A DNA stretch of 64,000 bases from Bordetella flabilis. GTDB taxonomy: Bacteria; Pseudomonadota; Gammaproteobacteria; Burkholderiales; Burkholderiaceae_B. The stretch spans positions 3,224,001-3,288,000 of the forward strand of contig NZ_CP016172.1 of assembly GCF_001676725.1 (NCBI RefSeq). Reading direction: 5' to 3'. Below are positions 1-64,000 of this stretch, piece by piece. Position 1 is the first letter of the stretch. Each line of letters opens with the position of its first letter. The notes under the pieces were generated by a model. The model was given only the letters and a program-made list of their open reading frames with translations. It made no database searches and was not told the DNA's origin. Position numbers and translations under genes: made by a program.

Positions 1-517
1 TCTCGGTCGCGGCGGCCACCAGGGTCGCGAGCGTGAAGCCCGAAGCGCAGCCCAGCAGCACGAAGTTGACCAGGGTGTACGGGCTGGCCCATTCCTGCAG
101 GAAGCGCAGGCAGGCATAGATCATGGCGGTGCACAGGTACAGCACCGCGGCCCCCAGCACCGCCAACAGTCCAACGACGAGGGAATACGGCAGTGCCAGC
201 CAATGCATGGCGCCATACGCGAACGTCAGGGCGAGGAAGGCCGGCACCGCCAGGCACTCACGCGATAGCCAGGATGTGCGCCACATCGCGATGGCGCGCC
301 AGGCGCGTTCCGGATGGCCCAGGTGAAAGAAGGACGCCAGCAGCCCCAGGGCGCCCAGCACCACGGAAACCGTGGCGCCCGCCACGAAGAAGGACCGCGC
401 CGGCATCGCCAGCAGGCCCGCCGTGGCGGCCGATTGCATGGCCACGAGCGCGATCAACAAGCCTTGCGCCGCGCCACACAGTGTCGTCAGGAACACGACC
501 GAAAACGGAGGCCGCAT
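1..517 (-). CDS. soeC: DmsC/NrfD-type membrane anchor subunit of a molybdoenzyme (partial, C-terminus outside window)
   Basis: About 172 residues are visible, starting at an ATG whose last base is 517 after a strong AAGGAGAT ribosome site; the reading frame runs off the left edge. The protein has several hydrophobic segments and an FHLGHPERAWRA motif near residue 65, which is typical of DmsC-family quinol/quinone-reactive anchors. It follows the ferredoxin and molybdopterin subunits in the same direction, with a 69-base gap, so it should hold the soluble subunits to the inner membrane and exchange electrons with the quinone pool. The soeC symbol depends on the SoeABC reading of the operon; a DMSO- or tetrathionate-reductase-type anchor is the alternative. 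Confidence 0.8.
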   Translation of the reverse strand, partial: MRPPFSVVFLTTLCGAAQGLLIALVAMQSAATAGLLAMPARSFFVAGATVSVVLGALGLLASFFHLGHPERAWRAIAMWRTSWLSRECLAVPAFLALTFAYGAMHWLALPYSLVVGLLAVLGAAVLYLCTAMIYACLRFLQEWASPYTLVNFVLLGCASGFTLATLVAAATE

Positions 518-586
518 CGAATATCTCCTTAAGAGCGGGAACCGGGCGCCATCGGCCCGCGGCCCTGCCCGCTTGCGTTGATCGGA

Positions 587-1330
587 TCAGTGGGCACGGG
601 CGGCGGCAGCCAGGTCAAGTTGGCCGCTGGCCAATTGTGCCTCGAGGTCGGCCGCGGGCGCGGCCTGCGCCGCGGGCCCGCACGAACAGGACGACGAACC
701 GCAGCCCTGCGCTTCGGTCTTGCGGCGCGGCAGATAGTGGTTCGCCGGGCGGGTATCCCATTCCGGCATCAGTGCATAGCCGCCGCGCTCGCGTATGGCC
801 TGCGATACCTCCGAGTCCGGATCGTGGATGTCGCCGAACAGGCGCGCCGAGGTCGGACAGGCCAGCACGCACGCGGGCTTGCGGTCCCGTTCGGGCAGCG
901 CTTCGTTATGGATGCGGTCCTCGCACAAGGTGCACTTGGTCATCTCCTTGCGCTTGGGATCCAACTCGCGCGCGCCATACGGACAGGCCCACGCGCAGTA
1001 GTTGCAGCCGATGCACTTGTCGTAGTCCACCAGCACCAGGCCGTCGGCTTCCCGCTTGTAGCTGGCCCCGGTGGGACACACCGGCACGCAAGGCGGATCC
1101 TCGCAATGCAGGCAGGACTTCGGGAAATGGATGGTGTCGGTCAGCGGAAATTCGCCGGCCTCGTAGGTTTGCACGCGGTTGAAGAAATTGCCGCTCGGAT
1201 CGGCGTCATAGGCGCGCTCGTCGGCCAGGCTGCCAGCCTCGCCCGAGGTATTCCATTCCTTGCAACTGGTCACGCAGGCGTGGCAGCCCACGCACACGTT
1301 CAGGTCGATCACCAATGCCATCTGGGTCAT
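587..1330 (-). CDS. soeB: 4Fe-4S ferredoxin electron-transfer subunit (DmsB/SoeB type)
   Basis: 247 residues. It begins with a CVGCHACVTSC cluster motif at about residues 13-23 and has further Cys quartets including CLHCEDPPCVPVCP, CIGCNYCAWACP and CTLCEDR, the four-cluster pattern of DmsB-like subunits. The C-terminus adds an unusual CGSSSCSC stretch followed by an Ala-rich tail, which is not needed for the four clusters. The gene starts 10 bases after the stop of the molybdopterin subunit and precedes the membrane anchor, so it should pass electrons between Mo cofactor and anchor. There is no export signal; such subunits are either cytoplasmic or co-exported with a Tat-bearing partner, and no Tat signal is present on the large subunit. 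Confidence 0.9.
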   Translation of the reverse strand: MTQMALVIDLNVCVGCHACVTSCKEWNTSGEAGSLADERAYDADPSGNFFNRVQTYEAGEFPLTDTIHFPKSCLHCEDPPCVPVCPTGASYKREADGLVLVDYDKCIGCNYCAWACPYGARELDPKRKEMTKCTLCEDRIHNEALPERDRKPACVLACPTSARLFGDIHDPDSEVSQAIRERGGYALMPEWDTRPANHYLPRRKTEAQGCGSSSCSCGPAAQAAPAADLEAQLASGQLDLAAAARAH

Positions 1331-1340
1331 GTCGGCTTCC

Positions 1341-4262
1341 TTACTTGTTCTTGGCGGCGCCGCGCAGGCGGGCCGCGAAGTCGCCTCGCCCGGCGAAATA
1401 GGTCTGCACCAGCCGGGTCACCACATTGGCCGAGCCCGGCAAGGGCCGCATCGGCGCGAACTGCGGCAGCGAGAAATCGGCGTCGGCCTCGGCGGGGTAG
1501 ATGCGCACCCGCACGTCGTACCAGCCGGCCTGCCCGGTAATCGGATCGGAATTCGACATCCGGCCCGTCATGCCGTCCGTGGCCGGCAGCTCGTCGGTAA
1601 TGACATGGTTCAGCAGGAAGCCGCGCCGCGACTCGTTGGCATCCGGCCCCAGGTTCCAGGCGCCCGCCGCCTTGCCGATGGCATTCCACGTCCACACCGT
1701 GCCGGGCTCCACCGCCTCGCTGTACCGCGCCATGCAGCGCACCTTGCCCCAGGGCGATTCGACGTAGATCCAGCCTCCATCGGCGATGCCCTGCGCCGCT
1801 GCCGTCCCGGGATTGACGAACAGGTAGTTCTCGCCGTGGATCTGCCGCAGCCAGGCGTTCTGCGAGTCCCAGGAGTGGTACATGGCCATGGGCCGCTGCG
1901 TGACCGCGGCCAGGGGATAGGCTTCCTGGTCCGTCACGCCGCGCTCGATGGGCTCGTACCAGAACGGCAAGGGATCGAAGTAGCGCTCGACGCGCGCGCG
2001 CAGGTGGTCCGGCGGCTGGCGCCCGGCCGTCTTGCCCTGCGCGGCCAGGCGGAACTTCTGCATCACATCCGAGTAGAGCTGGATCACGATGGGCGTGCCG
2101 AACTTGCGCATGCCGTTGTCGACCGACCATTTCAGGTAGGGTCCGTTGCAGTTGCGCATGTACTGCATCTCTTCGGGCAATACATAGTGATAGAAGCAGT
2201 TGTTGTCGGCGTACTGCTCCCACTGGCGCGGGTTCGGTTCTCCGACCAGCGCCTTTTCGCCGTCCTTGCCGCGCCATCCGATCAGAAAACCCACGCCGGA
2301 ATCCGGCGTCGTCTGGAAATTGACGATGAAGTCCTCGTACCCCTTGAACTTGGGGGCGCCGTCCGGACGCGTGAACGCGGGGAACTTGAGGCGGCCAGCC
2401 AGCTCGACCAGCACTTCCTGGAAGGGTCGGCAGTCGCCCGTGGGCGGCACCACCGGGACACGCACCGCGTCGACGGGCCCATTGAACTCGGAGATGGGCC
2501 GGTCCAGCATGGACATGGCGTCGTGCCGTTCCAGGTAGGTGGTGTCGGGCAGGATCAGGTCGGCGAAGGCGGTCATCTCCGACTGGAACGCATCGCACAC
2601 CACCAGGAAGGGAATCTTGTACTGGCCGTCCGCGTTCTTGTCCGTCAGCATCTTGCGGACTTCCACCGTATTCATCGAGGAATTCCACGCCATGTTGGCC
2701 ATGAAAATCATCAACGTATCGATGGGATAGGGGTCGCCGCGCCAGGCATTGGTGATCACGCTGTGCATCAGGCCATGCACGGCCAGCGGGTATTCCCAGG
2801 AAAAGGCCTTGTCGATGCGCACCGGCCCGCCCTGGTCGTCGATGAACAGGTCCTCCGGCGCCGCGGGCCAGCCCAGCGGCCCGTTGGGCAAGGGCGTATT
2901 CGGTTGCACGTCCCTGGCATTGTTGGGCGGCTTGGCCGAAGGCGGCACGGCGCGCGGATACGGCGACTTGTGCCGGAACCCGCCCGGGGTATCGATTGTC
3001 CCCAGCAGGCTCATCAAAATGGACAGAGCGCGTATGGTCTGGAAGCCATTGGAATGCGCCGCCAGGCCGCGCATGGCATGGAAGGCGATGGGCGCGCCGC
3101 GCACCGATTCGTGCGTGACACCCCACGCGTCCGTCCAGCGTATCGGCAGTTCGATCTTCTGCTCGCGCGACACCTGGATCAGTTCGCCGGCGATGCGGCG
3201 GATGGTCTGCGCGGGGATGCCGGTAATCCCGGCCGCCCACTCCGGCGTACAGGACGCGACACGCTCGCGCAGCTTGACGAAGGACGGCGCGACGGGCGTG
3301 CCGTCGTCCAGCGCATACTGGCCGTCGAGCGCCGGCTCGGCGCCCGCGGCGTGGTTGACGACCGGCCGGTTGGTACGCTTGTCCCACCACATGCGGTTCT
3401 GCGGGAACAGCGCATTGATTTCCGGGCTGGCGGCGTCGCGCACGAACAGGCCCGATGTCTCGCCCTCCTCGCGCAGGTCTATCAGTTCGCCGGCATTGGT
3501 ATAGCGGGCGACGAACTCGTGGTCGTAGGCGTCCTGCGCGATCAGTTCATGGATCAGCGCCATGAACAGCGCGCCGTCGGTGCCGGGGCGGATGGGCACC
3601 CACTCGTCGGCGATGGCGGCGTAGCCGGTGCGTATCGGATTGATGGCGATGAAGCGTCCGCCGGCGCGCTTGAACTTGGAGATCGCGATTTTCAGCGGAT
3701 TCGAATGATGGTCCTCGGCGGTGCCTATCATCAGGAAGAGCCGCGCGCGGTCCAGGTCAGGGCCGCCGAACTCCCAGAAGGACCCGCCCATCGTGTAGAT
3801 CATGCCGGCGGCCATGTTGGCCGAGCAGAATCCGCCATGCGCGGCATAGTTGGGCGTGCCGAACTGCTTGGCGAACAGCCCCGTCAGCGCCTGCATCTGG
3901 TCGCGCCCGGTGAACAGCGCGAATTTTCGGGGGTCGGTGGCGCGCAGGTGCGCCAGGCGGGTTTCCAGCAAGGACAGCGCCTCGTCCCACGACACCGGCT
4001 CGAATTCCGCGGCGCCGCGCTCGGCCCCCGGCTTGCGCCGCAGCGGCTGGGTCAGCCGCGCGGGCGAATACTGTTTCATGATGCCCGAGGAACCCTTCGC
4101 GCAGATCACGCCCTGGTTCAGCGGATGCTCCGGATTGCCGTCGATATAGCGCACCTCGCCGTCACGCAGATGCACCCGGATGCCGCAGCGGCAGGCGCAC
4201 ATATAGCAGGTCGTGTTCTTGACCTCCAGGTCCTCGCGTTGCGTGCGATGGCCATGCTCCAT
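1341..4262 (-). CDS. soeA: Molybdopterin oxidoreductase catalytic subunit, SoeA-like (candidate sulfite dehydrogenase)
   Basis: 973 residues from the ATG ending at 4262, chosen because AGGGAGAAT precedes it and the upstream extension of the open frame looks non-coding. A 4Fe-4S binding site is visible at Cys19, Cys22, Cys26 and Cys54. The body carries the motifs of the DMSO-reductase superfamily binding two molybdopterin guanine dinucleotides. No twin-arginine signal is present, so the enzyme should be cytoplasmic. A cytoplasmic A-B-C complex with a DmsC anchor, a subunit near 970 residues and a four-cluster B subunit fits SoeABC sulfite dehydrogenase; other DMSO-reductase-type enzymes (thiosulfate/polysulfide, formate-like) cannot be excluded. 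The TauD-like and thiol-dioxygenase-like genes near 35-38 kb could produce sulfite, which is suggestive only. Confidence 0.85.
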   Translation of the reverse strand: MEHGHRTQREDLEVKNTTCYMCACRCGIRVHLRDGEVRYIDGNPEHPLNQGVICAKGSSGIMKQYSPARLTQPLRRKPGAERGAAEFEPVSWDEALSLLETRLAHLRATDPRKFALFTGRDQMQALTGLFAKQFGTPNYAAHGGFCSANMAAGMIYTMGGSFWEFGGPDLDRARLFLMIGTAEDHHSNPLKIAISKFKRAGGRFIAINPIRTGYAAIADEWVPIRPGTDGALFMALIHELIAQDAYDHEFVARYTNAGELIDLREEGETSGLFVRDAASPEINALFPQNRMWWDKRTNRPVVNHAAGAEPALDGQYALDDGTPVAPSFVKLRERVASCTPEWAAGITGIPAQTIRRIAGELIQVSREQKIELPIRWTDAWGVTHESVRGAPIAFHAMRGLAAHSNGFQTIRALSILMSLLGTIDTPGGFRHKSPYPRAVPPSAKPPNNARDVQPNTPLPNGPLGWPAAPEDLFIDDQGGPVRIDKAFSWEYPLAVHGLMHSVITNAWRGDPYPIDTLMIFMANMAWNSSMNTVEVRKMLTDKNADGQYKIPFLVVCDAFQSEMTAFADLILPDTTYLERHDAMSMLDRPISEFNGPVDAVRVPVVPPTGDCRPFQEVLVELAGRLKFPAFTRPDGAPKFKGYEDFIVNFQTTPDSGVGFLIGWRGKDGEKALVGEPNPRQWEQYADNNCFYHYVLPEEMQYMRNCNGPYLKWSVDNGMRKFGTPIVIQLYSDVMQKFRLAAQGKTAGRQPPDHLRARVERYFDPLPFWYEPIERGVTDQEAYPLAAVTQRPMAMYHSWDSQNAWLRQIHGENYLFVNPGTAAAQGIADGGWIYVESPWGKVRCMARYSEAVEPGTVWTWNAIGKAAGAWNLGPDANESRRGFLLNHVITDELPATDGMTGRMSNSDPITGQAGWYDVRVRIYPAEADADFSLPQFAPMRPLPGSANVVTRLVQTYFAGRGDFAARLRGAAKNK

Positions 4263-4499
4263 GCGAATTCTCCCTGCGATGCCTCGCGCCCTGGGCGGAA
4301 TGCCCCGGTGCTCCGCTGATATGCCGTCGGATCGGGGACCGATCATACGGAGATGGGGCGAGAGACGGAAATCGTCATTTCGCATTTTAGTTATAAGCAA
4401 ATCCGATAAAGTAATTTACGGATCCGCCTGAGAGAGATATAGCCTCGGCCGCCGTTACCTCGCCATGAATCGACTTCGGGAACTGCTCCAGCCGCTGGC
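4263..4499. promoter_or_regulatory. Intergenic AT-richer region upstream of the soeA-like operon
   Basis: A stretch around 4378-4420 is clearly AT-richer than its surroundings and should hold the minus-strand promoter of the molybdoenzyme operon. I could not fix a convincing -35/-10 pair: hexamers resembling TAAAAT occur but with poor spacing. A 12-codon open frame (ATG at 4465) ends by overlapping the ATG at 4500 in an ATGA junction. Confidence 0.4.
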
Positions 4500-4643
4500 A
4501 TGAAGACCGCATTGGAACGTGTTCTTGCCAAATGGAAGGAGCACGTCAAGCATGCCGGCGTGCGCGTTACGGACACCGACGCCCTGGCCAACCAGATCGA
4601 TCGCCCCTTCCTGATGGATCGGCGGAAAGCCTACATGCGCTGA
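4500..4643 (+). CDS. Possible small protein, 47 residues, unknown function
   Basis: An ATG at 4500 opens a 47-codon frame ending in TGA at 4643. The product is charged and amphipathic (MKTALERVLAKWKEHVKHAG at the start, ending FLMDRRKAYMR) and looks more like a real protein than the Arg/Pro/Ala-rich shadow frames around it. It is preceded by a 12-codon frame (4465-4503) whose stop overlaps its start as ATGA, which suggests translational coupling. The ribosome site is weak. No family is recognised, there is no signal peptide or membrane segment, and it stands alone between two minus-strand genes. It may be a genuine small gene or chance. Confidence 0.4.
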   Translation: MKTALERVLAKWKEHVKHAGVRVTDTDALANQIDRPFLMDRRKAYMR

Positions 4644-4693
4644 GGTGCCATCCATGGATGGCGCCGCGCGATACGGGCGGGCGCGCACAAGTC

Positions 4694-5554
4694 CTAGCCG
4701 ATAAAGGCCTGCGCAGCGCTGCGCATCGGGTACGTGAACAGGAAGAAATGCAGCGCGTTCAGGCCGAAATGGGCCAGCATGGCGGCGTACAGGCCGCCAT
4801 GGCGGTAAGCCAGGCCGTAGCCCACGCCCGCCACACCCGCCACCACCATCCACTGCCAGCCTCCGGCCAGGTGCGCCACGCCGAAGAGGGCCGCGGCGCC
4901 GAACAGCGCCAGCAGGGGCCCATGGCGACGGCCTTGCAGCAGGCGCTCCAGGCCGCCCTGCACATATCCGCGGAACAGGGCCTCCTCCGCGAAGGTGACC
5001 AGAAGCAGGTTGTTCAGCAGCCACAGGCCGGCGTCCGCGGGCCATTTGGGCGCCCACCCCACCATGCCCAGGGCGCTGACCAGCGCCAGGCATACGACGC
5101 TGGTGCCGACACAGCCGGCAGCGCCGGCGCGCAGCGCCGTCCACGGCCCATGGCGCGGATGCACCCAAGGCAAGGCCAGCAGCAGCCAGAAGCCCGCCAA
5201 AGGCTTGTCCCAGTTGAGGTACATGGTGAAGGGCACGGCGTCAGGCGTCAGCCGCACCGGGCCGATGACGCGCGGATTGTGAAAGCCCGGCATCCAGTGC
5301 AGGCTCAGGCCCAGGGCCAGGGCGATGAACAGGGCATGGCCCGCCACGCGCAGCCATGCCGGCCGGGGCGCCGCCACGGCCCAGGCGGCCAGCAGCAGCA
5401 AGCCGAGCGCGATGGCCGCGGCGGGCCCGATCTGGCCCGCGAAGGCGGCGCTGGCCAGTGCAAGGACAAGCAGGCCCAGACCCAGGCGGCGCAAGGCCGG
5501 CATCGATACGGCGGGCGCGGCCAGGAACATTGCGATCCACGGCAAGACGGTCAT
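4694..5554 (-). CDS. CPBP-family intramembrane glutamic endopeptidase (Abi/CAAX-like)
   Basis: 286 residues, almost entirely hydrophobic helices. The family signature EExxxR is present as Glu190-Glu191-x3-Arg195 (AEEALFRGY), followed by a conserved His in FGVAHLAGG near residue 227, which together form the membrane-embedded active site. The start ATG (5554) follows a GGAGTCC ribosome site. In bacteria such proteases process prenylated or membrane substrates, and some relate to bacteriocin immunity; nothing in the neighbourhood identifies a substrate. It is separated from both neighbours and is probably a single-gene unit. Confidence 0.85.
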   Translation of the reverse strand: MTVLPWIAMFLAAPAVSMPALRRLGLGLLVLALASAAFAGQIGPAAAIALGLLLLAAWAVAAPRPAWLRVAGHALFIALALGLSLHWMPGFHNPRVIGPVRLTPDAVPFTMYLNWDKPLAGFWLLLALPWVHPRHGPWTALRAGAAGCVGTSVVCLALVSALGMVGWAPKWPADAGLWLLNNLLLVTFAEEALFRGYVQGGLERLLQGRRHGPLLALFGAAALFGVAHLAGGWQWMVVAGVAGVGYGLAYRHGGLYAAMLAHFGLNALHFFLFTYPMRSAAQAFIG

Positions 5555-5713
5555 GCGGACTCCAGCGGCAAGGACCAGGAGAAACGGACCGCCGCATCTT
5601 AGCCGGCGCGACGCCGGCTGGGGGATGGCCGCCGGCGCGGGGCGTACGCGGACCTTGATACCGCCTCGGTGCCAGGGAGGGCTGCGTCGGAGAGGTCGGG
5701 GCGCTCGCGGGGC

Positions 5714-5734
5714 GGCCTGGCTGTTTTCCAGGCC
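5714..5734 (-). terminator. Hairpin just downstream of the TRAP large permease gene
   Basis: Perfect 7-base arms (GGCCTGG and CCAGGCC) enclose a 7-base loop, starting 7 bases after the stop of the TRAP permease gene. No U-tract follows on the minus strand, so it may act as an RNA 3-prime-end stabiliser or a Rho-assisted stop rather than a classic intrinsic terminator. Confidence 0.4.
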
Positions 5735-5740
5735 CTCCCC

Positions 5741-7408
5741 TTACTTGAAGTCGGCCCCGGGGTCGCCCGCCCCGCCGCCGTAGACGCTATCCCCGTAGCC
5801 GCCCTGCACATCGATCTTGACGGTGTTCGGATCGACCTGCGACAAATCGCCCTTGTAGTGCATGACCATGCCGGGGAACAGCATGACGGCGGCCACCATG
5901 ATCAGCTGGATGATGATGAACGGCACCGAACCCCAGTAGATCTGCCCGGTGGTCACCGGCGCGATGGTGCGCCCCGTGACCTTGTCGCGGTACGCGTCCT
6001 TGGGCGCGACCGAGCGCAGGTAGAACAGCGCGAAACCGAACGGCGGATGCATGAAGGACGTCTGCATGTTCACCGCCAGGATCACGCCGAACCAGATCAG
6101 GTCGATGCCCATCTTGTCGGCCACCGGCCCGAGCAGCGGCACGATGATGAAGGCCAGCTCGAAGAAGTCCAGGAAGAACGCCAGCACGAAGGTCAGCACG
6201 CTGACCACGATCAGGAAACCCCACTCCCCGCCCGGCAGCCCGGTCAGCAGGTGCTCGACCCACAGATCGCCGCTGACCCCGCGAAAGGTCAGGCCGAACA
6301 CGGTCGAACCCACCAGGATGAACACCACGAAGCACGACAGCTTGGTCGTGGTGTCCATGGCCTGCTTGAGCAGGTTCAGTGTCAGCCGGCGCCGGATCAG
6401 CGCCATCGCGATGGCCCCCACCGCCCCCATCGCCCCGCCCTCGGTGGGCGTGGCCACGCCGATGAAGATCGTGCCCAGCACCAGGAAAATCAGGAACAGC
6501 GGCGGAATCATCACGAAGGTGACCCGCTCGGCCAGCGCCGACAGCAGCCCCAGGCGCAGCACCTTGTTGGCCCCGGCCACCACGAAGGCCGTCAGCCCCC
6601 ACAGCAGCAGGCTGACCACGATGCGCTCGTCGGCCGGCGCCGTGTCGTTCTCCAGCGCCTGCCCCGCGAAATACGCCACCGCCACCGAGATCGCCATCAG
6701 CACCAGCAGCGAACGGCCGCCGCGCGTGCCGTTGTCCTCGCGAAACCGCCGCGCCTCCTCGGGCAGCGCCGGCGCCGAGGCCGGCTTGATCACGCACATC
6801 ACCGCCACGTACAGGACATACAGCCCGGCCAGCACGAAGCCCGGCACCATGGCCGCGCGGTACATGTCGCCGATCGAGCGCCCCAGCTGGTCGGCCAGGA
6901 TGATCAGCACCAGCGAGGGCGGGATGATCTGCGACAAGGTGCCCGAGGCGGCGATGACCCCGCTGGCCAGGCGCCGGTCATAGCCGTAGCGCAGCATGAT
7001 CGGCAGCGAGATCAGGCCCATGGAGATCACCGAGGCCGACACCACGCCGGTGGTGGCCGCCAGCATCGCGCCCACGAACACCACCGCGAAGGCCAGCCCG
7101 CCGCGCACCGTGCCGAACAGTTGCCCGATCGTCTCCAGCAAATCCTCGGCCATGCCCGATCTTTCGAGCACCAGCCCCATCAGCGTGAAAAACGGCACCG
7201 CCAGCAGCGTGTCGTTCGAAATAATGCCGAATATCCGTTGCGGCAGCGCCTGGAACAGCGCCGGGGTCAGCAAGCCCAGTTCGATGCCCACCAGCCCGAA
7301 CAGGATGCCGATGGCCGCCAGCGCGAACGCCACCGGAAACCCCACCAGCAGAAACACCACCAGCGTGGCGAACATGATCGGCGCCAGATTGGCGATAAAG
7401 AATTCCAT
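5741..7408 (-). CDS. TRAP transporter large permease, long FcbT3/TakM-type
   Basis: 555 residues from the ATG ending at 7408; the stop of the small permease and this ATG are separated by one base (TGAGATG), so translation is coupled. The protein has about a dozen membrane helices and the DctM motifs (ATTGVVSASVISMGLISLP, IIPPSLVLIILADQ). At more than 550 residues it exceeds the usual 430 of DctM and matches the long class found with mannitol/chloroaromatic-type (FcbT/Tak) receptors. No receptor gene is adjacent; the Tat-exported receptor at 15307-16410 is of the matching class. Expected role: Na+-driven uptake of an organic acid. Confidence 0.9.
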   Translation of the reverse strand: MEFFIANLAPIMFATLVVFLLVGFPVAFALAAIGILFGLVGIELGLLTPALFQALPQRIFGIISNDTLLAVPFFTLMGLVLERSGMAEDLLETIGQLFGTVRGGLAFAVVFVGAMLAATTGVVSASVISMGLISLPIMLRYGYDRRLASGVIAASGTLSQIIPPSLVLIILADQLGRSIGDMYRAAMVPGFVLAGLYVLYVAVMCVIKPASAPALPEEARRFREDNGTRGGRSLLVLMAISVAVAYFAGQALENDTAPADERIVVSLLLWGLTAFVVAGANKVLRLGLLSALAERVTFVMIPPLFLIFLVLGTIFIGVATPTEGGAMGAVGAIAMALIRRRLTLNLLKQAMDTTTKLSCFVVFILVGSTVFGLTFRGVSGDLWVEHLLTGLPGGEWGFLIVVSVLTFVLAFFLDFFELAFIIVPLLGPVADKMGIDLIWFGVILAVNMQTSFMHPPFGFALFYLRSVAPKDAYRDKVTGRTIAPVTTGQIYWGSVPFIIIQLIMVAAVMLFPGMVMHYKGDLSQVDPNTVKIDVQGGYGDSVYGGGAGDPGADFK

Positions 7409-7409
7409 C

Positions 7410-8027
7410 TCAGCGCTCCCCCTGCCCCAGCTGCGCGGCCTCGCGGACCCGCGCTTCGCGTGCGATCTCCTCGGCCAGCTCCTCCTCGGCCGACTTGGCC
7501 GATTCACGGCGCAGGGGGTCCTCGCATTGTCCGCGCAAATACCCCACGCACTTGATCAGGTGCGAAATCCCCGCCAGCACCAGCAGCGTGAAACCCACCG
7601 GAATCAGCAGCTTGACCGGCCAGCGCACCAGCCCGCCCGAGTTCGACGACTGCTCGTCGGTGACCCACGACTCCGTGAACATCGGCCAGGACAGCACCAG
7701 GATCAGCAGGCACGCCGGCAGCAGGAAAAACACCACCCCGAAAATCTCGATCCAGATCTGCTTGCGCCGCGGCAGCCGCGAGGACAGGATGTCCACCCGC
7801 ACATGTTCGTTCTTGAGCAGCGTATAGCCCGAGGCCAGCAGGAACATGGCGCCGAACATATACCACTGCAATTCCAGCCACGCGTTCGAGCTCGTATGCA
7901 GCACCTTGCGCACCACCGCATTGCCGGCGCTTACCAGCACCACCAGCAGTGTCACCCAGGTCACCGCGCGGCCCACGCGCAGGTTTATCGCGTCGATGAC
8001 GCGTGATAAGGCGATGAGATATCGCAC
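7410..8027 (-). CDS. TRAP transporter small permease (DctQ, FcbT2-type)
   Basis: 205 residues with four predicted membrane helices and the DctQ core (NAWLELQWYMFGAMFLL, followed by HVRVDILSSRLPRR). The start is GTG at 8025-8027, supported by a GGGGAAA ribosome site three bases upstream. The gene is coupled to the large permease. A region with a perfect palindrome lies just upstream (8056-8065), so this pair may have its own promoter even though it is collinear with the ABC and hydroxylase genes further upstream. Confidence 0.9.
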   Translation of the reverse strand: MRYLIALSRVIDAINLRVGRAVTWVTLLVVLVSAGNAVVRKVLHTSSNAWLELQWYMFGAMFLLASGYTLLKNEHVRVDILSSRLPRRKQIWIEIFGVVFFLLPACLLILVLSWPMFTESWVTDEQSSNSGGLVRWPVKLLIPVGFTLLVLAGISHLIKCVGYLRGQCEDPLRRESAKSAEEELAEEIAREARVREAAQLGQGER

Positions 8028-8055
8028 TGCTTTCCCCTTGCTTTGATTTATTTAT

Positions 8056-8090
8056 GACATATGTCCATGGTGCGACCGCATATGCCATGG
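8056..8090. promoter_or_regulatory. Palindrome and paired repeat upstream of TRAP permease genes
   Basis: A perfect 10-base palindrome GACATATGTC (8056-8065) lies within the first copy of a near-direct repeat: CATATGTCCATGG (8058-8070) and CATATGCCATGG (8079-8090). The 78-base gap between the ABC permease and the TRAP genes is AT-richer than the genes. This looks like an operator for an unidentified regulator; it does not match the MarR boxes found elsewhere in the window. Confidence 0.4.
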
Positions 8091-8105
8091 CGTGCCCGTC
8101 GGGCG

Positions 8106-8879
8106 TCAAGGCCCCTCGCGCGCCTGCCGCCATGGCGTGGCCTTGCGTTCCATCCAGGCCACCGCGCCGAATAGCGCCAGGCCGATCAGCGCCAGCACGA
8201 ATAGCGCGGCGAACACCCTGACGGTGTCGAAGGTCCCTTGGGCGGTCATGATGACGTAACCCAGGCCGCTTTGGGAGGAAACGAACTCGCCCACGATCGC
8301 CCCGACGAGGGCCAGCGAAATCGCCACCTTCATACCGGCCAGGATGGAAGGCAACGCGCACGGCAGCCTGACCTTGAAGAAAAAGTCTCGCCGCCTGCCC
8401 TTGAGCACGCGGCCCAGGTCCAGCACGTCCTGTGGCACGGATCGCAATCCGTGCACCGTATCGACGATGATGGCGAATACCGCGATAAGGAAAGCGATGG
8501 CGATCTTCGGTTCGGCGCCGGTTCCCAGCCAGATGACGAACAGCGGCGCCACGGCGACCTTGGGCACGCTGTTCAGCGCGACGATCAAGGGATACAGCAC
8601 GCTTTCGAACCACCGCGATCCGACCAGCAGGACGGCAATGGCCACGCCGCCCGCGACCGACAGGGCAAACCCGGCCAGCGTGGTCATCAGCGTATAGGCG
8701 GCCTGGCCCGCATACCAGCCGGCATCGCCGGCCAGCTCCACCGCCACCTGCGACGGCAGCGGCAGCATGATGGGCTTGACGTGCAACGCCCGCCCCAATA
8801 GCTCCCACAGCGCCAGGAACAGCACGACGGAGCCGATCCCGGCAAGGCCATGCATGGCGGAGCGCCCTGGACGGATCAT
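8106..8879 (-). CDS. ABC transporter permease, nitrate/sulfonate/taurine (SsuC/TauC) type
   Basis: 257 residues with about six membrane helices and the EAA-loop region typical of these permeases (VPQDVLDLGRVLKGRRRDFF followed by LPCALPSILAGMK). Its ATG overlaps the stop of the ATP-binding gene in an ATGA junction. With the ATPase and the NMT1-like receptor upstream it forms a complete importer, read from 10683 to 8106. Because it is collinear with the molybdenum hydroxylase genes, it is a candidate importer for the substrate of the catabolic cluster, but the substrate cannot be read from the sequence. Confidence 0.9.
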   Translation of the reverse strand: MIRPGRSAMHGLAGIGSVVLFLALWELLGRALHVKPIMLPLPSQVAVELAGDAGWYAGQAAYTLMTTLAGFALSVAGGVAIAVLLVGSRWFESVLYPLIVALNSVPKVAVAPLFVIWLGTGAEPKIAIAFLIAVFAIIVDTVHGLRSVPQDVLDLGRVLKGRRRDFFFKVRLPCALPSILAGMKVAISLALVGAIVGEFVSSQSGLGYVIMTAQGTFDTVRVFAALFVLALIGLALFGAVAWMERKATPWRQAREGP

Positions 8880-9661
8880 CGCCGGCCTCCCTCGTCGATC
8901 AGCCCCATCTCCTGGAACATGTCGCGGATGCGGCGCACGTAGCCGCCGAATTCCGGTGATTCACGCACCGCCAGCGGACGCGGCCGCGGCAGGTCGATGT
9001 GCAGCGTCTCCACGATACGGCCGGGCCGTGGCGAAAACACGATCACCGTATCGCCCAGGAAGACCGCCTCGGCAATGCCATGGGTCACGAACAGTACCGT
9101 GTTGCGCACTTCCATCCAGATGCGCTGCAGCTCGACATTCATCTGGTCGCGCGTCAGGGCGTCCAGCGCACCGAAAGGCTCGTCCATCAGCAGCAACCTG
9201 GGGTCGTCGACCAGCGCGCGGCAGATGGCCGCCCGCTGGCGCATCCCGCCGGACAGCTCACGCGGATAGCTGTCGGCGAAGTCCTGCAGCCCGGTCAGCG
9301 CCAGCAGGTCGCGCACTTTGCCGGCGTAGTCGCCGACGCGCTTGCGGGCAAATTCGATGGGCAGCAGGACATTGCGCCGTATGCTGCGCCAATCGAGCAA
9401 CGCGTCGCGCTGAAACACCATGCCAATGCCGTCCGGCGGCCCCTTGACCGCCCAGCCGTCGACCCGCAGTTCGCCCGATGTGATGGACTCCAGTCCGGCC
9501 ACGCAACGCAGAAAGGTGCTCTTGCCGCAGCCGCTCGGTCCCAGGATCGTCACGAAGCGCCCCGCCGGCAGGTCCACCGACACGGCGTCCAGGGCCTGCA
9601 CGCCGCGCTCGCCGGGATAGTGCTTGCGGACGTCACGCGCGGACACCGCCCAGGCCGTCAT
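8876..9661 (-). CDS. ABC transporter ATP-binding protein, nitrate/sulfonate/taurine type
   Basis: 261 residues with Walker A (GPSGCGKST, near residue 40), the signature LSGGMRQRA and Walker B followed by the D-loop (LLLMDEPFGALD), plus the switch His in FVTHGIAEA. It overlaps the receptor gene by 4 bases upstream and the permease gene by 4 bases downstream, so the three are translated as one unit. It energises import through the permease at 8106-8879. Confidence 0.93.
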   Translation of the reverse strand: MTAWAVSARDVRKHYPGERGVQALDAVSVDLPAGRFVTILGPSGCGKSTFLRCVAGLESITSGELRVDGWAVKGPPDGIGMVFQRDALLDWRSIRRNVLLPIEFARKRVGDYAGKVRDLLALTGLQDFADSYPRELSGGMRQRAAICRALVDDPRLLLMDEPFGALDALTRDQMNVELQRIWMEVRNTVLFVTHGIAEAVFLGDTVIVFSPRPGRIVETLHIDLPRPRPLAVRESPEFGGYVRRIRDMFQEMGLIDEGGRR

Positions 9662-10683
9662 CGTCCCACCATGGCGTCATAGCGTTCGGCATGGACCAGG
9701 TCCGGCACATAGAAGCTGGCCGGATCGGCGTCCGCGGGGATCAATCCCACCGACGACAGGGTCTTGACCGCCTGGACCCAATCGGCCGGCACGGGACGGC
9801 CAAGGCGGCTGCCCGCGGCCGGCGTACCGAAGTATCCCTTCAAGGCGTCGATCTGGCCGCGCAGCACGGCCTTGTTCAGGCGTGCCTGCGGGCGCTGCGC
9901 CAGGATGGCGGCCACCGCCTCATCCTCGTGGCCGGCGTAGATGTATTCCCAGGCGCGCGCCGTCACGCTGGCGAAGCGCGCGATCGCGTCGCCCCGGGTC
10001 TTGAGCTTTTCCTCGCTGGCGAACAGGCCGAAGCTCGGCATGTTGAGGCCGTAGTCGGCGAAGCGCACGGCCTGCGACGGCCGCGTCTGCGAAACGACGG
10101 GCAGGAAAAACGGGATCGTGGAGAACGCGGCGTCGGCGCGCCCCACCGCATAAGTGGATGCCTTGCTGGCCGCATCGACGTTGACCAGTTCGACATCGCC
10201 GCGCTTGAGCTTGCCGGCCGCCAGGAAAGCGTCGATGAACGGCGCCTCCAGCGAGCCCGCCGTATAGGCCACCTTGCGCCCCTTGAGCGCGGCCGGTCCG
10301 CCGATGCCGGAATCGGCGGGAACCAGCAGCCCGATATCGCTCTGGCGCGCGAACACCGCCACCGCCTTGACCGGCAGGCCCTTGTCGCGCGCGATCATCA
10401 TGGAAGCGAGCGCGGCGTGGCCCACATCGAAGGCGTCGCTGGCGCCGACGATCTGCACGGTGGTGACCGAGCCGTTGCCGTCCTCCAGCGTGACATCCAG
10501 GCCAGCCTGCTTGTACCAGCCCTTCTGCTGGGCCAGGTGGAACGGCGCCTGCACGCCCCATGGCGTCCAGTCCAGGCGCACCTTCAGCGGCGCCACGTCC
10601 TGCGCGGCGGCCGCCGCGCATAGCGCCATGATGGCCACGCCGGCCAGCAGCCGGCTCCATACGCTTGCCTTAGCCTTATGCAT
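9658..10683 (-). CDS. ABC transporter substrate-binding protein, NMT1/THI5/SsuA-like
   Basis: 341 residues with a cleavable Sec signal (hydrophobic core LLAGVAIMALCAAAAA, cleavage near AAAQD). The mature part begins PLKVRLDWTPWGVQAPFHLAQ, the typical opening of NMT1-like periplasmic receptors. A GGGGAA ribosome site precedes the ATG. It starts 42 bases after the stop of the fused CoxS-CoxG gene, so it probably belongs to the same transcript as the hydroxylase. The ligand may be an aromatic or heteroaromatic acid in view of the neighbours; members of this family also bind sulfonates, nitrate and thiamine precursors. Confidence 0.9.
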   Translation of the reverse strand: MHKAKASVWSRLLAGVAIMALCAAAAAQDVAPLKVRLDWTPWGVQAPFHLAQQKGWYKQAGLDVTLEDGNGSVTTVQIVGASDAFDVGHAALASMMIARDKGLPVKAVAVFARQSDIGLLVPADSGIGGPAALKGRKVAYTAGSLEAPFIDAFLAAGKLKRGDVELVNVDAASKASTYAVGRADAAFSTIPFFLPVVSQTRPSQAVRFADYGLNMPSFGLFASEEKLKTRGDAIARFASVTARAWEYIYAGHEDEAVAAILAQRPQARLNKAVLRGQIDALKGYFGTPAAGSRLGRPVPADWVQAVKTLSSVGLIPADADPASFYVPDLVHAERYDAMVGR

Positions 10684-10725
10684 CGGTTCCCCTTGCCAGA
10701 TGAAACGCCGGCATGGCGCGCGGCA

Positions 10726-12042
10726 TCAGACGCCGCGGCCGAACCAGCGCCGGATGCGCGCCCACAGCACGTGGAAGAACATGCCGGAGGCATTGAACGA
10801 GGCCGGCGCGGCATCGCCGCCGCCCTCCATGCGGGCCGCCACGTTGCGGCCGAAATCGGCGATCATGCGGCGCACGAAGTCCTGCACCAGCCCGGAACGC
10901 GAAAACTGCGCCAGCGGGCCTTGCAGGGAGTATGCAAGCTCGACATGGACGCGGGCACGGTCGGCGCCGGCAGCCTCCACGCGGTACACGATGTCGCCGT
11001 TGGCGCGCGATCGGCTCAGCGTATCCTGGCCCGCGCCGCGAAACACCGCCCGCATCGCGGCGTCGTCGCGCTCCAGCCGCGCGGCGCCGTTGAACGCCGC
11101 GCGCATGGGACCGAACTTGACGGACACCGTGCCCTTGACCCGTTCACCCTGCTGTTCTTCGATGCTCGCGCCGGGCAGGCAGGCCGCCACGGCGGGAAGA
11201 TCCGCCATGAAGGCCCATACGCGCGCGGCCGGAAACGGCACATCGAACATGCCGTCGATCTGGTTGGTCTTGCCGGCGCCGGGCTGGGCCGTGGCCGGCG
11301 CGGTCCGCGCCGCCGTGCCCGCGGCCGCAGCGGATGCCGCGGCCGGTGCCCTGGGCGCCGAGGCGCCGGGTGGCATCGCCGCGCCGGACGGCGTTCCCGA
11401 CACGGCCGGCGCCGCCGCGCCCATGCCCGCCGACGAGGCTGCAGCGCCACCCCGTGGCACGTCCGACCCGGACGGCGTGAACGCCATGAATACCCGCTGC
11501 CCCGGGACGGCGACCGGCGCCGCGCCGCGGCCCTGCGCCAGTGCCGCGCGCAAACCGTCGACGTCCGCATCGGGCTGTTCGCGCAGTTCGCGCAGCACCG
11601 ACATGATGGCGCCCACGATGCCCATATATCCCGTGCAGCGGCACAGGTTGCCGGACAGTTCGACGCGCACGCGCGCCTCGTCCGCCTCCGGCAGCCGCAG
11701 CACGATATCGCGCGCCGTGGCCAGCATGCCCGGCGTGCAGTAGCCGCACTGCAAGGCGTGATGGCGGTTGAAGGCCTCGCGCAGCCGCCGCATGACGGGG
11801 TCGGCCTCGTAGCCTTCGATGGTGGTCACCCGCCTGCCTTCGCAGGCCACCGCGTAGGAGATACAGGACCGCACCGGCTCGCCGTCCAGCAACACTGTGC
11901 ACCCGCCGCACACCCCATGCTCGCAGCCCAGGTGGGTCCCGGTCAGCCGCAGCCGGTCGCGCAGGAAATCGCCCAGGTGCATGCGCGGCGGAGCGTCGTC
12001 CACCACCGGCGCGCCATTCACTTCCATCGTCACTTGCGTCAT
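10726..12042 (-). CDS. Fused 2Fe-2S subunit (CoxS-type) and CoxG/SRPBCC domain of a molybdenum hydroxylase; candidate picolinate dehydrogenase subunit
   Basis: 438 residues in three parts. Residues 1-150 are a complete two-cluster CoxS subunit: plant-type cluster at Cys40, Cys45, Cys48 and Cys60, second cluster at Cys99, Cys102, Cys134 and Cys136. Residues about 185-255 are an Ala/Gly/Pro-rich linker. Residues about 258-405 resemble CoxG/SRPBCC carbon-monoxide-dehydrogenase subunit G (DGMFDVPFPAARVWAFMADL, later GPLAQFSRSGLVQDF). The C-terminus ends in a short hydrophobic/basic segment (FFHVLWARIRRWFG) that could touch the membrane. CoxG proteins aid maturation or membrane attachment of these enzymes. 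The gene follows the FAD subunit by two bases. Confidence 0.9.
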   Translation of the reverse strand: MTQVTMEVNGAPVVDDAPPRMHLGDFLRDRLRLTGTHLGCEHGVCGGCTVLLDGEPVRSCISYAVACEGRRVTTIEGYEADPVMRRLREAFNRHHALQCGYCTPGMLATARDIVLRLPEADEARVRVELSGNLCRCTGYMGIVGAIMSVLRELREQPDADVDGLRAALAQGRGAAPVAVPGQRVFMAFTPSGSDVPRGGAAASSAGMGAAAPAVSGTPSGAAMPPGASAPRAPAAASAAAAGTAARTAPATAQPGAGKTNQIDGMFDVPFPAARVWAFMADLPAVAACLPGASIEEQQGERVKGTVSVKFGPMRAAFNGAARLERDDAAMRAVFRGAGQDTLSRSRANGDIVYRVEAAGADRARVHVELAYSLQGPLAQFSRSGLVQDFVRRMIADFGRNVAARMEGGGDAAPASFNASGMFFHVLWARIRRWFGRGV

Positions 12043-12044
12043 TG

Positions 12045-12881
12045 TTATCGTCCTTCACCCGTCACCTGCGCCAGGCAGCGCGCGATGGCCGCTGCGTGCA
12101 GTTGCCGGTGTGCATCGTCCCGGTCGGGCATCACCGCCGCCACTTCCTGCGCGATGGCGCCCGCTTCCACGGCGGCGGCGCCGTCCTGCGCCACCTGCGC
12201 CGCCAGGGCCGGCAACAGGCGCGGCGGGCCATCCAGGGCGCCCAGCGCGATGCGCGCCTGGGCGCTGGCCGGATCGAACCAGGCGGCACAGCTGGCTTCG
12301 GCGAACTCGCCGGTCTTGCGGCAAAACTTGTAATAGCCCCAGCGGGACTGCGCGCCGGCGACCGGCACGCACACGCCCTGGATCAGCTCGTCGTCCCGCA
12401 CGGCGGTCGTATAGGCGCCCTGCATCAGCGCGTCCGCGTCGACGACGCGCACCCCGTCGCTGCCCGCCAATTCGACACGCGCGCCGAGCGCCGCCATGAC
12501 GACCACCCAATCCGCGGCCGGATCCGCGTGGGCCAGGCTGCCGCCGACCGTGCCCCGGTTGCGCACCGCGCGATATGCAATGCCGGCCGCGACCTGTTGG
12601 AGGGGAGAACCGCGCAGAATGTCGTGCACGCCGTCCTCGATCTGCGCGTGCGTCACCGCCGCGCCCACGCGGATGGTGTCGCCGTCGCGCTCCACGGCAC
12701 GCAGCGCCTCGATGCCGGAAATATCGATGACCACCGCCGGCCGCGCCAGGCGCAGGTTCAGCATGGGGCCGAGGGACTGTCCGCCCGCCATCAGCTTGGC
12801 CAGCCCGGCATGGGCCTGCAGCGCGTCGATCGCCTGCCGGACCGACGTCGCGCGGATATAGTCGAATTTCGCCGCTTTCAT
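12045..12881 (-). CDS. FAD-binding subunit (CoxM type) of the molybdenum hydroxylase; candidate picolinate dehydrogenase subunit
   Basis: 278 residues. The FAD-binding motifs of the family are visible: AGGQSLGPMLNLRLARP near residue 32 and TVGGSLAHADPAAD near residue 111. An AGGAGC ribosome site precedes the ATG. The gene lies between the large Mo subunit (8-base gap) and the CoxS-CoxG fusion (2-base gap), so the enzyme is the usual L-M-S heterotrimer with order L, M, S. It should carry electrons from the iron-sulfur clusters to the external acceptor. Confidence 0.93.
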   Translation of the reverse strand: MKAAKFDYIRATSVRQAIDALQAHAGLAKLMAGGQSLGPMLNLRLARPAVVIDISGIEALRAVERDGDTIRVGAAVTHAQIEDGVHDILRGSPLQQVAAGIAYRAVRNRGTVGGSLAHADPAADWVVVMAALGARVELAGSDGVRVVDADALMQGAYTTAVRDDELIQGVCVPVAGAQSRWGYYKFCRKTGEFAEASCAAWFDPASAQARIALGALDGPPRLLPALAAQVAQDGAAAVEAGAIAQEVAAVMPDRDDAHRQLHAAAIARCLAQVTGEGR

Positions 12882-12889
12882 GATGCTCC

Positions 12890-15286
12890 TCAGGCGGCGC
12901 GCGCGCGCTCGGTGGCCTGGCGCGCCTGGCCTTCGGCGATGGCCTGCAGTACGCGCACCGGCGTTAGCGGCGTATGCGCGAGCTCGGCCGCCCCGACTGC
13001 CCGCAAGGCATCGTTCACGGCGTTGAACAGCACGGCCGGGGGCGCGATGGCGCCGCCCTCGCCCATGCCCTTGGCGCCGAACTCGGTGTGCGGCGACGGC
13101 GTCTCGAAGTGATGCATGCGCATGTGCGGGATTTCCGTCGGGCCGGGCAGCATATAGTCGGCAAGCGTGGAGGCAAGGGGTTGGCCGTTGGCGTCATACG
13201 GCGTTTCCTCGTAGAAGGCCGTGCCGATGCCCTGCGCGATACCGCCCATGGTCTGCCCTTCGACCACCATGGGGTTGATCATGGTCCCGCAGTCCTCGAC
13301 GACGACGTAGTCGAGGATCTCCACCGCCCCCGTGGCCGGGTCGACCGCCACCGTCGCCGCCTGGCTGGCGTAGGTAAAACAGCCGGTATCCACCTTGGGT
13401 TTGTAGCCCACGGTCACTTCCAGGCCGCTGGTATCGACATCCGCGGGCAGCAAATGCGGGCGCAGGTACCAGGCGTCGGCCACCTCGTCCATGGAGACCG
13501 AGCGGCCTTGCGCCAGGAAGCGCCCATCGGCCAGTTCGACGTCCGCCGGCGTGGCCTGCAACAGGTGCGCCGCGATATGGACCGCCCGCGGCAATAGGCG
13601 CTTGCAGGCCTGCGACACGGCGCCGCCGGACATGACCAGCGAGCGCGAGGCGTAGGTCCCGGTGGAAAACGGGGTCTGGCCGGTATCGCCGTGCACGACC
13701 TTGATGCGCGCCACGGGAATTCCCAGGATTTCGTTGGCGATCTGCGCGAACGTCGTTTCCATGCCCTGCCCGTGCGAATGCACGCCGACCCTGACTTCCA
13801 GCCCGCCGTCCGGCGTCACGCGCACGGTGGCCTGGTCGAATCCGGGAATGACCGGCGTGCCCCACGTGGCGAACACGGACGTCCCGTGCGCCGCCTGTTC
13901 GGTGTAGGTGGCCACACCGACGCCCAGCAGCCGCCCGTCGGCAAGCCCCTGCGCCTGGCGGGCGCGCACGCCTTGCGCGTCTATCATTTCCAGGGCCTTG
14001 CGCAGGCTGGCCGGATAGTCGCCGCTGTCCAGGTGCTTGTTCGTGACATTGACGTACGGCATCTGTTCGGGCTGGACCAGATTCTCCAGCCGCACCTCCC
14101 ACGGCTCGCGGCCGACCTCGCGCGCGATGGCGTCCATGGTCAGTTCGATGGCGAAACACACGCCGGTGCGGGCCACGCCACGGTAAGGCACGAAACCCGG
14201 CTTGTTGGTGGCCACCGCGCGCGTCACGCAGCGGTAGCCCTTGAAGTTGTACGGGCCCGGCAGGTTGCCCACCGCCTGGCCGGGCTCCAGCCCGATGGTG
14301 AAAGGCCACACCGAATACGCGCCGCCGTCGACGGTGATGCGCGCGTCCAGCGCCAGCAGCTTGCCGCGCCGGTCGGCGTACGCCACCATCTCGTAATGGT
14401 GCTCGCGCGAATTCGCGCCCGCCGTCAGGTGCTCGCGGCGGTCCTCGATATAGCGGAACGGCCGCCGGTAGGTCTTGGCCAGCCAGGCCACGCACAGTTC
14501 TTCCTGCTGCAGCACGCACTTGTAGCCGAAGGCGCCGCCCACGTCCGGCGATATCACGCGCACGCGTCCCTGCTCCAGTCCCAGGGTCTGCGCCAGGATG
14601 CTGCGGATCATGTGAGGCACCTGCGTGGCGCTGTACACCACCAGCTGGTCGCCCTGGTGGTCCCAGTAGGCCAGCACGGCCTTGCCTTCCATCGGCACCA
14701 TGCACTGGCGCGCGAGACGCATCTGGCGCCGCACGATCACGTCGGCCTGGGCGGCGTACGCGTCGAACTCCCTGTCCGCGTTCAAGGTGACGAAGACATT
14801 GTCCTTCCACTGGTCATGCACCAGGTTGTCCGTGGCGGCCTGCGCGGAAAACACATCGGCATAGACAGGCAGGTCTTCATAGTCGACATCGATGAGTTCG
14901 GCATGGTCTTCCGCCTCGGCCCGCGTGGGCGCGAAGGTCATGGCCACCGGCTCGCCGACGAAGCGCACCTTGCCGCTGGCCAGCGGCGGCTGCGCCGACG
15001 ACTGGTAGGTGGGCAGGCTGGAATCCGCGACGATGTCGGCCGCATCGGCCATCTGGTCGCGCAGGATGACACAGCCCGCCACGCCAGGGTCGACGCGGAC
15101 GTCGACGATACGCGCATGGGCCAGCGGGCTGCGCAGGAAGGCGACCTCGCACAGGCCCGGCATCGCCATGTCGGCGACGAAATTTCCCTTGCCGTGCAGG
15201 TGTCGGGCGTCCTCCTTGCGTGGCACGCGCGCCCCGATCCCTTCGGGCTTGCCGGCGCGCGTCCCGTGCGCATGTTCCGTCGTCAT
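12890..15286 (-). CDS. Molybdopterin-binding large subunit (CoxL/XdhB type); candidate picolinate 6-hydroxylating dehydrogenase
   Basis: 798 residues from the ATG ending at 15286, which has a clear GGAGG ribosome site; the longer open frame upstream overlaps the TRAP receptor gene and is rejected. Aldehyde oxidase/xanthine dehydrogenase motifs are present, including VGGAFGYKC and the catalytic-glutamate region GAKGMGEGGA near the C-terminus. The loop that is AYxCSFR in true CO dehydrogenases reads PYRGVAR here, so this is not a form I CO dehydrogenase. It would hydroxylate a ring carbon next to nitrogen using water. Beside a 2,5-dihydroxypyridine pathway and a four-component Rieske enzyme, picolinate to 6-hydroxypicolinate (PicA) is the best assignment; nicotinate or another pyridine acid is the alternative. 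Confidence 0.88.
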   Translation of the reverse strand: MTTEHAHGTRAGKPEGIGARVPRKEDARHLHGKGNFVADMAMPGLCEVAFLRSPLAHARIVDVRVDPGVAGCVILRDQMADAADIVADSSLPTYQSSAQPPLASGKVRFVGEPVAMTFAPTRAEAEDHAELIDVDYEDLPVYADVFSAQAATDNLVHDQWKDNVFVTLNADREFDAYAAQADVIVRRQMRLARQCMVPMEGKAVLAYWDHQGDQLVVYSATQVPHMIRSILAQTLGLEQGRVRVISPDVGGAFGYKCVLQQEELCVAWLAKTYRRPFRYIEDRREHLTAGANSREHHYEMVAYADRRGKLLALDARITVDGGAYSVWPFTIGLEPGQAVGNLPGPYNFKGYRCVTRAVATNKPGFVPYRGVARTGVCFAIELTMDAIAREVGREPWEVRLENLVQPEQMPYVNVTNKHLDSGDYPASLRKALEMIDAQGVRARQAQGLADGRLLGVGVATYTEQAAHGTSVFATWGTPVIPGFDQATVRVTPDGGLEVRVGVHSHGQGMETTFAQIANEILGIPVARIKVVHGDTGQTPFSTGTYASRSLVMSGGAVSQACKRLLPRAVHIAAHLLQATPADVELADGRFLAQGRSVSMDEVADAWYLRPHLLPADVDTSGLEVTVGYKPKVDTGCFTYASQAATVAVDPATGAVEILDYVVVEDCGTMINPMVVEGQTMGGIAQGIGTAFYEETPYDANGQPLASTLADYMLPGPTEIPHMRMHHFETPSPHTEFGAKGMGEGGAIAPPAVLFNAVNDALRAVGAAELAHTPLTPVRVLQAIAEGQARQATERARAA

Positions 15287-15306
15287 CCTGTCTTTCCTCC
15301 GCCTAT

Positions 15307-16410
15307 CTACTTGGCTTGAGCGCGCGCCACCTCGGCGAACGTGTAGTTGTCCAGCGCGTTTTCGGCCACGCGGAACCAGCCCGCCTCGTCTTGCTGGAAC
15401 TTTTTCCAACCGGGATACAGGGCCTTGAAATCCGGGTTCCTGGCCGACAGATCTTCCCAGAGCTCCTGCGACGCCTTGTACGCCGCGTCCATGACTTCCT
15501 TGGGAAAATACCGTACCTTCGCGCCGTTGGCGATCAATTGCCGCAGGGCCTGCGGGTTGCGGGCGTCGTAGTTCGCCAGCATCTTCATGCTCTGCTCGCC
15601 GGCCGCGCATTCGAACGCCGCCTTGTACGATTCCGGCAGCGCTTCCCAGGCCTTGTCGTGAACCATGCTGGTAATCGAGGCGCTGCCCTCGAACCAGCCC
15701 GGCGCGTAGTAGAACGGCGCGACCTTGTCGAAGCCCAGCTTGGCGTCGTCATAGGGGCCGATCCATTCGGCCGCGTCGATCGTGCCCTTCTCCAGCGCCG
15801 GGTAGATATCGCCCGGCGGAATCTGCTGCGGGATTACCCCGAGCTTGGACAGCACCATGCCGCCGATGCCGCCGATGCGCATGTTCAGCCCGTTCAAGTC
15901 CGCAACCGACTTGATCTCCTTGCGATACCAGCCGCCCATCTGCACGCCGACGTTGCCGCAGACGTGGTTGACGATGCTGTACTTCTTGTACAGCGCGCGC
16001 AACTGCTGCAAGCCGCCGCCATAGTGGATCCAGGCATTGTGCTGGCGCGCGTTCAGGCCGAAGGACAGGCCGGTATCGAAGGTCAAGGCGGTGTTCTTCC
16101 CGATATACGCGGTACTGAGGACGTGGTTGCATTCCACCGTACCGTTGCTGACCGCGTCCATGTTCTGTGCCGAGGGCACCAGTTCGCCGCCGGGAAACGG
16201 GCGTATCTCGAACTTGCCTTCCGTCAATTGCGAGACGCGCTTGCAGAGTTCGTCCGCCGAGCCGTAGATGGTGTCCAGGCTCTTGGGCCAACTGGTGGAC
16301 ATGCGCCAGCGCACGGCAGGATTGGCTTGTGCCAGGGCCGGAGCGGCCACGGCGGCGAGGCCCGCGCCCGCGGCGCCGGCTGCCTGCGTAAGGAAACGGC
16401 GTCGTTGCAT
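15307..16410 (-). CDS. TRAP transporter receptor, Tat-exported, FcbT1/TakP type
   Basis: 367 residues from the ATG ending at 16410, preceded by AAGGAGT. The N-terminus MQRRRFLTQAAGAAGAG is a twin-arginine signal, usual for the mannitol/chloroaromatic TRAP receptors. The mature start WRMSTSWPKSLDTIYGSADE and the later DAAEWIGPYDD are typical of this class. It is the first gene of the minus-strand run and lies directly downstream of two MarR boxes (16474-16505). Its class matches the TRAP permeases at 5741-8027, which lack their own receptor, so it probably feeds them. Likely ligand: picolinate or a related acid. Confidence 0.9.
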   Translation of the reverse strand: MQRRRFLTQAAGAAGAGLAAVAAPALAQANPAVRWRMSTSWPKSLDTIYGSADELCKRVSQLTEGKFEIRPFPGGELVPSAQNMDAVSNGTVECNHVLSTAYIGKNTALTFDTGLSFGLNARQHNAWIHYGGGLQQLRALYKKYSIVNHVCGNVGVQMGGWYRKEIKSVADLNGLNMRIGGIGGMVLSKLGVIPQQIPPGDIYPALEKGTIDAAEWIGPYDDAKLGFDKVAPFYYAPGWFEGSASITSMVHDKAWEALPESYKAAFECAAGEQSMKMLANYDARNPQALRQLIANGAKVRYFPKEVMDAAYKASQELWEDLSARNPDFKALYPGWKKFQQDEAGWFRVAENALDNYTFAEVARAQAK

Positions 16411-16473
16411 AAAGACTCCTTGATCGTAGAAAAAGAGTGCCGCGAGCGAGGCGGAAAACGTGGAAAAAAAACG

Positions 16474-16505
16474 TAAGTACACTGACCTGTTAGTCAGCAT
16501 ACTGA
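16474..16505. promoter_or_regulatory. Pair of PicR-type MarR operators upstream of the TRAP receptor gene
   Basis: Two 12-base boxes, TAAGTACACTGA (16474-16485) and TCAGCATACTGA (16494-16505), with centres 20 bases apart, i.e. about two helical turns on one face of the DNA. They match the consensus TCAG-N4-CTGA seen at other sites in this window and the TCAG-N4-CTNN motif reported for PicR. Confidence 0.75.
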
Positions 16506-16743
16506 CAGAGTTTTTGAGTGTCAACGATGATTACCCCTGTATTCGGGCGATCCCTGATGCGCACGGAAAACGCGCGCCACGGTGGTTCACGCCTGCATCG
16601 TCCTGGCGCATCGCCGCACCATTTCAACCCTATAAATACGAGGTGGCGCGGTATGTCGCCGGTTTTCCGCGCGCATACCCGGAGCGGCGATGCGGGTACT
16701 GCCGCCCCCCGGGAAATCCCTAGGACGTGGCATGTTTTTATGG

Positions 16744-16777
16744 GCAGTACACTGAACACATTTATTCAGCATACTGA
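16744..16777. promoter_or_regulatory. Pair of PicR-type MarR operators overlapping the start region of the Rieske ferredoxin gene
   Basis: GCAGTACACTGA (16744-16755) and TCAGCATACTGA (16766-16777), centres 22 bases apart. The second box ends 10 bases before the ATG at 16788 and reaches the ribosome-binding zone, so a bound repressor would block initiation or early elongation of transcription. Confidence 0.75.
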
Positions 16778-16787
16778 CGAGAACACG

Positions 16788-17099
16788 ATGAACTGGATAA
16801 GAATCGCATCCGCGGATGCACTGGACGACGACGAAGTGATGGCGGTCGACGCGGAGGGCCGGCAGTTCGCGCTGTATCGCAGCGACGGCGAGTTCTTCCT
16901 GTCCGACAACATCTGCACCCATGCCCATGCACTGCTGTCGGATGGCTACCTGGAAGACGGCTGTATCGAATGCCCTCTGCACCAGGCGCGCTTCGATATC
17001 AAGACGGGCAAGGCGCTTTGCGCCCCTGCCACGCGTGACATCCGCGTCTATCCCGTGAAGGTCGACGGCGATGCGGTGCTGGCCGACCTGGGCGAATAG
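16788..17099 (+). CDS. Rieske [2Fe-2S] ferredoxin component of a four-component hydroxylase (candidate PicB component)
   Basis: 103 residues from ATG 16788; the upstream frame extension crosses the operators and is rejected. Rieske ligands are clear: Cys43-x-His45 and Cys62-x2-His65 (CTH and CPLH). It is the first gene of a plus-strand operon with reductase, oxygenase large subunit and small subunit, together a complete ring-hydroxylating system. In the pic cluster of A. faecalis JQ135, PicB is described as a four-component 6-hydroxypicolinate monooxygenase, and gene order here agrees. It shuttles electrons from the reductase to the oxygenase. Confidence 0.92.
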   Translation: MNWIRIASADALDDDEVMAVDAEGRQFALYRSDGEFFLSDNICTHAHALLSDGYLEDGCIECPLHQARFDIKTGKALCAPATRDIRVYPVKVDGDAVLADLGE

Positions 17100-17103
17100 A
17101 CGT

Positions 17104-18381
17104 ATGGCTCAACCCGCCTCCATCGTTATTGTCGGCGCCGGCCAGGGCGGCGCCATGGCCGCGGCGGCCCTGCGCGGCCTCGGTTATGGCGGCCGGCTCA
17201 CACTGGTGGGCCGCGAGCCGCATCCGCCGTATGAACGGCCGCCCCTGTCCAAGACCGTGCTGCGCGACGCGCAGGCCGAGGCGACGGGGACGATACATCC
17301 ACCGGCGTTCTACGCCGAACAGGACATCGCGCTGATCCAGGGCATCGACGCCGTGGCCCTCGATCGCGGCCGGCGTGAGGTCCGCCTCGCCAACGGCACC
17401 GCCCTGCCCTACGATCGCTGCCTGCTCGCGACGGGGGGCGACGCCCGTCAATTGCCGGCCACGCCGCGGGGCACCCCGGGCGTGCACTATGTACGCACAT
17501 TGGATGATGCGCGCCGCTTGCGCGACGGCCTGCGGCCGGGCGGGCGTGTCGTCATCGTCGGCGGCGGATTCCTCGGGCTGGAGGTGGCTTCCACGGCCCT
17601 GGACGCCGGTGCCGATGTCGCGCTCGTGGAAACCGCCGACCGCTTGATCGCCAATGCGCTGCCCGCGCCCATTTCGGCCTGGCTGGCCGCGCGCGCGACC
17701 GCGGCCGGCGTCGCCTTGCACCTGGGCGCCCGCATCGCTTCACTGGCCGCGCACGGCACGCAGGCGCCGGCCGGCCTGGTGCTGGACGATGGCCAGGCGC
17801 TGCACGCCGACGCCATCGTGGTGGCCATCGGCCTGGTTCCTGAAGTCGGCCTGGCGCGCGCCGCCGGGCTGGAACTGGACCCGCAGAACGGCGGCGTTCG
17901 CGTCGACGCGCACTGCCGCAGCTCGGACCCGGACATCCTGGCGATCGGCGATTGCGCCAGCCAGCACCGCGATTGCCTGGGCCGCCATGCGCGCCTGGAG
18001 TCATGGCAGAACGCCAATGAACAGGCGCGCGTGGCGGCCGCCGTCATGCTGGAACAGGAACCCACGCCCGCGGCCTACCCCTGGTTCTGGACCGACCAGT
18101 TCGGCTGCAATATCCAGATGCTGGGCCTGCCCGCGGCCGACCTGGCCTACGTATGCCGCGGCAGCGCCGAGCCGGGCGCGCCTGCTCCCAGGCTGGTCTG
18201 GCTGGGCCATCGCGACGGCATCCCGGTGCACGGCGTGGCAGTCAACGCGCCCGGCGACCTGCGCCAGTTGCGCGTGCTTTTCGAACGAGCGGTGCCCATC
18301 GACCCGGCCGGCTATGCCGACGAATCGACCGCGCTGAAACCCTGGATCAAGGCCTGCCAGCAGGCCGCCGCGGCGGCGTAA
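17104..18381 (+). CDS. FAD/NADH-dependent ferredoxin reductase component (candidate PicB component)
   Basis: 425 residues. The N-terminal FAD-binding motif reads VIVGAGQGGAMAA, the central NADH motif VIVGGGFLGLEVAS and the C-terminal FAD motif ILAIGDCA, the standard order for ferredoxin reductases of class IIB/III Rieske systems. The ATG at 17104 lies four bases after the ferredoxin stop, so the two are co-translated. It takes electrons from NADH and passes them to the Rieske ferredoxin encoded immediately upstream. Confidence 0.93.
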   Translation: MAQPASIVIVGAGQGGAMAAAALRGLGYGGRLTLVGREPHPPYERPPLSKTVLRDAQAEATGTIHPPAFYAEQDIALIQGIDAVALDRGRREVRLANGTALPYDRCLLATGGDARQLPATPRGTPGVHYVRTLDDARRLRDGLRPGGRVVIVGGGFLGLEVASTALDAGADVALVETADRLIANALPAPISAWLAARATAAGVALHLGARIASLAAHGTQAPAGLVLDDGQALHADAIVVAIGLVPEVGLARAAGLELDPQNGGVRVDAHCRSSDPDILAIGDCASQHRDCLGRHARLESWQNANEQARVAAAVMLEQEPTPAAYPWFWTDQFGCNIQMLGLPAADLAYVCRGSAEPGAPAPRLVWLGHRDGIPVHGVAVNAPGDLRQLRVLFERAVPIDPAGYADESTALKPWIKACQQAAAAA

Positions 18382-18418
18382 TACCGGCCGGCGCTTACGC
18401 ATACGCGAGGAGCTTTTC

Positions 18419-19708
18419 ATGTACCAATCCCAAACCGTCATCGGCCGCACCGAGTCCGACAAGGACATCGACCTGGCGCAATGCGTCTGGCCCGAGGACG
18501 CGCTGCACGCCATCCCCGATTGGGTCTATACCAGCAATGCCGTCTACGAGCGCGAAATGGAGCGGATCTTCCGTGGAAGGACGTGGAACTACGTCGCGCT
18601 GGAAGCCGAGATTCCCAACGCCGGCGACTACAAGCGTTCCTACGTCGGACCGACGCCCGTGGTGGTATCGCGCGCCGAGGACGGCTCGGTGCATGTCTTC
18701 GAGAACCGCTGCGCGCACCGGGGGGCGGAATTCTGCCGGCACGGCCAGGGCAATACCAGGGAATTCGTCTGCCCTTACCACCAATGGTCGTATGACCTGA
18801 AGGGCAACCTGCAGGGCATCCCGTTCAAGCGCGGCGTCAACCGCGAAGGCGGCATGCCCAAGGACTTCCGCAACGACGACCATGGCTTGCGCAAGCTGCA
18901 CGTGACGACGCGCCACGGCGTGGTGTTCGCCTCGTATCGAGACGACGTCGAACCCATCGACGAATACCTGACGCCGGAAATCCTGGCCGACTTCGATACC
19001 GTCTTCCCCGGCAAGAAGCTGACCATACTCGGTTACTACCGGAACGAATTGCCGTGCAACTGGAAGATGTACCACGAGAACCTGAAGGATCCCTACCACG
19101 CTACCCTGCTGCATTCCTTCCTGGTGGTCTTCGGCCTGCTGGTCGCCGGCAATAAATCCGCCATGCTGGTCGACGCCGCGCACGGCCGCCACGGCACCAT
19201 GGCGTCGGCCAAAAGCGAAGACAAGTACGCGAAGGTCAGCGACGAGAACAAAAAGGAAATGCGGTCCTTCCACGACGGCCTGCGCCTGCGCGACGACCGC
19301 TTCCTGGAATTCGTCAAGGAGTTCGATTCCCCCTGGTCGGTCACCATGCAGACCGTCTGGCCCAACCTGGTCGTGCAGCGCGAGATGAACACCCTGGGCG
19401 TTCGGCATATCGTGCCGAATGGACCGGACAGCATGATCATGCAGTGGACGATGTTCGGCTATGAGGACGACACGCCGGAGATGACCCGCCACCGGCTGCG
19501 CCAGGGCAACCTGATGGGGCCGGCGGGCTTCCTGGGGCTGGAGGACAACGAAGCCATGAAGTTCGTGCAGGAAGGCGTGCGCCGGTCCACCACGGACGTG
19601 AACGTGCTGAAGCTGGATTCCGGCAAGCTGGGTACCGCGACCAACCTGATATCCGAGTCGGCCATCCGCTCGATGTACCGTTACTACCGCTCCGTGATGG
19701 AACTATGA
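18419..19708 (+). CDS. Rieske oxygenase large (catalytic) subunit; candidate 6-hydroxypicolinate 3-monooxygenase
   Basis: 429 residues after a strong GAGGAG site. The Rieske centre is Cys98-x-His100 and Cys118-x2-His121; the mononuclear iron ligands are visible as Asp224 with His227 and His232 in ENLKDPYHATLLHSF. This is a ring-hydroxylating oxygenase alpha subunit. In the proposed pathway it adds a hydroxyl at C3 of 6-hydroxypicolinate. The oxygenase class is certain; the substrate is inferred from the cluster. Confidence 0.92.
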   Translation: MYQSQTVIGRTESDKDIDLAQCVWPEDALHAIPDWVYTSNAVYEREMERIFRGRTWNYVALEAEIPNAGDYKRSYVGPTPVVVSRAEDGSVHVFENRCAHRGAEFCRHGQGNTREFVCPYHQWSYDLKGNLQGIPFKRGVNREGGMPKDFRNDDHGLRKLHVTTRHGVVFASYRDDVEPIDEYLTPEILADFDTVFPGKKLTILGYYRNELPCNWKMYHENLKDPYHATLLHSFLVVFGLLVAGNKSAMLVDAAHGRHGTMASAKSEDKYAKVSDENKKEMRSFHDGLRLRDDRFLEFVKEFDSPWSVTMQTVWPNLVVQREMNTLGVRHIVPNGPDSMIMQWTMFGYEDDTPEMTRHRLRQGNLMGPAGFLGLEDNEAMKFVQEGVRRSTTDVNVLKLDSGKLGTATNLISESAIRSMYRYYRSVMEL

Positions 19709-20220
19709 GAACACAATTCCCCTATGCCCCCCGCCGCATCGATCCGGCCCGCGCGATCGCGCTGCGCCAGGAGATCGAGGAGTTCAACGCCGACTATTGC
19801 GCAGCGCTGGACGCCAACGAGATAGAAAGCTGGCCGGATTTCTTCACGGAAGACGCCCTGTATCGCGTGACGTCGCGCGAAAACGCGAACCGCGGCTTGC
19901 TGGTGGGGCTGGTCTACGCAGAAGGCCGCGACATGATGCACGACCGGGCGGTGGCGATTTCCCGCACGCAGATGTTCGCGCCGCGCTACATGCGCCACCT
20001 GGTCGCGAACACGCGCGTCATTGATGAATCCGACGCGGGCATCGAAGCGCAGTCGTCCTTCCTGCTGATGCAGACGCTGGTCGAAGGGCCGACCACGCTG
20101 CACCTGGCAGGGTTCTACCACGATGTCTTCGTGCGGAACGAAGGACGGTTGAAGCTGAAGGAACGCCAGGTCATCTACGACACGGAGATCCTGGCCAACG
20201 ACCTGGTGTATCCGGTATAG
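19705..20220 (+). CDS. Ring-hydroxylating oxygenase small (beta) subunit
   Basis: 171 residues, start overlapping the large-subunit stop as ATGA. The sequence fits the cone-shaped NTF2-like beta subunits of Rieske oxygenases: an N-terminal helix (IALRQEIEEFNADYCAALDA), a WPDFFTEDALYRV segment and a C-terminal beta region ending ILANDLVYPV. Its role is structural, completing the alpha-beta oxygenase. It is the last gene of the plus-strand operon and converges with the PhzF gene 22 bases further on. Confidence 0.92.
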   Translation: MRTQFPYAPRRIDPARAIALRQEIEEFNADYCAALDANEIESWPDFFTEDALYRVTSRENANRGLLVGLVYAEGRDMMHDRAVAISRTQMFAPRYMRHLVANTRVIDESDAGIEAQSSFLLMQTLVEGPTTLHLAGFYHDVFVRNEGRLKLKERQVIYDTEILANDLVYPV

Positions 20221-20229
20221 CGGCGGCTC

Positions 20230-20254
20230 GGGCAGGCGTGGCTCATGCCTGCCC
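20230..20254. terminator. Bidirectional hairpin between convergent oxygenase and PhzF genes
   Basis: Perfect 8-base arms GGGCAGGC (20230-20237) and GCCTGCCC (20247-20254) enclose a 9-base loop in the short convergent gap, partly overlapping the end of the PhzF gene. No T-run follows on either strand, so its role as a terminator is tentative. Confidence 0.45.
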
Positions 20255-21157
20255 TGCCAGGTCGAAGGTTCCGCTCATCGCACTGGCGCATCGGCCTCCG
20301 ACTCGCACCGACGGCACGCCGTCCATCGTGTCATAGTGCGCCAGCAGCAGGCTGGGCCGTCCCATGTCCACGCCCTGCCGCACGCGCAAGCTCAGGCGCG
20401 GCGCCGATGCCAACGCGGCCAGCAATGCGAGGGTCGCGCCCGTGGCGCTGCCGGTGGCGGGATCCTCCGTCATCCGCGCCGTGAACATCCGCGACTGCAG
20501 GTCGCATGCAGGCCCGTCGCGGTCGGCGCCCGTATCGCGCGTATACGCGTAGATCGACACGGCGCCATCGAGCGGCAATGTCGCCTTGTAGGCGACCGGG
20601 TTCGGCGTGCAGGCGCGCAGCGCGTCGCGCGATGCCAGCTCCACCACCAGGAATGGCAATCCCACCGAGACGACCTGCGGGCGGTGCGCGTCCTGGCGGA
20701 TACAGGATGGGTCCAGGGACAGGCATGCGGCGACCTTCTCGGCGGCCACTTCCGCGCGCCGCGACAAGGGCTCCGGCGCGGTGAGCTCTCCGCCCACGAC
20801 GGTGTCGCCCTCCTTGATCTGCCGCACCGGGACCAGCCCCGCGCCTTCCTCGAAAAGCAGCGTCTGCGGCAACGCGGCGCCCGCGTCCGCCGCCTGCCGT
20901 GCGAGGACGAAAGCGGTACCGATGTTGGGATGACCCGCGAAGGGTATTTCGCGCGATGGGGTGAATATCCGCACCCAGGCGGTATGCGCGGGATCGCGCG
21001 GCGGCAGCACGAAGGTCGTCTCGCTGTAGCAGAATTCCGCCGCGATGCGCTGCATCTGCTCCGTGGACAGCCCTTCGGCGTCGAGCACGACGGCGACCGG
21101 ATTGCCCTCGAACGGGGTATCGGAGAACACATCGGCCGTCACATAGCGGCGTTTCAT
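20243..21157 (-). CDS. PhzF-family isomerase/epimerase-like protein
   Basis: 304 residues from the ATG ending at 21157, with AGGGAGC upstream. Typical PhzF features are the N-terminal DVFSDTPFEGNPVAVV, the conserved acid/base glutamate at position 46 (YSETTFV), FAGHPNIGTAFVL and the C-terminal DPATGSATGA. PhzF proteins isomerise trans-2,3-dihydro-3-hydroxyanthranilate; many homologues have unknown substrates. It lies 165 bases downstream of the maleamate hydrolase gene and may be the last gene of the pyridine operon, but no step of the known picolinate route needs it. Confidence 0.9.
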   Translation of the reverse strand: MKRRYVTADVFSDTPFEGNPVAVVLDAEGLSTEQMQRIAAEFCYSETTFVLPPRDPAHTAWVRIFTPSREIPFAGHPNIGTAFVLARQAADAGAALPQTLLFEEGAGLVPVRQIKEGDTVVGGELTAPEPLSRRAEVAAEKVAACLSLDPSCIRQDAHRPQVVSVGLPFLVVELASRDALRACTPNPVAYKATLPLDGAVSIYAYTRDTGADRDGPACDLQSRMFTARMTEDPATGSATGATLALLAALASAPRLSLRVRQGVDMGRPSLLLAHYDTMDGVPSVRVGGRCASAMSGTFDLAGQA

Positions 21158-21322
21158 GGCGTTCTTGCTCCCTGGCAACTTGCGACTGGAAGCAGGATGA
21201 TATCGCGCCGCCGCCCTGCCCTGCCTTACCGCGACAACCGGTACGGCGGGACGCATCCGGAAGCGGTCAGAAGCGCTCGGCGGCGTCCAGGCACCGGAGG
21301 CAGCCTGGGGGGGCGCGGAGCG

Positions 21323-21952
21323 TCAACGGCCCTGCGGGCCTATCGTGCCGAGCGCCGCGTCCCGCGTCATGACCGTGGCGTACTTCTGCTCCATGTCGAA
21401 CAGATTCGCTTCATGGGGAGCCAGCGCCCGGTCGCCCACGCAGTCCGATACCACCAGGGGCCGGAAGCCATACTGCATGGCGTCCACCACGCTGGCGCGC
21501 ACGCACCCGCTGGTGACGGCGCCCGCCACCAGCAGCGTCTGCACGCCGCGCTGGGCCAGCCAGGCGGCCAGGCCGGTGCCGAAGAACGCCGACGGCACCG
21601 TCTTGCGCACGATCAGTTCGCCGGCGCGCGGCGTCAGGTCCGGCACGATGGCGCTGCGGGCGTCATGTTCCTTCAGCGTCAGCATGCCGGGCACTTTCAA
21701 GGTGAAGATGTTCGCATCGGCGCCATCGTCGGCGAAGACGATGCGCGTGTGCGCCACCGGCCAGCCCTGCTCGCGCGCGTGGGCCAGCAGCGGCACCGTA
21801 TTGGCGATGGCCTGCGCGATGTTGCCGCCGCCGAACACGGCCGGATCGGCGAAACCGTTGACCAGATCGACGATCAAGAGGCCGAAGGGAGGCCGCGGCG
21901 CCATGGCGGCGCCGAAGCCCTGTCGTTCATACACTTGTGCCTGGCTTTCCAT
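21323..21952 (-). CDS. picF: Maleamate amidohydrolase (NicF/PicF), isochorismatase-like fold
   Basis: 209 residues. The cysteine-hydrolase triad is visible as Asp29, Lys117 and Cys150 (TSGCVRAS), with the positions expected for NicF-type enzymes. The start (ATG ending 21952) follows AAGGAAGA. The reaction is maleamate plus water to maleate plus ammonia, the nitrogen-release step of the 2,5-dihydroxypyridine branch. Its neighbours encode the steps before it (deformylase, dioxygenase) and after it (maleate isomerase), which makes the assignment strong. Confidence 0.93.
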   Translation of the reverse strand: MESQAQVYERQGFGAAMAPRPPFGLLIVDLVNGFADPAVFGGGNIAQAIANTVPLLAHAREQGWPVAHTRIVFADDGADANIFTLKVPGMLTLKEHDARSAIVPDLTPRAGELIVRKTVPSAFFGTGLAAWLAQRGVQTLLVAGAVTSGCVRASVVDAMQYGFRPLVVSDCVGDRALAPHEANLFDMEQKYATVMTRDAALGTIGPQGR

Positions 21953-22035
21953 TCTGTCTTCCTTGCAGTGTCGCCATCCCGCGTTGCGGCGCGCCGGTCG
22001 GTTCGACGGCGGTGCGCGCTCCGCCTCGCGCCGCC

Positions 22036-23073
22036 CTATCTCTCGTTGACCACCTTGCCGTCCCGCACGACTTCCTGCCCATCCAGCCGCACGGTGCAGC
22101 GGCGCAGCGGAATGTCGATATGGCAGGCGGTGGTACGGGATCCGCCCGCTTCGTTGTTCGGGCCCAGCGAAAACAGGAAGTTGCCCTCGTAGGCGCGCGC
22201 GTCCATGCCCAGTGTCGCTTCGCGGTCGTAGAGCGACAGCGTGCTCCAATGGGCGCGCGGCTGCAGGCCCCAGCCGATGTGCGAAATCGCGTAGGCTTCC
22301 GGATCGTTGAAGCTTTCCATGTAGGTCCGCAGCAGCTCGGCGTCCACCCCGCCTTCTATAGCCGTGGCATAGCCGTTTTCCACCGTCAGGACCACCGGCT
22401 CGGTGACATACGACTTCTGCGGCAGCAGGATGTCGCCACGGTCGATCACAATGGTGCCGTTGGCGCCGCCTTCGTTGGGGAACGTCAGCACGAAGCCGCT
22501 GGGCCAGTGGTCCCAGCGTCCGGGCTCGTCCACGAAGCCGTACTCGCTGATGACGGGGAACTCGCCCAGCGGCAGATTCAGCTCGGTGCCGGCCGCGGAA
22601 GCCACCGTCATCTCGCGGGATTCCTGGATGCGGGCCGCAGCGGCCTTCACGCGCGCACGATCCGCCTCGGTGGGAACCAACCGGGTCAAGACCTCGGGCG
22701 GCTCGACCGCCAGCAGGATTTTGGTTCCGCCCTGCAGGATGTCGTGCTGCTCTGGCGAGAACAGCAGCGTCATCAGGTCCAGCACCAGGTCGCTGGCCTT
22801 CAGGGCCGCCATGGCCGCCCGGTTTCCGGTCAGCGGCGTGGTACCCAGGTAGGCCAGCGAATCGCGGCTGAGCGCCTTGTCCCCATTGACCGGCGGCAGG
22901 TCCAGCCGGTTCACCACCGCGCCCATGTCCTGGCAGGCGATCAAAGCCGTCGAAAGCGTCTGCAGATGCGTTGCAGCGCCGGTCAGAATGGTGACCGTCT
23001 GCCCGGCCTTCAACCGGGACAATTCCAGCACCTGTTTCCAGGCACGTATCATTTCATAGTCGCTGACTGGCAT
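22036..23073 (-). CDS. picD: 2,5-dihydroxypyridine 5,6-dioxygenase (NicX/PicD)
   Basis: 345 residues from the ATG ending at 23073 (AAGGAGC upstream). The sequence follows NicX throughout, including the segment EYGFVDEPGRWDHWPSGF, and the iron ligands fall at His265, His318 and Asp320, the numbering known for Pseudomonas NicX. It opens the pyridine ring of 2,5-dihydroxypyridine to N-formylmaleamate using Fe2+ and O2. It lies 26 bases after the deformylase gene that uses its product. The symbol picD follows the picolinate cluster; nicX is the nicotinate-pathway equivalent. Confidence 0.95.
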   Translation of the reverse strand: MPVSDYEMIRAWKQVLELSRLKAGQTVTILTGAATHLQTLSTALIACQDMGAVVNRLDLPPVNGDKALSRDSLAYLGTTPLTGNRAAMAALKASDLVLDLMTLLFSPEQHDILQGGTKILLAVEPPEVLTRLVPTEADRARVKAAAARIQESREMTVASAAGTELNLPLGEFPVISEYGFVDEPGRWDHWPSGFVLTFPNEGGANGTIVIDRGDILLPQKSYVTEPVVLTVENGYATAIEGGVDAELLRTYMESFNDPEAYAISHIGWGLQPRAHWSTLSLYDREATLGMDARAYEGNFLFSLGPNNEAGGSRTTACHIDIPLRRCTVRLDGQEVVRDGKVVNER

Positions 23074-23099
23074 GGTTTGCTCCTTGGAGTCGGACGTCC

Positions 23100-23945
23100 C
23101 TATTCCGGCAGGCGCGCACCCAGGAAGTCGCCGAAGGCGCGGTAGAAGCCGGGCTCGTTGTCCCACGGGATCATGTGACCGGCGTCGGCCACGCGGACAT
23201 GCTGCGTACCTGGCTTGAGCGCCTGGATCTCCGCCACATCCTCGTCGCCAACCACGTCGCCGCGCGCGGCCGTTACCAGCAACAGCGGGACTTGCACCGC
23301 CTGCAGGTTGGCATGGATATCCTGGGTATGGAATTCCTCGAAACTCTGGCGTATGGCGCGCTCGTCGCAGGTGTGCAGCCACTGCGCGCGCAGCCGCAGT
23401 TGCTCCTCCGTCCAGGTCGGGCAGAAGCGCCGCATTTCCTCGACGCCCATGCCGTGGCGCGCCTGCGCGATCGAATCGACATACCAGGGCAACTGCGACG
23501 GGTACGGCCGCCGGCCGGGACCGGACACCGGCGGATCGACCGCGACGACGCGCGCCAGCCCGGCGGGATGCCGGCTGGCCGCACGTATGGCGATGCGTCC
23601 GCCCATTGAATGGCCGACGAGGCTATAGCGCTCCAGGCCGAGCGCGCGGGCCAGCGCGATGACGTCTTCCGCCTGCGCATCCAGGCCGTAATCCAGGTCG
23701 GCGCCGGCCTGCGACAGCCCGCGGCCGCGCACGTCCAGCACATAGGTATCGAAAACCTGGCCGAACCGCTCGCCGACGTATCCCCAGGTGACCGCCGGGC
23801 TGGTGATGCCCGGCACGATGAGCACGGGGTCCTTGCCCGGCTGTTCGCCGCCGTAGCGCAGGTAATGCTGCCGGATGCCGTTGGCATGGACGTTGGCGCC
23901 GTACCGGAACGTACTGGCAGGTGAACCGGCCGTCTGGGAATTCAT
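23100..23945 (-). CDS. picE: N-formylmaleamate deformylase (NicD/PicE), alpha/beta hydrolase
   Basis: 281 residues, start chosen at the ATG ending at 23945. The N-terminal FRYGANVHANGIRQHYLRYG is characteristic of NicD. The nucleophile is Ser113 in GHSMGG, the acid probably Asp137 in VAVDPP, and the histidine lies in ADAGHMIPW near residue 257. It releases formate from N-formylmaleamate to give maleamate. It sits in the operon between maleate isomerase and the ring-cleaving dioxygenase. Confidence 0.93.
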   Translation of the reverse strand: MNSQTAGSPASTFRYGANVHANGIRQHYLRYGGEQPGKDPVLIVPGITSPAVTWGYVGERFGQVFDTYVLDVRGRGLSQAGADLDYGLDAQAEDVIALARALGLERYSLVGHSMGGRIAIRAASRHPAGLARVVAVDPPVSGPGRRPYPSQLPWYVDSIAQARHGMGVEEMRRFCPTWTEEQLRLRAQWLHTCDERAIRQSFEEFHTQDIHANLQAVQVPLLLVTAARGDVVGDEDVAEIQALKPGTQHVRVADAGHMIPWDNEPGFYRAFGDFLGARLPE

Positions 23946-24029
23946 CGTGTTCGACCTCGCTGCATGAAGGAATGTGTGGCGGGGGCTGCTCGCTGCCCCC
24001 GCCATGATCCATGCCCGACCGGGCGGCGG

Positions 24030-24782
24030 TCAATATGCGCCGGACAAGAGCGCGCCGGCGCCCGGGACGACGGGATCCAGCTTCAGCGCTTTCAGCATGG
24101 CGTACGTGGTGGCGACCGCGGCCGTGATGACGGGCTTGCCCGTCATGGCCTCCACCTGGGCGATCACCGGCAGCGAAGGCATCTGGACGCAGGCCGACAG
24201 CACGATGGCGTCCACCTTGGACGTGTCCATCTCGGCGACGATGGCCGGCAGCCGGGACGGGTCATGGCGCCCGACTTCCAGGTTGTCCGGGATTTCCAGG
24301 GCGCGCCAGTCCACCACCTCGTAGCCTTCGTTGCGGATGTAGTCCACGACCAGCTCGGTCAGCGGCTTCATATAGGGGGCGACCACGGCGATGCGGCGCG
24401 CGCCGATCACCTTCAGGCCGTCGATCAGCGCACCGGCGCTCGTGATCACGGGTGCGTCCGCGCCGTTCCTGGCGGTATGCGCCTGCAAGCGGCTTTCGGA
24501 TTGCCGGTGGTAGCCGTGTCCCATCGCCATGATGGCGACCAGGCAGGCATATCCCAGCACATCCACGCGCGCGTCGCTGAGTTCCACCGCGCAGCGGTCG
24601 GACTCCGCATCCATGGCGGCCAGTTCTTCCTTCACCACCTTCTTCATCCGCATGCGGCTGGAATGGAAGGTGAAACGCTCGGGCCGGATCTGCTGGCGCG
24701 CCAGCAGCATCGCCGGAATCTCCGTTTCCATGGTCGTGTTCGAACTCGGCACGATCTGGCCGATGCGGTAAGGGCGTTGCAT
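24030..24782 (-). CDS. picG: Maleate cis-trans isomerase (NicE/PicG)
   Basis: 250 residues, the usual length for maleate isomerase, with a strong GGAGGAG ribosome site before the ATG ending at 24782. The two catalytic cysteines of the Asp/Glu racemase-like fold are at Cys80 (GYACLVA) and Cys198 (LSACVQMPS); the opening RIGQIVPSSNTTMETEIPAM is family-typical. It converts maleate to fumarate, the last step before the citric acid cycle. In the published A. faecalis cluster name picG is not listed between C and E, so its position inside this operon is a local arrangement. Confidence 0.93.
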   Translation of the reverse strand: MQRPYRIGQIVPSSNTTMETEIPAMLLARQQIRPERFTFHSSRMRMKKVVKEELAAMDAESDRCAVELSDARVDVLGYACLVAIMAMGHGYHRQSESRLQAHTARNGADAPVITSAGALIDGLKVIGARRIAVVAPYMKPLTELVVDYIRNEGYEVVDWRALEIPDNLEVGRHDPSRLPAIVAEMDTSKVDAIVLSACVQMPSLPVIAQVEAMTGKPVITAAVATTYAMLKALKLDPVVPGAGALLSGAY

Positions 24783-24820
24783 GGTGGCTCCTCCGATGTG
24801 CTGCGCGGTCGTAGTGTGGA

Positions 24821-25786
24821 TCAAAGCTTGAACAGCCGGCGCGCGTTGCCGTGACACACCATTTCGCGGGTCTGCGCGTCCATGGGCGCCTCTTCGATGA
24901 AGCGCGCGGCGGTGGCGGTGGACTCGTACGGATAGTCCACCGAGAACATTACGGCCTCCGGCCCCATCTCGGCAATCGCCCCCATCAGCGCATGAGGTGA
25001 ACATACACCGGATGTGGTGATCACGATATTGCTGCCTATGTACTCCGACGGCGCACGCTGCAGCGTGATGCCATGGGAGTAGACCGCGAAGCGGCTGTCG
25101 AAGCGCCAGCGCTGGAACGGCAGCCCTTCGCCCATATGTCCCAGTATCAGCTTCAGGCGCGGAAAGCGGTCGAACACGCCGCCGAACAGCAGGCGCAGCG
25201 CGTGCGACGCCGTTTCCACGCCCCAGCCCCATGACGCGCCGACGAGCTCCGGGTGTCCGGTATAGGCGTGGGGTATCACGTAGGGATCGACCGGGTGCAG
25301 GTACATCGGCACGTCCAGGTCCTGCATGCGCTCCCAGAAGGCATCGTAGGCCGGATCGTCGTAATAACGGCCATTGGTGTGCCCGTTGACCAGCGAACCC
25401 TTGAAGCCGTAGTGCCTGACACAGCGTTCCAGTTCGTCCGCCGCGGTCTTCGGATCGTGCATCGGCAGCACCGCGAAGCCGCCATAGCGCTTGGGATGGC
25501 GTTCGACCTGGCTGGCGAGGAAATCGTTGTTCTGGCGGGCGCGGCTGAGCGCCACGGCGGCATCCGGCTCCGCCTGGACCCCGGGGCCGGTCTGCGACAG
25601 GATGACGTAGTCGATGCCCGCCTCGTCCATTTCGCGCAGCCGCACTTCGTCGAAATCCTCCAGGCGCTTGGCAAGATCGGCGAACACGGCGGGATCGATA
25701 TGCTGCGAAAAGCTCTTGGTGTAATCCTTGAAACCGACCGCGGTGTAATGCTCCTCAAAGGCGATCTTGCGCACTTTGGCTGCCAT
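24821..25786 (-). CDS. picC: Amidohydrolase-2 family non-oxidative decarboxylase; candidate 3,6-dihydroxypicolinate decarboxylase (PicC)
   Basis: 321 residues from the second ATG (ending 25786), which is placed correctly after AGGAGC; a first ATG five codons upstream lies ahead of that site. Metal-binding elements of the gamma-resorcylate decarboxylase group are visible: FEEHY near residue 12, LHPVDP, LGHMGEGLPF and SVDYPYE. In the proposed route it removes CO2 from 3,6-dihydroxypicolinate to give 2,5-dihydroxypyridine, the substrate of the neighbouring dioxygenase. It is the first gene of the minus-strand operon and is preceded by three MarR boxes. Confidence 0.9.
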   Translation of the reverse strand: MAAKVRKIAFEEHYTAVGFKDYTKSFSQHIDPAVFADLAKRLEDFDEVRLREMDEAGIDYVILSQTGPGVQAEPDAAVALSRARQNNDFLASQVERHPKRYGGFAVLPMHDPKTAADELERCVRHYGFKGSLVNGHTNGRYYDDPAYDAFWERMQDLDVPMYLHPVDPYVIPHAYTGHPELVGASWGWGVETASHALRLLFGGVFDRFPRLKLILGHMGEGLPFQRWRFDSRFAVYSHGITLQRAPSEYIGSNIVITTSGVCSPHALMGAIAEMGPEAVMFSVDYPYESTATAARFIEEAPMDAQTREMVCHGNARRLFKL

Positions 25787-25840
25787 TGCCGTGCTCCTCA
25801 TGTATAGGGTTCGCCGCGCCGGGACGCCCCGACCTGGTCA

Positions 25841-25852
25841 TCAGCGTACTGA
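25841..25852. promoter_or_regulatory. PicR-type MarR operator in the picC leader
   Basis: TCAGCGTACTGA, 55 bases upstream of the picC ATG. It is a single box, about 90 bases from the paired boxes further upstream, so it lies within the probable untranslated leader or overlaps the promoter. Confidence 0.7.
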
Positions 25853-25931
25853 ATATAGATTCGGATCTTGCCCTTGGATACGCGAGCCCGCGGCAAGTCG
25901 TGGGGCACGCCGGCCCGGCCGGCGCGATACG

Positions 25932-25963
25932 TCAGTATACTGAAGTTATAGTCAGCGTACTGA
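25932..25963. promoter_or_regulatory. Pair of PicR-type MarR operators upstream of picC
   Basis: TCAGTATACTGA (25932-25943) is a perfect 12-base palindrome and the best copy in the window; TCAGCGTACTGA (25952-25963) follows with centres 20 bases apart. The same pair spacing occurs upstream of the TRAP receptor gene. Confidence 0.78.
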
Positions 25964-26011
25964 CAAACTAGGGAAATCCTGGATATGGATCCGCGCTGCG
26001 CCGCGCAGGAA

Positions 26012-26548
26012 TCAAAAGGCGCGCAGTTGCGCGCGCCCGTATTGGTTATTGGCTTCCACCAGCGTGGACAGCAGCTTCATGAATACCTGGCGGTTACGCG
26101 GCGACAGCGGTTCCAACAGCCGCTGCTGCGCGCGCGCCATGCCGGTCTGCAGCAAGCCCATGATGCGCAGGCCTTCTTCGGTGATGACCGCCTGGCGCGA
26201 CCGCTTGTCGTTGGGGTTGACGCGGCGCTGGACCAGGCCACGCTCCTGCAGGCGCTTGATGACGTCGGCCGTCGTGGTGCGATCCAGTCCCAACTCCATC
26301 CCGAGAGCGGTCTGGTCCATCCATGGACTGAGCGATAACGCGGTCAATACGCCATACTGAACCGGCGTGATGTTCTGCGTCTTGCACTCCTCGAAGAACA
26401 TCGCATAGTGGATCTGGTTCAGCCGTCGCACCAGGTAACCGGGGCGCGCGAACAGTACTTGTTTTGCCGGCGCGAAGACCGTGTCGTCCGCCGCTGACGC
26501 GGCCGGAGCGCGTCGCCTTCTTGTCGTCTTGCTGTCCGCGTCTGCCAT
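26012..26548 (-). CDS. picR: MarR-family repressor of the pyridine cluster (PicR-like)
   Basis: 178 residues from the ATG ending at 26548; the open frame upstream crosses an operator and is rejected. It has a winged helix: NITPVQYGVLTALS, then the recognition region QTALGMELGLDRTTTADVIKRLQERGLV and a basic wing RRVNPNDKRSRQAVITEEG. The N-terminus is basic and disordered (KTTRRRRAPAAS). It lies next to picC, as picR does in A. faecalis. Boxes matching the reported PicR motif lie before its own gene and before three other transcription units, so it is probably an autoregulated repressor released by a pathway intermediate (6-hydroxypicolinate has been reported for PicR). Confidence 0.9.
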   Translation of the reverse strand: MADADSKTTRRRRAPAASAADDTVFAPAKQVLFARPGYLVRRLNQIHYAMFFEECKTQNITPVQYGVLTALSLSPWMDQTALGMELGLDRTTTADVIKRLQERGLVQRRVNPNDKRSRQAVITEEGLRIMGLLQTGMARAQQRLLEPLSPRNRQVFMKLLSTLVEANNQYGRAQLRAF

Positions 26549-26580
26549 AGGAAATGACTGCGTGGTGGCCCGTAAAGTCG

Positions 26581-26592
26581 TTAGTACACTGA
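26581..26592. promoter_or_regulatory. PicR-type MarR operator upstream of picR
   Basis: TTAGTACACTGA lies 33-44 bases upstream of the picR ATG. On the minus strand a TAATAT hexamer adjoins it (26594-26599), so the box would overlap the picR promoter and give autoregulation. Confidence 0.68.
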
Positions 26593-26668
26593 ATATTACA
26601 CCATCGTCCCCGGGCCGCGACGCGGGCCTGCCCTGCGGTGGCACCCCGCGCACGGCACGGCGCTGGCC

Positions 26669-27970
26669 TCAGGGCTGCGTGACCTTGCCGAGCGCGACAT
26701 CCATGATCAAACGCGCGGCCAGGTACATGCGCGGCACGATGGTGTCCACTTCGATGTACTCGGCGGAATTGGAATGCGCGCCGAATCCGTTGACGCCCAT
26801 GCCCTCGATGACGGGGCCGCGCGCCTTCAGGGCAGCAAAGGCCGCGTCCGTCCCGCCACCGGTTGCCCTGTCGAGCACATTGAGCGACATGCCCAGTTCC
26901 TGGTAAATGCTGGCGCCGTGTGCGGCCAGCGCGCGCGACGCCGGCGTGGCCTCCAGCGGAGGACGGCGTACCTCGAACTTCAGGCTGACCTTGGATTCGG
27001 GCAGCAGCTTGTTCTGCACGCGTTGCTGCAGGGATTTCTCCAGGTTGTCGAAGTCCGCGACCCGCAAGGCGCGCGCGTCGGCCTGGGCTGTCGCATTGCC
27101 CGGGATGACATTGCGGTTGGTGCCCGCCTGGGCCATCGTCCAGTTCAGCTTCAACCCGCTGTCCGGCTGCGATAGGTCGTCCATTTGCAGTACCTGGTGC
27201 GCCAGTTCGTACAGCGCGTTCACGCCGCCTTCGGGACGGCTGCCCGCGTGCGAGGTCCGGCCTTCGACCGTCAGGTAGGCCGCGCCGATGCCGCTGGTGG
27301 CCAGGCGCAGGTCGCCCTTCGTGCCGCCGCTTTCGAAAGAGAACACCGCGTCCTGGTCCGCGCCCAGCCGGGTGATCGTGCTGCGCGCGCCAGGGGAGCT
27401 GATTTCCTCGTCGCCGTTGATGAGCACGGTAAGCGTGCCGAATTCCTGGAAGCCGAGCTTCTGCAGCAGGGCGACGGTATGGATGATGGTGGCCACGCCT
27501 TGCTTGTCATCGGAGATACCCAGCCCGTAGGCGCGCTTGCCCTCCACCCGGAACGGCTGGTCTTTCAGCATGCCGTTCCTATAGACCGTATCCATATGGG
27601 CGATCAGCATGATTTTCTTGCTGCCCTTGCCCTTGAATTCCGCGTGGACCATGGGTCCCACCACGTCGGGCGTGTCGCCCATGCGGAAGACATCGGTGGG
27701 CTTGATCACCTGCACCGACCCGCCGAGGGCCTTCAGGCGCTCCGCCACCAGCGCGGCGATTTGCTCGACGCCTTCGACGTCGCGGCTACCGGATTCGATG
27801 CCGACCAGGTCGCGCAGGGTATCGAGCATGGGTTGCTGCTGGGCCCTGGCCTGCTCAAGGACTTCCGGCACGGGCGCGGGCGCGGCCTGCGCTGCCGAGC
27901 CCCCCAATGCAATGAAGACGAGCAAGGCGCGCGCAAGACCGCGGCGGCAGCGGGACATGGCTTGTGGCAT
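26669..27970 (-). CDS. Secreted M20-family zinc peptidase, glutamate carboxypeptidase (CPG2) type
   Basis: 433 residues with a Sec signal (basic start, LARALLVFIALGGSAAQA, cleavage near QAAPA), so it should act in the periplasm. Zinc-peptidase motifs include LIAHMDTVY, GISDDKQGVA and INGDEEISSPGA, the last with the catalytic glutamate pair. The start has a GGAGGAGAA ribosome site. Enzymes of this group cleave C-terminal glutamate from folates or N-acyl amino acids. It lies beside picR but has no MarR box of its own and no evident link with pyridine degradation. Confidence 0.9.
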   Translation of the reverse strand: MPQAMSRCRRGLARALLVFIALGGSAAQAAPAPVPEVLEQARAQQQPMLDTLRDLVGIESGSRDVEGVEQIAALVAERLKALGGSVQVIKPTDVFRMGDTPDVVGPMVHAEFKGKGSKKIMLIAHMDTVYRNGMLKDQPFRVEGKRAYGLGISDDKQGVATIIHTVALLQKLGFQEFGTLTVLINGDEEISSPGARSTITRLGADQDAVFSFESGGTKGDLRLATSGIGAAYLTVEGRTSHAGSRPEGGVNALYELAHQVLQMDDLSQPDSGLKLNWTMAQAGTNRNVIPGNATAQADARALRVADFDNLEKSLQQRVQNKLLPESKVSLKFEVRRPPLEATPASRALAAHGASIYQELGMSLNVLDRATGGGTDAAFAALKARGPVIEGMGVNGFGAHSNSAEYIEVDTIVPRMYLAARLIMDVALGKVTQP

Positions 27971-28078
27971 GGCGTTCTCCTCCTTGTGGTCGATCGATCA
28001 TAGAGCACGCCGGCGCTTAGTGGACGATGCCGCCGCAACGGTGCTAATCTGCACGCATATTCCAACATTCGTTATTCG

Positions 28079-28097
28079 ATTCCCAAATATTAGGAAT
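28079..28097. promoter_or_regulatory. LysR-type dyad upstream of the CoA-pathway operon
   Basis: ATTCC and GGAAT flank a 9-base AT-rich spacer (a T-N11-A arrangement), within a wider imperfect repeat TTATTC...GAATAA. It ends six bases before the ATG at 28104. The LysR gene at 34203-35141 at the other end of this gene group is a possible binding partner. Confidence 0.45.
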
Positions 28098-28103
28098 AAG
28101 CAT

Positions 28104-29285
28104 ATGCCCGAAACCGCGGGTTCGGCCCTGTCCGGAATCACCGTCATCGAAATCTGCAATGTCGCCGCGGGTCCCTTTTGCGGCATGCTGCTGGCCGACA
28201 TGGGCGCCGATGTCATCAAGATCGAACATCCCGAAGGCGGCGATACCCTGCGCAGCTGGCCGCCGATTTCGGACGGCTATAGCGAGAACTTCGCTTCTTT
28301 GAACCGCAACAAACGTTCGGTCACCCTGAACCTGAAGGACGCCGGGGACCTGGAGCTGGCCCGCCGGCTCATCGCGGGGGCGGATGTGCTGCTGGAGAAC
28401 AATCGCCCCGGCGTGATGGATCGCCTTGGATTGGGGTATGCCGACATGCGCGCCCGCAATCCGCGGCTGCTCTACTGCTCGATCTCGGCCTACGGACAGT
28501 CGGGCCCGCGCGCCCAGGAAGGCGGTTTCGACCTCACCATACAGGCCATGAGCGGCCTCATGAGCGTCACCGGCGAAGCCGGCGGCGCCCCGGTCAAATG
28601 CGGCGTGCCGGTGGCCGATTTCTCCGCGGGGCTGTATGCGGCCTTCAGTATCGCCAGCGCCCTGCGCACCGTGCAGGCCAGCGGGCAAGGTTCGCATATC
28701 GATGTCTCCATGCTGGGCGCCACGCTCGGCATCGCCGCCTTGCAGACCTCCGAGTTCTTCGGCAGCGGCCGCGACCCGGCCAAGCTGGGGTCCGCCCATC
28801 CGCGCAATGCGCCGTACCAGGCCTTTCGGTGCCGCGACGGCTATTTCGGCATGGCGGCCGGCAACAACGCGCTGTGGAAAAGCGTGTGCGCGGTGGTCGG
28901 CCGGGATGCCTGGTACGCCGACCCGCGCTTTGCCAATACGGGGCTGCGCGCGCGCAACCAGGACGTACTGCGCGACATGCTGGAGGAAATCTTCATGAGC
29001 GAGGACGCCTCCCACTGGCTGGCGCGGTTCCGCCAGGCCGGCGTGCCCTGCGCGCCCATCAATTCATATTCCGAAGTGCTGGAAGATCCGCAGGTCGCGC
29101 ACATGGGTTGGGTGCAACCCGTGCAGTTGCCCAATGGCGTGAAGACCCGCACCTTCGGCATGCCGGTACGCTTCGACGGCCAGGCTTGCGCCATTCGCCA
29201 GCGACCGCCGGCGCTGGGCGAACACAACGACGACGTGCTGGCTCCCTTGCGCGCGGCCGCGCCTGCTCCGGAGACCGCCAAATGA
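28104..29285 (+). CDS. Family III (CaiB/BaiF) acyl-CoA transferase
   Basis: 393 residues from ATG 28104. The N-terminal ALSGITVIEICNVAAGPFCG and LADMGADVIKIEHPEGGDTLR are standard for family III transferases; the catalytic aspartate should be the one in KCGVPVADFSAGLYA near residue 173. It moves CoA between an activated donor and an organic acid. It opens a plus-strand operon with a crotonase, a two-subunit CoA-transferase-fold protein, an acyl-CoA ligase and a Bug receptor, so the group seems to import an acid and degrade it as a CoA ester. The substrate is not recognisable. Confidence 0.92.
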   Translation: MPETAGSALSGITVIEICNVAAGPFCGMLLADMGADVIKIEHPEGGDTLRSWPPISDGYSENFASLNRNKRSVTLNLKDAGDLELARRLIAGADVLLENNRPGVMDRLGLGYADMRARNPRLLYCSISAYGQSGPRAQEGGFDLTIQAMSGLMSVTGEAGGAPVKCGVPVADFSAGLYAAFSIASALRTVQASGQGSHIDVSMLGATLGIAALQTSEFFGSGRDPAKLGSAHPRNAPYQAFRCRDGYFGMAAGNNALWKSVCAVVGRDAWYADPRFANTGLRARNQDVLRDMLEEIFMSEDASHWLARFRQAGVPCAPINSYSEVLEDPQVAHMGWVQPVQLPNGVKTRTFGMPVRFDGQACAIRQRPPALGEHNDDVLAPLRAAAPAPETAK

Positions 29286-30010
29286 GCGAACTCGTGCGGG
29301 TGCGCCAGCAGGACGGGGTATGCCACATCACCCTCGACCGGCCACACAAGATGAACGCGCTGTCGGCCGACATGGTGGAGGCCTTGCTGGCCGCGCTGCA
29401 GCAGGCGCACCGGGATGATGCGCAGGCCATCGTGCTGGAAGGCGAAGGCCGCAACTTCAGCGCGGGCTTCGACTTTTCGGACCTGGAGGCGCAGTCCGAG
29501 GGCGATCTGCTGCTGCGTTTCGTGCGCATCGAAACGCTGCTGCAGGCGCTGCGCGATTCGCCCTGCCTGACGATAGGCCTGGCCCATGGCCGCAACTTCG
29601 GCGCGGGGGTGGACCTGTTCGCCGCGTGCCGCGTGCGCTATGCGGAGAGCGACGCCAGCTTCCGCATGCCCGGCCTGAAATTCGGGCTGGTGCTGGGCAC
29701 CCGCCACTTCGCCTCCCTGGTCGGCGTGCAGGCGGCGCGGGCGCTGCTGGAAACGGCGGCCACCTTCGACGCCGCGCACGCCCAGGAAATCGGTTTCGTG
29801 CACGCCGTCTGCGCGCGCGCCGAATGGCCGGCGCGCTGCGAGCAGGCCGCGCTGCGCGCGCGTCAATTGCCGTCCGCCAGCCGCGCCCTGCTGTACGACG
29901 CGCTGGCCGGGCATACCGCCGACGAGGACCTGGCGCGGCTGGTGCGTTCGGCCGCCGCGCCGGGCCTGAAGCAGCGGATCGCCGCCTATATGCAGGCGCC
30001 GCAGGGATAG
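29282..30010 (+). CDS. Crotonase (enoyl-CoA hydratase/isomerase) family protein lacking both classical catalytic glutamates
   Basis: 242 residues, start overlapping the CaiB stop as ATGA. The crotonase core is clear (ITLDRPHKMNALSADMVEAL, FSAGFDFSDL oxyanion region, GAGVDLFAACRVRYAESDASF). Where classical hydratases have glutamates in GGGxEL and PE, this protein has GAGVDL and MPGLKFG, so normal hydration is doubtful and another crotonase reaction (isomerisation, ring hydrolysis, decarboxylation) is more likely. The operon context points to a CoA-ester intermediate of a cyclic or branched acid. Confidence 0.88.
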   Translation: MSELVRVRQQDGVCHITLDRPHKMNALSADMVEALLAALQQAHRDDAQAIVLEGEGRNFSAGFDFSDLEAQSEGDLLLRFVRIETLLQALRDSPCLTIGLAHGRNFGAGVDLFAACRVRYAESDASFRMPGLKFGLVLGTRHFASLVGVQAARALLETAATFDAAHAQEIGFVHAVCARAEWPARCEQAALRARQLPSASRALLYDALAGHTADEDLARLVRSAAAPGLKQRIAAYMQAPQG

Positions 30011-30070
30011 CCGCCGCCCGACGCGCGCGCATGGGCGCGATGGACCACGATCGACAAGGAGACTACGCAC

Positions 30071-30904
30071 ATGGCATCCGGGTTCAATGAGACACAGAAA
30101 CAGATCCCCCTGGCGGAATTGGCCGCGCTGATCCCCGACGGGGCCTCGGTGGCGCTGGGCGGCAGCTTCCTGCATCGCGGGCCGTTCGCGCTGGTACGCG
30201 AACTGATCCGCCAGGGCCGCCGCGACCTGGAACTCATCAAGCAGTCGCCGGGCTACGACGTCGACATCCTGTGCCGCGCCGGCGTGCTGCGGCGGATACG
30301 TGCGGGCATCGTCGCCATGGAAGGCAATTTCGGCCTGGCGCCCAGCTATCGCAAGGCCATCGAACAGGGTCGCGTGGCGCTGGAGGAACACGCGTGCGCC
30401 ACCCTGACGGCGGGCCTGCGCGCCGCGGCCTATGGCGTGCCGTTCATGCCCTGCGGCGGCCTGCACGGCAGCGACCTGCCGGAACTCAACGGCTGGCGCT
30501 GCCTGGACGATCCGTATGGGAGCGGGACCAAGACCTGGGTGATCCCCGCCATCCGCCCCGACTTCGCCGTCATACACGCCAGCGAGGTCGATGCGCTGGG
30601 CAACGTGCGCGTCCGCGGCACCTACCACTGGGATCGCATCATGAGCCGCGCATCGGGCAGCGTGCTGGTGGTGGCCGAACGCATGGTCGACAGCGCGGTG
30701 TTCGAGCGCGAGCCGGAAGCCACCGTGGTGCCCTACTTCATGGTGCAGGCGCTGTCCATCGTGCCGCAAGGCGCCTGGCCCGGCTCCTGCTGGCCCGACT
30801 ACGCCATCGACTATCCGGCCGTGGAGCGGTACATGGATACCGAGCGCCACCTCGACGCCCACATGGGCGAGGCGCCGGAACTGCGGGAGGCGGCCCATGC
30901 CTGA
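30071..30904 (+). CDS. CoA-transferase family I fold, alpha subunit (GctA/IpdA-like)
   Basis: 277 residues with an AAGGAGA ribosome site. It shows the alpha-subunit pattern IPDGASVALGGSFLHRGPFAL near the start and GLRAAAYGVPFMPCGG near residue 116. Adjacent glutamates lie at 105-106 (ALEEHACATL), the region where IpdA has its reported catalytic Glu105. It overlaps the beta-subunit gene by 8 bases, so a heteromeric complex is expected. It could be a CoA transferase or, like IpdAB, a hydrolase opening a cyclic beta-diketone CoA ester. Confidence 0.88.
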   Translation: MASGFNETQKQIPLAELAALIPDGASVALGGSFLHRGPFALVRELIRQGRRDLELIKQSPGYDVDILCRAGVLRRIRAGIVAMEGNFGLAPSYRKAIEQGRVALEEHACATLTAGLRAAAYGVPFMPCGGLHGSDLPELNGWRCLDDPYGSGTKTWVIPAIRPDFAVIHASEVDALGNVRVRGTYHWDRIMSRASGSVLVVAERMVDSAVFEREPEATVVPYFMVQALSIVPQGAWPGSCWPDYAIDYPAVERYMDTERHLDAHMGEAPELREAAHA

Positions 30905-31631
30905 ATCCTGGTCGCCCTTCTCCTACATCGTCGTCAACCTGGCGCGGTTCATACGCCCGAACGAGATCACCTTCAGCGGCGTGAACTCCACCTTCCCCAT
31001 GCTGGCCTGCCTCCTGGCCAAGCAGGCGTATGACTGGAACTTCGTTTACATCAACGTGGCGGGCGGCGTCGACCCGCGTCCGTCGCACGTGCCCCTGTCC
31101 AGTTCGGATCCCGTGCTGGCGGAGCATTCGGCCTCCATCTTCGCCAACGAGGACTTCTACGACCTGTGCACACGCGGCCGGATGGACCTGACCTTCCTGG
31201 GCGCCGCGCAGATAGACGGCCGGGGCTGCGCGAACAACTCCTGCATCGGCGACTGGCACCGGCCCAAGGTGCGCCTGCCCGGTGGAGGCGGCGGCGCGGT
31301 CATGCTGCCGACCGCCCGCCGCGCCTGCACCTGGCGCACCGAGCATTCGACGCGCGCCTTCGTCGAGAAGCTCGACTTCACCACCTCCTGGGGCGGCTTC
31401 CATGGCGTGGTTACGCCCATCGCCGTGTTCGTCAAGCGCGACGACCGGCTGGCCTTGCAATCCTGGCACCCCGAGGCGAGCCTGGACGAAGTGCGTGCCC
31501 GGACGGGATTCGATTTCGACGCTGCGGATGCCACGCCCACGGCCTTGCCGACGGCCCGCGAAATCGACGCCTTGCTGACCCTCGATCCAGCCGGCCAGTT
31601 CGAGCGCGACGCCGCCGTGCGCCTGCGCTAG
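30897..31631 (+). CDS. CoA-transferase family I fold, beta subunit (GctB/IpdB-like), transferase glutamate absent
   Basis: 244 residues. The family fold is recognisable from SGVNSTFPMLACLLAKQ and the GRMDLTFLGAAQIDGRG region. In glutaconate CoA-transferase the catalytic glutamate lies in an ESG motif near residue 54; here that place reads NVAGGVDPRP (residues 53-62) with no glutamate. Loss of this residue is the known mark of IpdAB-type enzymes, which hydrolyse a ring rather than transfer CoA. The start overlaps the alpha subunit by 8 bases. Confidence 0.87.
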   Translation: MPESWSPFSYIVVNLARFIRPNEITFSGVNSTFPMLACLLAKQAYDWNFVYINVAGGVDPRPSHVPLSSSDPVLAEHSASIFANEDFYDLCTRGRMDLTFLGAAQIDGRGCANNSCIGDWHRPKVRLPGGGGGAVMLPTARRACTWRTEHSTRAFVEKLDFTTSWGGFHGVVTPIAVFVKRDDRLALQSWHPEASLDEVRARTGFDFDAADATPTALPTAREIDALLTLDPAGQFERDAAVRLR

Positions 31632-31650
31632 CGACATAAGGGGAAACGGC

Positions 31651-33138
31651 ATGCCGAACGAATCCGCCAACCTCCTCACCGCGCTGCGCCGGCGCTGGAC
31701 CGATCCGTCGTGCGCCGCCCGGCCGGCGCTGGTCGACGCGGCCGGGACGCTGGCCTACGGCGAGATGGCCGACACGGTGGCCCGCACGGCCGGCTGGCTG
31801 CGGCACCAGGGCGTGCACCGGGGCGACTTCGTCGGCCTTGCCATGGCGCGTTCCAGGGACCAGGTGCTGGCCATTCTCGGGGCACTGGCCGCGGGCGCCT
31901 GCCCTTGCCCGCTGGAACCGCGGCTATCGGAAGAGGAAACGCGGCGCCGCATCGCCGCCGTTGGCATGCGCTGGCTGGTGCACGATGACGCGCACGGCGC
32001 TACGGCCGCGGCCAGCGGCCTGCCGAGCGATGCGCAGTTGGACTGGCGCGGAAGTGACGGCAGCGCAGATCCGGTCTGGGACGATGCCGTGGCGCCCGAC
32101 GATCCGGCCCTGCTGCTTTTCACGTCGGGCAGCACGGGGCATCCCAAAGGGGTGTTGATCAATCACCGCGGCCTGCTTTGCAACGCCCGCGGCGTGGCGT
32201 CGCATACCGGGCTGCGGCCCGATGACCGCCTGCTGCACGTCATGCCGCTGCACCACACCAACGCGATCAATAACCAGTTGCTCGCGCCGTTCCTGGCCGG
32301 TGCCTGCGTGGCGCTGGGCGGACGTTTCCGTGCGGAAGACATGCCCGGCCTGCTGGACCGGTACGCGCCCACCATTATTACGGGTGTGCCAACCATGTAT
32401 GCGCGCATGATCGAGCTGCGCTTCGACGCCGCCAGCCTGGCGCGGTTGCGCTTCGCCCGCTGCGGCTCGGCGCCCATTACCGAGTCGCTGCATCGGCGCA
32501 TCGAGGACTTCCTGGGTTGCCCGCTGGTCGTTTCCTATGGCTTGTCCGAAGCCACCTGCACGTCGACCATGAATCCGCCCCACGCGCGCCGCATAGGCAC
32601 GGTGGGCACCGTACTGCCGGGGCAGCGCGTATTCCTGCGCCGGCTGGACGGCGGTCTCGCGCCGCCCGGCGCCGAAGGCGAAATCTGTATCGCCGGCGAT
32701 AACCTGATGACGGGCTATGTCGGCACGGCGGATCCCGCCGCACTGGATGGCGTCCTGCGCACGGGCGACCTGGGCCGCTTCGACGAGGACGGCTATCTGT
32801 CCATCACCGGGCGCATCAAGGACGTCATCATCCGTGGCGGCGAGAACATCTCGCCATCGCTTATCGAACGCGCGCTGGCTGCCGTGCCGGGCGTAGCCGC
32901 CTGCGCCGTCGTGGGCGGCCCGCACGCCGACCTGGGGGAAGTGCCGGTGGCCTTCGTCGTCGGCCGCAACGGCGACGCGCCGGACGAAACCCGGCTGCGC
33001 GCCGAGATGCTGCGCAGCCTGGGACGCATTTATGTACCGGACCGCTTTATCGCGGTGGCGGCGCTACCGGAGAACGCGGTGGGCAAGGTGGACCGCAACG
33101 CGCTGGCGGCGCAATTGCGCGCGCAGGCGGGAGGCTGA
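31651..33138 (+). CDS. AMP-forming acyl-CoA ligase (ANL superfamily)
   Basis: 495 residues. The adenylate-forming motifs are complete: P-loop TSGSTGHPKGV near residue 162, YGLSE near residue 296, the hinge region GRIKDVIIRGGENIS and the C-terminal catalytic lysine in ENAVGKVDR. AAGGGGAAA precedes the ATG. It activates a carboxylic acid to its CoA ester, presumably the entry step of this operon. The acyl pocket gives no clear substrate; the family includes benzoate-, cyclohexanecarboxylate- and medium-chain acid ligases. Confidence 0.92.
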   Translation: MPNESANLLTALRRRWTDPSCAARPALVDAAGTLAYGEMADTVARTAGWLRHQGVHRGDFVGLAMARSRDQVLAILGALAAGACPCPLEPRLSEEETRRRIAAVGMRWLVHDDAHGATAAASGLPSDAQLDWRGSDGSADPVWDDAVAPDDPALLLFTSGSTGHPKGVLINHRGLLCNARGVASHTGLRPDDRLLHVMPLHHTNAINNQLLAPFLAGACVALGGRFRAEDMPGLLDRYAPTIITGVPTMYARMIELRFDAASLARLRFARCGSAPITESLHRRIEDFLGCPLVVSYGLSEATCTSTMNPPHARRIGTVGTVLPGQRVFLRRLDGGLAPPGAEGEICIAGDNLMTGYVGTADPAALDGVLRTGDLGRFDEDGYLSITGRIKDVIIRGGENISPSLIERALAAVPGVAACAVVGGPHADLGEVPVAFVVGRNGDAPDETRLRAEMLRSLGRIYVPDRFIAVAALPENAVGKVDRNALAAQLRAQAGG

Positions 33139-33283
33139 CGGCGCGGTCCCGCCGGATCGCCGTCACGCCGCCTGCCGCCCGCAGGTACCGCGAAGGAATT
33201 GCAGGACCGTAACGCCGCATGCCGACATGCGGTGCACATAAAGCGCCCGGGGGCAGCGGCCGGGTCACTGAAGGAGACACATC

Positions 33284-34261
33284 ATGCATCGTCATTGGCG
33301 CGCGCTCGCAAGCGCATTGCTGTTATCCCTGTGCTCGGCCACCGCCTGGGCGCAGTCCTGGCCCGCGCGGCCCATCAAGCTGGTCGTCCCCTTCCCGCCT
33401 GGCGGCGCCAGCGACGCGGCGGGCCGAATCTACGCCCAGTACCTCACGGACAAACTGGGCCAGACCGTAGTGGTGGAAAACCGGGCAGGCGCGGGCGGCG
33501 AGATCGGCGCCGACCATGTCGCCAAATCGGCCCCCGACGGCTACACCCTGCTGCTGGGCGCCCTGGGCAGCCATTCCATCCACGCCGCCCTGGGCGAGAG
33601 CCCGTACGATCTTTCCAAGGCATTCGTGGGGGTCTCCATGGCCGCGACCGTGCCCATGGTGGTGGCGGTCAACACGCGGGTTCCCGCCAAATCCATCGAG
33701 GAACTGATCGCGCTGGCGCGGCAGAAGCCCGGCCAGCTCACCTTCGGCTCGGCCGGCCCCGGCACGCCGCAGCAGATGGCGGTGGAACTGTTCAAGGCCG
33801 ACACCAGGACCAACCTGATGCATGTGCCGTACAAGGGCAGCGGTCCATCGGTGGCCGCGTTGCTGGGCGGCCAGGTCGACATGGTGTTCGAAACACTGCC
33901 GGCGCTGCAAGGCAATATCAACGGCGGGCGCATCAGGGTGCTGGCTGTGACCAGCGCCACGCGTTCACACAGCCTGCCGGACCTGCCGACCCTGCAGGAA
34001 GAAGGCGTGCGCGGCTACGACGTCACGAACGCCTATGCCGTCCTGGCGCCCGCCGGTACGCCGCAAGCGGTCGTCGATAAACTGGCCGGCGCCATGCGTG
34101 AAGTGGGCGCCATGCAGGAGGTGCAGCAGAAATTCCGCCAGCAAGGAGCCGAAGCGGTAACGACGACACCCACCGAGACCACCCGCATGCTGCAGGCCGA
34201 ACTCAAGAAGTGGACGGCGGTGGTGCGGCAGGCCGACGCGAAGGAGATGGCGAAGAAGTAA
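33284..34261 (+). CDS. Bug-family (tripartite tricarboxylate) solute receptor
   Basis: 325 residues with a Sec signal ending ATAWAQSWP. Bug signatures are the opening WPARPIKLVVPFPPGGASD, VVVENRAGAGG, MHVPYKGSGPSVAALLGGQVDM and LPDLPTLQEEG. No TctA/TctB membrane partner is nearby. It follows the CoA ligase by 145 bases and probably imports or senses the acid that the operon degrades. Its 3-prime end overlaps the convergent LysR gene by 59 bases. Confidence 0.93.
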   Translation: MHRHWRALASALLLSLCSATAWAQSWPARPIKLVVPFPPGGASDAAGRIYAQYLTDKLGQTVVVENRAGAGGEIGADHVAKSAPDGYTLLLGALGSHSIHAALGESPYDLSKAFVGVSMAATVPMVVAVNTRVPAKSIEELIALARQKPGQLTFGSAGPGTPQQMAVELFKADTRTNLMHVPYKGSGPSVAALLGGQVDMVFETLPALQGNINGGRIRVLAVTSATRSHSLPDLPTLQEEGVRGYDVTNAYAVLAPAGTPQAVVDKLAGAMREVGAMQEVQQKFRQQGAEAVTTTPTETTRMLQAELKKWTAVVRQADAKEMAKK

Positions 34262-35141
34262 GCGAGAATTCGCTGGTCTCCCGGGCCAGCGCTGCGACCG
34301 CGGCGGCCAGCGGATCGATCAGGTCGCGCTTGTGCAGCGCCACGAACTCGACCGGGGGCAAAGCTGGTCGCGTTTCGATGACCCGCAGTTGCCCCGCATC
34401 CACGGCGTGCTGGCAGGATCGTCGCGGCAGCAGGCTGATGCCCAGGCCGGCCAGCGTCAGGTCTGCCAGCACCCGCACGTTGCTGCACGACACCACCGGC
34501 TGGTACGCCGCGTTCCCCGCGCGGAACCAATCGTCGATGACGGGATAGTGATGCGAGGCTTCCGACAAGCCGAGGATAGGCCACTGCGCCAGTTCGACGG
34601 GCGTCAAGGCGCGCCGGGGCACCGGCAGCGCCGCCGGCGCCATCCACACGAACTGGTCATAGCCCAGCGACACGCATTCCAGGCCGGCGCCCCTTACCGG
34701 CCCGGTCACGATGGACACATCGAGTTCTCCGGCCCCCAGCTTGTCCACCAGCGGCGTGGTCAAGGCCACTTCCAGCTGTACCGCGACGCCGGGAAAACGC
34801 TCGCGCAGCGCGCCCATCAGGCGCGGCAGCCATGTCATGGCGACCAGGCCGGCGACACCGATGCGTACTACCCCCGCGGCCGCGCGCGTATCGCCGATCT
34901 CCCGGGCGATATCGGCGGCCAGGCCGACCATCTCGCGTGCACGCGCCAGCAAGGCCCGGCCGCGCGGCGTCAAGGTGGCGCGATGGCCGCTGCGGTCGAA
35001 CAGGGCCACGCCCAGGCCCGCTTCCAGTTCCCGCATCCGCGCGGAGATCGTGGACTGGGTGGTATGCATGGCTTGCGCCGCGCCGGCGAAGCTGCCGGTT
35101 TCCACAATCCTTATGAAGGTTTCCAGTTGCTTGACGTGCAT
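34203..35141 (-). CDS. LysR-family transcriptional regulator
   Basis: 312 residues. The N-terminal winged HTH reads LETFIRIVETGSFAGAAQAMHTTQSTISARM, with the usual LFDRSGHRATLTPRGRALL afterwards; the effector domain has the VRIGVAGLVAMTWLP start. The C-terminus is a Ser/Pro-rich tail that overlaps the end of the Bug receptor gene on the other strand (34203-34261). It is divergent from the TauD-like gene and convergent with the CoA operon, so it could control either. Confidence 0.92.
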   Translation of the reverse strand: MHVKQLETFIRIVETGSFAGAAQAMHTTQSTISARMRELEAGLGVALFDRSGHRATLTPRGRALLARAREMVGLAADIAREIGDTRAAAGVVRIGVAGLVAMTWLPRLMGALRERFPGVAVQLEVALTTPLVDKLGAGELDVSIVTGPVRGAGLECVSLGYDQFVWMAPAALPVPRRALTPVELAQWPILGLSEASHHYPVIDDWFRAGNAAYQPVVSCSNVRVLADLTLAGLGISLLPRRSCQHAVDAGQLRVIETRPALPPVEFVALHKRDLIDPLAAAVAALARETSEFSLTSSPSPSRRPAAPPPSTS

Positions 35142-35205
35142 TGCGCGCTCCCGGGCAGCCGACCGCCGCGGGATACGGGCGGGGCCGGCGGAGCATCGTA
35201 TTATG

Positions 35206-35240
35206 CGATGAAGTTCAATAAAAATAAATCGCTTTCATCG
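35206..35240. promoter_or_regulatory. Inverted repeat in the divergent LysR/TauD-like promoter region
   Basis: CGATGAA (35206-35212) and TTCATCG (35234-35240) are perfect 7-base arms about an AT-rich 21-base centre, in a 166-base gap between divergent genes. A LysR regulator usually binds such a region to control both itself and the divergent gene. Confidence 0.5.
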
Positions 35241-35307
35241 ATCGACATGCCGTCCTAGACTGGCCATCATCAACCGTGCGCCGCACGGCCGACACCGGGA
35301 GGAAGAC

Positions 35308-36318
35308 ATGGGCGCCATCGAACGCATCCTAGACGAACATCACGACCGTGCCATACAGGTGCGCGACACGCCTTTCGACGAGCCGGTCGTATGGCGCCGC
35401 GACACGCTGGCGCCGGAGGACGGGCTGGAGAGGATCGATGGCGCCGCGCGCAAGGAACTGGACGAACTGGTCGAGACGCTGCGCCACAATCCCCTGCCCC
35501 TGGCGATGCTGCAGGTCGAGGATTTCGAGCTGACGGCGTGCCGCGCGATGATGAAGCGCGTGCGCGCCACGCTGGAGCACGGTGTCGGCTTCGCGATCAT
35601 CGATCGCCTGCCCATGGACGACTACAGCGTCGACGAGGCCCGCGCCGTATATTGGCTGCTGGCGCAGCTGGTATCGCGCCCCGTGGCCCAGAGCTGGGAC
35701 GGCAAGGTCATCTACGACGTGCGCGACCTGGGCAAGCCGCCCGGTAATGGCGTGCGTCCCGACATCACCAACGCGGAACAGAATTTCCACACCGACAACA
35801 GCTACAACCTCTACCCGCCGGACTACGTCGGCCTGCTGTGCGTGCGGCCCGCCATGGAGGGCGGCATCAGCAGCATCGTCAGCTTTTATTCCGTCTACAA
35901 CGAGATGCTGGCCCGGCACCCGGAACTGGTCGAGCGCCTGTACCAGCCGTATCTGTTCGACCGCCAGCGCGAGCACGCGCCCGGCGACCCGCGCCTCCTC
36001 AGCCATCCCCTTTTCCAGACCCGCGATGGCCGTACGCTATGCCGGCTGTCCCACCGGCATGTGGTCACGGGCTACACCATGGCGGGGCAGGAAATGGACG
36101 AGCGCGGCAAGCAGGCCCTGCACGCGCTGGAATCCATCATGATGGAACCCCGCTTCGCGCGCGAATTTTTCTTCGAGGCCGGCCAGATCCAGATCGTGGA
36201 CAACACCCGGCTCGGCCACCGGCGCACGGCCTTCGTCGATTACCCGGAGGAAGACCGCAAACGGCATCTAGTGCGATTGTGGTTGCGCAACCATGGGCGC
36301 CGCTTCTACAACGGCTAG
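35308..36318 (+). CDS. TauD/TfdA-family Fe(II)/2-oxoglutarate-dependent dioxygenase
   Basis: 336 residues after GGGAGGAAG. The facial triad begins with His161 and Asp163 (NFHTDNS) and ends with the distal histidine in NTRLGHRRTAF near residue 307; Arg residues just after it would hold 2-oxoglutarate. The family oxidises taurine, chlorophenoxyacetates, butyrobetaine and similar small acids. A divergent LysR upstream and a convergent IclR downstream suggest inducible use of one carbon or sulfur source. The substrate is unknown. Confidence 0.92.
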   Translation: MGAIERILDEHHDRAIQVRDTPFDEPVVWRRDTLAPEDGLERIDGAARKELDELVETLRHNPLPLAMLQVEDFELTACRAMMKRVRATLEHGVGFAIIDRLPMDDYSVDEARAVYWLLAQLVSRPVAQSWDGKVIYDVRDLGKPPGNGVRPDITNAEQNFHTDNSYNLYPPDYVGLLCVRPAMEGGISSIVSFYSVYNEMLARHPELVERLYQPYLFDRQREHAPGDPRLLSHPLFQTRDGRTLCRLSHRHVVTGYTMAGQEMDERGKQALHALESIMMEPRFAREFFFEAGQIQIVDNTRLGHRRTAFVDYPEEDRKRHLVRLWLRNHGRRFYNG

Positions 36319-36341
36319 CGCAGGCGGGCGCCGACGCGCCG

Positions 36342-37094
36342 TTACGAGCCGTGGTGGCCCATGCAGCGCGATACCTCGCGCGCGCATTCGGCCACCGTCG
36401 GCGCCAGCTCCTTCATGCGGCTGGCGCTCAAGCGTTCCAGCGGCCCGGAAATCCCCAGGGCGGCGACGGGCTGCTCCAGGCTGTTGAAGATGGCCACCGC
36501 CACGCCCCCCACACTGGCGCGCCATTCGCCGCGGTTGATGGCGTAGCCCAGGCGCCGCACCTTGCGCATTTCGTCTTCCAGGGCCGCCATCGACGTGATG
36601 GTCCTGGGCGTGTGCGCCTGCAGCTCGCCGGCGCAGCGCGCGATATACCCGTCCGGTTGATGTGCCAGCAGCGCCTTGCCCGTGGCGACGGCGTAGGCCG
36701 GCGCGCGGCCGCCGATATACGAATAGGCGCGTATCGGCTGGGCGCTGTCGATCTTGTCGATGTAGACCACGTCCATGCCATCCAGCACGGACAGGTGCAC
36801 GGTTTCACCCGTTCCGTCGGTCAGCCTGCGCATGGCGGGCTGCGCCAGTTTGCGCACGTCCAGTTGAGCCAGTTGGCGCGCGCCCAGTTCGAACAGGCGC
36901 ACGGTGGCGCGGTAGCCGCCGCTTTCGTCGTCCTTGACCACATAGCCCGCATGCACCAGGGTCTGCAAGGTGCGATGCGTATTGCTGCGCGTCAGGCCCA
37001 CGCGGCTGGCCAGTTCCTCGATGGTGCGCGGCCGGTTTTCGACCTCGGTCACCGCCTCCAGGACCATGAGCCCCTTCAATAACGTTTTGTCCAT
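36342..37094 (-). CDS. IclR-family transcriptional regulator
   Basis: 250 residues with GGAGAGGACC before the ATG. The N-terminal winged HTH reads RTIEELASRVGLTRSNTHRTLQTLVHAGYV; the effector domain has GETVHLSVLDGMDVVYIDKID and AVATGKALLA, typical of IclR. It is convergent with the TauD-like gene (24-base gap) and 105 bases upstream of nothing on its own strand except its promoter, so its target is not obvious from position. Confidence 0.93.
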   Translation of the reverse strand: MDKTLLKGLMVLEAVTEVENRPRTIEELASRVGLTRSNTHRTLQTLVHAGYVVKDDESGGYRATVRLFELGARQLAQLDVRKLAQPAMRRLTDGTGETVHLSVLDGMDVVYIDKIDSAQPIRAYSYIGGRAPAYAVATGKALLAHQPDGYIARCAGELQAHTPRTITSMAALEDEMRKVRRLGYAINRGEWRASVGGVAVAIFNSLEQPVAALGISGPLERLSASRMKELAPTVAECAREVSRCMGHHGS

Positions 37095-37199
37095 GCCTGG
37101 GTCCTCTCCGGCGGCAAAGATAGCACGAAGGGATTGGGAGGCCGGCGCGGCATCCGCGCTTCAGCCGCGCGGCCTTCTGTACGGCCGGGGTAGCGGATA

Positions 37200-37859
37200 T
37201 CAAAGGACCGGACCGCGCGCGGCCGGCGCCGCCCGGACCTGCGCCGAGCGGTCCCACAGATTGGGCACGGTCGGCGCCGAATAACCGGATACGAAGCGCT
37301 TGGCCTGGCCGGTCGCCGGATCGAACACGCTGCGGGCGACCGCGCCGATGTTGCCGCCGTACAGATGGATGCTGATGGACACCTGGTCTTCCAGCACGTT
37401 GGCCACCTGATGGATATCGCCCTCCTCCGGCCGCAGGATCTCCACCTGTCCCGGCGCCAGCACCACCGCCTCGCCATCCGGCACCAGGCCGCCGCCGGGC
37501 GCGTGCCGATAACGCTGGCTGCGCTCCGCGCCCCGCAGCATACCGACATAACCCCACACCGTATGGTCGTGCACCGGCGTGGACTGCCCTGGGCCCCACA
37601 CGAAGCTCACCAGGGAGAACCGCTCCAGCGGATCGCAATGCAGCAGGTACTGCTGGTAATGGACGGGGTGGGGCCGGGTACAGTCCTGGGGCAGCCAATC
37701 GTCATGGCCGACCAGGGCGCGGAAAGCCGTCAGCAACGCTGGCCCTTCCATGGCGCCCTGCTCGGCCAGTCGCGTCGCCGTGGCGATGAAGGTACGGAGC
37801 CGCCCTGGCCCGGACTGATCGGCGGGCAGGTCTTCTGATACGTGCGACAGGTCGGCCAT
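37200..37859 (-). CDS. Cysteine-dioxygenase-like thiol dioxygenase (cupin)
   Basis: 219 residues. A three-histidine iron site is visible at His97, His99 (PVHDHTVWGYVGML) and His150 (EEGDIHQVAN). This is the bacterial thiol dioxygenase pattern, which oxidises cysteine, 3-mercaptopropionate or related thiols to sulfinates. The ribosome site before the ATG at 37859 is weak. Close to a TauD-like enzyme and on the same fragment as a SoeABC-like enzyme, it may take part in organosulfur use; this is inference only. Confidence 0.85.
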   Translation of the reverse strand: MADLSHVSEDLPADQSGPGRLRTFIATATRLAEQGAMEGPALLTAFRALVGHDDWLPQDCTRPHPVHYQQYLLHCDPLERFSLVSFVWGPGQSTPVHDHTVWGYVGMLRGAERSQRYRHAPGGGLVPDGEAVVLAPGQVEILRPEEGDIHQVANVLEDQVSISIHLYGGNIGAVARSVFDPATGQAKRFVSGYSAPTVPNLWDRSAQVRAAPAARGPVL

Positions 37860-37931
37860 GATGCGGATCGTCCAGGAGAAAGTCGGGGCTATCCCGCATT
37901 CTCCACAGCTCGATCCGCCCCTGCAAGCGGT

Positions 37932-38624
37932 TCACAGATAGGCAGCGGCCGGCGTGCCCAGCGAAGCCTTCACGTCCTTGCTGAGCTGGTCGATCAGCAA
38001 TTCGGGCTGCGCATCTCGAATGGCGGCGACGATCTGGGCGGCGGCATCCACGGGGGAGGTCTTGGGTCCTCCGACGTGGCCGGCCATGTCCGTATCCATG
38101 TAGCCGACATGTACCGCGGTGACCTGCGTATTCTGGGACTTGAGCTCCTGGCGCATGCCATTCGTCAGGGCCCACGCGCCCGCCTTGGACACGCTATAGG
38201 GCGTCAATCCATCGAGCGCTACCCAGCTCAGTACCGACAGCACGTTGACGAAGGCGCCGCCGCCGTTGCGGCCCACGACCGGCGCAAACGCACTGCTGAC
38301 GTTCAGGATGCCGTACAGGTTCGTATCCAGCACGCGGCGCAGCACGTCCGATGTCTCGCTGCCCAGCGCCGGCGCATGCACGGAGATCCCGGCATTGTTG
38401 ACCACGATGTCGACATCGCCGCAGCGCTCGGCCAGGGCCCGCGCGCTGGCGGGGTCGGTCACGTCCAGTTGCACCGGCACGACGCCGGGCAGATCCACCT
38501 TGCCGGGATCGCGCGCCGCCGCATAGACCTTGGCGGCGCCCGCTTGCAACAGCGCCTGCGCGATGGCCTTGCCCAGGCCCCGGTTTGCGCCCGTTACCAG
38601 CGCGATACGTCCTTGGATTTCCAT
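37932..38624 (-). CDS. Short-chain dehydrogenase/reductase (SDR)
   Basis: 230 residues, AAGGAAATT before the ATG. The nucleotide site TGANRGLGKAIA, the NNAGIS motif and the catalytic YSVSK are all present, so this is a classical NAD(P)-dependent SDR. It is divergent from a TetR regulator and the gap between them holds a perfect palindrome, which suggests that this gene is the regulator's target. Substrate unknown. Confidence 0.93.
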   Translation of the reverse strand: MEIQGRIALVTGANRGLGKAIAQALLQAGAAKVYAAARDPGKVDLPGVVPVQLDVTDPASARALAERCGDVDIVVNNAGISVHAPALGSETSDVLRRVLDTNLYGILNVSSAFAPVVGRNGGGAFVNVLSVLSWVALDGLTPYSVSKAGAWALTNGMRQELKSQNTQVTAVHVGYMDTDMAGHVGGPKTSPVDAAAQIVAAIRDAQPELLIDQLSKDVKASLGTPAAAYL

Positions 38625-38698
38625 GTCAATTTCCTTTCGGTTGTGCCGGCAGGTTCGCCGCGGCGCCTGTGCGCCCTGCTGAATCGCCGGCCGGCATT

Positions 38699-38747
38699 TA
38701 AGATGTCACGCGACATCTTATTAAATGTCGATTATCATCTAAATGTC
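38699..38747. promoter_or_regulatory. TetR-type palindrome and flanking repeats between SDR and tetR genes
   Basis: TAAGATGTC (38699-38707) and GACATCTTA (38712-38720) are perfect 9-base arms around a 4-base centre. Two further TAAATGTC half-sites follow at 38722-38729 and 38740-38747. The group lies midway between the divergent starts, as expected for a TetR operator controlling both genes. Confidence 0.75.
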
Positions 38748-38772
38748 AATCACTTTTCGAAGGTCTCCGGTT

Positions 38773-39357
38773 ATGCGCAAATCGAGAGAGGAAGCGGCCC
38801 GTACCCGCGAACGGATCATCGAGGCCGCGGGCCAGGAGTTCCGCCGCAATGGCATTGCGGCAACGGGACTGGCCGGACTGATGGCCAGTGCCGGCCTGAC
38901 GCATGGCGGTTTCTATAAGCACTTCGGATCCAAGGAGGAACTGGTGCGCGAGGCCTGCGTGCGTTCGATGAACGGCGTGCTGGACGCCCTGGTCGAACGG
39001 ATTGAACAGGAGCCTCCGCCGGCGCGGCTGCGGGCGCTGCTGTCCGCCTACTTGTCGACCGCGCACCGGGACGATCCCGGCCGCGGCTGCGGCCTGGCCG
39101 CACTGAGCGAGGAATTGGCGCGCGGCGACGACACGACGCGTGCCGAGACGACCGATTATTTCCGGCGCCTGGTGAACACCATCGCCGGCTACCTGCCGGA
39201 TCCTGGACATCCGGACGCGAACGCGAAGGCGCAGAGCATCGCCGCCGCCATGGTCGGGGCGATGAGCGTCGCACGCGCCTTGAATGATCCCGCGCTGTCC
39301 GCACAGCTGCTGGAAAGCAGCAGGCAGACACTGCTGCAGCTTGCGGGCGCCGCGTAG
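38773..39357 (+). CDS. TetR/AcrR-family transcriptional repressor
   Basis: 194 residues from ATG 38773. An upstream in-frame ATG at 38743 lies inside an operator repeat and is rejected; GAAGGTC precedes the chosen start. The N-terminal HTH is clear: TRERIIEAAGQEFRRNGIAATGL and LTHGGFYKHFGSKEELV. The C-terminal ligand domain has RGCGLAALSEELAR, typical of regulators of SDR or reductase genes. It probably represses itself and the divergent SDR. Confidence 0.92.
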   Translation: MRKSREEAARTRERIIEAAGQEFRRNGIAATGLAGLMASAGLTHGGFYKHFGSKEELVREACVRSMNGVLDALVERIEQEPPPARLRALLSAYLSTAHRDDPGRGCGLAALSEELARGDDTTRAETTDYFRRLVNTIAGYLPDPGHPDANAKAQSIAAAMVGAMSVARALNDPALSAQLLESSRQTLLQLAGAA

Positions 39358-39497
39358 CCGTCTCGAACCGCCCGGCCACCCGGGAAACGCCTCGCTCCCG
39401 TATGGGCACGCGGCGTGCTGACGCCGCCCCACCCGCGTCGCGCACCGGCCCCGCGAGGGCGTGCGCGGCGCAATCCAGAAGACAACTGGGCAGAGCA

Positions 39498-41786
39498 ATG
39501 GCGAAAGAGAAGCAACACAGGCCCCATACCGAGCCGGCAGGCGGTTGGGGATCGGCCCGCGCGGTCGGGTCCATCCTTCTCAAGGAACACCGGCTGTTGC
39601 ATGGCAGCCGGATCCTCACGCACCAGAACAAGCCGGACGGCTTCATGTGCGTCAGTTGTTCATGGGCCAAGCCGGCTCACCCCCATCCCTTCGAATTCTG
39701 CGAAAACGGCGCCAAGGCGACGGCATGGGACATCACCAGCAAGACCGCGCCGCCGGGCTTCTTCGCCGAGCACACCTGCGCGGAGCTCGAATCCTGGTCC
39801 GACCATGACCTGGAGGAAGCGGGCCGCCTGACCGCGCCCATGCGCTGGGATGCCGGGACCGACCGGTATGTGGAAATCCCCTGGCAGCAGGCTTTCGACG
39901 AGATCGGCGCCCTCCTCAAGGGCCGCGACCCGGATTCCGTGGTGTTCTATACCTCCGGCCGGGCCTCGCTGGAGACCTCGTACATGTTCGCCCTGCTCGC
40001 GCGCATGTACGGTACCAACAACCTGCCCGACAGCTCCAACATGTGCCACGAAAGCACCTCCGTCGGCCTGCCCAAAACCATAGGCGTGCCCGTGGGCACG
40101 GTTACGCTGGACGACTTCGAGCACACGGACTGCATGCTGTTCTTCGGGCACAACACCGGTACCAATGCGCCGCGCATGCTGCACCCGCTGCAGGAAGCGC
40201 GGCGACGCGGCGTCCCCATCGTCACCTTCAATCCCTTGCGCGAGCCCGGCCTGGTCAGCTTCACGAATCCACAGTCGCCGATCGAAATGCTGACCGGCAA
40301 GGAAACGCAAATCAGCACCCAGTACCTGCAGCTCAAGCTGGGCGGGGACACCGCCGCAGTCGCCGGACTGTGCAAGTGGTTGATCGAGGCGGACGACATG
40401 GCGCGGGCCCAGGGCGAACAGCCTATCGTCGACCATGCCTTCATCGCCGAGCACACGCACGGCTTCGAGGCCTTCGCCGACGCGATGCGCCAGGCCTCAT
40501 GGACGGACATCGAACGCGAATCCGGCCTGACCCGCATGGCGCTGGCCCAGGCGGCCGCGACTTACGCGCACGCGCAAGCGGCCATGGTGCTGTACGGCAT
40601 GGGCGTGACCCAGCATCGCAACGGCGTCCAGAGCGTGCAGATGCTGACCAACCTGCTGCTGCTCAGGGGCAATATCGGCAAGCCGGGGGCGGGCATCTGC
40701 CCGATACGCGGGCACTCCAATGTGCAGGGCCAGCGCACCGTGGGCATCACCGAGAAACCGGAGCACGTGCCCGCCGACAAGCTGCGCGAGCTATACCACT
40801 TCGAACCGCCAGCCAGGAAGGGCATGAACACCGTCGAAGCCTGCGAAGGCATCCTGGACGGGCGGGTGACCGCTTTCGTCGCGCTGGGCGGGAATTTCGC
40901 GCGCGCCACGCCCGACCATGCCCGGATGGAGCCGGCGTGGCGGAAGCTGGACCTGACCGTGGCAGTGGCCACGCGGCTGAACCGCAGCCATCTGCTGCAC
41001 GGCCGCACAGCGTATCTGCTGCCCTGCCTGAGCCGCATCGAGGTGGACCGGCAGGCCACCGGCGAACAGGCAGTGTCCATGGAGGACAGCACCGGCTGCT
41101 TTCATGGTTCGCGCGGCCGGCACGAGCCGGCCAGCGACAAGCTGCTGTCCGAACCGGCCATCGTGGCACGCATCGCCAAGGCCACGCTTGCGCCCAATCC
41201 GCACGTGGACTGGGACCAGTGGGTGGGCGATTACACACGGGTGCGCGCGGCCATCGAAGCCACCTATCCCAGGATCTTCAAGGACTTGAACGAGCGCATG
41301 TGGAATGCCGGCGGCTTCCATCGGCCGCTGGCCGCCTGCGAACGCAAATGGGAAACCGAAACCGGCAAGGCCAACTTCGTGGTCCCGGAAACGCTGGAGG
41401 CGGATCCCGATATGCCGGAACAGGGCGATGACATTATCCGTCTGATGACCACGCGCAGCGACAACCAGTTCAACACTACGGTGTACGGACTGGACGACCG
41501 TTTCCGCGGCGTGCATGGCACGCGCATGGTCATCATGATGAACCCGGGCGATATGCAGCGGCTGCGCCTGAACGAAGGCGACGTCGTCGTCGCGAGCACC
41601 GTCGCCCATGACGGATACAAGCGCGAGGTCGCCGGCTTGACGGTACGCCCCTACGACATTCCGGCCGGCTGTGCGTGGTCCTACTATCCGGAGTGCAATC
41701 CGCTGATTCCGCTGTGGCACCATGCCAGGGAAAGCAAGGTGCCCGCCGCCAAGTCGGTGCCGATCACGCTGCGCAGGGAAGGTTGA
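39498..41786 (+). CDS. FdhF/YdeP-family molybdopterin oxidoreductase
   Basis: 762 residues from ATG 39498 (ribosome site weak). The protein begins with cysteines in FMCVSCSWAKP and a later FCENGAKA, then the molybdopterin domain (SVVFYTSGRASLETSYMFALLARMYGTNNLPDSSNMC is the family core, only partly conserved in formate dehydrogenases) and a C-terminal guanine-dinucleotide domain (FNTTVYGLDDRFRG). YdeP-like proteins are associated with acid resistance but their reaction is unproven. It precedes an orphan CuA-domain protein by seven bases and an Na+/H+ antiporter, so the three may form a pH- or stress-related operon. Confidence 0.9.
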   Translation: MAKEKQHRPHTEPAGGWGSARAVGSILLKEHRLLHGSRILTHQNKPDGFMCVSCSWAKPAHPHPFEFCENGAKATAWDITSKTAPPGFFAEHTCAELESWSDHDLEEAGRLTAPMRWDAGTDRYVEIPWQQAFDEIGALLKGRDPDSVVFYTSGRASLETSYMFALLARMYGTNNLPDSSNMCHESTSVGLPKTIGVPVGTVTLDDFEHTDCMLFFGHNTGTNAPRMLHPLQEARRRGVPIVTFNPLREPGLVSFTNPQSPIEMLTGKETQISTQYLQLKLGGDTAAVAGLCKWLIEADDMARAQGEQPIVDHAFIAEHTHGFEAFADAMRQASWTDIERESGLTRMALAQAAATYAHAQAAMVLYGMGVTQHRNGVQSVQMLTNLLLLRGNIGKPGAGICPIRGHSNVQGQRTVGITEKPEHVPADKLRELYHFEPPARKGMNTVEACEGILDGRVTAFVALGGNFARATPDHARMEPAWRKLDLTVAVATRLNRSHLLHGRTAYLLPCLSRIEVDRQATGEQAVSMEDSTGCFHGSRGRHEPASDKLLSEPAIVARIAKATLAPNPHVDWDQWVGDYTRVRAAIEATYPRIFKDLNERMWNAGGFHRPLAACERKWETETGKANFVVPETLEADPDMPEQGDDIIRLMTTRSDNQFNTTVYGLDDRFRGVHGTRMVIMMNPGDMQRLRLNEGDVVVASTVAHDGYKREVAGLTVRPYDIPAGCAWSYYPECNPLIPLWHHARESKVPAAKSVPITLRREG

Positions 41787-41793
41787 CGCCAAC

Positions 41794-42444
41794 ATGGTCG
41801 CCCGCGCCAGGGAATGGAGCGTGCCGGCCCGGATGGCCGGCCTCTGCGCCGCCCTGTCCGCGTGGAGCCCCGGTGCGGGCGCCGCGCCCATGCAGGACGT
41901 CCTGGCGCCGGCCGGCATACAGGCCGAGCACATCCTGGCGCTGTGGCATGTGACCCTGGCCGTTCGCACTGCCGTCTTCGTCGCCGTGCTGCTGGGCCTG
42001 GCCATCGCCGATGTCGTCACCGATCGTCCGCTGTCGCGCCTGCCGATGGAGTACCCGCTGCATGTCGGGATGATCGGCCACCGATGGTGGTGGAAAACGC
42101 GCTACGAACGGGATGGCGACCGCCCGGGCTTCGTCACGGCCAACCAACTGCGGCTGCCGGTCGGCCGGCCGGTGATCGTCTCCCTGAAAGCGGCCGATGT
42201 GATCCACACATTCTGGATACCCCACCTGCACGGCAAGCGCGACATGATCCCGGGGCGCGAGGCCGACATCACCCTGCGTGCCGACCGCGCGGGGGAGTAC
42301 CGCGGCCAATGCGCGGAATTCTGCGGCGCCGAGCACGCCCTGATGGCGTTTCCGGTGGTCGCCGATACGCCGCAGGACTACGCAGCGCGCAGACGGCGCA
42401 TGGGCCGCCTTCGTCGCACATGCCTCCCTTCGACACCATCCTGA
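41794..42444 (+). CDS. Orphan cytochrome c oxidase subunit II-like CuA protein
   Basis: 216 residues from ATG 41794, seven bases after the oxidoreductase stop. It has a signal-like N-terminus, one membrane helix (AVRTAVFVAVLLGLAIADVV) and a complete CuA site: His138, Cys173, Glu175, Cys177, His181 and Met184 (CAEFCGAEHALM). No subunit I gene is nearby, so it is not part of a usual oxidase operon. The last 25 residues become Arg-rich (RRRRMGRLRRTC), as after a frameshift; the next frame downstream encodes a cytochrome c end (42390-42557). Members of this group are often fused to cytochrome c, which seems to have been lost here. Confidence 0.82.
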   Translation: MVARAREWSVPARMAGLCAALSAWSPGAGAAPMQDVLAPAGIQAEHILALWHVTLAVRTAVFVAVLLGLAIADVVTDRPLSRLPMEYPLHVGMIGHRWWWKTRYERDGDRPGFVTANQLRLPVGRPVIVSLKAADVIHTFWIPHLHGKRDMIPGREADITLRADRAGEYRGQCAEFCGAEHALMAFPVVADTPQDYAARRRRMGRLRRTCLPSTPS

Positions 42445-42557
42445 CCGACGCGCACAGCGCGCAAGTACTGGCTTATGTCCGCAGCAGCCGGGGCAACGAC
42501 GCGCCGCCGGTCGCCGGAACCGAAGTCGCCCAGCTGCGGACCACATTGAAGAAGTGA
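42390..42557 (+). pseudogene. Out-of-frame remnant of a C-terminal cytochrome c domain
   Basis: In the frame beginning at 42390 the translation gives MPPFDTILTDAHSAQVLAYV followed by RSSRGND, very like the C-terminal methionine-ligand and helix region of class I cytochromes c. There is no CxxCH haem motif upstream in any frame between the CuA site and this point, and no start codon with a ribosome site. It is best read as the tail of a COX2-cytochrome c fusion, or of a separate small cytochrome gene, left after deletion of the haem-binding part. The next gene begins 10 bases later. Confidence 0.6.
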
Positions 42558-42567
42558 AAGGACAGAC

Positions 42568-43881
42568 ATGATGATAGAAGGCATCTGGTACGTACTGGTG
42601 GGGATACTGTTGATCGCGATGGCGGTCGCCCGCAACGTTATCGCGCGGCTGCCCATGACCGGCGCCATGATTTACCTGGTCGTGGGCTTCGTGATCGGTC
42701 CGGCCGGGTTCGGCCTCCTCGATGTGGACATCTACGACGACGCGCACGTGCTGAGGCTGATCACCGAATGTGGCCTCATCATCTCGCTGTTCGCCATCGG
42801 CCTGCACCTGCGAGCCCCGCTGGGGAACCGACTGTGGTCGGCGCCTTTCCGGCTGGCGCTGCCCGCCATGCTGATCACCATCGCCGTCATGACAGCCGCC
42901 GCCTGGTATGGCATGGCGCTGCAATTCGGCGTCGCGCTGATAATGGCGGCAGCCATGGCGCCAACGGATCCGGTGCTGGCGAACGAACTTCGTCCGCGCG
43001 AAGCCGGAGACGAGGACCCGCTGCGGTTTTCTCTATCGGGCGAAGGCGGCGCCAATGACGGGGCCGCCTATCCCTTCGTGCTGCTGGGTGTCCTCCTGTG
43101 CACCGGACGGGACGCCGAGTACGCTTCGCCATGGCTGCTTGGCGCGTCATTGGTCTGGGGCGTGGTCGTGGCCGCCGCCATCGGCTGGGGAATGGGCAGC
43201 CTGACCGAAGCCCTGGTCGCGCGCCTGCGCATCCGCTACGCTCAGGCGCTGGGTTTCGAAGGCTTTTTTGCCCTGGGTCTGATCATGGCCTGCTATGGCG
43301 TAACCGTGCTGGCGCAGGGCTTCGGCTTCCTGGCTGTATTCTGCGCCGGTGTGGCGCTGCGGCGGCGCGAAATGGCGGCGACCGGCGAAGAGCGGCCCAG
43401 CGAGGCGCTGCAGGACATACGCCAAGGCGAGCGTGGGCAGGTCTCGAAGGACCCGGAACTGGCCCACGCCTATCTGGCCGAATCGATGATGGCCTTCTCC
43501 GTGGAAATGGAGGGCATCGTGGAGCTTGCGCTCATGGTAATCATCGGCAGCGTCGTATCGGCCCACTGGCGCGAGATGATCGCCTGGGGGCCGGTGATCA
43601 TGATGGTGCTGCTGTTCTTCGTGGCCCGCCCCCTGGCCGTCTACGCCGCCATGCTGGGGACCGGCGCGACGTGGCAGCGCAAGCTGGTGTCCGCATGGCT
43701 GGGCTTTCGCGGCGTCGGAACCTTCTTCTACCTGATGTACGCCGTGGAGCATGCGCCACAGCAGGTGCGGCCCGTGGTGCCCGTTGTGCTGGCCGCGATC
43801 GTCGTGTCGGTATTCCTGCACGGCATGTCGGCCTCGCCGGTGCTGAAGTGGTATTACCGAGCCAAGCCTGCGCGGGACTAG
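42568..43881 (+). CDS. CPA1-family Na+(K+)/H+ antiporter (NhaP type)
   Basis: 437 residues with AAAGGAC before the ATG and about 12 membrane helices. CPA1 features are AMAPTDPVLANELRP and the ion-binding aspartate region SGEGGANDGAAYPF, with the conserved FRGVGTFFYLMY near the C-terminus. It exchanges cytoplasmic Na+ or K+ for protons at the inner membrane. It is collinear with the FdhF/YdeP-like gene and the CuA protein, which supports a pH- or ion-stress role for the group. Confidence 0.92.
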   Translation: MMIEGIWYVLVGILLIAMAVARNVIARLPMTGAMIYLVVGFVIGPAGFGLLDVDIYDDAHVLRLITECGLIISLFAIGLHLRAPLGNRLWSAPFRLALPAMLITIAVMTAAAWYGMALQFGVALIMAAAMAPTDPVLANELRPREAGDEDPLRFSLSGEGGANDGAAYPFVLLGVLLCTGRDAEYASPWLLGASLVWGVVVAAAIGWGMGSLTEALVARLRIRYAQALGFEGFFALGLIMACYGVTVLAQGFGFLAVFCAGVALRRREMAATGEERPSEALQDIRQGERGQVSKDPELAHAYLAESMMAFSVEMEGIVELALMVIIGSVVSAHWREMIAWGPVIMMVLLFFVARPLAVYAAMLGTGATWQRKLVSAWLGFRGVGTFFYLMYAVEHAPQQVRPVVPVVLAAIVVSVFLHGMSASPVLKWYYRAKPARD

Positions 43882-43934
43882 AGCGACGCAGCAGCCGGCC
43901 CGCATACCCGCAGCGGGATTTCACATCGCGTCGT

Positions 43935-43959
43935 GCGGGCCCCAGGGGGGGGGGCCCGC
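43935..43959. terminator. Bidirectional GC-rich hairpin between antiporter and tcuB
   Basis: Perfect 9-base arms GCGGGCCCC (43935-43943) and GGGGCCCGC (43951-43959) around a 7-base loop, between convergent genes. No T-run follows on either side, so it would be a weak intrinsic terminator or an RNA end stabiliser. Confidence 0.5.
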
Positions 43960-43969
43960 GTCGTCATGG

Positions 43970-45220
43970 TCAGTCCGAACCCAGTTGCAGCGAATTGGGC
44001 TGGCGCTTTTCGATGTTCCACTTCAGCAGCGCGGCGCTGCGGTAGATGCCGTGCGCGAACTTGCTATACGGCAACGTCAGGAACAAGGCCATGACGGTTC
44101 CCAGGTGCACGGCCAGCAGCAAACCCATCGCGCCGGTGTCGCGAAAGGCGAGCAGCGCCAGGCCCGTCAGCGAGATCAGGAACAGCAGCACGATGAAGCC
44201 GCGGTCCATGGGACGCTGCGCGACATCGCCCTGCATGGGGTGCCGCCGCAGGTTCAGCCACAGCAGGCCGGCCGGCCCGATCAGCAGCCCGATGCCCCCC
44301 AGCGTGCCCAGGATGACCGGCACGCTGAAGAAGGGATACGGCGCATGCAGGTCCAGCAGATAGTGGTACAGCGTGGCCACGCAGGTCGCGGCAAAGCAGA
44401 GCATGAAGCCGTAGAAGGTGAAATGGTGGAAGCGCCGCCGGGCCTGCGTGAAGGCGTCGTCCGACTCGTTGCAGCCCTTGCCGTGTCCGCCGTCCAGGTA
44501 GCGCAACCGCAAGGCATCGTGCGCGGCCTCCGCCACCGCCGGCCCGGTCGCCTTGCCGGGCGACACATTGCGCCAGAAGCGCGTCACGCCGATCCCCAGG
44601 GCCAGGATCGCCAGCAGGAACACGACGCCGAACATCAGCGCCAGCGTATTGTGCGGAAAGATCGCGTAGAAGTTGCCGGCCAGGGGGGCGTGGATCAGCG
44701 AACCGGTCGACATCATGGCCAGCACCAGGAACAACGCGAGCGCCGCCGCCGTCGCCAGCGACAGGGTCAGGCCGTTATGCCGGTACAGCTTGCCCAATGC
44801 GGCGGGCCAGGCGTAGTCGGTATAGGTCTGCACGCGCACCTTCGCCATGGCCTGCGGCACATTCACCGCGAACTCATGCGGCGGCGCGTACTGGCAGGCG
44901 TACAGGCAGGCGCCGCAGTTGTGGCACAGGTTGGCCAGGTAGTTGACGTCCGCCTTGCCGAACTCCAGGCGGCGGGTCATTGCCGGGAACACCGCGCAGA
45001 AGCCCTCGCAATAGCGACAGGCGTTGCAGATCTGCATGACGCGCGCCACTTCGGTCTCGTTCTCCGTGGTGGGCGCGCTGGCCCCGCCGCGGACGAACTT
45101 GACCGGGGTTTCCTTCATATTGGTATGCCCCTCCGCGGTGCGGGCGGGGGTCACCGAGACATCGGGCGTGGCCATATGCATGGCACTCGCCTGTTTGACG
45201 AGGGCTTCAAGCTGTTTCAA
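43970..45220 (-). CDS. tcuB: Tricarballylate/citrate utilisation 4Fe-4S membrane protein TcuB
   Basis: About 416 residues. Two cysteine clusters near the N-terminus ([15 protein letters not shown] and [19 protein letters not shown]) bind 4Fe-4S centres; several membrane helices with histidines for haem follow ([21 protein letters not shown]). The proposed start is TTG at 45220, which has GGGAGC upstream and gives [14 protein letters not shown]; an ATG at 45181 is the alternative. It overlaps tcuA by 14 bases. TcuB reoxidises the flavin of TcuA and passes electrons to the quinone pool. The transporter TcuC is absent. Confidence 0.92.
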
Positions 45221-46628
45221 GGGAAGCTCCCATGGATGTATTACTGGCGGCCAGCGCGGAACGCGCGGCCTGGGTGCCGGCGATGCGGCCGAAGGCGGTA
45301 CCGATGGACATGCCGACGCCGGCGGTGTAGCCCTTGCCCAGCACATTGCCCGCCATCATTTCTCCGGCGACGAAGAGGTTGTCGCTGGGCACGCCGCCGA
45401 AATGCACGGCGGCCTGGTCATTGACCTTCAGGCCCAGGTAGGTGAAGGTAATCCCGGGGCGCAGCGGGTAGCCGAAGAACGGCGCGCGGTCGATCGGGCG
45501 CGCCCAGTGCGTCTTGGCCGGCGCGATGCCTTCGGTGTGGCAATCGTCCAGCTTGGTATGGTCGAAGGTACCGATGCGGCACGCGGCGTTGTACGACTGC
45601 AGCGTCTGCATGAAACGCGCTTCATCCAGGCCCAGCTTGCGCGCCAGCTCTTCCAGCGTGTCCGCCTGCGTACCCGGGAACACGGGCGGCATGAAGCGGC
45701 CCACGGCCTTCGCATCGATGATGGAATAGGCGATCTGGCCCGGCTGGCCGGCGACCAGGCGGCCCCAGATGGCATAGCGCTTGGGCCAGAAGTCCTCGCC
45801 TTCGTCATAGAAGCGCTCGGCATCGCGGTTGACCACCACGCCCAGCGACACGCAATCGATGCGGGTGCAGATACCCCCGTCGTACAGCGGCGCGCGCGCG
45901 TCGATGGCCACGCAGTGCGACTGCGACGGATCGCCGATGATGTCGGCGCCCGCGTTCATCATGAACTTCAGCAGCACGCCCTTGTTGAAGCGCGTGCCCC
46001 GTATCAGGAAGTTGTCGGCGGGCCATTCGCCACGCTCGTTCTGGCCCCAGGCTTCGCGCAGCCACTCCAGGTTGGACTCGAAGCCGCCGGCGGCCAGGAC
46101 GCAGGCCTTGGCCTCGATGCGTTCCTCGCCGACGAAAGCCGCCACGAAGCGGCCATCGCGCAGTTCCAGCCGTTCGACCGGCGCCTCGTAGCGCACTTGC
46201 ACTCCCAGCGCCTCGGCGCTGCGGTAGTAGGCATTGACCAGGGCCTTGCCCCCGCCCATGAAGAAGGCGTTGGTGCGGGCCACGTGCAGCGCGCCCGACA
46301 GCGGCGGCTGGAAGTTCACGCCATGGCGCCGCATCCAGTCCCGACAGGACGAGGACGCGCGGATGGTCAGCCGCGCCAGATGTTCGTTGGTGATCCCGCC
46401 CGTGACCTTGAGCAGGTCCTGCCAATACTCTTCTTCCGGATAGGCGTCGACCAGCACATCCTGCGGCGCATCATGCATGCAGCGCAGGTTGCGCGTGTGC
46501 TGGGAATTGCCGCCGCGCCACTCCTTGGGCGCCGCTTCCAGCAACAGGACGCTGGCGCCGGCCTCGCGGGCCATCAGCGCAGCGCAAAGGGCGGCGTTGC
46601 CGCCGCCTATGACCAATACATCCCACAT
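45207..46628 (-). CDS. tcuA: FAD-dependent tricarballylate dehydrogenase TcuA
   Basis: 473 residues from the ATG ending at 46628, with AGGGAGG upstream. The N-terminal FAD-binding motif is [21 protein letters not shown]; the C-terminal active-site region [27 protein letters not shown] is of the fumarate reductase/TcuA type. It oxidises tricarballylate to cis-aconitate. It is followed by tcuB and preceded by a LysR gene, the usual tcuRAB arrangement. Confidence 0.93.
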
Positions 46629-46712
46629 GGCGTTGTAGCCCTCCCTGGACAGGTGCGCACTGTAGACCACCCCGCACCGCCGCGTAAGCCGGTTCTCTTC
46701 AACAGGTCTTCA

Positions 46713-47630
46713 TTAACACTGAAGAGCGGCGCCGGGCCAATGGCCTTCGCGCACCAATTCCCGCACGACATCGCCCAGGACCACCCGGGCGGCCAGGCCC
46801 GCCGGGGAAAGCTCGTCTTCAGGCAAACTGACGAGGAGGTTCTTGCGATGCAAGCCGGCGCCGGTGAGCCAGATGCGTCCCAGCGCGGGGTCGGCCGCCA
46901 GCGCCGCGCCCGGCTGAATGGTCGCCACATGGCCGACGCGCACCATCGCCATCAGCGTGGCCAGCCCATCCACCTCGGCAACGATATTCGGTTCCACGCC
47001 CAGGCGGGCGAAGGCGCCATCCAGCAGATTGCGCAGGCCGTGGGCCGCGCTGGGCAAGACCAGCGGCACCGGGGCCACTTCGGCCAGGTTGGCGGTTTCG
47101 CCCGCCGGCCAGCGAGGCATGGAAGGCTGGCCGATCAGCACCAGTTCTTCGTCCAGCAGCGGCAGCACTGTCCAGCGCTGGGCCGCGTCGGTGTGGAAGA
47201 CGATGGCCAGGTCCAGTTGGCGGGCGTTCAGCATGGCGGCCAGGTGGCCCGACAGGCTTTCCGTCATGCGCAGCCGGACATCCGGGTAGCGCTGCTGCAT
47301 CGCCAGGATGAAACGGGGCGCGAGGACCGTGGCGGTGGTGGACGCCAGGCCGACGCTGACCTGCCCTGTCAGGCGCGCCTCGCGCGCGGCCATCGCCGCG
47401 GCGTCCGCGTGTCGGATCGCCAACTGAGCCTGGCGCAGGAAGGCGCGGCCGGCGTCCGTGGGCACCACGCCGGTGGATGTGCGCTGCAACAGGCGCGTGG
47501 CCAGTTCGCTTTCCAGCCGGCTGATCTGCTGGCTCAGCGCGGACGTGACCACGCCCAGTTCGGCCGCCGCCCGGCCCATGCTGCCGAGTTCGACGACACG
47601 CGCGAACGAGCGCAATTGTCGGAGTTCCAT
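46713..47630 (-). CDS. tcuR: LysR-family regulator of the tcu operon (TcuR-like)
   Basis: 305 residues from the ATG ending at 47630, at MELRQLRSFARVVELGSMGR; a longer frame is rejected. The HTH is followed by LESELATRLLQRTSTGVVPTDAGRAFL and the effector domain begins GQVSVGLASTTATVLAP. It is collinear with tcuA and tcuB and lies 84 bases upstream of tcuA. By analogy with Salmonella TcuR it should activate the genes in the presence of tricarballylate or citrate. Confidence 0.9.
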   Translation of the reverse strand: MELRQLRSFARVVELGSMGRAAAELGVVTSALSQQISRLESELATRLLQRTSTGVVPTDAGRAFLRQAQLAIRHADAAAMAAREARLTGQVSVGLASTTATVLAPRFILAMQQRYPDVRLRMTESLSGHLAAMLNARQLDLAIVFHTDAAQRWTVLPLLDEELVLIGQPSMPRWPAGETANLAEVAPVPLVLPSAAHGLRNLLDGAFARLGVEPNIVAEVDGLATLMAMVRVGHVATIQPGAALAADPALGRIWLTGAGLHRKNLLVSLPEDELSPAGLAARVVLGDVVRELVREGHWPGAALQC

Positions 47631-47758
47631 GACGGTGAAGAAGAACGATATCGATACGGCGCATTGTGGCACGTCGTCGCGCCGACTTCAGTTCCATTGA
47701 AGAGGTGTTCACCGCAAAACCGCATACACGGCATGGCGCGACGCTGAATGGTCCGTCA

Positions 47759-47771
47759 TAATAACGTTTCA
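47759..47771. promoter_or_regulatory. LacI/GalR-type operator, distal copy
   Basis: TAATAACGTTTCA contains the central CpG palindrome AACGTT (47763-47768) typical of LacI/GalR-family binding sites. The identical 13-base sequence recurs at 48008-48020. Confidence 0.65.
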
Positions 47772-48007
47772 TTTGCGGCGCGCAGCGCCCACCGCCCTCG
47801 CGCCGAGCCGTCTTCTTTGCGATCGTCGCCGCGGCCAGCGGGGCGGCGGCGCCGCACGCTGACGCATAACAATTCAAGGCGCCACGGCGGCATCTCCGCC
47901 CAGCGCCTAAAGGACGAGACATGCACCCCACCTATCGCGGGGATCGGTGGCCCGCCAGCGGCCCGGCACCGGCATCCCGGACAGGCCTCGGCTTTCACGC
48001 GACAGTG

Positions 48008-48020
48008 TAATAACGTTTCA
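48008..48020. promoter_or_regulatory. LacI/GalR-type operator, proximal copy
   Basis: TAATAACGTTTCA, identical to the copy at 47759-47771, with AACGTT at 48012-48017, 101 bases upstream of the aldehyde dehydrogenase ATG. Two copies at this distance could be bridged by a tetrameric or paired LacI-family protein, the likely one being encoded at 52861-53913. Confidence 0.68.
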
Positions 48021-48121
48021 TCTCGACGCAGCAACCCGCGGCGGATCCGTTGATATTCATTCTGCCCGTCGCCTTCCGCCTCTTGCCCTCCGACTGACTT
48101 TCTCCTTGCACGGACAACGAC

Positions 48122-49570
48122 ATGCACGCCCCTCTTATTCCTCCCGAAGCCCTGCCCGCCACCGGTACGCTGATCGGCGGCGAATGGCTGGACAGCCCAC
48201 GCCGCTTCCCCGTGACCGACAAATACACCGGGCAGCCCGTCGCGGAAGTCTGCGAAACCACGCGCGAGCAGGTTGCCCTGGCGGTACGCACGACCCACCA
48301 GGCCGTACAGGCAGGCGCGCCCGCGCCGCACCTGCGTGCGGCGGTACTGCGACGCGCCGCCGAACTGATCGAGACGCGGCGGGAGCACTTCGTTATGGCG
48401 ATGGTCGCGGAAGCGGGCTTTACGCTGGCCGACGCCAACGGCGAGGTCGACCGGGCGATGGTGACCCTGAACCTGTCGGCCGACGAAGCGGTGCGGCTGG
48501 TCGGCGAGATGGTGCCCTTCGCCGCCAGCCCGGGCGCCGAAAAACGCCTGGGATTCACCCAGCGCTTTCCCGTGGGAGTGGTCTGCGCCATCACCCCGTT
48601 CAATTCGCCGCTGAATACGGTGCTGCACAAGGTGGCGCCCGCCTATGCCGCCGGCAACGCTGTGGTGCTCAAGCCCTCCGCGTTCACGCCGCTGACTGGC
48701 GCGCTGTTGGGCGAAGTCCTGCTGGCGGCTGGCATGCCGCCGGGATTCCTGGCCATCGTCCAGGGCGAAGGCGACAGCGTCGGCAGCTGGCTGCTCGCCG
48801 AGCAGGATGTGGCCTTCTATACCTTCACGGGCAGCACGCGGGTGGGCCGCATCATCCAGCAGGCGGCCGGGCTGCGCCGCACGCAGATGGAGCTGGGCAG
48901 CATCGCCAGCACGCTGGTGTGCGCGGACGCCGACCTCGAACGCGCCATCCCTAAGATCGCCAACGCCGGCCTGCGCAAGGCGGGCCAGGTATGCACCTCG
49001 GTGCAGCGCCTGTATGTGCACCAGTCCATCGCCGAAGAGGTCGCGCAGCGCCTGGTCGAGTATGCCGCCACGCTGCGCGCCGGCGATCCGCGCGACCCCG
49101 CCACGCGGGTCGGGCCCTTGATCTCGGAGCAGTCCGCGATACGCGCGGAAGGCTGGATGCAGGAAGCGGTGGCCGCGGGCGCCCGCCTGCTGTGCGGCGG
49201 CCGGCGCGATCGATCCGTGATCGAGCCGACGATCATCGCCGATGCGCCGGGCGACGGCCGGGTGTGGTGCCAGGAGGCCTTCGCGCCCCTGCTCGCGCTG
49301 CGTCCCTTCGACGACTTCGATGCCGCGCTGGCGAGCGCCAACGACACGCCCTACGGCTTGTCCGCCGGCGTCTTCACGCAGGACATCGACCGCGCGCTGA
49401 AAGCCGCGCGCACGCTGCGCTTCGGCACCGTGCAGATCAACGAGACATCCAGCGCGCGTTCCGACGTGATGCCTTTCGGCGGCGTGAAGGACAGCGGTTT
49501 CGGCAAGGAAGGCCCCGCCTACGCCGTGCGCGAAATGACCGAAGAACGGCTGGTGATTTTCAATCCCTGA
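48122..49570 (+). CDS. NAD(P)-dependent aldehyde dehydrogenase
   Basis: 482 residues. The catalytic residues are visible: Asn161 (PFNSPLN), Glu257 (MELGS) and nucleophile Cys291 (GQVCTSV), so the enzyme should be active. The usual FTGSTRVGRII nucleotide motif precedes Glu257. The MELGS motif and the overall sequence resemble the group that includes phosphonoacetaldehyde and sulfoacetaldehyde-type dehydrogenases more than benzaldehyde dehydrogenases, but the substrate is open. It leads an operon with two Bug receptors, an Fe-alcohol dehydrogenase and a LacI regulator. Confidence 0.92.
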   Translation: MHAPLIPPEALPATGTLIGGEWLDSPRRFPVTDKYTGQPVAEVCETTREQVALAVRTTHQAVQAGAPAPHLRAAVLRRAAELIETRREHFVMAMVAEAGFTLADANGEVDRAMVTLNLSADEAVRLVGEMVPFAASPGAEKRLGFTQRFPVGVVCAITPFNSPLNTVLHKVAPAYAAGNAVVLKPSAFTPLTGALLGEVLLAAGMPPGFLAIVQGEGDSVGSWLLAEQDVAFYTFTGSTRVGRIIQQAAGLRRTQMELGSIASTLVCADADLERAIPKIANAGLRKAGQVCTSVQRLYVHQSIAEEVAQRLVEYAATLRAGDPRDPATRVGPLISEQSAIRAEGWMQEAVAAGARLLCGGRRDRSVIEPTIIADAPGDGRVWCQEAFAPLLALRPFDDFDAALASANDTPYGLSAGVFTQDIDRALKAARTLRFGTVQINETSSARSDVMPFGGVKDSGFGKEGPAYAVREMTEERLVIFNP

Positions 49571-49586
49571 GACAAGGACGGTACGC

Positions 49587-50609
49587 ATGAAACCCGATCC
49601 ATTCAAGCCCGGCCGCCGCCGGGCCGGGCGAGCCTGTGCCGCCGCGGCCGCCGCCTTGCTGATGGGCCTGTCGACCGGCAAGGCGCACGCCGCGCAAGGC
49701 GATTTCCCGCTCAAGCCGCTGACGCTCATCGTGCCCTTCGCGGCGGGCGGACCGACCGACGTACTGGCGCGCGTCATCGCCGAAGGGATGTCCAGGGACC
49801 TGGGCCAGCCTATCGTGGTCGAGAACACCCCCGGCGCGGGCGGCACGGTAGGCACTGCGCGGGCGCCCCGCGCGAAGGCGGACGGCTATACCTTGCTGGT
49901 CGGCAATGTGGGCACCCTGGCGGCCAACGCCACGCTGTACAAGCGGCTGCCTTACAACGTGCTCACGGACTTCATCGCGCTGGGCTCGATCGGCGATGCG
50001 CCGCAAGTCGTATCTGCGCGCAAGGACCTGCCCGTATCCGGCCTGGACGCGTTCGCCGCCTACGCCAAGACGCATGCCGCGGAAATGAATTTCGGCGCGG
50101 CGGGCGTGGGCTCGGGCTCCTTCCTGGGTGGCATCCTGCTGAACGACCGGCTGGGACTGAAGATCAACGCGGTGAACTATCGCGGCGCGGGTCAGGCCCT
50201 GAACGACGTCATGGCGGGCCACCTGGACTACATGGTCGACAGCAGTACCACGTCGGTCGGCCACATCCAGGCCGGCATGGTGCGCGGCGTCGCGGTGCTG
50301 CGCCCCGCGCGCATCAAGGCGCTGCCGGACGTGCCGGCCGCCGGCGAGTCCGGCTATGGCGACCTGCACTATGACATCTGGAACATGATGCTGGTCCCGC
50401 ATGGCACGCCCGCCCCCGTCGTCGCGCGATTGAACCGGGCGCTGAGGCAGTCCATCGCCGATCCCGCCACGCAGGCGCGCCTGTCGGGCAGCGGCATCGA
50501 AGCGCCCGCGGCCGCGCAGCAAACGCTGGCAGGCGCAGCCGCCCTGCTGCACGGCGAAGTCGACCGCTGGGCCCCGCTGATTCGCAAACTGGGCATCACC
50601 GTGGATTGA
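49587..50609 (+). CDS. Bug-family solute receptor (first of a tandem pair)
   Basis: 340 residues; the N-terminus is long and basic before a Sec core ending GKAHAAQGDFP. Family motifs are LTLIVPFAAGGPTDVLARV, VVENTPGAGGTVGTA, VNYRGAGQALNDVMAGHLDY and the LPDVPAAGESGY segment. AAGGAC precedes the ATG. It follows the aldehyde dehydrogenase and precedes a second, different Bug gene, with no TctAB permease in the window. It should bind the acid or alcohol metabolised by this operon. Confidence 0.92.
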   Translation: MKPDPFKPGRRRAGRACAAAAAALLMGLSTGKAHAAQGDFPLKPLTLIVPFAAGGPTDVLARVIAEGMSRDLGQPIVVENTPGAGGTVGTARAPRAKADGYTLLVGNVGTLAANATLYKRLPYNVLTDFIALGSIGDAPQVVSARKDLPVSGLDAFAAYAKTHAAEMNFGAAGVGSGSFLGGILLNDRLGLKINAVNYRGAGQALNDVMAGHLDYMVDSSTTSVGHIQAGMVRGVAVLRPARIKALPDVPAAGESGYGDLHYDIWNMMLVPHGTPAPVVARLNRALRQSIADPATQARLSGSGIEAPAAAQQTLAGAAALLHGEVDRWAPLIRKLGITVD

Positions 50610-50707
50610 TGTCCGGCCGACCATCCCCCGGGCGGCGCACGCGGCCCGGCGCCGCGGCATAGGCCCGCGGCACCCACAACCTGAAAATACAACGGAGATA
50701 GGACATC

Positions 50708-51676
50708 ATGTTCAAGCATGTTTTCGCACGCGCCGCGATGGCGTCGATGATCGTGACGGCGTGTGCCGCCGCCCACGCCGCGGAATGGCCGGAGCGCCCG
50801 ATCACGCTGGTCGCGCCGTTCACGCCCGGCGGCACCACGGATATCGTCGCGCGGGCCATGGCGGCGCAGTTGCAGAAGCGCCTGGGACAGACCGTGGTGG
50901 TGGAGAACAAGCCGGGCGCGGGCGGCACCGTGGGCGCCGGCATCGTGGCGCGGGCCAGGCCCGACGGCTACACGCTGCTGCTCGCCAACGTGGGACACAC
51001 CGCCGGCGGCGTGCTCTACAAGAATCTTTCCTACGATTTCGAGCGCGACCTGACGCAGATCACCACGGTGGCCAATGTGCCCAACGTGCTCGTGGTCGCC
51101 AGGACCTTGCCCGTGTCCAACGTGGCGGAACTGCTGGCCTACGCCAAGGCCCATCCCGGCGACGCCAACTACGGCTCGGCCGGCATCGGCAGCACGCAAC
51201 ACCTGTCGGCGGAACTGCTGCTCAAGCAGACCGGCATGCAGGCCGTGCACGTGCCCTTCAAGGGCGCGGCGCCCATGATGACGGACCTGATCGGCGGCCG
51301 GCTCACCTTCGCCCTGGACTCGGCGGCATCGGCGGCATCGCAGATCGCCGGCGGCAACGTCAAGCCGCTGGCCGTCACCAGCCTGCGCCGCACGCGCTTC
51401 CTGCCGGATGTGCCCACCCTGGATGAGTCCGGCGTGCCCGGCTTCGAAATGACGACCTGGTACAGCCTGGCGGCGCCCAAGGACCTGCCCGCGCCGATCA
51501 AGCAGAAGATCTACCAGGCCGTCGTCGACAGCATGAAGGATCCGGACCTGCGCAAGACGCTGGACAGCATGGCGGCCGATCCCGGCGGCATGCCGCCCGA
51601 AGAATTCGCGGCCTTCGTCCATCAGGAAACCGAACGCTGGACGCAACTGGCCGGCGGCTGGGACACCACCAAGTAA
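50708..51676 (+). CDS. Bug-family solute receptor (second of a tandem pair)
   Basis: 322 residues with a Sec signal ending AAAHAAEWP and a GGAGATAGGA ribosome region. Family motifs are ITLVAPFTPGGTTDIVARAM, VVVENKPGAGGTVGAG, VHVPFKGAAPMMTDLIGGRL and the LPDVPTLDESGV segment. It differs throughout from the preceding receptor, so the pair is not a recent duplication. Two receptors in one operon may bind related ligands or serve as transport and sensing proteins. Confidence 0.93.
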   Translation: MFKHVFARAAMASMIVTACAAAHAAEWPERPITLVAPFTPGGTTDIVARAMAAQLQKRLGQTVVVENKPGAGGTVGAGIVARARPDGYTLLLANVGHTAGGVLYKNLSYDFERDLTQITTVANVPNVLVVARTLPVSNVAELLAYAKAHPGDANYGSAGIGSTQHLSAELLLKQTGMQAVHVPFKGAAPMMTDLIGGRLTFALDSAASAASQIAGGNVKPLAVTSLRRTRFLPDVPTLDESGVPGFEMTTWYSLAAPKDLPAPIKQKIYQAVVDSMKDPDLRKTLDSMAADPGGMPPEEFAAFVHQETERWTQLAGGWDTTK

Positions 51677-51693
51677 CGCCCCTGGGAATCATC

Positions 51694-52857
51694 ATGCAAT
51701 CCATGGACATCAGTTCCTTCTTCTGCCCCACGCGCCTGTACATGGGCGTGGGCGCCCACCGGAAAATCGGCGACCTGGTTCGCCAGTACGCATGCGAACG
51801 CATGTTCATCGCCATCGACGCCGCCCTGCTGGACAGCGAATTCGACATCGGGATACGTCGCCTGCTGGCCGACGCCGGCGTGCAGGTCGCCACCTACTCG
51901 GACATCGAGCCCGACCCCAGCGCTCATACCGTGGCCAAGGCCTTCGAGGCATGCCAGGCGCACGGGGCCACCATGCTGCTGGCCGTCGGCGGAGGCAGCA
52001 CCATGGACGTGGCCAAGGCCGTGGGCATCCTGGCCACCAACGGCGGGCGCATACACGACTACGAAGGCATCGAGAAATTCTCCACGCCGCCCTTGCCGCT
52101 GATCGCCATTCCGACCACGGCGGGCACCGGCTCGGAGGTATCCGGGTCCTGCGTCATTACGGATACGGAAAAGAATCTGAAGATGTCCATCCGCCACGCG
52201 GCGCTGAACCCCGCCGCCGTGGCGATCCTGGACCCGCTGGCCTTGCGCACCGTGCCCGCCCATGTGGCGGCGCATTCGGGCCTGGACGCTTTCGTCCACG
52301 CTTTTGAATCCTTCATTTCGCGCCAGGCGAACCTGGTCACGGACGCCATCAATATCCAGGCCATCGAGCTGATCGCCGCCAACATCCGGCCGTTCGTGGC
52401 CAACCGCGAGAACCTGGCGGCGGGGCTGAACATGCTGTGCGGGTCCGCCCTGGCGGGCATCACCTTCGGCCAGACCGGCCTGGGCAACGTCCATTGCATG
52501 GCGCGCTTCGTCGGCGCCTTCTTCCACCTGTCGCATGGCCTGTCCAATGCGCTGTGCCTGCCGCATGTGGCGCGCTTCAACCTGGCGGCCGATCCCGCCA
52601 AGTTCGCCCGCATCGCGGCGGCCATGGATCGCCCGACACGCGGCCTGCCGCAGATGGACGCGGCGCATGCCGCCCTGGAAGCCATCGAGGCGCTGTGCCG
52701 CGACCTGGGCATCCCGCAACGGCTGCGCGACGTCGGCGTAACCGCCGATCGCTTCGACGAGATGGCCGGGCTTTGCACACAGGCCAACTACAATCGCTGG
52801 AACCCCCGCCACACCAGCACGGCGGATTTCCGCAACCTGTTCGAGCAAGCCTACTGA
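51694..52857 (+). CDS. Iron-containing (group III) alcohol dehydrogenase
   Basis: 387 residues. The NAD site GGGSTMDVAKAVG is near residue 99, the IPTTAGTGSEVS motif near residue 139, and the metal ligands begin with Asp198 and His202 (SGLDAFVHAFES), completed by histidines in GNVHCMAR and FHLSHGLSNAL. It oxidises an alcohol to an aldehyde (or the reverse) and could supply the aldehyde dehydrogenase encoded at the start of the operon. The LacI gene follows after three bases. Confidence 0.93.
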   Translation: MQSMDISSFFCPTRLYMGVGAHRKIGDLVRQYACERMFIAIDAALLDSEFDIGIRRLLADAGVQVATYSDIEPDPSAHTVAKAFEACQAHGATMLLAVGGGSTMDVAKAVGILATNGGRIHDYEGIEKFSTPPLPLIAIPTTAGTGSEVSGSCVITDTEKNLKMSIRHAALNPAAVAILDPLALRTVPAHVAAHSGLDAFVHAFESFISRQANLVTDAINIQAIELIAANIRPFVANRENLAAGLNMLCGSALAGITFGQTGLGNVHCMARFVGAFFHLSHGLSNALCLPHVARFNLAADPAKFARIAAAMDRPTRGLPQMDAAHAALEAIEALCRDLGIPQRLRDVGVTADRFDEMAGLCTQANYNRWNPRHTSTADFRNLFEQAY

Positions 52858-52860
52858 ATC

Positions 52861-53913
52861 GTGACCGCCGCCAGCACGCCGCGCGACAAGCCCGCACCCC
52901 GCATCACGGTGCACGACGTGGCGCGGGCGGCCGGCGTGGCCATCGGTACCGTATCCCGCGTGGTCAACGGCGCACCGAGCGTCACGCGTGAAGTCCGCGA
53001 ACGGGTCGAGCGCGCCATCGCGGAGCTCGGCTGGACGCCCAGCGCCGCGGCCCAGGCCATGCGCGGCGCCCCCACGCGCATGGTGGGCTTCATCTTTTCC
53101 GACATTCGCAATCCGCTGTACTCCGCCATGATCAAGGGCGCCGAGGACATACTCGGCGAACATGGCTATATGCTGGTGGTCGCCAGCAGCGATGGCCAGT
53201 CGGCGCGGGAGATCGCGCTGATCGAACTGTTCAAGCGGCGCCGCGCCGACGGCCTGCTGTTCTCGGTCGAGGAAGAGTCCAACGCCAGCGTGCTGCGCTG
53301 CGTGGGTGCGGCCGGCTATCCGGTGGTCCTGCTGGAACGGGAGATGGGCGGCACGCTGGGCACGGTGGGGGCGGCCCACCTGACCGGCACCCGCCAGGCC
53401 ACCGAATACCTGCTGGGCCTGGGCCACCGCCGCATCGCCATGATCAGCGGCGGCCGCAACAATCGCGTGGGGCGAGACCGGCTCGCGGGGCTGATGCGGG
53501 CGCATGAGCAAGCGGGTGTCGCGGTGGACCCGGCACTGCTGCGGCTGGACAGTTTCTCCTCGGATTACGGTTTCCGCGAAGTGCAGTTGCTGCTCGACAT
53601 GCCCGATCCGCCGACCGCCATCCTGGCGCTGGGCATGCACCTGCTGCCCGGCGTGCTGCGCGGCATACGCATAAAAGGCCTGGGCATTCCCGGCGACGTG
53701 TCGCTGGTCGCATCCAACGACAGCGAGCTCGCGCAACTGGTCAGCCCCGCCATCGCGGCCATCCGGTACGACGGCTACGCGCTCGGACGCGAAGCCGCGC
53801 AACTGCTGTTGCGGCGCATGCGCGACGAGGCGGTGCCCGACGGCGCGCGCATCGAGATCCCCACCGAATTCGTCATGCGCGAGTCTTGCGCCAGCCCTAG
53901 GAATTACCCCTAG
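52861..53913 (+). CDS. LacI-family transcriptional regulator
   Basis: 350 residues starting at GTG, three bases after the alcohol dehydrogenase stop. The HTH with hinge helix is at residues 15-38 (ITVHDVARAAGVAIGTVSRV followed by VNG); the periplasmic-binding-like effector domain follows (MVGFIFSDIRNPLYSAMIKG). It is the last gene of the operon it probably represses: two LacI-type boxes lie before the aldehyde dehydrogenase gene. The inducer is unlikely to be a simple sugar given the operon content. Confidence 0.92.
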   Translation: MTAASTPRDKPAPRITVHDVARAAGVAIGTVSRVVNGAPSVTREVRERVERAIAELGWTPSAAAQAMRGAPTRMVGFIFSDIRNPLYSAMIKGAEDILGEHGYMLVVASSDGQSAREIALIELFKRRRADGLLFSVEEESNASVLRCVGAAGYPVVLLEREMGGTLGTVGAAHLTGTRQATEYLLGLGHRRIAMISGGRNNRVGRDRLAGLMRAHEQAGVAVDPALLRLDSFSSDYGFREVQLLLDMPDPPTAILALGMHLLPGVLRGIRIKGLGIPGDVSLVASNDSELAQLVSPAIAAIRYDGYALGREAAQLLLRRMRDEAVPDGARIEIPTEFVMRESCASPRNYP

Positions 53914-54051
53914 ACAACGCCGCCAGGCCATTTCGAGGGCATCGGTCCCCGTAGAATTGCGCGGTCTTCTTTCCGACGCGCGGGTCGACCGGGCGGGTGC
54001 CTTGCCGCGCCCCGGGACCGGCGTTGTGCCCCACTACGAAGGAGCAGCTCC

Positions 54052-55017
54052 ATGCTGAAGAAACTCGCTTTGCTCGCGACCGGCGCCCTGCTGGCCGCCG
54101 GCGCCCAGGCCCAGACCAAATGGGACCTGCCCAGCGCCTATCCCCCCAGCAATTTCCACGTGGAGAACCTGAACCAGTTCATCAAGGACGTCGGCAGCCT
54201 GTCCAACGGCAAGCTGGCGATCACGCTGCACAACAATGCGTCCCTGTACAAGGCGCCGGAAATCAAGCGCGCCGTGCAGGGCAACCAGGCGCAGATCGGC
54301 GAAATACTGCTGACCAATTTCGCCAACGAAGCGCCTGTCTATGCGCTGGATGGCCTGCCTTTCCTGGCCACGGGCTACGAGGCCTCGTTCAAGCTCTACC
54401 AGGCGCAGAAGCCCTTCCTGGAGAAGAAGCTGGAATCCCAGGGCATGATGCTGCTGTACGCCGTGGCATGGCCGCCGCAGGGCATATTCGCCAACAAGGA
54501 CCTGAAGACGGTCGCCGACATGAAGGGGCTGAAATGGCGCGCCTACAGTCCGGTCACGGCGCGCATCGCCGAACTCGTCGGCGCCCAGCCCGTGACCGTG
54601 CAGCAGGCCGAACTGGCCCAGGCCATGGCCACCGGCGTGATCGACTCGTACATGTCTTCCGCGTCCACCGGCTACGACACCAAGACCTACGAGTACATCA
54701 AGAAGTTCTACGACACCCAGGCCTGGCTGCCGAAGAACGCCATCATTGTGAACAAGCGCGCCTTCGACGCGCTGGACAAGCCGACGCAGCAGGCCCTGCT
54801 CAAGGCCGGCGCGCAGGCCGAGGAACGCGGCTGGAAGCTGTCCGAGGAAAAGAACAAGTGGTACCAGCAGGAACTGACCAAGAACGGCATGGCCATCGTT
54901 CCGCCCAGCGATGAGCTGAAAGCCGGCCTGCAGAAGGTCGGCCAGCAGATGATCGCCGAATGGGTCAAGAGCGCGGGCGCGGACGGCCAGGCCATGATCG
55001 ACGCCTACAAGAAGTAG
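54052..55017 (+). CDS. TRAP transporter receptor (DctP)
   Basis: 321 residues with a Sec signal (LALLATGALLAAGAQAQT) and AAGGAGC before the ATG. The mature protein is a DctP-type receptor (FHVENLNQFIKDVGSLSNGK; MKGLKWRAYSPVTARIAELV with the conserved arginine that binds the ligand carboxylate). It belongs to a complete DctPQM set with tight gene spacing. No catabolic gene is joined to it, so the acid transported is not evident. Confidence 0.93.
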   Translation: MLKKLALLATGALLAAGAQAQTKWDLPSAYPPSNFHVENLNQFIKDVGSLSNGKLAITLHNNASLYKAPEIKRAVQGNQAQIGEILLTNFANEAPVYALDGLPFLATGYEASFKLYQAQKPFLEKKLESQGMMLLYAVAWPPQGIFANKDLKTVADMKGLKWRAYSPVTARIAELVGAQPVTVQQAELAQAMATGVIDSYMSSASTGYDTKTYEYIKKFYDTQAWLPKNAIIVNKRAFDALDKPTQQALLKAGAQAEERGWKLSEEKNKWYQQELTKNGMAIVPPSDELKAGLQKVGQQMIAEWVKSAGADGQAMIDAYKK

Positions 55018-55019
55018 CC

Positions 55020-55520
55020 ATGCGACGTTTCCTGAACGCCCTGTACGGCCTGGGGGCCGTGCTGGGCGCGGTGTGCACCGTGGGGGTGCTGGTGTCGGTG
55101 CTGGCGGGCATCGTGGCCCGCCTGATGGGCTGGAACATCCCGGGCACCGATGCCTACGCCGGCTATTTCATGGCGGCGGCCGGGTTTCTCGCCCTGGCCA
55201 GCACCTTCAAGCACGGCGAACACATCCGCGTCACCCTGATCCTGAACGCATTGTCCCCCGCCCCCCAGCGCCGGCTGGATATTTTCGCCCTGGCGGTCGG
55301 CGTGGTGCTGTCGGCGGCGTTCTGCTGGTATGGCATCAAGCTGGCGCACGACTCCTGGTCGTTCAACGACATATCGACGTCCAACGACGCCACGCCGCTG
55401 TGGATACCGCAGGTCAGCATGGCCCTGGGCGCCCTCCTCTTCTTCGTGGCCCTGGTCGACGAGCTCGTGCGTCGCCTGAAGGGCCATGCACCGCCTTCGT
55501 CGCAGCAACTCCATGAATGA
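55020..55520 (+). CDS. TRAP transporter small permease (DctQ)
   Basis: 166 residues with four membrane helices and the DctQ core GTDAYAGYFMAAAGFLALAS followed by TFKHGEHIRV. The ATG is three bases after the receptor stop; the 3-prime end overlaps the large permease gene by 8 bases. It forms the integral membrane complex with the large permease. Confidence 0.92.
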   Translation: MRRFLNALYGLGAVLGAVCTVGVLVSVLAGIVARLMGWNIPGTDAYAGYFMAAAGFLALASTFKHGEHIRVTLILNALSPAPQRRLDIFALAVGVVLSAAFCWYGIKLAHDSWSFNDISTSNDATPLWIPQVSMALGALLFFVALVDELVRRLKGHAPPSSQQLHE

Positions 55521-56814
55521 TCTGGCTGTCATCACCATATTGATCCTGTCCATCTTCGCGCTGCTGGGTTGCGGCGTGTGGGTGGGCCTGACGCTGACCG
55601 GCACGGCGTGGATCGCCATGGAGATTTTTTCGAGCCGCCCGGCCGGCGACGCCATGGCGGTCACCGTCTGGGGGGCCGCGTCCAGCTGGACCCTGACCGC
55701 GCTGCCGCTGTTCCTGTGGATGGGGGAAATCCTGTTCCGCACCCGCCTGTCGGAAGACCTGTTCAAAGGCCTGGCGCCGTGGCTGGACCGCCTGCCCGGG
55801 CGCTTGCTGCACACCAATGTGATCGGCTGCGCCATTTTCGCCGCGGTCTCCGGCTCGTCCGCCGCGACCTGCGCGACCGTCGGCAAGATGACCATCCCCG
55901 AACTGAAGCGGCGCGGCTACCCGGAAAAACAGGTGCTCGGCACCTTGTCGGGCGCCGGCACGCTGGGCCTGCTGATTCCGCCGTCCATCATCATGATCGT
56001 CTACGGCGTCGCGGCCGACGTGTCGATCGCGCACCTGTTCATCGCGGGCATCATCCCCGGCATCCTGCTGGCCGCGCTCTTCATGGGCTATATCGCCTGG
56101 TGGGCGCTGCGCAATCCGCAGGACGTCCCGGCCCCCGATCGCCGGATGGCGCTCCGCGAAAAGCTGCACGAGGCGCGCCACCTGATCCCCGTGCTGCTGT
56201 TGATCGCCGCGGTGCTCGGGTCCATCTATACCGGTTTCGCCACCGCCACCGAGGCGGCGGCGGTGGGCGTGGTCGGCGCGCTGATCCTCTCGGCGCTGCA
56301 GGGCTCGCTCAGCCGCAAGGCTTTCACCGATGCGCTCATGGCCGCCACGCGGCTCTATTGCATGATCGCTCTGATCCTGGCGGGCGCCCAGTTCCTGACC
56401 CTGGCCATGGGCTATATCGGCCTGCCGCGCCAGCTTGCCGAATGGATAGGCGGCCTGGGCCTGTCGCAGTTCTGGCTCATCATGGCGCTGATGGTGTTCT
56501 TCATCATCCTGGGTTGCTTCCTGGACGGCATTTCCATCGTCGTCCTGACCATGGGCGTGCTGCTGCCGACCGTGCAGGCCGCTCACATTGACCTGATCTG
56601 GTTCGGTATCTTCATCGTGTTCGTGGTGGAAATGGCGCAGATCACCCCGCCGGTGGGTTTCAACCTGTTTGTCCTTTCCGGCATGACCGGACGCGAGCTG
56701 CCCTATATCGCCCGGGCATCGCTCCCCATGTTCCTGCTGATGATCGTCGCCGTGCTGCTCCTTTACGTGGCGCCCGGCATCGCGACCTGGCTGCCGCAAC
56801 ACATGCGGATGTAG
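55513..56814 (+). CDS. TRAP transporter large permease (DctM)
   Basis: 433 residues, the usual DctM length, with about twelve membrane helices and the motifs GSSAATCATVGKMTIPELKR and LLIPPSIIMIVYG. The start overlaps the small permease by 8 bases. It contrasts with the 555-residue large permease at 5741-7408, which belongs to a different TRAP class. It uses the Na+ gradient to carry the receptor-delivered acid inward. Confidence 0.93.
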   Translation: MNDLAVITILILSIFALLGCGVWVGLTLTGTAWIAMEIFSSRPAGDAMAVTVWGAASSWTLTALPLFLWMGEILFRTRLSEDLFKGLAPWLDRLPGRLLHTNVIGCAIFAAVSGSSAATCATVGKMTIPELKRRGYPEKQVLGTLSGAGTLGLLIPPSIIMIVYGVAADVSIAHLFIAGIIPGILLAALFMGYIAWWALRNPQDVPAPDRRMALREKLHEARHLIPVLLLIAAVLGSIYTGFATATEAAAVGVVGALILSALQGSLSRKAFTDALMAATRLYCMIALILAGAQFLTLAMGYIGLPRQLAEWIGGLGLSQFWLIMALMVFFIILGCFLDGISIVVLTMGVLLPTVQAAHIDLIWFGIFIVFVVEMAQITPPVGFNLFVLSGMTGRELPYIARASLPMFLLMIVAVLLLYVAPGIATWLPQHMRM

Positions 56815-56820
56815 GTTTTT

Positions 56821-56837
56821 CCGGCGTGGATCGCCGG
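56821..56837 (+). terminator. Small hairpin downstream of DctM
   Basis: CCGGCG and CGCCGG arms around a 5-base loop, 7 bases after the DctM stop. A T-run lies before the stem, not after it, so termination is uncertain. Confidence 0.3.
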
Positions 56838-56941
56838 CATGCGACGCGAAATGCGGACATGCCCGGCGCAGGCGTTACCCAGGGATCCGAAGCGCGGCAT
56901 CGCCGCGCGGATCTCCGTAACTCCTCGAACTCCTTTCCTCC

Positions 56942-58387
56942 ATGCCGCTTCCCTTTACGCCGCATTGCGGCTCGCTGCGTCCCTTCTGGCTTGCCGCCGC
57001 CCTGGCGCTGAGCGCCGCGACGGTCGTCAACCTGGATATCGCCAACCTCGCGATCGGAAATTTCGCCGGCAAGCACGCGCTTTATCACTTGTTGGCGGCT
57101 GCCTTCTCCGGCGCCCTGGCCGGACATCTGTGGGCGCGGCACCGGCCCCGCGCTCGCGCGATCGCGCCCCTGCTCGCCGCGGCCGCCGGCATGTTGATCA
57201 TGGTGCTCTGCGGCCAGAACCACGTCGCCAAGCTCGACGCCGCGGCCGGCATCCTGCTGCTGGCGACCATCGCGCCCTATTGCGGCACCAGGCCCGCGCC
57301 GGAGGTCTTGTGGCGCTTCTGGCTGCGCCTGGCCACCGCCACGGTTCTGGGCATGACGGCAATACTGGTCTGCGGCGGCGGCGCGTCGCTCTGGCTGTTC
57401 AGCCTGAAGCAGTTGTTCGACCTTGACATACCGGCCGACCTCTACGTCCATCTTTGGGCCAGCGCGGCGATCGGGGTCGGGCCGCTTTTCGCGCTGTCGG
57501 CGGTCGGGCGGCTGGGCGAGGCGGCCGGCCCCGGGGGCGAAGCCGATCCGCGGGCCGGCACCGCGGGGCGTGCCATCCTGGCGCTGCTGTACTACGCCGT
57601 CATCCCCCTGACCTTGGCCTATGCGGCGATGCTGCATGTCTACGCCATGAAAATCGCCGTATCCGGCCAACTGCCCGATGGGGAAATCGGCTGGCTCGTC
57701 GTGGCCTTCGGACTGGCCGGGACGGCGGCCTACCTGGGCGCGTTTCCTTGGGGCGACACGGGGTCCCGGATCGTGCGGGTCTTCTTCAAGGGCTGGTTCG
57801 GGCTGTGCATCGTGCCGGCGATCCTGCTGGCTGTGGCGCTTGCGCGGCGCATCGCCGACTACGGCGTCACCGCGCCCCGCTATTACCTGGGCCTGTATGC
57901 GCTGTGGCTCGCCGGCACCGCCGTCTTTATGCTGCTGCGGCGCAACGGCAAGGATCCACGCAGCATGGTGGCCGCCATGGGCGCGCTTCTGATCCTGACG
58001 AACCTCGGGCCCTGGAACTCCGTGGCGGTGTCCGCGCGCAGCCAGGCGGCGCATTTGCGCGATGTGCTCGCACAGGCCTGCGAAATGCCCGGCGCATCGC
58101 CATTGCCGGATGCGGACCGGGCCTGCGTGCCGCCCGCCGGCCCCGCGCGCGAACGCGCCCGCTCGGCGCTACTGGCGCTGCAGGATCTCCAGGCGCTGGA
58201 CAGGTTGCGGCCCATGTTCGAACGGGCCGGCAGCGCGCCGGCCGCCGGCACGGCCGACGCCCTGTATGACCGCCTGGAGGCGGCACTGGACACGGACGCG
58301 TCCACCACGCCACATGATGAACCCAGCCCCGCGGACCGGCCGGAGCGCGGTCAGGCGCCGCCGTTGTCCGACTGCCGCTGCCCGTAG
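56942..58387 (+). CDS. DUF4153-family inner-membrane protein
   Basis: 481 residues. The first 370 or so form ten or more hydrophobic segments, with the family-typical stretch ending YYAVIPLTLAYAAMLHVYAM and RIADYGVTAPRYYLGLYALW. The last 110 residues are a soluble, mainly helical region with several cysteines. The function of DUF4153 proteins is not established. The ribosome site is poor and the start is not certain. The 3-prime end overlaps the convergent yjbQ-like gene by 37 bases. Confidence 0.85.
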   Translation: MPLPFTPHCGSLRPFWLAAALALSAATVVNLDIANLAIGNFAGKHALYHLLAAAFSGALAGHLWARHRPRARAIAPLLAAAAGMLIMVLCGQNHVAKLDAAAGILLLATIAPYCGTRPAPEVLWRFWLRLATATVLGMTAILVCGGGASLWLFSLKQLFDLDIPADLYVHLWASAAIGVGPLFALSAVGRLGEAAGPGGEADPRAGTAGRAILALLYYAVIPLTLAYAAMLHVYAMKIAVSGQLPDGEIGWLVVAFGLAGTAAYLGAFPWGDTGSRIVRVFFKGWFGLCIVPAILLAVALARRIADYGVTAPRYYLGLYALWLAGTAVFMLLRRNGKDPRSMVAAMGALLILTNLGPWNSVAVSARSQAAHLRDVLAQACEMPGASPLPDADRACVPPAGPARERARSALLALQDLQALDRLRPMFERAGSAPAAGTADALYDRLEAALDTDASTTPHDEPSPADRPERGQAPPLSDCRCP

Positions 58388-58833
58388 CCGGTCAGTGTCA
58401 CCGTGACCTGGCGCTGGTGCGGGCGCGTGCGGTGTTCCCACAGGTAGATGCCTTGCCACGTGCCCAGCGCCAGTTCGCCGCGCGCGATGGGGACGGTCAG
58501 GCTGACACCCGTCAAGGCCGTGCGCACATGGGCGGACATATCGTCGGGACCTTCCTCGTCGTGCCGGAACAGCGTGTCGCCATCCGGCACCAGCCGCGCG
58601 AAATAGCGCTCCAGGTCCTCGCGTACCTGCGGGTCCGCATTCTCGGTAATCAACAGCGAACAACTGGTATGCCGGGTGTAGACATGGGCCTGGCCGGTTT
58701 CGATGCCGGTGACGGACACCAGGGAGGCTATCGCGTCCGTCAGCTCGGTAAAACCGCGGCCAGGCGTGGCGATTTCGAGTTCTTCCTGCGCGATAAAGCG
58801 TATGGGCAGGATTTTGGGTGAAGCGCGTCTCAT
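58351..58833 (-). CDS. YjbQ-family protein (UPF0047)
   Basis: 160 residues. The family pattern is clear: YTRHTSCSLLITENADPQVREDL (shown by its YTRHTSCSL part), HDEEGPDDMSAHVRTAL and GTWQGIYLWEHR, with histidines that form the conserved active site. YjbQ has been linked to thiamine phosphate synthase-like activity in vitro, but its real role is unresolved. It is a single gene convergent with the DUF4153 gene, with which it overlaps at the 3-prime end. Confidence 0.9.
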   Translation of the reverse strand: MRRASPKILPIRFIAQEELEIATPGRGFTELTDAIASLVSVTGIETGQAHVYTRHTSCSLLITENADPQVREDLERYFARLVPDGDTLFRHDEEGPDDMSAHVRTALTGVSLTVPIARGELALGTWQGIYLWEHRTRPHQRQVTVTLTGYGQRQSDNGGA

Positions 58834-58980
58834 CGTAACTCCCGTGTCACACTTCTTGCGCCCGGGGGCGGGTATAAAAGTTTAGCCCCGACGTGTCGAT
58901 TTCCGGACGTACCATCCGTCGTCAGGCAGGCCCACAATGCCGCGGACCGGGCCGCCGCGCTCCGATTCAAGGATTCGATC

Positions 58981-59454
58981 ATGCCTACACCCACCTCCCA
59001 CCCCATTCCGCCCGGCATGCCCACGCTTACGCCGCACCTGACCTGCGCCAACGCGCTGGCCGCGATCGATTTCTACGTCCAGGCCTTCGGCGCCCGGGAA
59101 GAAGGCCGGATGATGGACCCCGAGGGCAAGAAGCTGATGCACGCGATGCTGCGGATCGGCGATTCACCGCTGATGATGGCCGACGAGTTTCCGGGCTGCG
59201 GTATGGGCGCCGGCGGCAGCGAGGGCAAAGCCGTGGTGCTGCACCTCTATGTGAACGATGTGGACGCCGCGATGGAGCGCGCGCTGGCTGCCGGCGCCAA
59301 GCTGGTGATGCCGGCCACCGACATGTTCTGGGGCGACCGCTATGGCCAGTTGGACGACCCCTTCGGCCATCGCTGGTCCCTCGCCACCCACAAATTCGAC
59401 GTCAAGCCCGAGGAAATGCGCGAAGCCATGCAGCGGCAGTTCCAGGGCGGCTGA
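58981..59454 (+). CDS. VOC-family (glyoxalase/PhnB-like) protein
   Basis: 157 residues, AAGGATTCG before the ATG. The sequence LTCANALAAIDFYVQAFGAREEGR and the C-terminal FWGDRYGQLDDPFGHRWSLATH are typical of PhnB-like vicinal-oxygen-chelate proteins; the GHRW motif is where the metal-ligand histidine lies. Such proteins are usually small dimeric enzymes or resistance proteins with unknown substrates. Here it stands alone, convergent with the GAF-domain gene 7 bases further on. Confidence 0.9.
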   Translation: MPTPTSHPIPPGMPTLTPHLTCANALAAIDFYVQAFGAREEGRMMDPEGKKLMHAMLRIGDSPLMMADEFPGCGMGAGGSEGKAVVLHLYVNDVDAAMERALAAGAKLVMPATDMFWGDRYGQLDDPFGHRWSLATHKFDVKPEEMREAMQRQFQGG

Positions 59455-59461
59455 ATCGGCG

Positions 59462-59992
59462 TCAGGCCGGGCGCTCGCGCGCCGCCAGGAAACCCGGCAC
59501 CGCCAGCACGCCGGCCAGGCGCGCGAACGCGACCTGTCCGGCCTCGATGCGCGGGGTCGGCATCAGCAGGTTCAGCGTGCCCAGGCAGACATCGTCGGCC
59601 ACCACCGGCACATTGATGACCGACTTCAAGCCCAGGGCGACGATGGTGGCATGGTCGTCGAACGATTCCCGTATCGCGTCTTCGCCCTCGCCGACATAGA
59701 TGCGGCGGTCCAGCAGCACCTGCTGGCCCCAGCGCGTACCGGCCTTCTGCTTGGAACCTCCCGGCGGGTAGGCAACCGGGTCCGAACTGTAGAGGCGGAC
59801 CACCGCGATGCGCTCGGCATCGAAACGGTTGACCGTGCACAGGGCCTGCTGCAATACAGGCTTGGCATAAGCATCGATGGCGGCGAACAAGGCGACCGGA
59901 TCGCGTCCCGCGCAGGCATCGGCGATGACGTCGATGCCTTGCAAGGGGGCGGTGGCGAAACCTGTCGGCTCTAGCGTGGCGAGTGTGGACAT
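59462..59992 (-). CDS. GAF-domain protein
   Basis: 176 residues from the ATG ending at 59992, 22 bases after the Bug receptor stop; the frame extends further upstream but only across the receptor gene. A GAF-like fold is suggested by VLLDRRIYVGEGEDAIRESF, LGLKSVINVPVVADDVCLGT and LNLLMP. It has no output domain, so it may be a small ligand sensor or a stand-alone enzyme. Proteins of this type often occur beside Bug receptors in Bordetella relatives. The ribosome site is poor, so the start is uncertain. Confidence 0.8.
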   Translation of the reverse strand: MSTLATLEPTGFATAPLQGIDVIADACAGRDPVALFAAIDAYAKPVLQQALCTVNRFDAERIAVVRLYSSDPVAYPPGGSKQKAGTRWGQQVLLDRRIYVGEGEDAIRESFDDHATIVALGLKSVINVPVVADDVCLGTLNLLMPTPRIEAGQVAFARLAGVLAVPGFLAARERPA

Positions 59993-60014
59993 GTAGGCCA
60001 AATGGGAATCAGGG

Positions 60015-60986
60015 TCAATCGTCGGCCTTGATGCCGAGTTCGCGCACCAGCTTGCCGTACTTGTCGGCATCGCGCTGCAGCGTCTGCTGGAACTCGGCCG
60101 GCGTGGTCTGCAATACCTGCACGCCGATATCGCCCATCTGCTTCTTCACTTCGGGCAGCGCCAGGATGCGGTTGATCTCCTGGTTCAGCTTCTGCACGAT
60201 GGCCGGGTCCATGCCCGCGGGACCGAAAGCGCCATACCACACGGCGAGCTCATAGCCGGGCACCGTCTCGGCCACCGTGGGCACATTGGGCAACAGCGGC
60301 GAACGCTTGTCCTCGGTCACGGCCAGCAGCTTGAGCTTGCCGCTATTGACGTGCGGCAGCGTCTGCGTGCCGGCGCTGAACAGCAACTGCGTGCGTCCGG
60401 CCACCGTATCGAGCACCGCCGGCGCGCCGCCGCGGTACGGAACGTGGACCATTTCGACGCCCGTCGCCTTCTGGAACAGCGCCGCGCTCAGGTGGTTGGT
60501 GGAACCGGCGCCCGCGGATGCGAAGGCGATCTGGTTGGGATGTGCCTTGGCATACGCGATGAACTCAGCGACGTTGTTCACCGGCAACTGGGGGTTGATG
60601 ACCATGGTGTTGGTGACCAGGGCCAGTTCGGCGATGGGCGTGAAGTCCTTCACCCCGTCGAAAGGCATGGTGGCGTACAGCGCCTGGTTCATCGTGTGGG
60701 TGCTCATCGAGCCGACCAGCAGCGTATAGCCGTCCGGCTTCGAGCGCGCCACATAGGCCGACCCGATATTGCCGGATGCGCCCGAGCGGTTTTCCACGAT
60801 CACGGACTGGCCCAGGGACTGGGTCATGTGCTGCGCGAGCAGGCGCGCCAGGATGTCGGTGGAGCCGCCGGCGGCCCAGGGCACGATCAGGCTGATGGTT
60901 TTTTCGGGATAGGCCGCCATCGACAAGCCAGGCAGCACCGCCAACGCGACCGTGGCCGCGCGCAAGAAACGTCGTAAGGAGTTCAT
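60015..60986 (-). CDS. Bug-family solute receptor
   Basis: 323 residues from the ATG ending at 60986, with GGGGAATCC upstream. The signal peptide is RRFLRAATVALAVLPGLSMA. Bug motifs are TISLIVPWAAGGSTDILARL, VIVENRSGASGNIGSAYVAR, VHVPYRGGAPAVLDTVAGRT and LLPNVPTVAETVPGYEL. It is downstream of the gamma-glutamyltransferase-like gene, but an intrinsic terminator separates them, so it may have its own promoter. No TctAB partner is present. Confidence 0.93.
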   Translation of the reverse strand: MNSLRRFLRAATVALAVLPGLSMAAYPEKTISLIVPWAAGGSTDILARLLAQHMTQSLGQSVIVENRSGASGNIGSAYVARSKPDGYTLLVGSMSTHTMNQALYATMPFDGVKDFTPIAELALVTNTMVINPQLPVNNVAEFIAYAKAHPNQIAFASAGAGSTNHLSAALFQKATGVEMVHVPYRGGAPAVLDTVAGRTQLLFSAGTQTLPHVNSGKLKLLAVTEDKRSPLLPNVPTVAETVPGYELAVWYGAFGPAGMDPAIVQKLNQEINRILALPEVKKQMGDIGVQVLQTTPAEFQQTLQRDADKYGKLVRELGIKADD

Positions 60987-61042
60987 GATGGATTCCCCAA
61001 GGTTGAGTCGCGGCCGGTACGGTTGCCGGAACGCGGAAGCTG

Positions 61043-61072
61043 AAAAAAATGGCCACGGCTTCAGCCATGGCC
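61043..61072 (-). terminator. Intrinsic terminator of the gamma-glutamyltransferase-like gene
   Basis: On the minus strand a stem formed by 61064-61072 and 61051-61059 (GGCCATGGC against GCCGTGGCC, one G-U-type mismatch) with a 4-base loop is followed by a run of seven T residues (61043-61049). It begins 11 bases after the stop codon. Confidence 0.78.
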
Positions 61073-61083
61073 GGACAAAAAAA

Positions 61084-62922
61084 CTAGCGGCCCACGGCAT
61101 AGCCCTGCATGCCGCGCGGGTTGGCGGCGGCGCGCAGAAGCCGGCTGCCGCCCGCATCCGGTTCTCGCGTGCAGGCGCTGATGCGGCCTTCCGACCACTC
61201 CGCGCCGACCTTGACCTCATGGCCGGCCGCGCGCAGTGCGTCCAGCGTGGCTTCGGGAAAGCGGGATTCGAGCGTGATACGGTTCAGCGTCGGCGTGCGC
61301 GGCCAGAAAGAGCCGGGGAAGTGGTCGATATGCCAGGACGGGCAATCGATGGCTTCCTGCAGGTTCATGCCGCAGGCGGCATGGCGCAGGAAGAAGGCGA
61401 CCGTCCACTGGTCCTGCTGGTCGCCGCCCGGCGTGCCGAACGCCATGTAAGGCTCCCCGTCGCGCAGCGCCATGCCGGGCGACAGCGTGGTGCAAGGGCG
61501 CGTGCCGGGACGCAGCGTGCCCGGCAGGTCTTCGTCCAGCCACGTCATTTGCAGGCGCGTGGTCAGCGAAAATCCCAGTTCCGGCACGGTGGGACTGGAC
61601 GACAGCCAGCCGCCGGACGGTGTCGCCGATACCATGTTGCCGTCGCGATCGATCACGTCGATGTGGCAGGTATCGCCGACGAAGACCTCGCGCTCCAGCC
61701 ATTCCTGCACCGGGGGCAATTGGGCGAAGGTCGGTTCGCCCACGCCGAAGCGGGTATCCGCATCGGCCAGCGCGCGAGCCGGCGCCTGCAAGTCCGGCAG
61801 GCGGAAGTCACGTCCGTCGGGGCGGCCGGGGCGCAGTTGCGCGGACGCGGCGGCGCCGATCAGGGCGGCGCGCTGACGGGCGTAATCATCGGACAGCAGC
61901 GTGGCCAGCGGCACATCGACCGCGTCGGGGTCGCCATACCAGGCCAGCTTATCGGCGAAGGCCAGCTTGGCGGCTTCGGCGACCTTGTGGACGAATTCGG
62001 GAGAATCCGGCGCGAGGTTCTCGATGCCCAGGTGGCGCAGCATGGCGACCTGCTGCAGGAACACGGGACCTTGCGACCAGGGACCGCATTTGGCGACGGT
62101 GTAGCGGCCGAACTCCGTCGTCGCCGGCGCTTCGTAGCGCGCCTGCCAGTTGGCCATGTCGTCCAGCCGCAGCAGCCCGGTGTTGCGCTCTCCCGTGCAA
62201 TCGCGCACCGCCTGGGTGCGATAGAACTGGTCGATGGCCCGCGCGACAAAGCCGCGGTACCAGACGTCGATGGCGGCGTCGATACGGGCGCGGCGGTCGC
62301 CGGGAGCGCTGGATTCGTTCAGGATGCGGGTGTAGGTGTCGGCAATGCCGGGGGTACGGAACAGGCGCTCCGGGTGCGGCACCTTGCCATCCGGCATCCA
62401 GACCGCGGCGGACGAGGTCCACTCATCCCGGAACAGTCCCTGCACGGCATAGATGGCCTGCACCACGCGCGGCACCAGCGGGAAGCCGTTGCGCGCATAC
62501 TCGATGGCGGGGCGCAGCACATCCGCCAGTTCCCAGGTGCCATGGTCGCGCAACAGCGTCAGCCAGGCGCCGAACGCCCCCGGCACCGTGGCGGGCAGCA
62601 GCCCGATGCCCGGCACCAGGTCCAGGCCCAGCCCCTTGAAATACGAAGTCGTGGCCAGGGCCGGCGCATTGCCCTGCCCGCACAGCGACTGCATGCGGCG
62701 CTGCGACTCGCTCCAGAACAGGATCGGCACTTCGCCGCCCGGACCGTTCAGATGCGGCTCCAGGACTTGCAGCATGAAGCCGCCGGCCGCGGCGGCATCG
62801 AAGGCGTTGCCGCCCCGTTCCAGCACGCTCATGGCAACCTGCGAAGCCAGCCAATGGGTGGAAGAGACGACGCCGAAGGTGCCGCGGATCTCGGGACGTG
62901 TCGTGAACGAAGGATTGGCCAT
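61084..62922 (-). CDS. Gamma-glutamyltransferase-family Ntn hydrolase, without obvious signal peptide
   Basis: 612 residues. The N-terminal STHWLASQVAMSVLERGGNAFDAA and HLNGPGGEVPILFW are family-typical. Autocleavage should occur before Thr418 (VGDTCHIDVIDRDGNMVSAT), creating the catalytic N-terminal threonine; GGWLSSSPT and FGTPGGDQQDQW follow. No Sec signal is seen, so unlike classical GGT it is probably cytoplasmic, as are the acylase-type members and those acting on gamma-glutamyl intermediates. It is divergent from a LysR gene, which probably controls it, and precedes a Bug receptor. Confidence 0.9.
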   Translation of the reverse strand: MANPSFTTRPEIRGTFGVVSSTHWLASQVAMSVLERGGNAFDAAAAGGFMLQVLEPHLNGPGGEVPILFWSESQRRMQSLCGQGNAPALATTSYFKGLGLDLVPGIGLLPATVPGAFGAWLTLLRDHGTWELADVLRPAIEYARNGFPLVPRVVQAIYAVQGLFRDEWTSSAAVWMPDGKVPHPERLFRTPGIADTYTRILNESSAPGDRRARIDAAIDVWYRGFVARAIDQFYRTQAVRDCTGERNTGLLRLDDMANWQARYEAPATTEFGRYTVAKCGPWSQGPVFLQQVAMLRHLGIENLAPDSPEFVHKVAEAAKLAFADKLAWYGDPDAVDVPLATLLSDDYARQRAALIGAAASAQLRPGRPDGRDFRLPDLQAPARALADADTRFGVGEPTFAQLPPVQEWLEREVFVGDTCHIDVIDRDGNMVSATPSGGWLSSSPTVPELGFSLTTRLQMTWLDEDLPGTLRPGTRPCTTLSPGMALRDGEPYMAFGTPGGDQQDQWTVAFFLRHAACGMNLQEAIDCPSWHIDHFPGSFWPRTPTLNRITLESRFPEATLDALRAAGHEVKVGAEWSEGRISACTREPDAGGSRLLRAAANPRGMQGYAVGR

Positions 62923-62979
62923 ATGCCCGCCCGGCTGCGCCGGATGTATCGAAACGCTTCCAGTATACGGAGGCGAAAT

Positions 62980-62994
62980 AACAGATTTCCTGTT
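62980..62994. promoter_or_regulatory. LysR-type dyad between the gamma-glutamyltransferase-like and lysR genes
   Basis: AACAG and CTGTT arms with a 5-base AT-rich centre, in the 112-base divergent gap. A TATAAT hexamer at 62998-63003 adjoins it on the plus strand and could be the -10 of the lysR gene, which would allow autoregulation. Confidence 0.5.
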
Positions 62995-63034
62995 TTTTAT
63001 AATGAGTCCATAAACAACTGGTTATGGGTACACC

Positions 63035-64000
63035 ATGTCATCCGCCTCCACCCGCCTGCTGTCGCGCCTGAAGCTGCGCCACCTCACGCTCCTGACACGC
63101 ATTTCGCGCGGCGAATCCCTGACGCGGGTGGCGGAGTCGCTGGGCATCAGCCAGCCGGCGGCCACCAAGGCCTTGGCGGAAATCGAGGACCTGTTCGGCG
63201 GCCCGCTGTTCGTGCGGACGGCGCGTGGACTGCACCCCACCCCCCTGGGCGAACTGGCCCTGGTCCGGGCGCGCCACATGTTGCAGGACATCGACCACTG
63301 GGCCGTGGAGATGGAAGCCTTGCGCGGCGGACACGCCGCCCACTTGCACGTGGGCGCGATACCGTTCATCTCGGCCCGCGTCCTGGTTCCCACGATCGAG
63401 CGGCTCTATGCCCAGCACCGCATCACCGTGCGCCTGGAGCGCGCCACCACGGACCAGTTGCTGCAGTCGCTGCGCGCGCACGCGCTGGACTGCGTCATCG
63501 GGCGCGCCTCCGTGATGATCGGCATGAACGAACTGCATCACGAAGTGCTCTATCCCCAGCGTCCCGCGCTGATCGCCAATCCGCGCCTGGCGCGGCGCAT
63601 GGCGCGGCGTCCGCCGGATTGGCGCGAGCTGGGCGAGATGAACTGGATCCTGCCCACGCCCGCCACGCCGATCGGCAATATGGTCAGTGAACTCTTTACG
63701 CGGGCCGGCGTAAGGCCGCCCTCGCCCCGCGTACAGACCTATTCCATGGACGTCATCGCGGCGCTGATGCATGGCGACGACAGCCTGGTATCCATCGTGC
63801 CGGAGGACATCGCGGCGGACCTGGCGCGCGGCGGCGACATCACCGTGGTGCCCTGGCGCTTCGACTGGTCGCTGCCGCCGATCAGCCTGATCCGACGCAA
63901 GCGCGACGTCGCGCTGGAGGCCGAGGAGCGCTTCGCGGGGATACTGCGCGGCGTCTGCCGGGATATTGGCGGCCCACCGCACATTGTGGATGATGCGTAA
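63035..64000 (+). CDS. LysR-family transcriptional regulator (GbpR-like)
   Basis: 321 residues; the TAA stop is the last codon of the window, so the gene is complete. The N-terminal HTH reads RHLTLLTRISRGESLTRVAE and SLGISQPAATKALAEIEDLFG, then LFVRTARGLHPTPLGELAL; the effector domain starts LHVGAIPFISARVLVPTIE. The arrangement resembles the GbpR subgroup. It is divergent from the gamma-glutamyltransferase-like gene, the likely target. Confidence 0.92.
   Translation: MSSASTRLLSRLKLRHLTLLTRISRGESLTRVAESLGISQPAATKALAEIEDLFGGPLFVRTARGLHPTPLGELALVRARHMLQDIDHWAVEMEALRGGHAAHLHVGAIPFISARVLVPTIERLYAQHRITVRLERATTDQLLQSLRAHALDCVIGRASVMIGMNELHHEVLYPQRPALIANPRLARRMARRPPDWRELGEMNWILPTPATPIGNMVSELFTRAGVRPPSPRVQTYSMDVIAALMHGDDSLVSIVPEDIAADLARGGDITVVPWRFDWSLPPISLIRRKRDVALEAEERFAGILRGVCRDIGGPPHIVDDA

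Follow-up and report, generated by a model that had tools for sequence, protein, structure and literature searches.

Positions 10726 to 26548 of the window, by which we mean the whole 64,000-nucleotide stretch of DNA analysed, hold a pic-type gene cluster with transport genes and candidate regulatory sites. Gene families were assigned by Pfam and NCBIfam scans of the window ORFs, and the nearest solved chains by sequence comparison with the PDB; the exception is the Rieske ferredoxin, which was recognised by its sequence motif and by syntenic orthologues. The picA and picB genes are numbered by position, and picT is named by position only. The features are:

5741..7507, minus strand: TRAP transporter DctM (PF06808, E=2.2e-92), outside the coordinates of the earlier note
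7410..8027, minus strand: TRAP transporter DctQ (PF04290, E=1.6e-20)
8106..8879, minus strand: ABC transporter permease (PF00528)
8876..9661, minus strand: ABC transporter ATPase (PF00005)
9658..10683, minus strand: ABC transporter NMT1/THI5-like substrate-binding protein (PF09084)
10726..26548, picB genes on the plus strand and other pic genes on the minus strand: pic-type cluster (family scans and PDB sequence comparison)
10726..12042, minus strand: probable picA3-like gene, Mo-hydroxylase [2Fe-2S] subunit with a fused C-terminal CoxG domain (PF01799, PF06240)
12045..12881, minus strand: picA2-like, Mo-hydroxylase FAD subunit (PF00941)
12890..15286, minus strand: picA1-like, Mo-hydroxylase large subunit (PF02738, PF20256, PF01315; nearest solved chain 1t3q)
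15307..16410, minus strand: TRAP substrate-binding receptor DctP, picT-like, divergent from picB (PF03480, E=1.1e-54)
16474..16777, no strand: four TCAGNNNNCTGA-like palindromes (16474, 16494, 16744 and 16766; two exact) between picT and picB, predicted PicR operators
16788..17099, plus strand: picB1-like, Rieske ferredoxin (CTHAH...CPLHQ motif; syntenic orthologues)
17104..18381, plus strand: picB2-like, ferredoxin reductase (PF07992, PF14759)
18419..19708, plus strand: picB3-like, Rieske oxygenase alpha subunit (PF00355, PF00848; 7c8z salicylate 5-hydroxylase, E=3.5e-123)
19705..20220, plus strand: picB4-like, Rieske oxygenase beta subunit (PF13577, PF00866)
20243..21157, minus strand: phzF, PhzF-family isomerase-like gene, a local addition (PF02567)
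21323..21952, minus strand: picF, maleamate amidohydrolase (3ot4/3uao, E=7.6e-97; Asp29/Lys117/Cys150)
22036..23073, minus strand: picD, 2,5-dihydroxypyridine 5,6-dioxygenase of the NicX type (7cn3, E=3.5e-120; His265/His318/Asp320)
23100..23945, minus strand: picE, N-formylmaleamate deformylase (4l0c "Deformylase", E=2.6e-89)
24030..24782, minus strand: picG, maleate cis-trans isomerase (4fq7, E=2.4e-111; Cys80 and Cys198 aligned to the solved enzyme)
24821..25786, minus strand: picC, 3,6-dihydroxypicolinate decarboxylase (3s4t/4qro gamma-resorcylate decarboxylase, E=1.2e-76; His164, His217)
25841..25963, no strand: three exact TCAGNNNNCTGA palindromes (25841, 25932 and 25952) upstream of picC, predicted PicR operators
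26012..26548, minus strand: picR, MarR-family regulator (PF01047, PF12802)
26581..26592, no strand: degenerate palindrome with 2 mismatches to TCAGTATACTGA, upstream of picR (motif search)

Every enzyme of the pic-type picolinate pathway is thus found intact in the window. For the upper pathway, the earlier note had recognised a Mo-hydroxylase and a four-component Rieske system, and both stand. The family scans and the 1t3q match resolve PicA into three subunits, with the start of the picA1-like gene likely at 15286 rather than 15610, and the four picB genes lie together on the plus strand (16788-20220). The alpha subunit of PicB, which carries Rieske motifs at residues 98 and 118 and a likely iron-site region at 219, is 81% identical to its counterpart in Alcaligenes faecalis AU14; among the matches listed, its best named match is from Achromobacter (88%). 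Syntenic orthologues of the ferredoxin are 71-76% identical in seven Achromobacter loci and 77% and 81% in G108 and G109, the nearest relatives found. By orthology to characterised enzymes, PicA would convert picolinate to 6-hydroxypicolinate, and PicB would convert this to 3,6-dihydroxypicolinate.

The lower pathway comprises PicC, PicD, PicE, PicF and PicG. Homologues of the NicX, NicD, NicF and NicE types, proposed earlier, are confirmed by matches to 7cn3, 4l0c, 3ot4/3uao and 4fq7; the 3ot4/3uao entries are listed as a putative isochorismatase, which we take to be a NicF. His265/His318/Asp320 of PicD and Asp29/Lys117/Cys150 of PicF, presumably the catalytic residues, occur at exactly these numbers and align with 7cn3 and 3ot4, respectively. 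PicC was correctly called a gamma-resorcylate-type decarboxylase, and its His164 and His217 are the counterparts of His163 and His216 in the B. bronchiseptica RB50 protein, the window protein being one residue longer at the N-terminus. In RB50 PicC both histidines are essential, and the enzyme is active on 3,6-dihydroxypicolinate and inactive on gentisate and 2,3-dihydroxybenzoate (PMC10142695). The window PicC would likewise decarboxylate 3,6-dihydroxypicolinate to 2,5-dihydroxypyridine, after which PicD is predicted to open the ring to N-formylmaleamate, and PicE, PicF and PicG would carry this onward, via maleamate and maleate, to fumarate.

A best affinity of the Mo-hydroxylase and the decarboxylase to non-pyridine enzymes would, according to the earlier note, have spoken against its reading. 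This objection does not apply. For the Mo subunit, the nearest solved structure is 1t3q, quinoline 2-oxidoreductase, an N-heterocycle hydroxylase. That of PicC is gamma-resorcylate decarboxylase, among listed structures that include no PicC, and by sequence PicC groups with Bordetella homologues.

Clusters of the same order occur in named contigs of Achromobacter, Bordetella and other Alcaligenaceae, and G108 and G109 share the order at ~71-94% protein identity. Window positions 12-31000 have a collinear counterpart in G108, 80-85% identical in nucleotide sequence and interrupted by six gaps, of which two exceed 1 kb. Such collinearity with a related genome across 31 kb puts the gene order far beyond chance. 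In G108 (loci L129/L130) the series runs, as in the window, from caiB through pic and the ABC/TRAP genes to fdhAB, with proteins ~75-94% identical (FdhA, 91%), but two genes are missing from G108: phzF, so that picB4 and picF stand ~100 bp apart, and the Rce1-like gene of window positions 4694-5554. In a set of 19 genomes FdhA had no match at E<=1e-100, which reflects the choice of genomes. Further orthologues occur in A. faecalis AU14 (Mo subunit, 67%; TRAP receptor, 74%) and in Alcaligenes SORT26 (PicC, 70%; PicD, 77%; PicE, 70%; PicF, 75%; PicR, 64%). The description "Bordetella-like" is likely right: among the matches listed, PicC is 91% identical to a protein of Bordetella sp., 89% to B. 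genomosp. 9 and 87% to B. bronchialis, although the best named PicB alpha match is Achromobacter.

A pic cluster of Bordetella in which picG sits between picC and picE, and in which picT and picB diverge, has been described together with PicC activity (PMC10142695, 2023), the only paper on Bordetella pic that our literature search found. RB50 (bb0268-bb0283), compared here from that published description rather than by direct alignment, has the same genes, the same picG position, the same picT/picB divergence and the same PicC histidines; it differs in having two unknown genes between picR and picC, where the window has a 225 bp gap. A. faecalis JQ135 has the same enzyme set and written order (the sequences compared being those of A. 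faecalis AU14 and Alcaligenes SORT26), but its picG lies away from the cluster (PMC10142695), whereas that of the window lies inside. The order given in the earlier note, R, C, (G), E, D, F, (phzF), B4-B1, (TRAP receptor), A, is correct as written, the strands being new here. Of the three local differences that it listed, only phzF did not turn up elsewhere; the picG position is published for Bordetella, and the transport genes recur in relatives.

These transport genes extend the conserved unit to about position 5741, beyond the bounds first given, by the ABC transporter, DctQ and DctM. DctM and DctQ are syntenic in G108 and G109, and in 10 of 14 genomes a DctM homologue and picC share a contig and lie within ~17 kb of each other (the exceptions are G006, G011, G012 and G015). 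An ABC-picA-picT block is present in 16 of 80 pic loci. The TRAP receptor is 92% identical in G108, 91% in G109, 86-87% in seven Achromobacter loci and in L006, and 76-77% in L008 and L009. Substrate uptake would proceed by the TRAP transporter, the ABC transporter or both, with a presumed specificity for picolinate; a literature search for PicT as a picolinic acid transporter returned nothing.

Regulation probably involves PicR, encoded near picC and 94% identical in G108 and 87% in G109. PicR of JQ135 is reportedly a MarR repressor, to judge by the title of a 2022 study by Xu et al. Five of the six TCAGNNNNCTGA sites in the window lie at pic promoters, against 0.39 expected in all, and of 80 related loci, 61 carry the palindrome in their pic promoters. 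It is the likely PicR operator, on which a PicR repressor would sit at the picT/picB and picC promoters. This part of the explanation is weaker than the rest, because 19 of the 80 loci, some of them incomplete contigs, have no exact site in their promoter regions; among them is A. faecalis AU14, which, unlike the window, has no exact palindrome in the picT/picB region.

The one real oddity inside the cluster is phzF. It occupies a clean 1.1 kb insert at the point where the picB and picF genes converge, within a non-homologous segment (~20225-21350) whose borders were set by alignment with G108 and G109, both otherwise collinear and both without phzF at their pic loci. Insertion by a mobile element is not indicated: the borders of the insert lack a direct repeat, and none of the ORFs scanned encodes a transposase. 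A search for a promoter of its own showed no sigma-70-like site at 20150-21400. The gene shares a family with the solved PhzF 1t6k/1u1v (trans-2,3-dihydro-3-hydroxyanthranilate isomerase), but the similarity is weak (E=1.4e-29); the Glu, His and Asp of the PhzF motifs, which we assume to be catalytic, are aligned. Its nearest named relatives are from Burkholderia and Paraburkholderia, within a widespread group, and its nearest proteins of all (P0121, 96%; P0122, 89%) lie on JGI contigs of 242 kb and 239 kb; no contig of either size appears among the best 120 Rieske alpha and best 120 PicC matches listed. None of 268 family genomes matched phzF at E<=1e-115, a cut-off just beyond the 59-63% identical paralogues (1e-100 to 1e-108), with 8 candidates per genome scored in the rows shown and no positive control. 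In the tree, the split that separates the PhzF group of the window from the Achromobacter/Bordetella paralogues has weak support (86/49 and 85/25). The case for horizontal gain therefore depends chiefly on identity and on the lack of the gene in collinear relatives. The gene was rejected as part of a phenazine cluster, there being no other phz genes among the window ORFs scanned; picF, of the isochorismatase family, is much closer to 3ot4/3uao (7.6e-97) than to PhzD (1e-5). The word phzF has 0 occurrences in the main text of PMC10142695, and PMC10293998, which includes the gene in a table, connects it with phenazine rather than with the breakdown of pyridines.

Could phzF nevertheless belong to the pathway, for example by catalysing the isomerisation or tautomerisation of an intermediate, with its ring closed or already opened? 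The gene is intact, with SETTF, AGHP and EDPATGS aligned to solved PhzF, lies downstream of picF in the same direction, and has codon use like that of its neighbourhood. It might then have been recruited as the last gene of a picC-G-E-D-F unit, as an isomerase or tautomerase acting on an unstable intermediate or a substituted picolinate. We consider such a role improbable. As a normal pic gene phzF was rejected, for it is found in 0 of 80 other pic loci (some of which end at contig ends); it has no TCAGNNNNCTGA site upstream, and no pic gene lies within 1.5 kb of the members of its widespread family that occur in 7 Achromobacter and 4 Bordetella-group genomes. Most likely, phzF came in where picB and picF converge, either as a passenger or as a generic enzyme.

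The unexplained phzF also enters the question of substrate, as do the nearest solved relatives of PicA and PicB, which act on quinoline and salicylate, and the specificity of the Mo-hydroxylase, which sequence does not reveal. A cluster devoted mainly to a substituted picolinate or another pyridine carboxylate is nonetheless the least probable reading, given catalytic subunits orthologous to proteins of Alcaligenes- and Bordetella-type clusters and the activity of RB50 PicC on 3,6-dihydroxypicolinate but not on gentisate or 2,3-dihydroxybenzoate. Hardly more probable is a general 2,5-dihydroxypyridine funnel, in which picD, picE, picF and picG serve nicotinate or another hydroxypyridine equally. 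The same lower enzymes are reported in hpo and nic clusters, and RB50 is reported to have two near-identical picGEDF copies, one per cluster (PMC10142695), but in the window and its relatives alike the lower genes are found in synteny with picC, picB and picA. Moreover, no NicAB- or NicC-like protein, as would mark a nic cluster, was found among the window ORFs scanned, as the earlier note had said, although a nicotinate pathway encoded elsewhere in the genome may feed the same lower genes.

We therefore read the locus, with a probability of about 0.9, as a complete pic cluster that serves growth on picolinic acid and most likely lies on the chromosome of a Bordetella species, with PicR probably acting on the palindromes and phzF most likely a passenger or generic gene. 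The earlier proposal of a complete cluster holds, in that all pathway enzymes are intact and each step is matched by orthologues from named pic clusters. Gene identities, order, tested residues and motif distribution are direct observations. The cluster is essentially ordinary, one from Bordetella having already been described (PMC10142695), and phzF is its main distinguishing feature.

With the window, a further lineage of the Bordetella type joins those known to carry a complete pic cluster. In its nearest relatives the conserved pic unit includes a full TRAP system and an ABC transporter, and TCAGNNNNCTGA offers a testable candidate PicR operator that recurs across pic loci. For the gain of an accessory gene by a catabolic cluster, the phzF insert provides a small example that can be tested; were recruitment true after all, PhzF would widen or speed the picolinate pathway.

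The region at 10726 to 26548 encodes a complete picolinate (pic) degradation pathway. The earlier note proposed as much, and its proposal is borne out by the full enzyme gene set located here, with the picA1-3 and picB1-4 numbering assigned from gene position.

Features of the pic region (window coordinates)
10726-15286, minus strand: Mo-hydroxylase FeS/CoxG, FAD and Mo subunits
15307-16410, minus strand: TRAP receptor, equated with picT by position only
16474-16777, 25841-25963 and 26581-26592: TCAGNNNNCTGA palindromes at pic promoters
16788-20220, plus strand: Rieske ferredoxin, reductase, alpha and beta (picB)
20243-21157, minus strand: phzF
21323-26548, minus strand: picF, picD, picE, picG, picC, picR

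Several of these genes have likely starts internal to their longest ORFs; that of the Mo subunit is 15286 rather than 15610, and that of picR is 26548. The gene order initially described is correct as a map, but it left the strand switch of picB unstated. Conserved transport genes extend past the coordinates given there.

The residues first singled out in PicD (His265, His318 and Asp320) are present and aligned with solved NicX (7cn3), as are those in PicF (Asp29, Lys117 and Cys150) with 3ot4/3uao, which we take to be a NicF. Matches to solved chains are also found for PicE (4l0c), PicG (4fq7), PicC (3s4t/4qro), Rieske alpha (7c8z) and the Mo subunit (1t3q). According to the published account, purified PicC converts 3,6-dihydroxypicolinate to 2,5-dihydroxypyridine, and changing either of two histidines to alanine in PicC of B. 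bronchiseptica RB50 abolishes activity (PMC10142695). The counterparts of these histidines in the window's PicC are His164 and His217.

Genome contigs were scanned with Rieske alpha and the best 80 loci taken for comparison; since many are cut by contig ends or the 10 kb flank, locus counts are lower bounds. Among these 80, alpha, picC and picD co-occur in at least 54, the TRAP receptor is directly divergent from the ferredoxin in at least 26, and an ABC-picA-picT block is present in at least 16. The complete ABC-to-picR arrangement is seen in at least 3/80 with picG and at least 5/80 without it; differing orders also occur, for example in Cupriavidus and Burkholderia loci. Of 14 genomes tested, 10 have picC and a DctM homologue on one contig, no more than ~17 kb apart. 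The reductase is found at E<=1e-120 in 39 of 268 genomes of the family, the closest being in G108 (78%) and G109 (71%), related genomes with collinear pic clusters. Among named relatives, PicC is 91% identical to that of a Bordetella sp., 89% to B. genomosp. 9 and 87% to B. bronchialis, and the best named Rieske alpha match is from an Achromobacter sp. (88%). On these comparisons the source of the window is very probably a Bordetella.

G108 is collinear with the window across the caiB, pic, ABC and TRAP genes through to fdhAB. Aligned at the nucleotide level, the two share 80-85% identity over window positions 12-31000, interrupted by six gaps, of which two exceed 1 kb: 20225-21350 (phzF) and 4416-5741, a second local insertion with a gene for an Rce1-like CAAX protease (4694-5554) that is flanked by DctM and fdhA. 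Elsewhere, 39402-42444 encodes a molybdopterin oxidoreductase-like protein of 794 aa and, next after it, one bearing a cytochrome c oxidase subunit II domain. The window also has four genes for tripartite tricarboxylate receptors (TctC), a type abundant in Bordetella, at 33284-34261, 49587-50609, 50708-51676 and 60015-61220.

The phzF gene is intact, carries PhzF-family motifs and resembles its neighbours in codon use; the window motif search found no palindrome upstream of it. It occupies a clean ~1.1 kb insert relative to G108, missing in the pic loci of G108 and G109, the two nearest collinear relatives found, and phzF is in 0/80 comparison loci, many of them truncated. The closest proteins are two JGI sequences (96% and 89%), with which it groups firmly (100/98) in a tree of 67 sequences; the best named match is from Burkholderia theae (76%). 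This tree also separates it from 59-63% paralogues and puts it on the Burkholderia side, though this split is weakly supported. The paralogues occur in 7/7 Achromobacter and 4/9 Bordetella-group genomes searched, with no pic genes in their 1.5 kb flanks. The data fit a gain of phzF at the picB/picF convergence point. That PhzF belongs to the picolinate pathway is possible but unsupported, and we regard it as quite improbable.

The palindrome TCAGNNNNCTGA occurs six times in the 64 kb window versus 0.39 expected, and 0/100 shuffles reach six. Five of these sites precede picC or fall in the picT-picB intergenic region; the remaining one, at 6193, is internal to DctM. With up to 2 mismatches to TCAGTATACTGA, the window holds nine sites, eight of which fall in promoter regions (those of picT/picB, picC and picR); three pairs of such sites are spaced 20-22 bp. 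In G108 and G109, too, exact palindromes precede picC and occur in the picT-picB intergenic region. Across the 80 loci, promoter regions (up to 400 bp upstream of picT, picB ferredoxin or alpha, picC, picR or the Mo subunit) contain 174 sites in 135.8 kb versus 31 in the other 1483 kb, a ~60-fold enrichment among related loci whose events are not independent. At least one promoter-region palindrome is present in 61/80 loci and none in 19/80, including A. faecalis AU14 (L020), Advenella (L027, L032) and Variovorax (L069-L071). PicR of A. faecalis JQ135 is a known MarR repressor (Xu et al. 2022). An operator of the TCAG-N4-CT type has reportedly been described for that PicR. We predict that the TCAGNNNNCTGA palindromes are likely PicR operators.

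The published account places a pic cluster in Bordetella strains, with picG between picC and picE, picT and picB divergent, and, in RB50, two genes separating picR from picC (PMC10142695). The original observation is confirmed and its interpretation supported; because a Bordetella pic cluster and PicC activity were already described, the core finding is a further example of a known cluster type, ordinary in kind.
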